IMG/VR virus record: IMGVR_UViG_3300021961_000350
Coordinates: 1 to 32,766 of that record
Reading direction: 5' to 3' (one strand)
Length of the DNA stretch: 32,766 nucleotides
Source of the DNA: a virus
Position numbers and translations under genes: made by a program. The notes below the pieces were generated by a model. The model worked only from the letters and a program-made list of their open reading frames with translations. It did no database searches and was not told where the DNA came from. Shown piece after piece: positions 1 through 32,766 of the stretch (its first letter is position 1; each line of letters starts with the position of its first letter).

Positions 1-31
1 TAGGTACATCATTTAGTTTGGGTAATGCCAT
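1..31 (-). CDS. 26: Baseplate hub protein, gp26-like (5' end only)
   Basis: Only the first ten codons are in the window, reading MALPKLNDVP on the minus strand; the gene runs off the left edge. Its ATG overlaps the stop codon of the preceding gene by one base (TAATG), the coupling used elsewhere here. A MALPKLN start is, as I remember it, typical of the gp26-like T4 baseplate hub family in marine T4-like phages, and the neighbouring tail-tube and gp4 genes fit that. With so few residues the family call rests on recall and context. No catalytic or binding feature can be seen. Confidence 0.5.
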   Translation of the reverse strand, partial: MALPKLNDVP

Positions 32-273
32 TATGCTCTCCTTTTCAATACTTCCCAAGCATCAACTTTTATAAATCGTTTGTTTGTTTCGTTTTTATTT
101 GGATTAGGTATAGTGATTTTTGCTTTTTTACCAGCATTAAATGCCTGCACTTGTGCTATAAATCTATCAATACTTTCTAACCATTCACTTCTATTTTTAT
201 TTAGAACTTTTTTATTATGATTATTACCACCACCAGAAGTTCTACTTGTTCTACTTCTTTTTCTTTTTGCCAT
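31..273 (-). CDS. Small basic protein of unknown function
   Basis: This codes for 80 residues. The first 25 are very basic and low in complexity (Lys, Arg, Ser, a Gly run and Asn), followed by a more ordered part with WLESIDRFIAQVQAF, which looks helical, and a PNPNKNETNK loop. There is no signal peptide or membrane segment. It lies one base after the tail-tube-like gene and overlaps the gp26-like start, so it is co-translated with baseplate and tail genes. The ATG has an AGGAA Shine-Dalgarno about 9 bases upstream. I believe small proteins like this occur at the same place in related marine phages, but no function is known to me. A role in tail assembly is inferred from position only. Confidence 0.6.
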   Translation of the reverse strand: MAKRKRSRTSRTSGGGNNHNKKVLNKNRSEWLESIDRFIAQVQAFNAGKKAKITIPNPNKNETNKRFIKVDAWEVLKRRA

Positions 274-274
274 A

Positions 275-970
275 TTATGTTCCTATTCCTAATCTAACTA
301 AACCACTTAATAGGTTTTGTTCAATTACTCTTGAGTTTTGATAACTTATTTGTACTGTCAATTCACCGATTACATTTTGGTCATTTGTTAAATCAATAGA
401 TTGTATTGTAGTAGGAAAAGCATTTTCTAATACAATAGTATAAACAGTATTACCATTAGGACCTAATATAATTTCAAATGGCCCTTTTTTTAATTCTTGA
501 TTTGTTATAGGTCTTTTTAATTGATGTATTTTTATATCTCTTTGATATTCTCTCTTATATCCTACTTCACCAGTTTGTTCGTTTACTATAGAACTTTTCC
601 AACCTTCAAAGAATTTCCTCACACCATAATCATTCAGTAAATAAAATGATAAAGTAACATCAGGAACTGCATAACCATAAGCAACTAAATCAGGTTGCAT
701 ACCAATTGTTCTTTCTCTAGTCATAATCTGTTTGCCTGGTATTGTTGCAGTTCTACACAATATATCTAATTCTCTTGATGTAGGATAATTATCGAGAAGT
801 CCAGGAATGTCTTGTCTAGTTGGAAATGGTATTGTAACTCCAAATAAGTCTGATATTCCAGGTATTCTTAATGCACCACTAAATGTTGGTATTTGAATAA
901 GAAACTGATTAGTTCTTGCTATTCCACCTTTACTGCTAATTAAACTCTTTAGTTCATCAACTCCTGCCAT
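275..970 (-). CDS. Tail-tube-fold protein, gp54/gp19-like baseplate tube protein
   Basis: This is a 231-residue protein of the T4 tail-tube (gp19) fold family. Family signs are LCRTATIPGKQI near residues 71-82, the following strand-rich segment ending LSFYLLNDYG, and a C-terminal part with ENAFPTTIQSIDL and VQISYQNSRV. Such proteins stack as rings; versions at the bottom of the tail (T4 gp54 and gp48) start polymerisation of the tube on the baseplate. Its place among gp26-like, gp4 and gp48 genes rather than next to a sheath gene argues for the baseplate initiator over the main tube subunit. The start overlaps the upstream stop (TAATG), with AGGAG about 12 bases before the ATG. The fold is fairly sure; which ring it makes is inference. 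Confidence 0.65.
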   Translation of the reverse strand: MAGVDELKSLISSKGGIARTNQFLIQIPTFSGALRIPGISDLFGVTIPFPTRQDIPGLLDNYPTSRELDILCRTATIPGKQIMTRERTIGMQPDLVAYGYAVPDVTLSFYLLNDYGVRKFFEGWKSSIVNEQTGEVGYKREYQRDIKIHQLKRPITNQELKKGPFEIILGPNGNTVYTIVLENAFPTTIQSIDLTNDQNVIGELTVQISYQNSRVIEQNLLSGLVRLGIGT

Positions 971-1554
971 TAAATCATTCTCCTACTTAACTTATATACA
1001 CTATTTGCATTTGCCTTTTCCCAACTAGCAGTCGGTAAAAATGTAGCAATTTCCCATTCAGTTGATGGAACTCTTGCGAATCTACTTTTTAAATGTTCTG
1101 TCAAATAACGTTTAAAACAAGGTTTAAAATATTTTAACTTTGATGCTCTTTGTAGCATTTCGTATGTGATTTGAAATCTTGTTGTATTATCATATTTTTT
1201 ATTGTTTGAATGTTCAAGTAATGCGTCTAAAAACTTGGCACGTAAATCCATAGGTAAGTAATGAAGATTAAGACCATAAAATCCTTTTTCAGCAGGACCA
1301 ACTATGATTGTAAGCGGAAATCTATCAAAGAATGGTAATGTATCTTTAGTCTTTGGGTCATAGAAAAACATATTCATAGTGCCAATCAACTGTCTATTTT
1401 TTAATTCCAAAGATTCATCTTTCATCAATTGATTACGATTGATGTTTCTCATATTACGCAGTTTGTTGGCAAACCAATCACGAGATTGTCGTGTTCGTGG
1501 TGTGATACCAGCACGAAATGCCTCTTGTTCTAGTGTTTGAAATAGATTACTCAT
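970..1554 (-). CDS. Conserved phage protein of unknown function, next to gene 4
   Basis: This 194-residue protein is soluble, basic at both ends and without membrane segments. The first 65 residues are helical and charged (LEQEAFRAGITPRTRQS, then an Arg/Asn-rich stretch). The middle has a strand-rich motif with FFYDPKTKDTLPFFDRFPL and GPAEKGFYGLNLHYLP, and the C-terminal third has YFKPCFKRYLTEH and WEIATFLPTA. I recall similar proteins beside gene 4 in marine T4-like phages, annotated only as hypothetical. It is transcribed with gp4 and the tail-tube gene, so a role in head completion or tail assembly is likely but unproven. A late-promoter-like box ends five bases before its ATG. Confidence 0.6.
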   Translation of the reverse strand: MSNLFQTLEQEAFRAGITPRTRQSRDWFANKLRNMRNINRNQLMKDESLELKNRQLIGTMNMFFYDPKTKDTLPFFDRFPLTIIVGPAEKGFYGLNLHYLPMDLRAKFLDALLEHSNNKKYDNTTRFQITYEMLQRASKLKYFKPCFKRYLTEHLKSRFARVPSTEWEIATFLPTASWEKANANSVYKLSRRMI

Positions 1555-1558
1555 AACT

Positions 1559-2059
1559 CTATTTATTCTTTTTATTTGGTTTTTTATAAGGTTTATATGG
1601 TTTTAATGTCTTTAATTTACCTGGCATTTTACTCATCAACTTCATCTCTTGTAGAGTCTTTTCTGTCCATACTTGAAACTCCCACCCTCTGTCTTTAGCA
1701 TAATTATCTGCCGCTTCCCACTTATTCATATTCTTGACATAAGTTAATGCTTCAGTCATATACTTTTTAGTCTTTGAAACTTTTGGCAGTTCAGTTTCTT
1801 TCTCTGGTTTGATTTCAACAAGTACAACTTTACCACTCTTATACTTAATCTTTAAGTCTACAAAGTATCTGTGGTATCGTTTATCGACTGCATAGAAGTA
1901 TGGTATGACTATTTCTTCACTAGACCATTCTCTTACATCATCATTTGTATCGCACCAGATGAACACTTTCAGTTCCCAACCAGAGCGAAATACCACATTT
2001 GTAAAGTCACCTTTATATTTCTTTGGGTTCTTTACTTTATATATTCCAGAATATGCCAT
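1559..2059 (-). CDS. 4: Head completion protein gp4, PD-(D/E)xK nuclease-like
   Basis: This 166-residue protein matches the gp4 head-completion family of T4 (about 150 residues): the MAYSGIYKVKNPKKYKGD start and FRSGWELKVFIWCD are typical. The sequence carries a PD-(D/E)xK nuclease pattern: Glu29 in the GWE helix, Asp68 in RYFVDLK, then Glu82-Ile-Lys84 in VEIK. In T4, gp4 acts on the filled head before tail joining and is thought to trim or process the DNA end. The C-terminus is a Lys/Pro-rich tail (KPYKPYKKPNKKNK) that could touch DNA. It is the first gene of the minus-strand group, and a late-type box lies upstream at 2090-2097. The family call is strong; nuclease activity is inferred from the motif. 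Confidence 0.8.
   Translation of the reverse strand: MAYSGIYKVKNPKKYKGDFTNVVFRSGWELKVFIWCDTNDDVREWSSEEIVIPYFYAVDKRYHRYFVDLKIKYKSGKVVLVEIKPEKETELPKVSKTKKYMTEALTYVKNMNKWEAADNYAKDRGWEFQVWTEKTLQEMKLMSKMPGKLKTLKPYKPYKKPNKKNK
1560..1567 (-). promoter_or_regulatory. Late-promoter-like box (AATAAATA), minus strand
   Basis: On the minus strand this reads AATAAATA, one mismatch from the T4 late promoter TATAAATA. It overlaps the stop codon of gene 4 and ends five bases before the ATG at 1554. A T4-type late start would fall at or next to that ATG, giving a leaderless message. The spacing and the trailing bases (ATAAATAG-NN-TTATG) match the site before gene 25. Confidence 0.35.
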
Positions 2060-2066
2060 ATTTTCA

Positions 2067-2074
2067 TATAAATA
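2067..2074 (+). promoter_or_regulatory. T4-type late promoter (TATAAATA) for gene 48 onward
   Basis: This is a perfect TATAAATA box in the 50-base gap between divergent genes 4 and 48. Expected transcription start is about position 2080, leaving a 30-base leader with an AGGAAT Shine-Dalgarno before the ATG at 2110. It would drive the plus-strand tail-cap, hub and wedge genes late in infection through the phage late sigma factor. Confidence 0.75.
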
Positions 2075-2089
2075 AAACTAAATTAAAAC

Positions 2090-2097
2090 TATTTATT
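2090..2097 (-). promoter_or_regulatory. Late-promoter-like box (AATAAATA) for gene 4, minus strand
   Basis: Read on the minus strand this is AATAAATA followed by G, one mismatch from the late consensus. It sits 30 bases upstream of the gp4 ATG and faces away from the box at 2067-2074; the two transcripts would overlap by a few bases at their 5' ends. It is a reasonable candidate for driving the minus-strand group. Confidence 0.45.
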
Positions 2098-2109
2098 ACA
2101 GGAATAGAA

Positions 2110-3294
2110 ATGGCGAATTACGCAATACAAAGTGCACCAGAATTTTTAAATTTTCCTTTAGAGAAACAAGATAGGTATAGAGCAAGAATTAAGTTTGAAC
2201 CTATAAGAATGGAAGAAGTTACTTTTATAGGGAAAGATAAGGCAAAGGCCCAGTTAAGTTATAGTTGGGAAGAAGTTAGAGATTTAGGTGCTAGAATATC
2301 AAGTGGACTTGTTGGTTTTCTCGGTGATGCTATTTTTGGTGATGACAACGCAACTGATGAACAAAAAAAAGTTATCGATGCCGAAAGAAATAGAGCAAGT
2401 GTTATAAGAGAAGGTATTGTTACAGGTTCAAAAGATTTAGTCAGAAGTCAACCTATAGTAAGAACTAGAAAATATTGTTATCTTTATATGCCAACAGGTA
2501 TACAATTTAACGACCAAGTGAATGTTAAAAATGCAAATATAGGATTAACAGGAGCGGCCGCAATGAGTGCCGCAAGAAATCTAGGTTTGCCAAGTGATAT
2601 AGGGGCCGCAGGAAGTCTTCTTGCTACAACTTTTGGTACAGCACTATCAACTGTTTTTGATGTTGCTGACAATCCAGCGGCATTCGCGGCAATTGCGGCA
2701 AAGACTGCTCAAACACTTGATTTTGCAAATCTTGTTGGTGGTGAAAACATTGCCGCAGGTATACAATTAGCATCACAAGTTGTGGCAAATCCTGTAACTC
2801 GTGCTATATTTGATAACGTACCTTTGCGTATATTTACATTTCAGTTTAAATTTATTCCTTTGTCACCTAGAGAATCAGAAGAAATTGAGAAGATTATATA
2901 TTATTTTAGAAGTGAAATGTTTCCAGAAGCATTAACTTTTACAACTTCTGGACTTCCATTTGGTTTTAAATTTCCAAGTATGTTTGATGTCAGACTACAA
3001 TATGGAATGAGTAATAATGCAGGAACAAGTACATACAGAGTTCTTCCTAATACTGATATTTTACCATGTTATTTGATAAACATTCAACACAATTATAACC
3101 CATCTGCTATGTCATTTCATAAAGGTGGTAAACCTACAGAAGTTGATATGTCTTTAACTTTTATGGAATACAGACCTCTTGTTAAACAAGACATAGAAGA
3201 TTTTGGTAAAAAAGGAAATGTAGGCCCATACAAGATAGAAGACGGCGAAGAAATTATAAGTTTTATTCCGCAACAAAATAGGGTAGAGGAATGA
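2110..3294 (+). CDS. 48: Baseplate tail-tube cap, gp48-like
   Basis: This codes for 394 residues from the ATG at 2110. An upstream in-frame start at 2023 is rejected because it lies ahead of the late promoter and inside gene 4. The start (MANYAIQSAPEFLNFPL) and the C-terminal segment FQFKFIPLSPRESEEIEKII, followed by FRSEMFPE, are marks of the gp48/gp54 tail-tube junction family. In T4, gp48 sits on the hub and gp54 follows it to begin the tube. The middle (about residues 140-240) is a long Ala/Gly-rich stretch with many Ala-Ala pairs, possibly an exposed loop or helix absent from T4. It overlaps gene 53 by four bases (ATGA). T4 gp48 has 364 residues. Confidence 0.7.
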   Translation: MANYAIQSAPEFLNFPLEKQDRYRARIKFEPIRMEEVTFIGKDKAKAQLSYSWEEVRDLGARISSGLVGFLGDAIFGDDNATDEQKKVIDAERNRASVIREGIVTGSKDLVRSQPIVRTRKYCYLYMPTGIQFNDQVNVKNANIGLTGAAAMSAARNLGLPSDIGAAGSLLATTFGTALSTVFDVADNPAAFAAIAAKTAQTLDFANLVGGENIAAGIQLASQVVANPVTRAIFDNVPLRIFTFQFKFIPLSPRESEEIEKIIYYFRSEMFPEALTFTTSGLPFGFKFPSMFDVRLQYGMSNNAGTSTYRVLPNTDILPCYLINIQHNYNPSAMSFHKGGKPTEVDMSLTFMEYRPLVKQDIEDFGKKGNVGPYKIEDGEEIISFIPQQNRVEE

Positions 3295-4058
3295 GTTATT
3301 TTAGAAATTTCAATACAATTAATTACAGATTTGGCAATAATGAAAACGCAGTAGCATTTCCAGAACTGTCAATATATTCTTCAGTCATTGACCAAATTAA
3401 AGATAATATAACATCATATCAAGAATACACTATCCTTGAAAATATGAGACCTGACCAAGTATCATATGAATTATATGGTTCTACTGATTATTATTGGACA
3501 TTCTTTTTACTTAACGATAATATTCGTGAACAAGGTTGGCCTTTAAGTGAAGTCGAATTGCTTGAACAATGTAAACGAGATTTTTCAGGAACAACTTTAG
3601 TTACTGCAGATGATTTAGTAACAGATAAAACAACTGCTACAGGTTCAGTCAGAGATAAAATAGTAGTTGGTTCAACTATTCAAGGTCAAACATCTGGCAT
3701 AACAGGTTTAGTAACTAAAAGACGTTTAGATTTGGGTCAAGTTGTTATAGAAGGAACAAAGTCTTTTACACAAGGCGAAACAATATTATTATCAACTGAT
3801 GTTAATGTAAGTTTTACTGCGACAACAGTTGTTGCAGAATATTTAGCAACACACCATTGGGAAAATGCAAGTGGTGAATATGTAGATTTAATAAATGCAA
3901 ATGGTGTTGTTGATATAACAGGTGGCGCAAGTAATACTGCAATAACAAATTATGATAGATACATTCGTTCTAATAATTTACTAAAAGAAATTAAAGTTAT
4001 AAAACCTAATGTAATAAGTCAAATATACAACGCACTACAAACATCAATTAGGGTTTAA
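3291..4058 (+). CDS. 53: Baseplate wedge protein gp53
   Basis: This 255-residue protein opens with MSYFRNFNTINYRFGN, and residues 35-85 have ENMRPDQVSYELYGSTDYYW followed by TFFLLNDNIREQGWPLS, both strong marks of gp53, which clamps the wedge core (gp25-gp6-gp7) to the hub. T4 gp53 is 196 residues; the extra length comes from a Gly/Thr-rich beta insert at about residues 105-185 containing GSTIQGQTSGITG and FTQGETILL. After the insert the chain returns to a wedge-like ending with HHWENASGEYVD and INAYDRYIRS-type sequence. A related insert is seen in gp8 and in the 1220-residue protein. The gene overlaps gene 48 by four bases and is followed two bases later by the hub gene. Confidence 0.85.
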   Translation: MSYFRNFNTINYRFGNNENAVAFPELSIYSSVIDQIKDNITSYQEYTILENMRPDQVSYELYGSTDYYWTFFLLNDNIREQGWPLSEVELLEQCKRDFSGTTLVTADDLVTDKTTATGSVRDKIVVGSTIQGQTSGITGLVTKRRLDLGQVVIEGTKSFTQGETILLSTDVNVSFTATTVVAEYLATHHWENASGEYVDLINANGVVDITGGASNTAITNYDRYIRSNNLLKEIKVIKPNVISQIYNALQTSIRV

Positions 4059-4060
4059 TT

Positions 4061-5509
4061 ATGCCTAATTATCAAAATGAAGGTTCTTCTTATAAATTAT
4101 TGTCTGCTTTGTTGACAAGCGAAAGGATATCTCCTTATCAATATGAAATAGCAAACTGTGTGTCAGACATTAACATTTACGAAGATATTAATAGACCTTT
4201 TCTTACAGGTAAAATTGCATTTTCTGATTTTAATGATGTTATTAATAAAATTTCTTTTAGTGGTGATGAAAAGATAAAATTAACATTAAGAAAATCTGAT
4301 ACAAATGCTGAAGATATAGTTAGAACATTTAATCTTGATTATATTATAGAATCTAAAGAAGTAAATAATAATTCTGCTGAAGTTTATGTTTTTCACATGG
4401 TTGAAGATGTTGAGTATGAATCTAATATAAAAAATGTTAACAAATATTATGAAGGCAAACCATCAGAGATTATTCAAAACATAATCAATGATTATATACC
4501 TAATAGAGTTTTTGTTAATGTTAGTCCTAATCACGAATCAGATAATATTCTTAAAGTAATAATACCTAATTTAAACCCTTTAGAAGCAATAAATTGGGTT
4601 TGCAAAAAAGCAAACTCAGATGATGGTTTGCCTTTCTTTTGTTTTACAACACTTTTAGGTGGAGGAACAAATAACAATTATTTCATATATTATATTAATT
4701 TAAAGTGGCTTTTATTACAAGGTGTTCTTAATAAAGAACCTTACACATATACACAATCTTCTTTAACAAAAAATTCAAATGAATATGGTAACCCTGGTGA
4801 AAGACAAATAATAAATCAAAGATATCAAATATTAGATTATAAAGATACAAGTTCTGATGACTTACGAACTCTTATATCTGAAGGAATGATTGGTTCAACA
4901 CACAGATTTGTTGATATTATAAACGGCGAAGAAAATAAAGTTAGACAAAATATAGGTTATAGTTTAGTAAGATTACAACAATTAGGATTATTATCTGATG
5001 ACTATTTAGGTTACACATATAATATTGCTTCTCGACAAGATAACATATTACTTGCAGAAAAAGAATCTGCAAAAATCTATAATTACCCTTCATTGAAACC
5101 TTATGAAATAGGATTTTCAAATCAAACTTCTATGGTTGAAGAAAGAGATGGTGGTTCTTACGGACTGAAAGTCAATTCTACTGCAATTTTGTATTTGCTT
5201 TACAAAAGAAAAATGACAATTACTTTAGAAGGTGCAAACTTTATAGGAACAAATGTCAACAGAACAGTCGGTAACTTGATAAACATAGCATTTATAAAAC
5301 CAGACCATAGTGATAATTCTAAAAGTGATTATGATAAAAGAAAATCAGGAAGACAGATAATAACAAAGGCCGTACATATGTTTAAACAAAATGATTATCA
5401 TATTGGTTTAGATATTTGTAAATTAGAATCAATTAAAAAGTCTCCATCAAGTCCTGCACAAGATGTAATAGATGCTTTACAGTTTTTTGAAGGAATAACT
5501 ACCGTATGA
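4061..5509 (+). CDS. Baseplate hub protein, gp27-like
   Basis: This 482-residue protein lies between gp53 and the gp5 head, where marine T4-like phages keep their hub gene. The N-terminal half has the order expected of a gp27/gpD hub: a beta domain beginning near YQYEIANCVSDINIYEDINRPFLTGKIAF, a VFHMVEDVEYES segment and an EGKPSEIIQNIINDYI segment resembling the region in hub proteins that binds the spike. T4 gp27 has 391 residues and forms the trimeric socket for gp5. The C-terminal quarter has VNRTVGNLINIAFIKP and YHIGLDICKLESIKKS. It starts two bases after gene 53 and overlaps gene 5 by four bases. The identification is by context and fold pattern, not close similarity. Confidence 0.55.
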   Translation: MPNYQNEGSSYKLLSALLTSERISPYQYEIANCVSDINIYEDINRPFLTGKIAFSDFNDVINKISFSGDEKIKLTLRKSDTNAEDIVRTFNLDYIIESKEVNNNSAEVYVFHMVEDVEYESNIKNVNKYYEGKPSEIIQNIINDYIPNRVFVNVSPNHESDNILKVIIPNLNPLEAINWVCKKANSDDGLPFFCFTTLLGGGTNNNYFIYYINLKWLLLQGVLNKEPYTYTQSSLTKNSNEYGNPGERQIINQRYQILDYKDTSSDDLRTLISEGMIGSTHRFVDIINGEENKVRQNIGYSLVRLQQLGLLSDDYLGYTYNIASRQDNILLAEKESAKIYNYPSLKPYEIGFSNQTSMVEERDGGSYGLKVNSTAILYLLYKRKMTITLEGANFIGTNVNRTVGNLINIAFIKPDHSDNSKSDYDKRKSGRQIITKAVHMFKQNDYHIGLDICKLESIKKSPSSPAQDVIDALQFFEGITTV

Positions 5510-6462
5510 TACCTACAGTTAATACAAAATATTATGGTAATAATTTTAAATCGTTTTATGGTAAAGTCATAAACGTTAATGACCCTTTACAACTTGGTAG
5601 AGTTCAAGTGCGTATTTATGGTGTGCATACAGAAAACGAAGTTGATATACCGACAAAAGCATTACCATGGGCGTCTGTTGTTTTACCTACAACTGAAGGT
5701 GGTGTGTCTGGTATAGGATTAAATAGTGGACTAAAACCTTTCTCGACAGTTTACGGTGTATTTGCAGATGGTGAAAACGCACAAGAACCATTAGTATTAG
5801 GTAGTGTTCCTAGTTATCAAAGAGACCCTCTTATGAAAGACACTAGTTTTAATTTTAATATTGGAACACACGATTTTAGAGTGCCTACAAGAAAACCTGA
5901 TAATTTAAAAACTCCTGATGATATTGATGAGCAACTTCTTATTGGTGATAGTAATATTGAAAAAGCATGGAATTGGTTTAGAAGTAAAGATGGTGGTGAA
6001 TATTCTACAGTTTCAACTGCAGGCATAATAGGTAATCTATGGGTAGAAAGTTTTGCCAGTATTAACAATAATGATTTAAATCCTTCTGCTATTCAAGGCG
6101 GGGGTGGACCTGGTCGTTATCTTGCACAATGGGAAATTGGTAGCGATAGATACAATGAATTAGAAGAAAGGTCTGCAGGTATACCTATAACATCTATGTA
6201 TGCTCAATTAAGATTTATTTCATATGAACTTGATAAATATCCATACTTTGGAAAAGCAAGACTTGTACAAGCAAGAACACCAGAAGAGGCGTCAGATATA
6301 TTCATGGTTTTATATGAAAGACCTAAAAATTATAACGGACCATTACCAAAACCAAGGTCTTTAGGTGGTACTGGACCAGATGATTATATACCGTTAAGAT
6401 ATTCTTCTGCTATTGAAAGAAGAGAAACATCTAGAGATATTTTTAACAACTTTACTTCGTGA
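5506..6462 (+). CDS. 5: Baseplate hub tail lysozyme: gp5 OB-fold plus lysozyme domain
   Basis: This 318-residue protein has two domains. Residues 8-105 are the gp5-type OB fold (FYGKVINVNDPLQLGRVQVRI, then PLVLGSVPSYQRD), which docks into the hub. Residues 148-310 look like the Phage_lysozyme2 family: AGIIGNLWVESF with Glu181 as the likely catalytic residue, NPSAIQGGGGPGRYLAQWE and DRYNELE. It would cut peptidoglycan as the tail crosses the periplasm. T4 gp5 instead carries a T4-lysozyme domain and ends in a beta-helix; here the helix is missing and is supplied by the gene at 7715. The start overlaps the hub gene by four bases (ATGA). Residues 106-147 form a Pro/Asp-rich linker. Confidence 0.8.
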   Translation: MIPTVNTKYYGNNFKSFYGKVINVNDPLQLGRVQVRIYGVHTENEVDIPTKALPWASVVLPTTEGGVSGIGLNSGLKPFSTVYGVFADGENAQEPLVLGSVPSYQRDPLMKDTSFNFNIGTHDFRVPTRKPDNLKTPDDIDEQLLIGDSNIEKAWNWFRSKDGGEYSTVSTAGIIGNLWVESFASINNNDLNPSAIQGGGGPGRYLAQWEIGSDRYNELEERSAGIPITSMYAQLRFISYELDKYPYFGKARLVQARTPEEASDIFMVLYERPKNYNGPLPKPRSLGGTGPDDYIPLRYSSAIERRETSRDIFNNFTS

Positions 6463-6467
6463 GTATT

Positions 6468-7715
6468 ATGTCATTAAATAGTACATTAAGAACAATTGCA
6501 AATAAAGTAAACTTACCTGAGTTGGCAAATAAGGCCACACAGTCTATACTTAACTTTCGTTCTTTATTTCAATCAGACGGTAAAGAAGTTGGTGATATTG
6601 TAGAAGGTTTTGAAATAATTGCAGACGAAGGTTTAGGCACGAAGAAAGAAACACTTGTTCCTATTGTAGGTCGACTAACTGAAAATGCAGGAATTAGTCT
6701 TAAGTCTACATCATCACGAAAAAGTGATATTAGTACAATTACAGGCCAGACAGTCGTTGATGGTTTCTTACATTCATCTATATCAAATGTAAATACATTA
6801 GGTATAAACAATACTCTTAGTGCATTGTCAAGTGATGCTAGTAGTATCAATAAACTTATTTCTAATCTTGCAGGTGGTAATATAAGTGATATTATATTAG
6901 ATAATACTTCTGCTGAAGGTATTGCCAAAGAATTTGTCAAAGAATTTTCTAATATATCAGATGCAAGTGGTGATTTAATAAGTTTGATACAATCAGAATT
7001 AGGAACAAATGTTGTAAGTTCTGTTACAGGCGATACTAATATAAAATCAATACTACAAAACAAATTAGGCACACAATTTAAATCATCTGAATTATCAAAT
7101 AATAATATTATAGTTAACTCTTCAGGAACATTTAGTGGTGCGTCTACACCAGATGATTATCAGTTTACTTATGTAAATACAGTTGAAGAATTGATGTTAG
7201 AGTTTAGAAACTCTACAAGAGATTTCTCTCAAATTATTGTTGAATATACAGGTGAATATGTAGACGATAATTTTGACGCAAAAGATTTTCAAACATTATA
7301 TTCAAACACAAGTGAATGGGATGGAATACCATATCACTATCTTGTAAGAAAAGATGGTAGAATACAAAGAGGTAGACCACTTGATATTGAAACTGTTTAT
7401 GTAGGCGGTGATATAAATTATTCTAAGTCAATTGTCGTAGCAATCCCAGGTGGTTATGATGTTCCTGAAGGAACTGAAAGAGCAAAGAAGTCTGTTAATA
7501 GTTCAACAACAAGCAGTTGGTATTGGTTTAATACATTGTTAGATGTTGCATACACAATGTTCCCAGGCATACAAGTTTATGCGTCAACAGAATTAAGTAA
7601 CACTGGTTGGTCTGCAGATGCATACATTGAGAGTTTATTTGGTAAAAGAAATAATATACAACCATCATCTAGTGCTGTAACAAGAAGCACTTTAGTTAGT
7701 ACGGAACCAGAATAA
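6468..7715 (+). CDS. Hub-associated protein with amidase-like domain lacking zinc ligands
   Basis: This codes for 415 residues from the ATG at 6468; a GTG at 6459, overlapping the lysozyme stop, is also possible but has no visible Shine-Dalgarno. Residues 1-215 are Ser/Asn-rich and look helical or fibrous. Residues 235-395 resemble an N-acetylmuramoyl-L-alanine amidase of the Amidase_2/T7-lysozyme type: QIIVEYTG, then IPYHYLVRKDGRIQRGRPLD, VVAIPGGYD, and an ending TELSNTGWSADAYIESLFG. In active members the first strand ends in a zinc-binding His, and the last motif supplies another His and a Cys or Asp; here those positions read Glu/Tyr, Tyr/Ala/Ser and Trp. It may bind cell wall without cutting, or be structural only. 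It lies between lysozyme and spike genes. Confidence 0.55.
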   Translation: MSLNSTLRTIANKVNLPELANKATQSILNFRSLFQSDGKEVGDIVEGFEIIADEGLGTKKETLVPIVGRLTENAGISLKSTSSRKSDISTITGQTVVDGFLHSSISNVNTLGINNTLSALSSDASSINKLISNLAGGNISDIILDNTSAEGIAKEFVKEFSNISDASGDLISLIQSELGTNVVSSVTGDTNIKSILQNKLGTQFKSSELSNNNIIVNSSGTFSGASTPDDYQFTYVNTVEELMLEFRNSTRDFSQIIVEYTGEYVDDNFDAKDFQTLYSNTSEWDGIPYHYLVRKDGRIQRGRPLDIETVYVGGDINYSKSIVVAIPGGYDVPEGTERAKKSVNSSTTSSWYWFNTLLDVAYTMFPGIQVYASTELSNTGWSADAYIESLFGKRNNIQPSSSAVTRSTLVSTEPE

Positions 7716-8977
7716 TGGCAAGACCAAAGAATAAAATAACAGGCGATAGAGGATTCTTTGACCCATCAGGTGAATATCCTCGTGTAGACCATTTGAATGA
7801 TGCGTCTACAAACAAATCTGCACGAGGTCATAAAGTCAATCGTGTCTATATTGGTGGTGATAAAGATGTTGACTTGGGTTTACAACCTCTTATTGGTTCA
7901 CAGTATCCTAAGAATAGTGTGCGAGAAACAGAAGGTGGTCATGTATTAGAATTTGACGACACACCAGGCAATCAAAGAGTTGTTATATTACATAGTTCAA
8001 AGGCAGGTATAGAGATACGACCTGACGGTACTGTTATCATATCAAGTGGTGCAGAAGGCAATAAGATTGAGATTGTTGGTAACGACCACAAGATGATTGT
8101 CGAACGAAATGGCGATGTACATTATAAAGGTAATCTGAACTTCAAAGTTGATGGTGATATGAATCTTGAAGTTGGTGGTAATCTCAAAACAAAAGTACAT
8201 GGTAACGAGATATCAACAATAGACGGCAACTTCAAACAAACAGTTGAGAAAAGTCATACAACAGAAATTAAGAAACACAGGGCACAATATGTACTTGGTG
8301 TGAATACAGACATATCACTAGACAATAAAGAAACTCATATCAAAGGTAATGAAGTTAAGTTTATAGAAGGTAATGTAGATAATAGTATAGGTGGAACACT
8401 AACACTAACTGCAGAAGGTTCTATCATACAAACTGCAACAACAACAAACATTGCAGGTAACAAAGTTTCAGTAGTTGGTGCGAGTGGTACAATTGGTGGT
8501 TCAGGTATGACAATGTATGCGACTACATTTATTGGTGACCTTACTGGTACTGCTTTATTTGCCAAACTAGCGGCAGGATTTGGTTCTATAGGAACATATA
8601 CACATCAACAAACTGTTAATCCAACATCTTCATTAATGTCTGACTATCTTAACAATTCAAGTCTAGGTATTCGTAAAGTAAATATTGATGCTGAAGATAT
8701 TATTAAAAACGCAATCAATGTTGAAGAAGATTATGGTTACTTAACAACAAGAAGATTAGACTCCGCAGAAGCAAGAAGTAAACTTCGTGATATTGGTAAT
8801 TTAAACAACAGTAAGTTTAGAGGTTCACTTGTAAATGATGGTATATTAAGTTCGTCTGCATCTATGGGTATACCTACAGAAATTGGTAGAGTTATTAAAA
8901 AGAAAGACGCATCTTATGGTGAAAAACCTATAGGACAAGCACAAAACCCGTTAATTAAAGGATTCAAAGAAAAGTAA
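7715..8977 (+). CDS. Central spike, gp5 C-terminal beta-helix as a separate protein
   Basis: This 420-residue protein has a Gly/Asp/Asn-rich middle (about residues 95-260) with short regular repeats such as VDGDMNLEVGGNLKTKVHGN and EGNVDNSIGGTLTL, the pattern of a triple-stranded beta-helix like the gp5 needle of T4. Residues 1-95 (GDRGFFDPSGEYPRVDHLND, GHVLEFDDTPGNQRV) resemble the domain just before the needle in gp5 and VgrG proteins. The last 150 residues are not repetitive and begin with TYATTFIGDLTGTAL-like sequence. Together with the gene at 5506 it makes a gp5 split in two, with the amidase-like gene between. It overlaps its neighbours by one base on each side. It probably trimerises to form the membrane-piercing tip. 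Confidence 0.75.
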   Translation: MARPKNKITGDRGFFDPSGEYPRVDHLNDASTNKSARGHKVNRVYIGGDKDVDLGLQPLIGSQYPKNSVRETEGGHVLEFDDTPGNQRVVILHSSKAGIEIRPDGTVIISSGAEGNKIEIVGNDHKMIVERNGDVHYKGNLNFKVDGDMNLEVGGNLKTKVHGNEISTIDGNFKQTVEKSHTTEIKKHRAQYVLGVNTDISLDNKETHIKGNEVKFIEGNVDNSIGGTLTLTAEGSIIQTATTTNIAGNKVSVVGASGTIGGSGMTMYATTFIGDLTGTALFAKLAAGFGSIGTYTHQQTVNPTSSLMSDYLNNSSLGIRKVNIDAEDIIKNAINVEEDYGYLTTRRLDSAEARSKLRDIGNLNNSKFRGSLVNDGILSSSASMGIPTEIGRVIKKKDASYGEKPIGQAQNPLIKGFKEK

Positions 8978-9552
8978 TGATATACTTACCAGACCCTCAA
9001 TACAATCCTAATTTTGTAAAAGATAAAGAGTTGACAACTAAAACTTCTTTACAAAAAGGCATTACTATTGGCAAGTTTCTAAAGAATACAGGTTCAAACT
9101 TTGACTTTGATAATTTAAGATATTCTCAAAGGTCTTTGATTGCACGAAACTTATATCTTCAAGGTGAGTTTATGAGAGTTGCAGATAAGTATGGTAAATT
9201 TAAGATGGTTGTATCTGAAGGACTTTATCAACCTGCAGATAGAGAAACGCCAAGTGGCATTAATGATTATAGACAAACTGGTAAAGCAATTGTGTATGAA
9301 CTTTATGATGAGTATGGTAATCTTGCAACACAATCTACATTTGATTTTGTAAATTATTTAAGAACAGCAAGTAGATATGATAAACTCATTTTAGCATATG
9401 ATACATTTACTGGCAATAAATTACACGCATCTATTGTAGCAATAATGCCATCAGTATCTTTAACTTGGTCAGTTAATTTTGGTTATAATTTAGAAACACA
9501 ATTCAACAATAAGGTACAATCAACCAACGAATTAGTTGAGATTAGAGTATAA
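8977..9552 (+). CDS. Baseplate-region protein with degenerate M15 peptidase-like domain
   Basis: This 191-residue protein sits between the spike gene and gene 25. Residues 50-150 follow the layout of M15-type D-Ala-D-Ala carboxypeptidases: IARNLYLQGEFMRVADKYG (helix), FKMVVSEGLYQ (where M15 has the S-G-Y-R strand), YRQTGKAIVYEL (where M15 has H-x2-G-x-A-x-D) and YDKLILAYDTFTGNKLHASIV (where M15 ends in W-V-H-V). Aligning on the central Gly, the zinc His is Arg and the Asp is Val; only the last His is kept. If the homology is right it cannot bind zinc normally and is probably a structural plug or tip protein. It overlaps the spike gene by one base. Similarity is by eye, so the fold call is tentative. 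Confidence 0.45.
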   Translation: MIYLPDPQYNPNFVKDKELTTKTSLQKGITIGKFLKNTGSNFDFDNLRYSQRSLIARNLYLQGEFMRVADKYGKFKMVVSEGLYQPADRETPSGINDYRQTGKAIVYELYDEYGNLATQSTFDFVNYLRTASRYDKLILAYDTFTGNKLHASIVAIMPSVSLTWSVNFGYNLETQFNNKVQSTNELVEIRV

Positions 9553-9555
9553 ATA
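9548..9555 (+). promoter_or_regulatory. T4-type late promoter (TATAAATA) at gene 25
   Basis: A perfect TATAAATA box overlaps the stop of the preceding gene and ends five bases before the gene 25 ATG at 9561. T4 late starts lie five to six bases past the box, so transcription would begin at or beside the ATG. It may serve gene 25 as a leaderless message, or mainly genes 6 onward. Confidence 0.6.
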
Positions 9556-9560
9556 GTCTT

Positions 9561-10004
9561 ATGGCAACAAGAGCATTTTCTATAGAAGATGGTAATCTTC
9601 AAAGTCGTTCAATAGTTACGACACGAAATAAAGTCTATAGTGATTTAGACTTAACTTTTGCTCGTGCGCCTAATAATGATGTGTATAAAAAAACTGATGC
9701 GGCCGCTGTTAAACAATCTATTAAAAATATATTATTGACAAACAGTTTACAAAAACCATTTAATCCTGCTTTTGGTGGGAATTTAAGAGGATTTTTATTC
9801 AATCTTGATACAGAATTTGATGCAGAAGCAATTGAAGATAATGTGAGAGATACTGTTTTAAATTATGAACCTAGAGTTAGAATACAATCAGTTGTGGCAA
9901 ATGTTAATTCAGATAATTATGATATTAAAGTAACATTAGTATATCAGATTATTAACACATTAGAAAATGTTACACAAGAAGTATCACTAGCGAGGTTAAG
10001 ATAA
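9561..10004 (+). CDS. 25: Baseplate wedge protein gp25
   Basis: This 147-residue protein is gp25 (132 residues in T4), the small lysozyme-like wedge protein that forms the core bundle with gp6 and gp7 and touches the first sheath ring. Family signs are VYSDLDLTFARAPNNDVYKKTD, VKQSIKNILLTN, KPFNPAFGGNLRGFLF and an ending with VRIQSVVANVN. The FGG-x-LR-x-FLF motif near residues 71-80 is the hallmark. It starts nine bases after the preceding gene, directly behind a late promoter, and its stop overlaps the next ATG by one base. There is almost no Shine-Dalgarno, only the promoter spacer. Confidence 0.9.
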   Translation: MATRAFSIEDGNLQSRSIVTTRNKVYSDLDLTFARAPNNDVYKKTDAAAVKQSIKNILLTNSLQKPFNPAFGGNLRGFLFNLDTEFDAEAIEDNVRDTVLNYEPRVRIQSVVANVNSDNYDIKVTLVYQIINTLENVTQEVSLARLR

Positions 10005-10144
10005 TGGCAAAGAAACTATCTACATCAGTAAACACTTATTTTAAAACATTTAAAGGTACTTCACAAGGAAGAAAACCAATTACATCTACTATGAACAAGT
10101 CGAAACGAAGACAACTAAAGGCATATAGAGGTCAAGGAAAGTAA
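10004..10144 (+). CDS. 46-residue conserved basic protein between genes 25 and 6
   Basis: This short frame codes for 46 residues, beginning MAKKLSTSVNTYFKTFKGTS and ending KRRQLKAYRGQGK, with an ATG overlapping the gp25 stop (TAATG) and a GAGG Shine-Dalgarno about eight bases upstream. It fills the gap to gene 6 exactly, with one base between its stop and the gp6 ATG. It has 13 Lys or Arg residues and only two acidic-free halves joined by a GRKP turn. I recall a protein of this size and style at the same place in marine T4-like phages. The tight packing inside the wedge operon argues that it is translated. Function is unknown; an assembly helper or small wedge component is possible. Confidence 0.75.
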   Translation: MAKKLSTSVNTYFKTFKGTSQGRKPITSTMNKSKRRQLKAYRGQGK

Positions 10145-10145
10145 C

Positions 10146-12014
10146 ATGGCAACAACAATTAATTCAACAAGTTTAGACTTTAATAATATCAAGTCTGCAC
10201 TTAAAACATATCTACAACAACAAAGTGAATTTAGTGATTATGATTTTGAAGGCGCTGGTTTAAATAACTTACTAGACGTTCTTGCATACAACACACACTA
10301 CAACGCATTGATTGCCAACTTTGCGTTGAATGAATCTTTTCTATCGACTGCTCAACTTCGTTCATCAGTTTTATCACACGCAGAAGCACTTGGATATAGA
10401 CCTCGTTCAATTACTTCTTCACAAGCAACTGTTAATATATCAGTTACAGTTCCGTCAGGTGACCCTGCGCCATCAAGTGTTGAATTACCAAGTGGTACTA
10501 AATTCTCATCTACGGTTGCTGGTGTTTCATACACATTTCAAACAAGAGAAACTTATACTGCAACTGCAGAATCATCTGGTTCAAGTACAATTTACAGATT
10601 TAGAAAAGCAAGTACTTATTCAACTGCAACTCAAACTGCACAGAACACAATATATAATTTACCGATATATGAAGGAACATCAACAAATAGAACATTTATT
10701 GTTGGTACAACAGATGACGAACAAGTTTATGTTGTACCTGATAAATCTATAGATATTGATACACTTGTTGTTAATGTTTACAATACATTATCAGGAACAT
10801 CTTACAACACATATACAGATATTAATGATGCGATTAGATTAACAGATACTTCAAGAGTATATCGTGTACAAGAAACACCAAATGGATATCACGAGATTAT
10901 ATTTGGCACAGACACAGGAATAGTTCCAGTTTCTGGAAATAAAATGATTATTAATTATTTAAAAGTTTCTGGCGCAAATGCAAATGGTGGTTCTACATTT
11001 ACACCTCAAGCACAATTAAGTGTAGGCGGTACTAATCAAACATTAACAGTATCAACAGTATCTAACTCTGCTGGTGGTGCCGCAAGAGAATCAATATCAT
11101 CTATCAAAACACAAGCACCTTTACTGTATGCATCACAACAAAGACTTGTAACAGCAACAGATTATAGGTCTCAAATACTTAACAAATATTCAACAACTGT
11201 AAGAGATGTAAACGCATATGGTGGTGAACAGGCAACTCCTGCTAAGTATGGTGTTGTATATGTTGCTCTACAATTTTTTGATAATGTTAGTGCATCAACA
11301 CAAGAAACAGTTAAAACAGATATATTACAAAATTTAACGAGTGCATTGTCAATATTATCAGTCAGTACAGAATTTGTTACACCAACAACAACTTATCTTG
11401 AATTAGATGTTGTTTATAATTTAAATCCTGCATTAACAAGTCAAACAAGTTCTTCTATTGAAAATATTATTAGAACAGAAATTGATACATATTCTACAAA
11501 TAATTTAGAACAATTTAATAAAGTTTTTAGAAGGTCATCATTACTTACAATAATTGATGCATTAGATACTGCTGTACTTAACAGTAGAATGGATGTCCGA
11601 CTACAACAAAGATTTACACCAACTCTTTCAACTACTAAAGACTATACATTAACATTCCCAGTTGCACTTGCACAACCAGATGATGTTAATCGCATTATTG
11701 GTTCTTCAAGATTGACAGTTAATGGTGAAACAGTAACAATAAAAAATAAATTAAATTCTACAAATCTTGAATTATCGACCGCAAATGGTACAATTATAGT
11801 TGATAACATAGGAAATTATAATCCGAGTTCAGGTGTAATTACAATTCAAGGACTAAATCCTTCTGCATTTGTTGGTTCTGAAATTAAACTATTTGTTACA
11901 CCAGCAAACCAAAGTACAATTAGACCTTTATTAAACTATATCTTAGACATTGATTTAACAAGAAGTTCAGTAACAACATTGATTGATAGAGAAAATCTTA
12001 ACGTGATACTATAA
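10146..12014 (+). CDS. 6: Baseplate wedge protein gp6
   Basis: This 622-residue protein (T4 gp6 has 660) is the main wedge protein of the baseplate-J/gp6 family. The start has SLDFNNIKSALKTYLQQQSEFSDYDFEG and GLNNLLDVLAYNTHYNALIANFALNE, then LRSSVLSHAEALGYRPRS, all typical. gp6 dimers link six wedges into the ring around the hub, and with gp25 and gp7 drive the hexagon-to-star change. The middle has the SAGGAARESISSIKTQAPLLY motif near residues 310-330, a conserved baseplate-J region, followed by RLVTATDYRSQIL. It overlaps the next gene by one base, so gp6 and its partner are probably made in a fixed ratio. Confidence 0.9.
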   Translation: MATTINSTSLDFNNIKSALKTYLQQQSEFSDYDFEGAGLNNLLDVLAYNTHYNALIANFALNESFLSTAQLRSSVLSHAEALGYRPRSITSSQATVNISVTVPSGDPAPSSVELPSGTKFSSTVAGVSYTFQTRETYTATAESSGSSTIYRFRKASTYSTATQTAQNTIYNLPIYEGTSTNRTFIVGTTDDEQVYVVPDKSIDIDTLVVNVYNTLSGTSYNTYTDINDAIRLTDTSRVYRVQETPNGYHEIIFGTDTGIVPVSGNKMIINYLKVSGANANGGSTFTPQAQLSVGGTNQTLTVSTVSNSAGGAARESISSIKTQAPLLYASQQRLVTATDYRSQILNKYSTTVRDVNAYGGEQATPAKYGVVYVALQFFDNVSASTQETVKTDILQNLTSALSILSVSTEFVTPTTTYLELDVVYNLNPALTSQTSSSIENIIRTEIDTYSTNNLEQFNKVFRRSSLLTIIDALDTAVLNSRMDVRLQQRFTPTLSTTKDYTLTFPVALAQPDDVNRIIGSSRLTVNGETVTIKNKLNSTNLELSTANGTIIVDNIGNYNPSSGVITIQGLNPSAFVGSEIKLFVTPANQSTIRPLLNYILDIDLTRSSVTTLIDRENLNVIL

Positions 12015-12967
12015 TGGCGCAACAGTTACCAGATTTAAATAGAAGATTACTTCCTCTACAAAAGAGTAAAGTCCGTGAGGTTTTACCTGAATATTTTGTA
12101 GAAGATTATCCTACATTTGTAACTTTTTTAGAGAAATATTATAAGTTTCTAGATTCTGATGGCACTTATGCTTTTGATACTCAAATACACGAACTATTTT
12201 CAACTAGAGATATTGACCAAACACCTGAAAGTTTACTTGATTTATTAGGTAAAGAATTAGGTCAAAACATATCATCACTAAGTACATTTTCAAATGCAAG
12301 ATATTCTATAAGAAGATTTGGTGATTTATACAGAACAAAAGGAACTCCAGTTTCTGCTGACCAATTCTTTCGTTCTTTTTTTCAGGTAGAACCTGAAATA
12401 CAATATCCTAAAGAAAATTTATTCACAATAGGTTCATCAGAAATAGGATATGAAAATCAACAAGTCATACAAGACCACGCAAGAAATCAAATATATTCTA
12501 TATTATATAAAGTTCCACTTGGTTTGAGAACTTGGTCAGAATTATACAAACAATTTGTACACCCTGCAGGATATTACTTTTCTGTTGACGTGTTACTTGA
12601 AGGTGAAGATGATTTAAACTTGAGAACAATGCCTACAGTATTATTTGATTCTGCAGTTGGTCCATCATTGATTGCAGACGCATTATCAACACCTGCACCA
12701 ACATTCGAACAGTTTACAACATTACAAGCAGACGCAGTAACAGGAATTATACATAGAGGTAACCCAGAAGAAACAATTAGCAAATACGGCGACTATGCAA
12801 TTGATTCACTTAATGAACTATTTGATAACTTTGCACAAATGTTTACACCGAACTCATTTAAATTTGATGATAGTGCCGCTTCTATTGATTCTGCCGCACC
12901 AGACTTCTCAATGACATTCGAAACATTTGACCAAGAAATGTTTGACAGTTATGGAAAAGCATATTAA
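12014..12967 (+). CDS. Probable baseplate wedge protein, partner of gp6 (gp7 position)
   Basis: This 317-residue protein begins MAQQLPDLNRRLLPLQ and has a conserved phage baseplate pattern: PEYFVEDYPTFVTFLEKYYKFLD, FSTRDIDQTPESLLDLLG, YSIRRFGDLYRTKGTP and FFRSFFQVEPEIQYPKE. I recall this architecture in marine T4-like phages right after gene 6, annotated as baseplate or virion structural. By position it may take the place of gp7 (1032 residues in T4), whose core joins gp6 and gp25. The last 110 residues are acidic and less ordered. It overlaps gene 6 by one base; a late promoter follows its stop, so it ends this wedge unit. The structural role is fairly safe, the gp7 link is inference. Confidence 0.6.
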   Translation: MAQQLPDLNRRLLPLQKSKVREVLPEYFVEDYPTFVTFLEKYYKFLDSDGTYAFDTQIHELFSTRDIDQTPESLLDLLGKELGQNISSLSTFSNARYSIRRFGDLYRTKGTPVSADQFFRSFFQVEPEIQYPKENLFTIGSSEIGYENQQVIQDHARNQIYSILYKVPLGLRTWSELYKQFVHPAGYYFSVDVLLEGEDDLNLRTMPTVLFDSAVGPSLIADALSTPAPTFEQFTTLQADAVTGIIHRGNPEETISKYGDYAIDSLNELFDNFAQMFTPNSFKFDDSAASIDSAAPDFSMTFETFDQEMFDSYGKAY

Positions 12968-12972
12968 ACTGA

Positions 12973-12980
12973 TATAAATA
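12973..12980 (+). promoter_or_regulatory. T4-type late promoter (TATAAATA) before the fibre and gp8 group
   Basis: This perfect TATAAATA box lies six bases after the preceding stop. Start is expected near 12986, giving a leader of about 19 bases with a purine-rich AGAGAGAG Shine-Dalgarno region before the ATG at 13005. It is the cleanest standard late promoter in the window and would feed the fibre-like gene, gp8 and the large structural genes. Confidence 0.8.
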
Positions 12981-13004
12981 ATATAAAATAAGAGAGAGTA
13001 TTTT

Positions 13005-13946
13005 ATGGCAAGAGAAATAATAAGTACAGGAACAAGTGCAAATGACGGAACAGGTGATACACTTCGTTCTGCTGGTACAAAAATAAATAATAACTTTGCA
13101 GAGATATACACATTTCTAGGTGGTAGTTCTAGTACACTTTCAACTCAAGTTACACTTGAAGATTCTGCAGTTGTCTTTGAAGGCGCAACAGCAGATGGTT
13201 TTGAAACACGACTAACTGCAATAGACCCTACTGCAGACAGACAAGCACAATTACCAGATGCGTCTGGTACTGTTGTCATTGATGTTGCAACACAAACTCT
13301 CACTAATAAAACACTTACAACTCCAGTTATTTCATCTATATCAAATACTGGAACAATCACATTACCGACTGCAACAACTACTCTTGTTGGTAGAACAACA
13401 ACAGATACTCTCACAAATAAAACACTTACTGCACCAACTGTAACTGGTTTATCAAAAATATCTAAAGGATTTGCACTTGCGGATTCTGCAGGTGATGAAG
13501 TTGTTGTCTTTGATTTGACAACTGCTGGTGCCGCAGTCAATGAAGTTAGAATTGCAAACGCAGTTACAACCGCTTCACCAGTTATATCTGCAACAGGCGG
13601 TGATGCAAATGTAAGTTTAAATCTTACAGGTAAAGGAACAGGTGCTGTATTACTTGAAAGAACAGCATTAAACGAATCAGAAATTACAGGTGCAGGTGCC
13701 GCATCTGCCACTGTACCATATATTATATGCAATTCGGGTACTCCACTTGCAGTATCACTTGCAGACGGAACCGTAATAGGCGAATATAAAGTATTTACAA
13801 ACAAAGGAGCAGGTATCGCCACAGTTACACCTACAAACTTTGCACAAGGAACAACTTTTGCGTTAGACCAGTATGATGCCGCAACTGTTATTTGGGATGG
13901 TGCAAATTGGTATGTTACTGGTCATTACGGCGCAACGATATCTTAA
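13005..13946 (+). CDS. Tail-fibre-like structural protein with TLTNKTLT repeats
   Basis: This 313-residue protein starts with STGTSANDGTGDTLRSAG and INNNFAEIYTFLGG (residues 7-40), a segment common at the base of marine phage fibres and thought to attach or trimerise. Two copies of TLTNKTLT (about residues 98-105 and 135-142), each followed by Pro-rich turns, are typical fibre repeats. The C-terminal 130 residues are rich in Gly, Ala and Thr and end in a compact part with YKVFTNKGAGIATVTP and VIWDGANWYVTGHYG, which looks like a globular tip. No chaperone or enzyme motif is visible. It stands between the gp6 partner and gp8, where T4 has gp9-gp12, so a short fibre or wedge-edge protein is likely. 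Confidence 0.6.
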   Translation: MAREIISTGTSANDGTGDTLRSAGTKINNNFAEIYTFLGGSSSTLSTQVTLEDSAVVFEGATADGFETRLTAIDPTADRQAQLPDASGTVVIDVATQTLTNKTLTTPVISSISNTGTITLPTATTTLVGRTTTDTLTNKTLTAPTVTGLSKISKGFALADSAGDEVVVFDLTTAGAAVNEVRIANAVTTASPVISATGGDANVSLNLTGKGTGAVLLERTALNESEITGAGAASATVPYIICNSGTPLAVSLADGTVIGEYKVFTNKGAGIATVTPTNFAQGTTFALDQYDAATVIWDGANWYVTGHYGATIS

Positions 13947-13958
13947 TAGGAATAGAAG

Positions 13959-15320
13959 ATGGCAGTTATAACAAACGACTTTAAACGAATGGCATTACGC
14001 AAAATCTATGACGATGCCCAAGATGTTACAAATAGATATTATATTGGTATTGGTAAAAGTGAACCATGGAATGATGCAGAAACAGTACCAACTCCAACTG
14101 GTTCAATAAGAGATGACAGACTTGCACGACAAGGACTACAAGCAATTAAATCTGCTGCCAATTTATCGTTTGTAGTTAGTCGTTACAACTGGACATCTGG
14201 AACAATATACAATGCGTGGGACGACAACGATTTAGTAGTTGGTGCAAATTCTTATTATATTATTACAGAAGATAACAGGGTGTATATGTGTGTGCAAGAA
14301 GCAAGAAATGCCTCTGGTATACAAACTGCATCTACAGTAAAACCAACTCATACTGACCCACTTAAAGCAGTAAAACTTGCTGATGGTTATAAGTGGAAAT
14401 ACTTATATACTGTATTATCAACAAATGCAAGTGCGTTTTTATCTGCAAACTTTATGCCAGTTCGTCTTGCAGACTCATCAGAAACTGGTACTGGTGCAGA
14501 ACAATATGCAGTTCAAAACGCCGCAGTACGAGGACAAATATTAGGCGTCAAAGTTATTAACGGTGGTACAGGTTACTCATCTGCCCCAACAGTTACAATC
14601 ACAGGAAACGGAACAGGTGCAACTGCAACTGCATACGTTACAGGTGGTGTTGTTACTCATATATTCTTAGATTCAAGTGCTGATAGTGCCATGGCAATGG
14701 GTCGAGGATATGATTTTGCAGGTGTTACAATATCAGGTGGTTCACCTACAACCGCCGCAAGTGCAAGAGCAGTTATTGGTGATATATACGGTGCAGGTAT
14801 CGGTGCAGACCCTAGAAATGATTTAAGGTCAACATCACTTATGTTCAATGCAAAACCAGATGGTATCGAAACAGGTGCTTTCTTTGTTGGTCAAGACTTC
14901 AGACAAGTAGTACTTATTCAAGACCCAGTAGATTCAAGTGGTTCTGCAATCACTACATCAGTTGCAAACGCAAGTAAATATTTAATTGCAGATGATGCCG
15001 CTGAAGCAGGTGGATTCGCACTTGATACTGTGATAACAGGTGGTACATCTGGCGCAAAAGCAAGATATGTATCAAATGCCGCTGATAAGATTTATGTTGT
15101 ACAAAACGATTCAACAGGATATAGTGCGTTCACAACAGGTGAAACTATTTCAGGTACTGCATCTGGTGGTGGTACTCAAAACGCAACACTACTAAGTGGA
15201 AGATTAAACTATGAAAATGTTTATCAACCAAACGGTAAAATACTTTATATAGATAATAGGGCCGCTGTAGAAAGAGATAGTGACCAAACTGAAGATATAA
15301 AAGTTGTAATTACAATATAG
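13959..15320 (+). CDS. 8: Baseplate wedge protein gp8 with inserted beta modules
   Basis: This 453-residue protein is gp8-like (T4 gp8 has 334). The N-terminal third has NRYYIGIGKSEPWND (T4 has the same G-R/K-S-E-P-W motif), RYNWTSGTIYNAWDDND, VYMCVQEARN and DGYKWKYLYTV, all landmark gp8 segments. From about residue 185 it carries Gly-rich insertions: GGTGYSSAPTVTITGNGTGA, a module found in many marine phage structural proteins, and near 355-405 VITGGTSGAKARYV and FTTGETISGTASGG. The end (YENVYQPNGKILYIDNRAAVERD) returns to the conserved gp8 tail with I-D-N-R. gp8 dimers sit on the wedge and help hold gp10. The AGGAATAGAAG before the ATG is a good Shine-Dalgarno. Confidence 0.85.
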   Translation: MAVITNDFKRMALRKIYDDAQDVTNRYYIGIGKSEPWNDAETVPTPTGSIRDDRLARQGLQAIKSAANLSFVVSRYNWTSGTIYNAWDDNDLVVGANSYYIITEDNRVYMCVQEARNASGIQTASTVKPTHTDPLKAVKLADGYKWKYLYTVLSTNASAFLSANFMPVRLADSSETGTGAEQYAVQNAAVRGQILGVKVINGGTGYSSAPTVTITGNGTGATATAYVTGGVVTHIFLDSSADSAMAMGRGYDFAGVTISGGSPTTAASARAVIGDIYGAGIGADPRNDLRSTSLMFNAKPDGIETGAFFVGQDFRQVVLIQDPVDSSGSAITTSVANASKYLIADDAAEAGGFALDTVITGGTSGAKARYVSNAADKIYVVQNDSTGYSAFTTGETISGTASGGGTQNATLLSGRLNYENVYQPNGKILYIDNRAAVERDSDQTEDIKVVITI

Positions 15321-15328
15321 GATAGAAA

Positions 15329-18300
15329 ATGCCGAATACATTTAATAATACCACATTCTCTACAACCTACTATGATGATTGGAAAGATAGCGACCACTAT
15401 CATCAATTATTATTTAATGATGCTAGAACACTACAGGCACGTGAGTTAACTCAATTACAAACAGTAATCAATAAAGATATTCAAAAGTTTGCTGACAACA
15501 TCTTTAAAGAAGGTGCAGTAGTAAAACCTGGTGGTTTAACTTTAAATGGCGAATATGAATTCGTAAAATTAAATACAACTACAGGTGCTACTCCTACATC
15601 AAGTTATGTTGGAAGTACTGTTACAGGTGCTACATCAGGTATTCAGGCAAAAATTGTTGAAGTTGTAGATGCAACTGGTTCCGACCCTGCTACTCTATAT
15701 GTTATATACACGGATTTAAATGGTGGTTCACAATTAAGATTTACACCAGGTGAAACACTAAACATTACAGGACTAGATGATGTAGTTGTACAAACAACAA
15801 ATACTATTGGAGAAAATTTAGCAGTAGGACAAGGTCTACAAATTAGTATTGGTGATGGAATATATTATGTAAAAGGTCATTTTGTATTTTGTGAAAAACA
15901 ATCAGTAATCTTAAACAAATATTCTCCTTATGGTAATAACTCTGTTGTTCTTAAAGTTGTTGAAGATGTTATTACAACTGCAGATGATACAGGATTGTTT
16001 GATAATTCAGGTGGTACACCAAATCTAAGTGCTCCAGGTGCTGACAGATATAGAATTCGTTTAATATTAGATATTGCATCTAACATGGATTCTGATACTA
16101 ACTTTATATCAATTGCAGATGTCAACAAAGGTGAAATTTATAGAATAGTTGATGAAAATAATTCATATAATATACCAAATGATGTTATTGCTAGAAGAAT
16201 AAAAGAAAATTCTGGTGATTATCTTGTTGAACCTTTTTCTTTAAAATATGAATTAGATTCTGCAAGTTCATCAACAAGATTAGATGCAATATTAGGAAAT
16301 GGTATCGCAGTAATATCAGGATATAGAATAGAACAACAATTTAATAATACTTTTAGTATAACTAGGGCACAAAATACACAAACAGAAACTGGTGAACAAG
16401 TACCAACTGCATTTGGTAACTATGTTAAAGTATCTACTGGTCAAGGTGCAGACTCTGGTGATATCGTTGGTTTACCAAACATAAACACATTTACAGAATT
16501 TAATCTTTACACAGGTGCATCAAAGGGTGGTGCTCAGGCAGGTAAAGCAAGACTAAGACACGTTACTGAAAATGGTGTTCTTGGTTATAAGTTCCATTTA
16601 TTTGATATTGATTTAGACCCAGGTGTTAACTTCAGAAACATTAAGAGTTTAGGTGATAGTAACTCTGGCGAACATTTCAACATTGTTCAAGAAAATGGTG
16701 TATCAGTTCTTTACGAAACAAATAAGAATCATCTATTATTCCCAACACCATATATCAGACCAAATAACTTTGCGAATATATCATTAACATATCAACAATA
16801 CTTTAGTGCTACAACTGATGGTACTGGTAACTTAACAATTACTGTTACAGATGTTAGTAACGAAACATTTGATAATACAGCAGACTGGTTAGTCGTACAT
16901 TCAGGTAGTAGTCCAAATACTGCATGGACAATATCTGCAGGTGGTACAGGTTCAACAACTGCATCATTAACTGGATTAGCAAATAGTACTACATATGATA
17001 TTCTTGCATATGTTAAGAAAGCATCAAACGTTGCAAGTAGAACAAAAACATTAACAACATCTACTGTATCTGCAGTTGCAAGTACAACAGATTCTGACGG
17101 CAACACAGTTTACTCACTCGGTCAACCAGACATTTACAAATTAGATAGTGTAAGAATAGCAAGTTCAACTGGTAATGATGTTATCGGTAGATTTGAATTA
17201 GACAACGGTCAAAGAGATAACTTCTATGATATTGGTCGTCTTGTATTAAAAGGTGGTCAGTCTGCACCAACAACAATATATGCAAAATTCAAACACTTTG
17301 AACATGGTGCAACTGGTGAGTTCTTCTCTGCTAAATCATATACTGGTCAAGTAAATTATGAAGATGTTTATAGTTATAGAAGAAATGATGGTACAGTTAT
17401 CAATTTAAATGATGTATTAGACTTCAGGCCTGTTAAGAACGCATCAGGAACATTCTCTGGTGGCGATGCAAGAGTTCATTATTTACCTCAACCAACTGAT
17501 ACTGTTCAAGCAGATATCACTTATTATCTTCCAAGAAAAGATATTATCATTGCAAATAAAGATGGTGAGTTCTTTTATGTATCTGGAACAAGTTCTTTAA
17601 GTCCTGTATATCCTATCAAACCTGCAGAATCTATGTTGTTATATTCTATTGATATGAATCCTTACACATTAAGTGATTCTGATATGACTATCAGAAGAGA
17701 AGACCATAGACGTTATACTATGAAAGATATTGGTAAGTTAGACAAAAGAATTGATAATTTAGAAGAAGTTACTGCTTTATCATTACTCGAAACTAATTTA
17801 TCAAACCTTAATGTGCTTGATAGTGCAGGTAATGTAAGAGCAAAAACAGGATTCTTTGTTGATAATTTCAAAACAGATACTTATGCTGATATAAACAATA
17901 TTGGTTATAGAGCATCATTAAGTGGTTCAAAAACTCAACCTTATGCTGTTAATAATAGTTGGGAAACAAATTGGGGTGGTTCAGTAACAGAATTAGTTAA
18001 TGATACATTACAACCATCTTTCTATCTTGATAATATAAGACTAGTTTATGATTCAGACAATTCAACTGGTGTTATTAGAAAAGGTAGTACAGTTCTTATG
18101 AATTATGAAGAATTGACTTATGTAAATAATGACCAAGGAACTGGAACAATTAACATTAATCCATTCGAAGTTGCAATCATGACAGGTATGATTACATTAT
18201 CACCAAATTCAGATGATTGGTATGATAAAGAAGTTGTACAAAAAGATGCTGGTACAGAAACGACAACTAAAGTTGTGTCAAGAAGACAAAGTGATACTAT

Positions 18301-18991
18301 CACTAAAAAAGTTGTTAACGAAAGAACAATTAGTGAAACATATATTCCTTACATAAGGTCTCAACTAGTTTACTTTAGAGTTGAAGGATTAAGACCTAAC
18401 TCTAGAGTTTATGCTTTCTTTGATGATAGAGATGTAAGTCAATGGGTAAGACAACAATCATCATTTGTACAGTACGGTTCAACAACAACTGACTATGGTA
18501 ATCAGTATAATACTGCTACACAATATCCTTTTGAAGGTGGACCAACTAACCTTGTAACAGATGCAAACGGTAGTTTAATTGGTTCATTCTTTATACCAAA
18601 TACAGATGCTATAAGATTTGAAACTGGTGTCAAAGAGTTTAAGATATTAGACGTTGCTGCCGCACCTGGTCAATCATACAGATTCGGATTAGATGAAGCA
18701 TTATCTAGAGCAACTGCTAAATATAGTGCAGAAGGAATATTGAAAAGAATAGAACAAGATGTGATATCATATAAAACTGTTTATCAATATGTTGCACCAC
18801 CACAAATAAAAAGTAGTTCAGACAGAGATGATAAGTTTGTTTTAGTTTACAGAAATGGTAAATATCAAACAGTTCGTGCTACAGCAAATAATATAAGACG
18901 TGGTGATGATATACGAGGCGTAGTCTATCGTAGTGAATATCGAGCAAGAGCAAGAGCAAGAGAAATAAACAGCAATGATGACGATATATAG
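15329..18991 (+). CDS. Large DUF4815-like virion structural protein
   Basis: This 1220-residue protein opens with TFNNTTFSTTYYDDWKDSDHYHQLLFNDARTL-type sequence and LQARELTQLQTVINKDIQKF, the signature of DUF4815-like structural proteins of marine myoviruses. Residues 85-155 hold a TSG-type beta module (GSTVTGATSGIQAKIV, FTPGETLNIT). Residues 495-600 look like a fibronectin-type domain (DWLVVHSGSSPNTAWTIS, LANSTTYDILAYVKKA). A helical stretch near 790-830 (DIGKLDKRIDNLEEVTALSL) may be a coiled coil. The C-terminus is very basic, with a RARARARE tandem repeat. It probably works at the baseplate rim, in the place of gp10 or another wedge-edge protein. Its expected C-terminal continuation seems to be the next gene. 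Confidence 0.65.
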   Translation: MPNTFNNTTFSTTYYDDWKDSDHYHQLLFNDARTLQARELTQLQTVINKDIQKFADNIFKEGAVVKPGGLTLNGEYEFVKLNTTTGATPTSSYVGSTVTGATSGIQAKIVEVVDATGSDPATLYVIYTDLNGGSQLRFTPGETLNITGLDDVVVQTTNTIGENLAVGQGLQISIGDGIYYVKGHFVFCEKQSVILNKYSPYGNNSVVLKVVEDVITTADDTGLFDNSGGTPNLSAPGADRYRIRLILDIASNMDSDTNFISIADVNKGEIYRIVDENNSYNIPNDVIARRIKENSGDYLVEPFSLKYELDSASSSTRLDAILGNGIAVISGYRIEQQFNNTFSITRAQNTQTETGEQVPTAFGNYVKVSTGQGADSGDIVGLPNINTFTEFNLYTGASKGGAQAGKARLRHVTENGVLGYKFHLFDIDLDPGVNFRNIKSLGDSNSGEHFNIVQENGVSVLYETNKNHLLFPTPYIRPNNFANISLTYQQYFSATTDGTGNLTITVTDVSNETFDNTADWLVVHSGSSPNTAWTISAGGTGSTTASLTGLANSTTYDILAYVKKASNVASRTKTLTTSTVSAVASTTDSDGNTVYSLGQPDIYKLDSVRIASSTGNDVIGRFELDNGQRDNFYDIGRLVLKGGQSAPTTIYAKFKHFEHGATGEFFSAKSYTGQVNYEDVYSYRRNDGTVINLNDVLDFRPVKNASGTFSGGDARVHYLPQPTDTVQADITYYLPRKDIIIANKDGEFFYVSGTSSLSPVYPIKPAESMLLYSIDMNPYTLSDSDMTIRREDHRRYTMKDIGKLDKRIDNLEEVTALSLLETNLSNLNVLDSAGNVRAKTGFFVDNFKTDTYADINNIGYRASLSGSKTQPYAVNNSWETNWGGSVTELVNDTLQPSFYLDNIRLVYDSDNSTGVIRKGSTVLMNYEELTYVNNDQGTGTININPFEVAIMTGMITLSPNSDDWYDKEVVQKDAGTETTTKVVSRRQSDTITKKVVNERTISETYIPYIRSQLVYFRVEGLRPNSRVYAFFDDRDVSQWVRQQSSFVQYGSTTTDYGNQYNTATQYPFEGGPTNLVTDANGSLIGSFFIPNTDAIRFETGVKEFKILDVAAAPGQSYRFGLDEALSRATAKYSAEGILKRIEQDVISYKTVYQYVAPPQIKSSSDRDDKFVLVYRNGKYQTVRATANNIRRGDDIRGVVYRSEYRARARAREINSNDDDI
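18942..18962 (+). repeat. Short tandem repeat (GAGCAA) x3.5
   Basis: Three and a half copies of GAGCAA at the 3' end of the large structural gene encode alternating Arg and Ala. Such a repeat can change length by slippage in multiples of six bases, keeping the frame. It lies 48 bases before the start of the likely split-off partner gene. Confidence 0.8.
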
Positions 18992-19009
18992 ATAAAGGAG
19001 AAATAGAAT

Positions 19010-20605
19010 ATGCCAGCAGATATAGACCCAATTGCACAATCCTTTTATGTTGCAGAACAAGAAGGTATTTGGGTTACAAAAATAGGAGTATGGTTTGCTA
19101 CTAAACCTGGTGGCGGTGATATTCAACATTCTGTTAGATGTCAAATAAGACCTCTTGTTAATGGATATCCTTCATCAGAAGCAGTTATTCAAGGTGCTGA
19201 AGCAATATTAACACCTGCAGAAATTACAACAAGTGCAGATGTTACTGCTAAAACTTATTTTGTTTTTGATGAACCTGTTTATCTTGAAGGTGACAGGGAT
19301 TATGCATTTGTTCTCATATCAAACACAACTCTTTATAATGTTTATGTGTCAAAGATTGAAGATTTCTTAGTTGGTTCTACAACAAAAAGAGTTACAAAAC
19401 AACCTACATTAGGTTCTATATTTGCTTCTCAAAATGCAAAGACATGGTCTGCCGACCAAACTATGGATATATGTTTTGAAATTGTGAGAGCAGACTTTAC
19501 AGGAACAGAAGGAACAGTATTCTTAAGAAATGCAGATGTACCAAAAAGATTGCTACAAAACAATCCATTCAGAACTGTAACAGGTGATTCAGATGTTATT
19601 GTATTCTCACCTAATCATGGATTTGATGTTGGTGATATAGTACAAATTACAGGTGTAGATTCAACTGACTCTGCAAGTATAGGTGCTTTAACTATTGGTG
19701 GTATAGCAGGAACACAACTAACAGGAACACATACAATTACTGCAGTTGATGGTAACTCATTTACATTTAAAGCAACTTCTGCCGCTGATAGTGATGATAT
19801 AGGTGGGGGTAATAGAGTTCTTGCGACTACTAATATTCCATTTACGTCTGCATGGCCTTCAATAGATGTATTCTTACCAGGAACTTCTATTGTAAGTTCT
19901 AATGCAAGATTTACAACTGGTAAATCACTTGCTGGTTCAGAAACATCTATGTCAAAACCAACAGCATACTCTGAAGTTTATTTAAATCAAACTAATAAAT
20001 TAATTAATCCTAAATTGATTGCAAACAGACCAACAGAAGTTGCAGAGTTAACTGACCCTGCCGCTGGTGATAGGTCATTTGATATTAAACTAACACTAAC
20101 ACCTTCTAGTTCTACGGCATCACCTGCAATTGATTTAGATAGAATATCTTTAACAACAATCAACAATGTTATTGATAAACAAGATTCTGCATCTACATCA
20201 GGATTCAATGTACCTATTGTATTCTCACCAGAAACATCTGCTTTTGGTGGTACATCACTTGCGAAACATATAACAAAAGTTGTAGAGTTGGCAGAAACTG
20301 CTACTGGTATTAAAGTAATAGTTGGTGCAAACAGACCTTCAGTTGCTGGATTTGATTTATACTATAGAGTTGGTACGTCAGATGATGTAATCGAAGGACT
20401 ACCATGGATTCTAAAAACTGAAGATACGAACAATGCACCAGATGATACAGAAAATGTTTATCAAGATTATGAATATTTAATTGGTGGACTTGCAGGGCAG
20501 ATTGCTCCGTTCACTAAATTCCAATTAAAGATTGTTATGTACACAACTAATACTGCTAAAGTTCCAACATTCAAGAATCTAAGAGTGATTGCATTGGCAG
20601 ATTAA
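19010..20605 (+). CDS. Virion structural protein with DPIAQSF-type N-terminus and FCCH-like domain
   Basis: This 531-residue protein begins ADIDPIAQSFYVAEQEGIW, then VTKIGVWFATKPGG, QIRPLVNGYPSSEA and FDEPVYLEGDRDYAFVLIS. I know this D-P-x-A-Q-x-F to NGYPS layout as the C-terminal half of large DUF4815-type structural proteins in related phages; here it is a free protein. Residues 185-265 (FSPNHGFDVGDIVQITGVD, GTHTITAVDGNSFTFKA) look like the small beta domain labelled E1 FCCH-like in phage tail proteins. The last 200 residues are a beta-rich fold with FDLYYRVG and AQIAPFTKFQLKIVMYTTN-like sequence. AAAGGAG lies upstream of the ATG. Its stop overlaps the next start by one base. It likely binds the preceding protein at the baseplate edge. 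Confidence 0.6.
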   Translation: MPADIDPIAQSFYVAEQEGIWVTKIGVWFATKPGGGDIQHSVRCQIRPLVNGYPSSEAVIQGAEAILTPAEITTSADVTAKTYFVFDEPVYLEGDRDYAFVLISNTTLYNVYVSKIEDFLVGSTTKRVTKQPTLGSIFASQNAKTWSADQTMDICFEIVRADFTGTEGTVFLRNADVPKRLLQNNPFRTVTGDSDVIVFSPNHGFDVGDIVQITGVDSTDSASIGALTIGGIAGTQLTGTHTITAVDGNSFTFKATSAADSDDIGGGNRVLATTNIPFTSAWPSIDVFLPGTSIVSSNARFTTGKSLAGSETSMSKPTAYSEVYLNQTNKLINPKLIANRPTEVAELTDPAAGDRSFDIKLTLTPSSSTASPAIDLDRISLTTINNVIDKQDSASTSGFNVPIVFSPETSAFGGTSLAKHITKVVELAETATGIKVIVGANRPSVAGFDLYYRVGTSDDVIEGLPWILKTEDTNNAPDDTENVYQDYEYLIGGLAGQIAPFTKFQLKIVMYTTNTAKVPTFKNLRVIALAD

Positions 20606-20811
20606 TGAGTGATTATATTAAAGTTGAGGGACATCCTAATCTTGTTCGTGATAGAAAGTCAGGCGTGATATTGAATATAAATAAGACTGAACTAGAAGCG
20701 AATAGAATTAGAAAACAGAAACAAAGAGAGAAAGATAACGAGATTGAACAACTAAAGAATGATGTAAGTGAAATCAAATCTATGTTGAACAAATTAGTAG
20801 AGAAACTATAA
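20605..20811 (+). CDS. Small coiled-coil protein
   Basis: This 68-residue protein has two parts. Residues 1-25 (MSDYIKVEGHPNLVRDRKSG then VILNINKTE) form a conserved head that I recall from marine T4-like phages. Residues 30-68 are a charged helix, with hydrophobic heptad positions visible in IEQLKNDVSEIKSMLNKLVEKL, so it should form a coiled coil. It overlaps the genes on both sides by one base and is thus co-translated with structural proteins. A role as a clamp or linker between structural proteins is plausible. An internal TATAAATA at 20676-20683 encodes part of NINK. Confidence 0.65.
   Translation: MSDYIKVEGHPNLVRDRKSGVILNINKTELEANRIRKQKQREKDNEIEQLKNDVSEIKSMLNKLVEKL
20676..20683 (+). 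promoter_or_regulatory. Possible internal late promoter (TATAAATA)
   Basis: This is a perfect late box inside the small coiled-coil gene; a start near 20689 would lead to the gene at 20811 after a 120-base leader. The sequence encodes part of NINK and may be chance in such AT-rich DNA. No close Shine-Dalgarno-plus-start arrangement supports it beyond that of the downstream gene. Confidence 0.25.
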
Positions 20812-21359
20812 TGGCAAAAATCATATTCTCATCAACCAGTAGTTTAAATCAATTTGTAAATTCTGCAAATGATTTATCGAACAAAGTTGGAGACCTAGCA
20901 TTATTAAACACAACTATAGATTCTGATATAGTAGGTTCAATAAATGAACTTAAATCTTTATTAGATAGTGCAACAACAAATCTTGATGCAAATATAAGAG
21001 ATGCAATTACAGTTGTCAATACTGCAGGAAAAAGTGGAACAATTGTATATGACAATACAACAGGGCAACTAACTTATACTGGTCCAGATTCTCTATCTGC
21101 AACTGGTGCCATAAATGTTTCATCAACTAACGTTATCTCAGTTGATAACGCAACAACAGTTTCTAAAGGTGTTGCGTCATTTGATGAAAATACATTTGAA
21201 ACTTTTTTAGGTGATGTTAGTTTGAAAGATAGTGGTGTTGCAAATGCAAAACTACAAGCAAACAGTATAACATCTAATAAATTTTTTGGTACAGTTAATT
21301 TAGTAATTTATGATTCATCAGGAGTCGCAGTTAAAACATTATACAGTCCGTTATCATAA
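20811..21359 (+). CDS. Fibre-like structural protein
   Basis: This 182-residue protein is rich in Ser, Thr, Asn and Asp and has no enzyme motif. Residues 1-75 are helical with a regular pattern (LNQFVNSANDLSNKVGDLAL, VGSINELKSLLDSATTNLD), suggesting a trimeric coiled coil. A Gly/Thr-rich beta region follows (TGQLTYTGPDSLSATGAINV), then TVSKGVASFDENTF, a phrase I recognise from phage fibre proteins. The last 35 residues form a small hydrophobic end. It could be a short tail-fibre segment or adhesin-tip adaptor. It overlaps the small coiled-coil gene by one base and is followed after 15 bases by another fibre-like gene. Confidence 0.5.
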   Translation: MAKIIFSSTSSLNQFVNSANDLSNKVGDLALLNTTIDSDIVGSINELKSLLDSATTNLDANIRDAITVVNTAGKSGTIVYDNTTGQLTYTGPDSLSATGAINVSSTNVISVDNATTVSKGVASFDENTFETFLGDVSLKDSGVANAKLQANSITSNKFFGTVNLVIYDSSGVAVKTLYSPLS

Positions 21360-21374
21360 GAGGCAATTTTTATT

Positions 21375-22277
21375 ATGGCAACAATTCCTGCTCCACTATT
21401 TTTTCGTAGTGATAATAATCTACAAATTATGACATCAACTGATATCACAAACGTGATAAATCAAGTAATTGCTGTACATTCAAGTACTCCTGGTGTTGTA
21501 TTATCAGTATCTGGATTAGGCGATTCTGATGATTTGGGTCCTATCGTAAATACACGTTTAGTTCCTGGTGCTATTTCATCATCTACAACTGCATTTCCTA
21601 GTGAAGCAACAACTGAAGAACCTCAATTAGTCAGTACAGATTATTACATAGGTTTATCAAAAGCAGATAGTAATCAACCTGTAAATCCTTTACCCATATA
21701 TCGAAATGATGATGGGACAATACAATCAATGACACCTAATGATTTTGTTGATACATTTATCAAACCTGCAATTGATAATTTATTAGATAGCACAAATTAT
21801 GGAACAACAAGTTCAGGTGGTTTATATACAATATCAACAGCAGATTCTGGAGTTGATTTAACTTTAATAGGAACAGTTTTTATTGATACTATTTACAATA
21901 ATGCGACTACTACATATTATTTACTAAGACAAAACGGAACTCACGATTATACAACTGATGCAAGTCATACAGGTGTATATAGAAGAAGTGACGGTAATTT
22001 ACAATCATACAGTTTAACAGAGTGGAATAATTTAATATATAATTGGACTAGATATACTTTGGCAAATACCCCAGGATATAAAATACAATATTCTGTAGAT
22101 TCTGCAAATGGACCTGGAGTAATATTAGGAAGCGGAATGGTCGATACAAGACTAACAGGCGGGAGTGGACAATATACAACTACATTTGTTAGTGCTGACA
22201 ATTATCGGGCACAAGAATTGCCTGATGGTACGCCTACAGTTATAAGCACAACTTATTTAAAAGTTGCTAGAGGATAA
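21375..22277 (+). CDS. Structural protein with three repeated FRSDxxLQxMT modules
   Basis: This 300-residue protein contains a module repeated three times: PLFFRSDNNLQIMTSTDITN (residues 7-26), PIYRNDDGTIQSMTPNDFVD (about 105-124) and VYRRSDGNLQSYSLTEWNNL (about 202-221). Each is followed by a helix and then, in copies one and three, by a V(V/I)LxSG segment and a DTRL or NTRL ending. The layout suggests internal triplication of a 70 to 100 residue domain in a fibre or baseplate-edge protein. There is no enzyme motif. It has a weak Shine-Dalgarno (AGAGGC) and ends 21 bases inside the convergent glycosyltransferase-like gene, with no hairpin terminator between. Function beyond structural is unknown. 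Confidence 0.55.
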   Translation: MATIPAPLFFRSDNNLQIMTSTDITNVINQVIAVHSSTPGVVLSVSGLGDSDDLGPIVNTRLVPGAISSSTTAFPSEATTEEPQLVSTDYYIGLSKADSNQPVNPLPIYRNDDGTIQSMTPNDFVDTFIKPAIDNLLDSTNYGTTSSGGLYTISTADSGVDLTLIGTVFIDTIYNNATTTYYLLRQNGTHDYTTDASHTGVYRRSDGNLQSYSLTEWNNLIYNWTRYTLANTPGYKIQYSVDSANGPGVILGSGMVDTRLTGGSGQYTTTFVSADNYRAQELPDGTPTVISTTYLKVARG

Positions 22278-23096
22278 AATATTATAGTATGTTAGAGGTT
22301 TAAAATTTTTATGTATAATATGTAAAAAATTTTTATTTTGTATATGTCGATTACGAATTTTTTTATTTGTTTTATCTAGAATATAATTCCAAGAATCATC
22401 AATATAATTTACTGGTATTTTATTTTTTTCAATAAGATAAGAAAAGAAAACTTCATTATTAGGTAACATAAACTTGTGCATTTCTTTAGGATAAACATTA
22501 TCGTACTGTGCTTCTTTCATTAAATTCATCATATAATCTAAATTTTCAGTAAACTTTAATTGTTTTATAACATCTTTATTTCCTCCTATAACACCAGTAT
22601 TAATTATCATATCATCTGAACTTTTTAAAGTATCTAAAAGTAACATAGCATTTTTTGAGCAACTTTTTACCCAACAATTCATACTATCAAGATTTGCTAA
22701 ATTCTTAAATTCTTTATATTTTTCAAAATTTCTTTTTAATCCTTTTTCAAAACCATCTTCTTGCAAACAGCATATTTTTGACATATCGTGTTCTTTAAAA
22801 AAGTTTTTAAATATAAATGGGACAACATCTAAATCAAGATATAGAATCTCATCATATTCTTCTGCAAGTTTTTCTAATTGTTTGATTTTAAAAAACTGTA
22901 TAGAATTATATTCATTGTCTATGTGTTCTTCATTTTCATATACAAAATAATCTGCTTTACAAAAATTTGCATACTCGTTTTGTCTTTTCATAAGAGAATT
23001 TTTATATTCACTTAATTGTTCTTTTTTATAATCAGTAACTGAATCATCATTTACTTCATTATAAACACTAAAAATTACTTTTGAATTTCCAGACAT
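22257..23096 (-). CDS. GT-A glycosyltransferase-like protein, copy 2
   Basis: This codes for 279 residues from the second of two tandem ATGs (23099 and 23096); an AAAGG Shine-Dalgarno sits seven bases before it. An upstream start at 23126 would lie deeper in the preceding gene and has no such site. The protein resembles its upstream neighbour: YDEILYLDLDVVP carries the metal-binding D-x-D (Asp88, Asp90), with INTGVIGGNK downstream as in GT-A enzymes that use nucleotide sugars. N-terminal FSVYNEV followed by a Lys-rich helix replaces the usual nucleotide-binding strand. Substrate and acceptor are unknown. It overlaps the upstream gene by 29 bases and the convergent structural gene by 21. Confidence 0.6.
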   Translation of the reverse strand: MSGNSKVIFSVYNEVNDDSVTDYKKEQLSEYKNSLMKRQNEYANFCKADYFVYENEEHIDNEYNSIQFFKIKQLEKLAEEYDEILYLDLDVVPFIFKNFFKEHDMSKICCLQEDGFEKGLKRNFEKYKEFKNLANLDSMNCWVKSCSKNAMLLLDTLKSSDDMIINTGVIGGNKDVIKQLKFTENLDYMMNLMKEAQYDNVYPKEMHKFMLPNNEVFFSYLIEKNKIPVNYIDDSWNYILDKTNKKIRNRHIQNKNFLHIIHKNFKPLTYYNILSSSNF

Positions 23097-23940
23097 CATC
23101 AAACCTTTTGTTAATACAATGTACAAATTTACTTTTATATGGAATCCATCTGACTATAGGGTCAAAGAAAAAATGCCATTCATTATCTAACCACTGCGAT
23201 TTAACTTTATTAATATTACTTTTATATCCCCATATCGTTTCGTTATCGTAACCGAATGTATTTAAAACATCTTGAGAATAAAAAGATGTATCATTCTTTA
23301 CTTTGGTCATCAACTCTATTGTTTTGTCGAAGTTGCCAAAGTAATCTAACTTGTCAAGATGTTCTTTGTTGATACCTATGATTCCTGTATTGAATACGTC
23401 AGTCTTTGTACTATGACCTTCTTCGAACAACATTGCTCTTGCGTTCCAATATTTAGCAACAGGACTTCTATTCGATACTCTTTTAAAATTGTACATAGCA
23501 CTATGTTGCATTTTTAAAGAGTAATCATCATTGTTGTTTAGTATTGCAACACCTTTATCTAATTTCCATACATCAAAAAAATCTTCATCAGTAACAGGTA
23601 CAACATCAAAGTCGAGATATAGTATCTCGTCATAGTGTTTAGATAGTTCATACAGTAAATGTATTTTGTAAAAGTTGACAATACAATATTCAGTAATCAT
23701 AGGATATTTTTCTTTGAACATCTTATGATATTGTTTGTATGAGTTGTCATACTCAAATAATTCATACTCTGTTGATATATTGTATGCGTATTGCTGATGT
23801 GATTCTTTTAACCTATCGTAGTGTTCGATAAACTGAAGTTTTGTTCTCTGTGTTTTAGAAATATCATCGCCATCGTAAGGAGGTTGATAATCTAAATCTT
23901 TTGCAGGAATATCAATATATAAACTAAAAATAAATCTCAT
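23068..23940 (-). CDS. GT-A glycosyltransferase-like protein, copy 1
   Basis: This 290-residue protein has the GT-A layout: an MRFIFSLYID strand, then HYDEILYLDFDVVP with the D-x-D metal motif (Asp110, Asp112), FNTGIIGINKEHL near 182-194 and WGYKSNINKVKSQWLDNEWH near the end, where such enzymes bind the acceptor. It is a clear paralogue of the following gene (shared YDEILYLD-x-DVVP and NTG-x-IG). It may add a sugar to a virion part or to a host glycan; no sequence feature tells which. It is driven by one arm of the palindromic late promoter at 23954-23967, so it should be made late, with the structural proteins. The ATG lies 13 bases after that promoter arm. Confidence 0.65.
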   Translation of the reverse strand: MRFIFSLYIDIPAKDLDYQPPYDGDDISKTQRTKLQFIEHYDRLKESHQQYAYNISTEYELFEYDNSYKQYHKMFKEKYPMITEYCIVNFYKIHLLYELSKHYDEILYLDFDVVPVTDEDFFDVWKLDKGVAILNNNDDYSLKMQHSAMYNFKRVSNRSPVAKYWNARAMLFEEGHSTKTDVFNTGIIGINKEHLDKLDYFGNFDKTIELMTKVKNDTSFYSQDVLNTFGYDNETIWGYKSNINKVKSQWLDNEWHFFFDPIVRWIPYKSKFVHCINKRFDDVWKFKSNF

Positions 23941-23953
23941 AATAACTCTAAAA

Positions 23954-23967
23954 TATTTATATAAATA
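23954..23967. promoter_or_regulatory. Palindromic pair of late promoters (TATTTATATAAATA)
   Basis: These 14 bases are a perfect palindrome containing TATAAATA on each strand (23960-23967 plus, 23961-23954 minus), sharing two bases. The plus arm would start near 23973 toward the gene at 24003, which has an AAGGAG Shine-Dalgarno. The minus arm would start near 23948 toward the glycosyltransferase pair, eight bases before its ATG. Both genes would thus be late. Confidence 0.75.
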
Positions 23968-24002
23968 AAATTAAAGTGAAATGAAAAATACAAGGAGTAA
24001 TT

Positions 24003-24596
24003 ATGAGTAGACCATTTCCTCAAAACCATCAGTATTTACCTGGTAGTGCAAGATTTGTAAATAACGATAAAGACACTATAGAGATATTATCAATACCTAT
24101 AGAACGAAACGAAAATGGAGAAACAAGAGCATTTTCTTCAGTAATGCCTGCTGACCCTAATCACCCTCCGTTTCAATGGGTATTAGAAAATTGTGATGAT
24201 TTAGATAACATACATGCAAATACATTTCGTTGGATAAGAGACCAAAGATATGCGTATGAGCAACAAGTTATGGAAATTGCAAAGCAAGAAGGTTTAATTT
24301 TTACATCAGGTCTTGCAGATGTACGTTCTTATAAATCATTTTTAGAATCTTTATTTAAACCTTTTGACGAAACAAGAGAAGCAGATTTGAATAATTTATT
24401 TTCTATAAAATTAGAATTGTTTGAAATGCCTAATATTCGTCAAAATGAAAATTCAGATTTAAAGAAAGCATTAAGACGTGCTGAAACACCACTTGATGTT
24501 ATAAGGGCGGCAATTGATATTCATCTTGATAATCTTGAAACTGGTCTTGAAATTGTGGAAGAAGATACTTCTGATACCAACCAGGACTCTGCATAG
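24003..24596 (+). CDS. Conserved probable structural protein inside the island
   Basis: This 197-residue protein has the segments NHQYLPGSARFVNNDKDTIE, ILSIPIERNENGE, AFSSVMPADPNHPPFQWVLE and CDDLDNIHANTFRWIRDQR. I recall a protein with the same sequence order in marine T4-like phages, annotated as virion structural, with SARF and FSSVMPADP as its marks. It is soluble, acidic at the C-terminus (EIVEEDTSDTNQDSA) and mostly helical. It has its own late promoter and a strong AAGGAG Shine-Dalgarno, unlike most island genes. It stands alone between two minus-strand glycosyltransferase groups and its last 98 bases overlap the convergent gene. It appears to be the core gene around which the accessory genes gathered. 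Confidence 0.65.
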   Translation: MSRPFPQNHQYLPGSARFVNNDKDTIEILSIPIERNENGETRAFSSVMPADPNHPPFQWVLENCDDLDNIHANTFRWIRDQRYAYEQQVMEIAKQEGLIFTSGLADVRSYKSFLESLFKPFDETREADLNNLFSIKLELFEMPNIRQNENSDLKKALRRAETPLDVIRAAIDIHLDNLETGLEIVEEDTSDTNQDSA

Positions 24597-25110
24597 ATTT
24601 ATATCGTTGATTAAATAAGTATACACTAAATTCTCTCTCGTCATGTATTGTTTGATAAGAACATACACCGCCATATTCAAAATGATTATAGTCATGGTTC
24701 TCGTGTAAGTATTGGTCTATGCCTTTATGATACTTAACCATATAGTAATCAGGTTTTTCCATAAAGTCTTTGTATATAAATGATTTGTTACCATACCAAG
24801 ATATAATAGAACTATTAATTGGTGTATGATGTGTAGGACGCCACCATGCGAATATAACACATAATGCTTGTGATATAAACTTGTTACAGTCGCCACGAAT
24901 AATCACATCTAGGTCAAAGTATATGTTATAATCTTCTGTAAATTGTTCAAAGATTTGCAGTTTGTTAAATACACCATCGTGTCTATCTTCAGTTATAACA
25001 TTGAACGTATCATACTCTAAACCTGAGAAGTTGTCAAGCATATATTTTAAATTGTCAACATAGATTGGGTGATACTTATCACCAGTACAAACACATATTA
25101 TATTAAGCAT
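24499..25110 (-). CDS. GT-A glycosyltransferase-like protein, short
   Basis: This 203-residue protein has an MLNIICVCTGDKY strand, FNVITEDRHDG, then YNIYFDLDVIIRG with D-x-D (Asp66, Asp68), and FAWWRPTHHTPINSS, where GT-A enzymes continue into the donor-binding loop. It ends with FNQRYKSMQSPGWYQ and a Gln/Asp-rich tail. It is short for a glycosyltransferase, but the nucleotide-binding half looks complete. It is the last gene of a four-gene minus-strand operon led by two radical SAM genes, overlapping the gene before it by eight bases. Its last 98 bases, coding the low-complexity tail, are antisense to the end of the gene at 24003. Substrate unknown. Confidence 0.6.
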   Translation of the reverse strand: MLNIICVCTGDKYHPIYVDNLKYMLDNFSGLEYDTFNVITEDRHDGVFNKLQIFEQFTEDYNIYFDLDVIIRGDCNKFISQALCVIFAWWRPTHHTPINSSIISWYGNKSFIYKDFMEKPDYYMVKYHKGIDQYLHENHDYNHFEYGGVCSYQTIHDEREFSVYLFNQRYKSMQSPGWYQKYLLPQFQDQFQDYQDEYQLPPL

Positions 25111-25843
25111 GCCAGTGGTCTCTTATCCATTTATATCTTTCAGTCATAATATAATTATCTTGATTCGCAAAGTGTATTATTTTTAAATTAGAATTTATTT
25201 CATCACCCATGATTTGAAATTCTTCATTAAAACTATCTCTATACAATTCATTATAAGTTAGATTCTGTTCAAATATTTTTGACCATTTACCAACCCATTT
25301 ACCTGGCATCATAGTAATCTTTACATCTTGTTCTATACAATTATCTTCTACAAAATTCTGCTCACCAAAGTATTTGAAATGTACAACAAGAGTGTTGTAG
25401 TAATGTAATTGCCATTTAACAGGGTCTTCTAAATATTTTTTCCATATAAAATCTAAACTGCCTGCTTTGAATTTATACCATCCGCCATTGATAGTTGTGT
25501 GGGGACTTTTGTTCCACCATTTGTTGTATGACACTAATTCGTTTTCTTCTACTGGCCAATTGACCATCTCTGTAATATTACTTACAATTAGTTGGTCAAT
25601 ATCCATAACTATGATATCACCCTCACCAGTAAAGTCCTTATCAAAGAATTGTAGTTTATACCAATGCTCTTTTATAATACCGTCTTGTTTAAGTGGTATT
25701 ACTCTGTCTGCGAGAACTTTACTATCACTATAACACACAAACTCAAAGTCAACATCACAATGTTTCTTTAGTGAGTTATAGAGATTCGCAACATAGTCTG
25801 TACTGTATTTGCCCTCGTAATATAAACAGAATATCTTAATCAT
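25103..25843 (-). CDS. GT-A glycosyltransferase-like protein
   Basis: This 246-residue protein begins MIKIFCLYYEGKYSTDYVANL and has DFEFVCYSD, HWYKLQFFD and GDIIVMDIDQLIVSNI, in which D-I-D (Asp81, Asp83) is the metal-binding motif. The NGGWYKFKAGSLDFIW segment near residues 119-134 fits the donor-side loop. Near the C-terminus, KIIHFANQDNY resembles the I-x-H-F metal ligand seen at the end of GT8-like enzymes. It overlaps the upstream radical SAM gene by four bases (ATGA) and the next gene by eight, so all four proteins are made together. No signal or membrane segment is seen, so it works in the cytoplasm. Sugar donor and acceptor are not predictable. Confidence 0.65.
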   Translation of the reverse strand: MIKIFCLYYEGKYSTDYVANLYNSLKKHCDVDFEFVCYSDSKVLADRVIPLKQDGIIKEHWYKLQFFDKDFTGEGDIIVMDIDQLIVSNITEMVNWPVEENELVSYNKWWNKSPHTTINGGWYKFKAGSLDFIWKKYLEDPVKWQLHYYNTLVVHFKYFGEQNFVEDNCIEQDVKITMMPGKWVGKWSKIFEQNLTYNELYRDSFNEEFQIMGDEINSNLKIIHFANQDNYIMTERYKWIRDHWHA

Positions 25844-26895
25844 TTTTCTGATAACCTTTGAAGTTTATTAAATGATTCACCTTTATTGCTACAGTACTTT
25901 ACGCATTGTTTTACAGGACTTTTTGATAACCAACTTTCTGGAAGTGTGTCATTAAACCAATCACTCTCTTCAAGTATCTGTTCAAGAGGTTTTAAAAATA
26001 TATTATTATCTTTTTCTTGTTTTTTATACTCTAACATAGTTTCGCCATTGAACACTTGTGGTCCAAATTGATAATAATTATTTGCAAGGTAACAACAAGG
26101 TAAAACTTGACCATCAGGGTTAACTAACACTTTTCTTAGTTCTAACCATTTACACGATATACAATTACTATTATTTTTTTTCTTTTGTGTTTTTAACACT
26201 ACACCATCTATTTGTTCAGGTAATTTATCTGCATATTCTAAAGTATACTTTGAACCATCAGGATTTGTATATTCAAAATATCTGTCTTTTTCAGATAATC
26301 TATCAGACCAGATGTAACTATGACCACTAGCACCATTCTTTAAACACATTTCTTTTATTTCTTGAAGGTCATTTTGATTATGTTTAAACACAATTGTTTG
26401 AGCAACAACTTCTGCTTCAGTCATAGATAAAGATTTCATATTCTCAAGAACTTTGTCCAAGTCTGTGAATTTTCTGTATAATTGGTGTTGATGTTTATCT
26501 TTACCATCTACACCAAAAACTACTCTTAATCTGTCACCGCATAATACACCTAAATCCCACCACCATTTTTCATCACGAATACTACCATTTGTATTAATTA
26601 TGATAATAGTTTTTTGTAGATTGTTTTTTGTTTCTTCAACAATATATTTACATATTTGAAATATATCTTTATTCATTATAGGGTCACCCCAAGTACCACA
26701 TATCTGAAATATACTTGTTAGTTTTAATGTACTAGGTCTGTATGCTTTTTTAAAATCATCAAGAGACCAACTGATTAAAGGTAACCAGTCTGCTTTTTTA
26801 AGACCATCTGGATTTGTTCTATGACATTGAGGACAACCTGCATTACAATGCGTTGTTATATCTGCAAATATATCAAAGTACTTTTTAGGCCACAT
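25840..26895 (-). CDS. Radical SAM protein with SPASM-like C-terminus
   Basis: This 351-residue radical SAM enzyme has its iron-sulfur cluster motif C-x3-C-x2-C at Cys17, Cys21 and Cys24 (THCNAGCPQCHRT), followed by the GTWGDP loop (residues 67-72), which stands in for the GGEP motif that binds SAM. A second cysteine set (Cys245, Cys248, Cys267, Cys268, Cys331, Cys335, with NPDGQVLPCCY) is of the SPASM type, which holds extra clusters in enzymes that modify peptides, proteins or sugars. It overlaps the preceding radical SAM gene by 11 bases and the following glycosyltransferase by four. No precursor peptide is seen beside it. The target is unknown; a peptide, protein or sugar substrate is possible. 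Confidence 0.8.
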   Translation of the reverse strand: MWPKKYFDIFADITTHCNAGCPQCHRTNPDGLKKADWLPLISWSLDDFKKAYRPSTLKLTSIFQICGTWGDPIMNKDIFQICKYIVEETKNNLQKTIIIINTNGSIRDEKWWWDLGVLCGDRLRVVFGVDGKDKHQHQLYRKFTDLDKVLENMKSLSMTEAEVVAQTIVFKHNQNDLQEIKEMCLKNGASGHSYIWSDRLSEKDRYFEYTNPDGSKYTLEYADKLPEQIDGVVLKTQKKKNNSNCISCKWLELRKVLVNPDGQVLPCCYLANNYYQFGPQVFNGETMLEYKKQEKDNNIFLKPLEQILEESDWFNDTLPESWLSKSPVKQCVKYCSNKGESFNKLQRLSEK

Positions 26896-28021
26896 TAAAG
26901 ATGCTCCGAAAATCTATTTTACGGTGTTTAGATAAACTCAAACAATAGTTCATTGCTTGTTGATATTCTTCTTCATTATATTCTTTGGACAATTCTCCTT
27001 TTACCATATCATACATTACATTTGAGTATTTGTCAAGTAATTCTTGTTTATTTTTAATATTTTTACAAGACAACATTGACGGATTTGTTACGACAGTTTC
27101 AAAATTGACAGTAAGATTAAAATTATCTTTGTAGTAATTATAGATTTCTGTTAAATCATTTACATTTAAAATACTAACAGTACAATCAATACCAGATATT
27201 ATGTGATGTGCTTCTTTTAAATTTCTTTCAAATTCTTCAACGTCTATAGGATATCTTATCCAACTTAACTTTTTTTGATAGTGGTCTGAAGATACATCAA
27301 TGAACAAAGACTTAAATTTATTTGTTATATCAAACACACTATAATTTTTATAATGTAATTTTGTTAAATTTGATTGAAAACGAATAGTAATATCTTTTGC
27401 GTTCTCATCTGGTATTCTGTCCATAATTTCCCACATACGAGATATGATTACAGGTTCACCGCCTATGAATCTTATGCTATTGACTTTATCAATATTTTGT
27501 ATTATATTATCAACTATCTCATCAAATCTTTTTGTACCTAAATTTTTAGGACTATCATCAAAAGAGTAACCTATACCCGGAACAGGTTCTTCTTTGTTTT
27601 TCCATAGTTTGTCTATACCAGATTCTTTGAGTTCTTGTCGTCTAAATGATGAATTATATGGTATACACATATAACAACCTAAATTACAATGCGAACCACC
27701 AATACGAAGTTTTAAATCTATTTTGTCAACTGTCGATTTTTGTTTATAGTATTTGTTATATTTTTCAGTTCTTGGAGACAATTTTCCTGCATCTTCAAGT
27801 TTATAACAATACTCACAACCTTGAACACGTTTACCTTCCATCATATCCTGACGAATTTGTTCCATCTCGTCAGACATAAAATAGTCAAAAGGTAATGTGT
27901 TTATTGCGTTGTACTTTTCAATAGATTTATTATTTGTTGCAAAACAACAAAGTCTATATTTTGAGGCGTTATCACTATAAATTTCATTAAAGGGATAGGC
28001 GCAGTACTTATTTTCTGCCAT
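26885..28021 (-). CDS. Radical SAM protein with N-terminal twitch-type cysteine domain
   Basis: This 378-residue protein has cysteines ahead of the radical SAM core: Cys7, Cys25, Cys26, Cys69 and Cys72 (KYCAYPFNEIY, YRLCCFAT, GCEYCYK), as in the twitch-type radical SAM proteins where the auxiliary cluster precedes the core. The core motif C-x3-C-x2-C is at Cys112, Cys116 and Cys119 (HCNLGCYMC), and a canonical GGEP is at 187-190 (RFIGGEPVI). Such N-terminal twitch proteins are common in marine phages but their substrates are unknown. It leads the four-gene minus-strand operon. Its start is 64 bases from the divergent radical SAM gene at 28086. A late-like box (TGTAAATA, 28028-28035) ends six bases before its ATG. 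Confidence 0.8.
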   Translation of the reverse strand: MAENKYCAYPFNEIYSDNASKYRLCCFATNNKSIEKYNAINTLPFDYFMSDEMEQIRQDMMEGKRVQGCEYCYKLEDAGKLSPRTEKYNKYYKQKSTVDKIDLKLRIGGSHCNLGCYMCIPYNSSFRRQELKESGIDKLWKNKEEPVPGIGYSFDDSPKNLGTKRFDEIVDNIIQNIDKVNSIRFIGGEPVIISRMWEIMDRIPDENAKDITIRFQSNLTKLHYKNYSVFDITNKFKSLFIDVSSDHYQKKLSWIRYPIDVEEFERNLKEAHHIISGIDCTVSILNVNDLTEIYNYYKDNFNLTVNFETVVTNPSMLSCKNIKNKQELLDKYSNVMYDMVKGELSKEYNEEEYQQAMNYCLSLSKHRKIDFRSIFNVA

Positions 28022-28029
28022 AATAAATA

Positions 28030-28058
28030 TTTACAAATTATATAATTTATGTTATAAT
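28030..28058 (+). promoter_or_regulatory. Sigma-70-like promoter (TTTACA-17-TATAAT) for the plus-strand island operon
   Basis: TTTACA (28030-28035) and TATAAT (28053-28058) are separated by exactly 17 bases, one mismatch from a perfect host vegetative promoter. An AAGGAG Shine-Dalgarno (28075-28080) follows, five bases before the ATG at 28086. No perfect late box serves this gene. The region is very AT-rich, so chance matches are likely. A second TATAAT lies at 28041-28046 within a palindrome. Confidence 0.5.
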
Positions 28059-28085
28059 TATATATAATGATTATAAGGAGTTTAA

Positions 28086-29057
28086 ATGTTACCTATTAAA
28101 AAGGCAGTTATAGAAGTATGTGGCGCCTGTAACTATAAGTGTCAGATGTGTCCGCATTCATTTGATGGTGGTCGTGAAAGACCATTTCGTCAGATGATGA
28201 ACTATCAAATGTATCTTAATATATTAGACCAATTGATAGATTCAGAAGTTGAAGAAATATATCTTGAAGGCTCTGGTGAACCTGGTATGAATAAGAAACT
28301 TCCAAGTTTTATAGAAGCAGGACACGAACGAGGATTTAAAATGTCTTTTATCACAAACGGTTCTTTAATGCAAGGACAGTTTATGAAAGATATTGTAGAT
28401 GCAGGTCTACACTTTGCACGATTCTCTGTTACTGGTTACAATCGTGAAAAGTATAAAGAGTGGATGTCCGAAGATAATCTTGATATGATTATTAAGAACG
28501 CAAACGATATGATTGCATATATCAAAGAATCAGGTTCAGATGCAACGATTGGTTCATATCATCTTGTATTAGATAATGATAATCAAGAATATGAGATAGA
28601 ACAGTATCAAAAGAACTTTATTAATAAGGTGCCTGGTATCAAGGCGTCTATATGGCGTATGCACAATTGGTCAGGTGTCTATGATGAAATTACTTGGCGT
28701 AAAAAGAAGTCAGTCAGACGTTCTTGTGGTAGACCATTCTCACCTGATATTATTATTCGTGCTGGTGGTAATGATGGTAAGAAAGGTGCAGTTGTTCCGT
28801 GTTGTATGGTACTTGGTCAAGATAGTAAAGCAGTTCTTGGTCACTTATCAGAAAATACCATTGAAGAAATATACAATGGTGAAGCATACGAACATTTAAG
28901 AAAAATGCATAGAGAACATAGATTTGATGAAGTACCATATTGTAAAGGTTGTGATATGTTATACGACACACCAGAAGCAATGGTATGGTCAAACTTTGAA
29001 ACATCTTACCATGTATTAACAGGTGGATTATTTGATATGAGGGAGTTCAGACTATAA
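28086..29057 (+). CDS. Radical SAM/SPASM protein
   Basis: This 323-residue radical SAM enzyme carries C-x3-C-x2-C at Cys15, Cys19 and Cys22 (ACNYKCQMCPHS) and GSGEP at 62-66 in the SAM-binding position. The C-terminal SPASM part has Cys214, Cys239, Cys240, Cys286 and Cys289 (RRSCGRPF, VVPCCMVLG, YCKGCD), which would bind extra iron-sulfur clusters. SPASM enzymes act on peptides, proteins, sugars or similar; this one lacks a nearby precursor peptide. It heads a five-gene plus-strand operon of paralogues and an oxygenase. It has the strongest Shine-Dalgarno in the island (AAGGAG) and looks more evenly coded than the genes after it. It is divergent from the twitch radical SAM gene, suggesting joint control. 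Confidence 0.8.
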   Translation: MLPIKKAVIEVCGACNYKCQMCPHSFDGGRERPFRQMMNYQMYLNILDQLIDSEVEEIYLEGSGEPGMNKKLPSFIEAGHERGFKMSFITNGSLMQGQFMKDIVDAGLHFARFSVTGYNREKYKEWMSEDNLDMIIKNANDMIAYIKESGSDATIGSYHLVLDNDNQEYEIEQYQKNFINKVPGIKASIWRMHNWSGVYDEITWRKKKSVRRSCGRPFSPDIIIRAGGNDGKKGAVVPCCMVLGQDSKAVLGHLSENTIEEIYNGEAYEHLRKMHREHRFDEVPYCKGCDMLYDTPEAMVWSNFETSYHVLTGGLFDMREFRL

Positions 29058-29950
29058 AATATATCGATACATTATGTATTAATTGTGAGATGTCTAACAG
29101 TGGTTGGGAAATAGCACAATTAAATAGTTCGCACGTTATAAGAATGGACATTGGTCAATATCATTCTTATACTGTCTTTATTAGTTTATTTGGTGAAGTA
29201 TTTCATATAGCACAACAGTTACAATCAGAAGGTATATTAGACAGGCCTTATAAAGTTGCAGTCGTCATTCCTAAAATAGAATCATATAAAAATAGAGAAC
29301 CTGAAGATAATTTGACACGAATGAAGTTTATTTTAAACAAGTTTGTTCCTCCAGATTTTGGAATAGCAATTACTTTCTATGAGCATTGGCAAGAAAAAAA
29401 GGTTATTAAACCATTTGGAGCACATTGGGTTTGGCCATATAAAGATAGATGGGATAGAAAAAAATGTGAAGATTATGTTGTACTACAAGATATAACAGGT
29501 TTAGATAATGATTGGCGATATACAGATATAGAAGGAACTCATAATAGAATTAAAAAAGAATTAGATACTCTTTCTATTGATTATAAAATACTTGGTTATA
29601 AAAATACAGTAGAAGAATTATATTTTACATTGTTAAATGCAAAATTACTTTTAGCACCACCAGGTAGTTCTTATTGTATTGCCGCTGGTTTAGGATTGCC
29701 AACATTAGGATTTGGACACAATTGGTTGACAGTAACAGATAATTATGTTATGAAAAAACCGATGGGAACAAAAGAATTAATACCTGTATTATATACTGGG
29801 TGGGGAAATTGGTCGCAAAATGATACTAAGATTGTACACTTTGATAAAGAAAATGGATTACATAACAGACCTCAAAGCAATACGATAAATATAGGTAAAT
29901 TTGAAACTGATAGAGATTATGAAATTTTAAGAAAAAAAATTATGGAGTAA
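29054..29950 (+). CDS. GT-B-like island protein, paralogue 1 (probable ATA start)
   Basis: This codes for 298 residues if it starts at ATA 29054; the first ATG is at 29090. The extra 12 codons read I/M-KYIDTLCINCE, matching MKYIKTLYINTE of the paralogue at 30479, and GAGGGAG (29039-29045) sits eight bases before the ATA. The C-terminal half has LLLAPPGSSYCIAAGLGLPT (about residues 198-217), the Gly-rich donor-binding pattern of GT-B enzymes such as heptosyltransferases. The N-terminal part has GAHWVWPYKDRWD, shared by the paralogues. It ends NIGKFETDRDYEIL, shared with copy 2. It is the second gene of the operon and overlaps the radical SAM stop (ATAA). Glycosyltransferase activity is possible but not certain. 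Confidence 0.55.
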   Translation: MKYIDTLCINCEMSNSGWEIAQLNSSHVIRMDIGQYHSYTVFISLFGEVFHIAQQLQSEGILDRPYKVAVVIPKIESYKNREPEDNLTRMKFILNKFVPPDFGIAITFYEHWQEKKVIKPFGAHWVWPYKDRWDRKKCEDYVVLQDITGLDNDWRYTDIEGTHNRIKKELDTLSIDYKILGYKNTVEELYFTLLNAKLLLAPPGSSYCIAAGLGLPTLGFGHNWLTVTDNYVMKKPMGTKELIPVLYTGWGNWSQNDTKIVHFDKENGLHNRPQSNTINIGKFETDRDYEILRKKIME

Positions 29951-29954
29951 AATT

Positions 29955-30479
29955 ATGTGGCAATATGAAGTCGTTGATGACTATTTAGATAAAAAAACAT
30001 TTGATTCTTTTATAGAAGATTTAAGAGGTGTAAAATTAGAAGATAATGAAGTTTATAGAAGATTCTTTACTTATGACCCAACACCACAAATTGCAGAGTT
30101 AGTTAATAAATTTGAAATAAAAAGACCTTGTAATAATTATAAAAAATTAATACACTATGCAGTAACACCTGCTAATTTTTTTCACAAAGAACATTATGAA
30201 GCAGATTTTAAAATAATGTCTGCAATTGTTTATTTAAGTCCAGAAAAAAATATCGGTACAACTTTAGTTGATTATAGAACACCTGGCCCAAACGAGGGTG
30301 ATTTGTATGAAAAAATTACATTAGATTGGAAACCAAATCGTATGATGACTTTCTGTGGTCTAGATGATATCACTTGGCATTACTACGAATCAACAGATGT
30401 TCGATTTACATATAATTATTTTTTAGTTGACCCAGATAAAATACAAAGTGATGAATGGAAACAACATCTTATTGATTAA
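29955..30479 (+). CDS. 2-oxoglutarate/Fe(II) oxygenase-like protein
   Basis: This 174-residue protein has the order of a small prolyl-hydroxylase-type dioxygenase: HKEHYEADFKIMSAIVYLSP with a likely metal pair at His80 and Glu82 (an H-x-E motif; His77 and Glu79 are an alternative), GTTLVDYR, LDWKPNRMMTFCGL, distal ligand His142 in WHYYES, and Arg150 in VRFTYNYF, where the 2-oxoglutarate carboxylate binds. Similar proteins are common in marine T4-like phages. It lies between two paralogous GT-B-like genes, four bases after the first and one base overlapping the second (TAATG), so the three act together. It could hydroxylate a sugar, peptide or protein residue before glycosylation. Confidence 0.65.
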   Translation: MWQYEVVDDYLDKKTFDSFIEDLRGVKLEDNEVYRRFFTYDPTPQIAELVNKFEIKRPCNNYKKLIHYAVTPANFFHKEHYEADFKIMSAIVYLSPEKNIGTTLVDYRTPGPNEGDLYEKITLDWKPNRMMTFCGLDDITWHYYESTDVRFTYNYFLVDPDKIQSDEWKQHLID

Positions 30480-31420
30480 TGAAATATATTAAAACATTAT
30501 ATATTAATACTGAATCAACAGGTGAAAGAAATGATTTATCATCTTCGTATGTAGAAATATTACCATACTTTCATCATCATGCATATAACTGGTCTGTATA
30601 TGTTTTAGGAAAAGTATTTTTTTTATCTGAAAGATTACAAAGTTCAGGAATATTAGATGGTCCTTATAAAGTTTCTATAATATTTCCTACAATAGAAAAA
30701 TTTAAAGAGTCTGATAGTGAAACTAATTTAGAAAGATGGGAATTTATATGTAATAATTTTTTACCTCCTAGTAAAGGAATAATTATTTCTTTTTATAATC
30801 AAGAAAAAGATGTAGAAGATAAGACAATAGATTTTCACGGTGCATGGTATAATTGGCCATACAAAGATAAATGGCAATGGAGTTTAAATGAGAAACAAGA
30901 TTATGTTGTAATTCAAGAAGTAGAAGAAGCAATTGTTGGGAAATATAAAAACTATGTAGATAATAGTTTAAAACATTTTAGGTATTATAATTTAGGAGAG
31001 ATATATAATAGAATTATAAAAGAATTAGAAGTATGCGGAATAAAATATAAAATTATAAATTATAAAACTTCAGTAGAAGAAACTTTTACTTTATTATCAA
31101 AATGTAAAATGTATCTTACTTATACAGGTGGTGCAATATATCTTGCTGGAGGAATGAATGTTCCTACATATTCTTTTGGTGATAATCCTTGGGCATCGAT
31201 AGAAAAAACTCCTATCAATATGCCTTTAGGTTGGGAATTCACAAAGAAAAGATTTACTGATTCTCTTTGGGGTAGACTTCATGTAACCCCATGGAAAGTT
31301 TTTCATTATAATAAAGAAATGGGTGTTCATCAAACAAGTCAAAAATATATAACAAATATAGGTAAATTTGAAACTGAAGAAGAACGAAATATATTAATGG
31401 ATATATTAATGAAATTATGA
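30479..31420 (+). CDS. GT-B-like island protein, paralogue 2
   Basis: This 313-residue protein opens MKYIKTLYINTE, then SSSYVEILPYF, GPYKVSIIFPTIE (the paralogue has RPYKVAVVIPKIE), GAWYNWPYKDKWQW and YTGGAIYLAGGMNVPT at about 215-230, the GT-B-like donor motif. It ends YITNIGKFETEEERNIL, shared with copy 1. Between residues 100 and 170 it differs freely. Lys is frequent and the DNA is more AT-rich than around it. It overlaps the oxygenase stop by one base and the third paralogue by four bases (ATGA). The repeat arrangement suggests tandem duplication with the oxygenase gene inserted between copies. Enzyme class is inferred, not shown. Confidence 0.5.
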   Translation: MKYIKTLYINTESTGERNDLSSSYVEILPYFHHHAYNWSVYVLGKVFFLSERLQSSGILDGPYKVSIIFPTIEKFKESDSETNLERWEFICNNFLPPSKGIIISFYNQEKDVEDKTIDFHGAWYNWPYKDKWQWSLNEKQDYVVIQEVEEAIVGKYKNYVDNSLKHFRYYNLGEIYNRIIKELEVCGIKYKIINYKTSVEETFTLLSKCKMYLTYTGGAIYLAGGMNVPTYSFGDNPWASIEKTPINMPLGWEFTKKRFTDSLWGRLHVTPWKVFHYNKEMGVHQTSQKYITNIGKFETEEERNILMDILMKL

Positions 31421-32334
31421 AACTAATCAGAACATATTATCTCAACTGTAGAAACAACGAAAAAGCAACTCGTCAAAACGATACAATAAGATTTGATGGG
31501 TTTACTATGTGGCCTCATTGTACATTTATGAGTGCGTTATGTTATTCGTTTTGGAAAGCACAACTGCTACAACAAGAAGGATTAAAAGAACCTCGCAAAC
31601 TTTGTATTCTTGTTGACGAAGATATATTACACGGTAAAGCAAAACCAGAAAACGAATCAACATCTTACGAACAACTTGATTGGTTTCTTAATAATATAGA
31701 ACCACCTATGTATGGCATGATTGTATCAGTTTACAGTCATAAAGTTATTAAAACTATTGAAGATAGATGGTCTGCACAAACTATTTGGCCATTAAAGAAA
31801 GAATGGCAATGGGAAGGTGGCGGTGGTTACTTTACACTACAAGATATGGAAGATGGTGTGTCAACAAGAAAAAAGGGTATGAAGATGACACACGAAACTG
31901 TAGATATCATTGACAACATCTACGAACACTCTGCATTACCTGTTGTTAAGATAGACTATAAGATGTCAGAAGAAAAACTATTTAAGACTTTAAAGTATTC
32001 TAATCTCAACTTTGCATATCATGGTGGTACATATTATACTGCAGGTATGATTGGTTGTCCTACTGTTGGTTTATATTGGAATCAGAATCAAAAAGTTTCT
32101 ACACAATATTATGTTGACAAAAAAGAAAAATATGATACAGTAGAGTTTACTTCTTGGAATCTTGGTATAGGAAATACAGAAGGCAAAGTATTACAATACG
32201 ATTTCAATACGGTCTTTCAAAGACCACAAACATATCTCAAACATGTATCAATAAAATCAGAGTTATTATCTTATCTGAAATGCCAAAGCGACTTTACAGT
32301 CAACAAAAAAACTTACGAAATATCTTCATTCTAA
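31417..32334 (+). CDS. GT-B-like island protein, paralogue 3
   Basis: This 305-residue protein begins MKLIRTYYLNCRN, like the other two, and has QTIWPLKKEWQW (for the shared WPYKDKWQW), YFTLQDMEDG and YHGGTYYTAGMIGCPTVG near 205-222. It lacks the NIGKFET ending; instead it closes with HVSIKSELLSYLK and a short Lys-rich tail. It is the most diverged of the three paralogues and uses fewer rare AT-rich codons than copy 2, hinting at different age or origin. It overlaps copy 2 by four bases and is the last gene before the late promoter at 32346. Function is unknown; if copies 1 and 2 transfer sugars, this one may use another donor. Confidence 0.5.
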   Translation: MKLIRTYYLNCRNNEKATRQNDTIRFDGFTMWPHCTFMSALCYSFWKAQLLQQEGLKEPRKLCILVDEDILHGKAKPENESTSYEQLDWFLNNIEPPMYGMIVSVYSHKVIKTIEDRWSAQTIWPLKKEWQWEGGGGYFTLQDMEDGVSTRKKGMKMTHETVDIIDNIYEHSALPVVKIDYKMSEEKLFKTLKYSNLNFAYHGGTYYTAGMIGCPTVGLYWNQNQKVSTQYYVDKKEKYDTVEFTSWNLGIGNTEGKVLQYDFNTVFQRPQTYLKHVSIKSELLSYLKCQSDFTVNKKTYEISSF

Positions 32335-32345
32335 ATCTCTTTTTT

Positions 32346-32353
32346 TATAAATA
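32346..32353 (+). promoter_or_regulatory. T4-type late promoter (TATAAATA) after the island
   Basis: This perfect TATAAATA box follows a T-run after the last island gene. A start near 32359 gives a leader of about 56 bases ending in AAAGG before the ATG at 32415. It restores late control for the structural gene that follows. Confidence 0.75.
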
Positions 32354-32365
32354 ATTCATATAAGT

Positions 32366-32390
32366 GCAGGGGGTCGTTAGCGGGTCCGAC
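32366..32390 (+). other. GC-rich leader segment with possible small hairpin
   Basis: Within the 5' leader, 25 bases contain 17 G or C, including a run of five G (32369-32373), in an otherwise AT-rich genome. GTCG (32373-32376) can pair with CGAC (32387-32390) around a ten-base loop. The segment is open in frame with the following gene back to a GTG at 32364, but its residues (QGVVSGSD) do not look like the family's N-terminus. It could be a structured leader or a protein-binding site. Confidence 0.4.
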
Positions 32391-32414
32391 AAAGAAATCA
32401 AAGAAAGGTATTTC

Positions 32415-32762
32415 ATGGCACAATACGAAGAAATAAGTATCGACCAAGGTACTGATGTTGCTATAACTATGGACTGTTTTGATGAAACAGGTGCCAAAAA
32501 AGACCTTACCAACTATACTGTATACGCCAAATTAAAGAAGAATTATAATAGTGAAGATTTCACTAACTTTACTGCTATAATTAATAACCCTACGACTGAT
32601 GGCGGAATTACTCTCTCACTTACAAGCACACAAACAGACACTCTTAAGACTGGAAGACACGTTTATGATGTTGAATTACACTTTATTGATAGTGATGGCA
32701 ATACGATTGTTGAAAGAATTCTAGAAGGTAGAGTCCAAGTAATGCCAAGTGTAACCAAATAG
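32415..32762 (+). CDS. Small virion structural protein, beta-rich
   Basis: This codes for 115 residues from the ATG at 32415; an in-frame GTG at 32364 is less likely because the AGAAAGG Shine-Dalgarno fits the ATG and related proteins begin MAQY. The start MAQYEEISIDQGTDV, the middle DLTNYTVYAKLKKNYNS and the end RILEGRVQVMPSVTK form a compact, all-beta Ig-like protein. I recall proteins with this IDQGTD start and V-x-P-x-VTK end in marine T4-like phages, labelled structural or fibre-related. It is transcribed from its own late promoter and appears complete, with its stop four bases before the window edge. It could decorate or adapt a fibre. Exact location in the virion is unknown. Confidence 0.6.
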   Translation: MAQYEEISIDQGTDVAITMDCFDETGAKKDLTNYTVYAKLKKNYNSEDFTNFTAIINNPTTDGGITLSLTSTQTDTLKTGRHVYDVELHFIDSDGNTIVERILEGRVQVMPSVTK

Positions 32763-32766
32763 GATT

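Follow-up and report, generated by a model that had tools for sequence, protein, structure and literature searches.

Gene content of the window

The window, by which we mean the whole stretch of DNA analysed here (32,766 bases of a virus fragment, IMG/VR record IMGVR_UViG_3300021961_000350; GC 32%), is a fragment of a marine T4-like myovirus. It carries T4-like virion genes and a non-virion block:

31..22277: T4-like virion genes (ORFs with PHROGs matches)
275-970, minus strand: tail tube (PHROGs)
970-1554, minus strand: DNA end protector gp2 (PHROGs)
1559-2059, minus strand: head closure gp4 (PHROGs)
5506-8977: baseplate wedge/hub and tail lysozyme (PHROGs)
10146-12014: gp6 wedge (PHROGs)
15329-18991: long VrlC-like protein (PHROGs)
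22257..32334: non-virion block, including unannotated proteins (Pfam scan)
25840-29057: three radical-SAM/SPASM proteins within the non-virion block (Pfam scan)

Several proteins of the non-virion block are without a Pfam match, and Pfam recognised no methyltransferase or nuclease in the ten window ORFs between 22257 and 30479. Two convergent genes in this block, at 24003-24596 (plus strand) and 24499-25110 (minus strand), overlap by about 98 bases, and the same layout is found in the related contig G004. The nearest named relative is Phage C48C1 (Kyanoviridae), whose terminase is 68.6% identical to that of G004, a member of the same clade as the window; its identity to the VrlC-like protein of the window is 32%.

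GATC and AGCT are absent from the window

A preliminary description, made from the letters alone, had noted that GATC and AGCT appear to be missing and had called for a tetramer count against a maximum-order Markov model. Exact counting bears this out. Depending on the null, 82-104 GATC and 21-87 AGCT sites are expected in the window, which is the part of this phage's genome that all site counts cover, and neither word occurs once. The maximum-order model itself predicts 103-104 GATC and 21 AGCT, the latter value being low because AGC itself is depleted, and an order-1 Markov model predicts 86 and 87. In 200 shuffles of synonymous codons, which left protein and codon usage unchanged, GATC occurred on average 82 times (minimum 65) and AGCT 53-54 times (minimum 41). 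Both words lie below an observed-to-expected ratio of 0.1 with more than 15 sites expected (0/82 and 0/53), and both are at zero in each of the three codon phases.

Asp before a codon starting with C is encoded by GAC in 50 of 50 cases, in line with the pairs checked earlier, against 541 GAT to 117 GAC elsewhere. Ala following A never uses GCT, also as described, nor does it use GCC; Ile following G is ATC in none of 76 cases. Selection on DNA and not on protein, as proposed from these codons, is upheld by the synonymous-codon shuffles, by the empty codon phases and by the existence of similar proteins with and without GATC. GANTC, reported as not avoided, is indeed at expectation in coding sequence (83 observed, 82 expected).

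Further words are depleted, and GGCC is spared

Three further depletions had been missed. With protein and codon usage constant, AGCC and GGCT together occur 2 times where 53 are expected, and GCWGC 2 times where 26 are expected; CASTG occurs 5 times against an expectation of 28. GATC and AGCT are palindromes, and GCWGC and CASTG degenerate ones; AGCC/GGCT is not palindromic. The statement that other four-base palindromes do occur holds for GGCC, which is normal (22 observed, 19.5 expected), but CCGG (1 against 12 expected) and CGCG (1 against 10.5) are low and CATG is moderately low (31 against 52). In a constrained shuffle, in which GATC, AGCT, AGCC and GGCT were already forbidden, GCWGC (2 against 25), CASTG (5 against 27) and CCGG (1 against 13) were still depleted. 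The exact count places the few remaining tetramers as follows:

2685..2688, plus strand: CGCG, sole occurrence
4707..4710, plus strand: GGCT (AGCC on the other strand), one of only two
27577..27580, plus strand: CCGG, sole occurrence
28269..28272, plus strand: GGCT, second of only two

Since AGCC/GGCT is nearly gone and GGCC is spared, the signal first read as AGCT is really AGCY, that is, AGCT together with AGCC/GGCT. AGCT alone (AluI) was rejected as a reading, since AGCC/GGCT is just as absent and covaries with AGCT across contigs (rho 0.66); avoidance of full RGCY, as by a CviJI-like enzyme, was rejected on the normal count of GGCC. Ala after a codon ending in G is encoded by GCC 8 times and by GCT never, so that an enzyme-like preference spares GGCC and not GGCT. 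Where two Ala codons adjoin, the first is GCC 20 times, GCG 8 times, GCT twice and GCA never, yet GCA is the most frequent codon for Ala, with 393 occurrences outside that position. Codon choice in Ala-Ala pairs dodges GCWGC, which also accounts for a marked excess of GCCGC.

GATC was lost and regained among close relatives

We compared the window with its close relatives, contigs of 70-100% nucleotide identity to it. GATC occurs 0-2 times in 13 contigs of this clade (the window, L001, L002, L083, L087, L006, L081, L084, L005, G005, L088, G002 and L086) and is present in four others, G001, G003, G004 and L004. In a FastTree tree of the proteins, in which some contigs span different genes and the deep positions of L084 and L088 are uncertain, these four form one monophyletic subclade (support 0.998), and L086 is the earliest branch, followed by L005/G002. 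The simplest history that the tree suggests would be that GATC was lost before L086 split off and that the avoidance was then relaxed once.

The contigs that bear GATC differ from the window in a way that agrees with such a relaxation. The four contigs have 86 GATC sites that align with the window, which keeps none of them, against 54 of 118 GTAC sites in the same comparison; at 66 of the 86 the window is one change away, as expected if GATC re-accumulated by mutation. At homologous sites the window has GACC, GAAC, GTTC, GGTC or AATC; the changes include transversions and affect all four positions. TGCA is low in three of the four GATC-bearing contigs (G001, G003 and G004), as if the pressure had changed. 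Within this subclade, G004 (L099-L101) remains low in GATCA, with 24 against 125 expected, whereas the recovery of GATC overall has gone further (74 against 182).

Loss of AGCT and AGCC, which vary together, is limited to the branch of the window itself. The window, L001, L002, L083 and L087 show it strongly, and L006, L081, L084 and G005 in part. The loss of GATC is old and clade-wide, and that of AGCY, GCWGC and CASTG narrower and younger.

Near-elimination favours palindromes across T4-like relatives

GATC loss is not family-wide, since among 79 more distant T4-like contigs 78 have GATC at an observed-to-expected ratio of about 0.5 or more, and the sole GATC-poor one, L269, is the nearest to the clade. 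In 81 contigs of at least 8 kb, near-elimination (a ratio below 0.1) was found in 30 of 1069 palindromic tetramer cases and in 7 of 9453 non-palindromic ones; it is about 38 times commoner for 4-bp palindromes than for other tetramers. Five of the seven non-palindromic cases are AGCC.

Purging is genome-wide in long relatives. In G015 (L348-L354; 140 kb), ACGT is at 0 against about 292 expected and GATC at 18 against about 554, and G007 has no AGCT over 60 kb, with about 170 expected. Of 136 contigs, 38 have eliminated GGWCC, the site of SinI. A motif set resembling that of the window also arose in a distant T4-like group, L254-L256, where GATC is low and RGCY and GCWGC are nearly absent.

Methyltransferase genes and the polymerase-primase interval

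A D12-class methyltransferase is encoded by 22 of 70 polymerase-bearing contigs, usually between polymerase and primase. This D12/Dam-like enzyme is present in none of 18 contigs with a GATC ratio below 0.32 and in 22 of 52 others (Fisher p=3.5e-4, uncorrected for kinship); put the other way, 0 of 22 carriers and 18 of 48 non-carriers are GATC-poor. T4 Dam and the Dam family are its closest known counterparts, and many of the related phages that carry it there keep GATC; its specificity is putative, and its score against the Dam family model is below the cut-off. The association is suggestive of methyltransferase and GATC purge as two alternative defences. However, GATC ranks only seventh among 136 tetramers in its association with the methyltransferase, and the enzyme is also missing from many long relatives in which GATC is not lost. 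No D12, Dam or C5 methyltransferase was found in the scanned window ORFs or in the clade fragments, which do not cover the polymerase region; the helicase-bearing contig nearest to the clade is L269, of 6.3 kb.

In C48C1-like phages the polymerase-primase interval is a hotspot of exchanged restriction-linked genes, among them the D12 methyltransferase, a Mom-family DNA modification protein, a DruA-like protein and a SinI-REase-like mini ORF. The hotspot loci are:

L184: 33480-34364 (D12 methyltransferase of C48C1)
L233: 12480-13298
L237: 11795-12604
L215: 3753-4889
L195: 6055-7167
L268: 7673-8047

In another set of contigs, L257, L260 and L263, TTAA is strongly depleted (6/60, 16/111 and 7/63), a D12 methyltransferase is carried and GATC is intermediate.

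Discussion

It is very probable that a lytic-type phage lineage was here counter-selected against the sites that several Type II restriction enzymes of its hosts recognise. Any copy of the genome bearing a GATC site (for a DpnII/MboI-type enzyme) or an AGCY site (for an AluI- or CviJI-like one) would be cut before it is methylated, so that synonymous mutants in which the site is destroyed would survive; over time the sites would disappear and the proteins stay. Pressure on GATC would be old and common to the clade and pressure on AGCY, GCWGC and CASTG younger, and in the subclade G001/G003/G004/L004 the pressure would have been lifted, with sites returning through ordinary mutation. Non-temperate dsDNA phages are known to evade orthodox Type II systems by eliminating their sites (Rusinov et al. 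2018, PMC6286503). The data show the absence of the sites, its independence of the proteins, the bias towards palindromes and the gain and loss on the tree; restriction enzymes as the agent, and any particular enzyme or host, are inferred. A host search among genome contigs gave two matches only, at 32% identity.

A restriction history had already been proposed, in hosts with enzymes specific for GATC and AGCT. It remains the best explanation and fits the tree, but "AGCT-specific" was too narrow for a pattern that is AGCY with GGCC spared. With AGCY, GCWGC and CASTG beside GATC, the number of specificities implied rises from two to at least three or four, and a succession of hosts fits an old GATC loss, younger losses of the other words and a regain of GATC in one subclade. 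What counts against restriction is that AGCC/GGCT is non-palindromic, whereas avoidance in the published survey falls almost exclusively on orthodox Type II sites (PMC6286503).

The main rival is a phage-encoded nuclease, specific for GATC (and AGCY) and directed against host or competitor DNA, which would have led the phage to purge its own sites with no need of host restriction. Absolute zeros would suit such an ever-present weapon, and a hint of one comes from L268 and L251-L253, four contigs all without GGWCC, which have a small SinI-REase-like ORF in the polymerase-primase interval. This ORF is, however, found in only 4 of the 38 GGWCC-free contigs among the 136 examined, is about half length and lies near the family cut-off; the near-complete G016 lacks both GGWCC and the ORF, and neither PHROGs nor Pfam recognised a nuclease in the scanned window ORFs. 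We regard the nuclease as improbable. Dam, MutH and DpnI also act at GATC, which would favour its avoidance on grounds of host epigenetics (mismatch repair of the Dam/SeqA/MutH type, control of replication, or cutting of methylated GATC by a DpnI-type enzyme). Even though GATC is low in all 46 phages whose hosts have a GATC Type IIM system (PMC6286503), this explanation seems quite unlikely, because it does not account for AGCY, GCWGC and CASTG having gone at the same time, or for relatives having lost ACGT or GGWCC.

Very little can be said for mutational bias or composition, be it through low G+C content, codon usage or deamination of methyl-cytosine. A GC content of 32% might seem to invite it, but every codon-preserving shuffle gave at least 65 GATC, the differences at homologous sites include transversions and hit all four positions, and sister phages of equal GC retain GATC; the shuffles and the sister phages together refute composition or codon usage as the main cause. 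Nothing beyond the zeros themselves speaks for a library or assembly artefact, such as the use of restriction-digested DNA, which we consider hardly credible. Contigs of the same samples retain GATC (L031, 44/28, beside L002, 0/11, in metagenome 3300018424; L085, 27/34, beside L001, 0/20, in 3300021962; L117, 72/63, beside L093, 0/61, in 3300021964), which excludes it, and the codons compensate for the absent sites.

With host restriction as the preferred explanation, the phenomenon is of a known kind, here unusually clean, strong, and wider than was reported at first. Avoidance of restriction sites in dsDNA phages was surveyed by Rusinov et al. 2018 (PMC6286503), who also cite earlier work. 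Like the phages described there, the window belongs to a dsDNA phage of non-temperate type that has lost Type II sites almost completely (CB<0.1), and GATC is one of the words that the survey found low most consistently. It differs from them in that four or more specificities are lost together, AGCC/GGCT is non-palindromic, and gain and relaxation can be traced in one clade. Subgroups of pelagiphages are depleted in GANTC, clustered by phage phylogeny, for which evasion of a methylation-linked defence of the host was proposed (Seong et al. 2022, PMC9516812). These are likewise marine phages with a motif loss that follows phylogeny, but the window belongs to a T4-like myovirus, has GANTC at expectation and has lost GATC, AGCY, GCWGC and CASTG. 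Among restriction specificities, the RGCY of CviJI type is similar in that the window has no AGCT and almost no AGCC/GGCT, and RGCY is nearly all lost in the relatives L120, L125, L126, L135 and L254-L256; unlike it, the window keeps GGCC. No bacterial RGCY system turned up among the papers searched. The loss of AGCY with GGCC retained gives a hint of a so far undescribed specificity, or of GGCC being protected.

The interest of the case lies in this GGCC-sparing AGCY pattern, in the rapid turnover and in the similar motif set of the distant L254-L256. Tentatively, the clade may have met a new specificity for AGCY but not GGCC along with enzymes for GATC, GCWGC and CASTG; sets of eliminated words might then be barcodes of the restriction systems that a phage has met, and phages might alternate between purging and carrying a methyltransferase. 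With a tree of close relatives (70-100% nucleotide identity), some of which have GATC and some not, there is a clean natural experiment in which rates of purging and re-accumulation are measurable. The set of missing motifs makes a testable prediction of the restriction enzymes of the host lineage, and it may help to join fragments of one phage and to match phages to their hosts.
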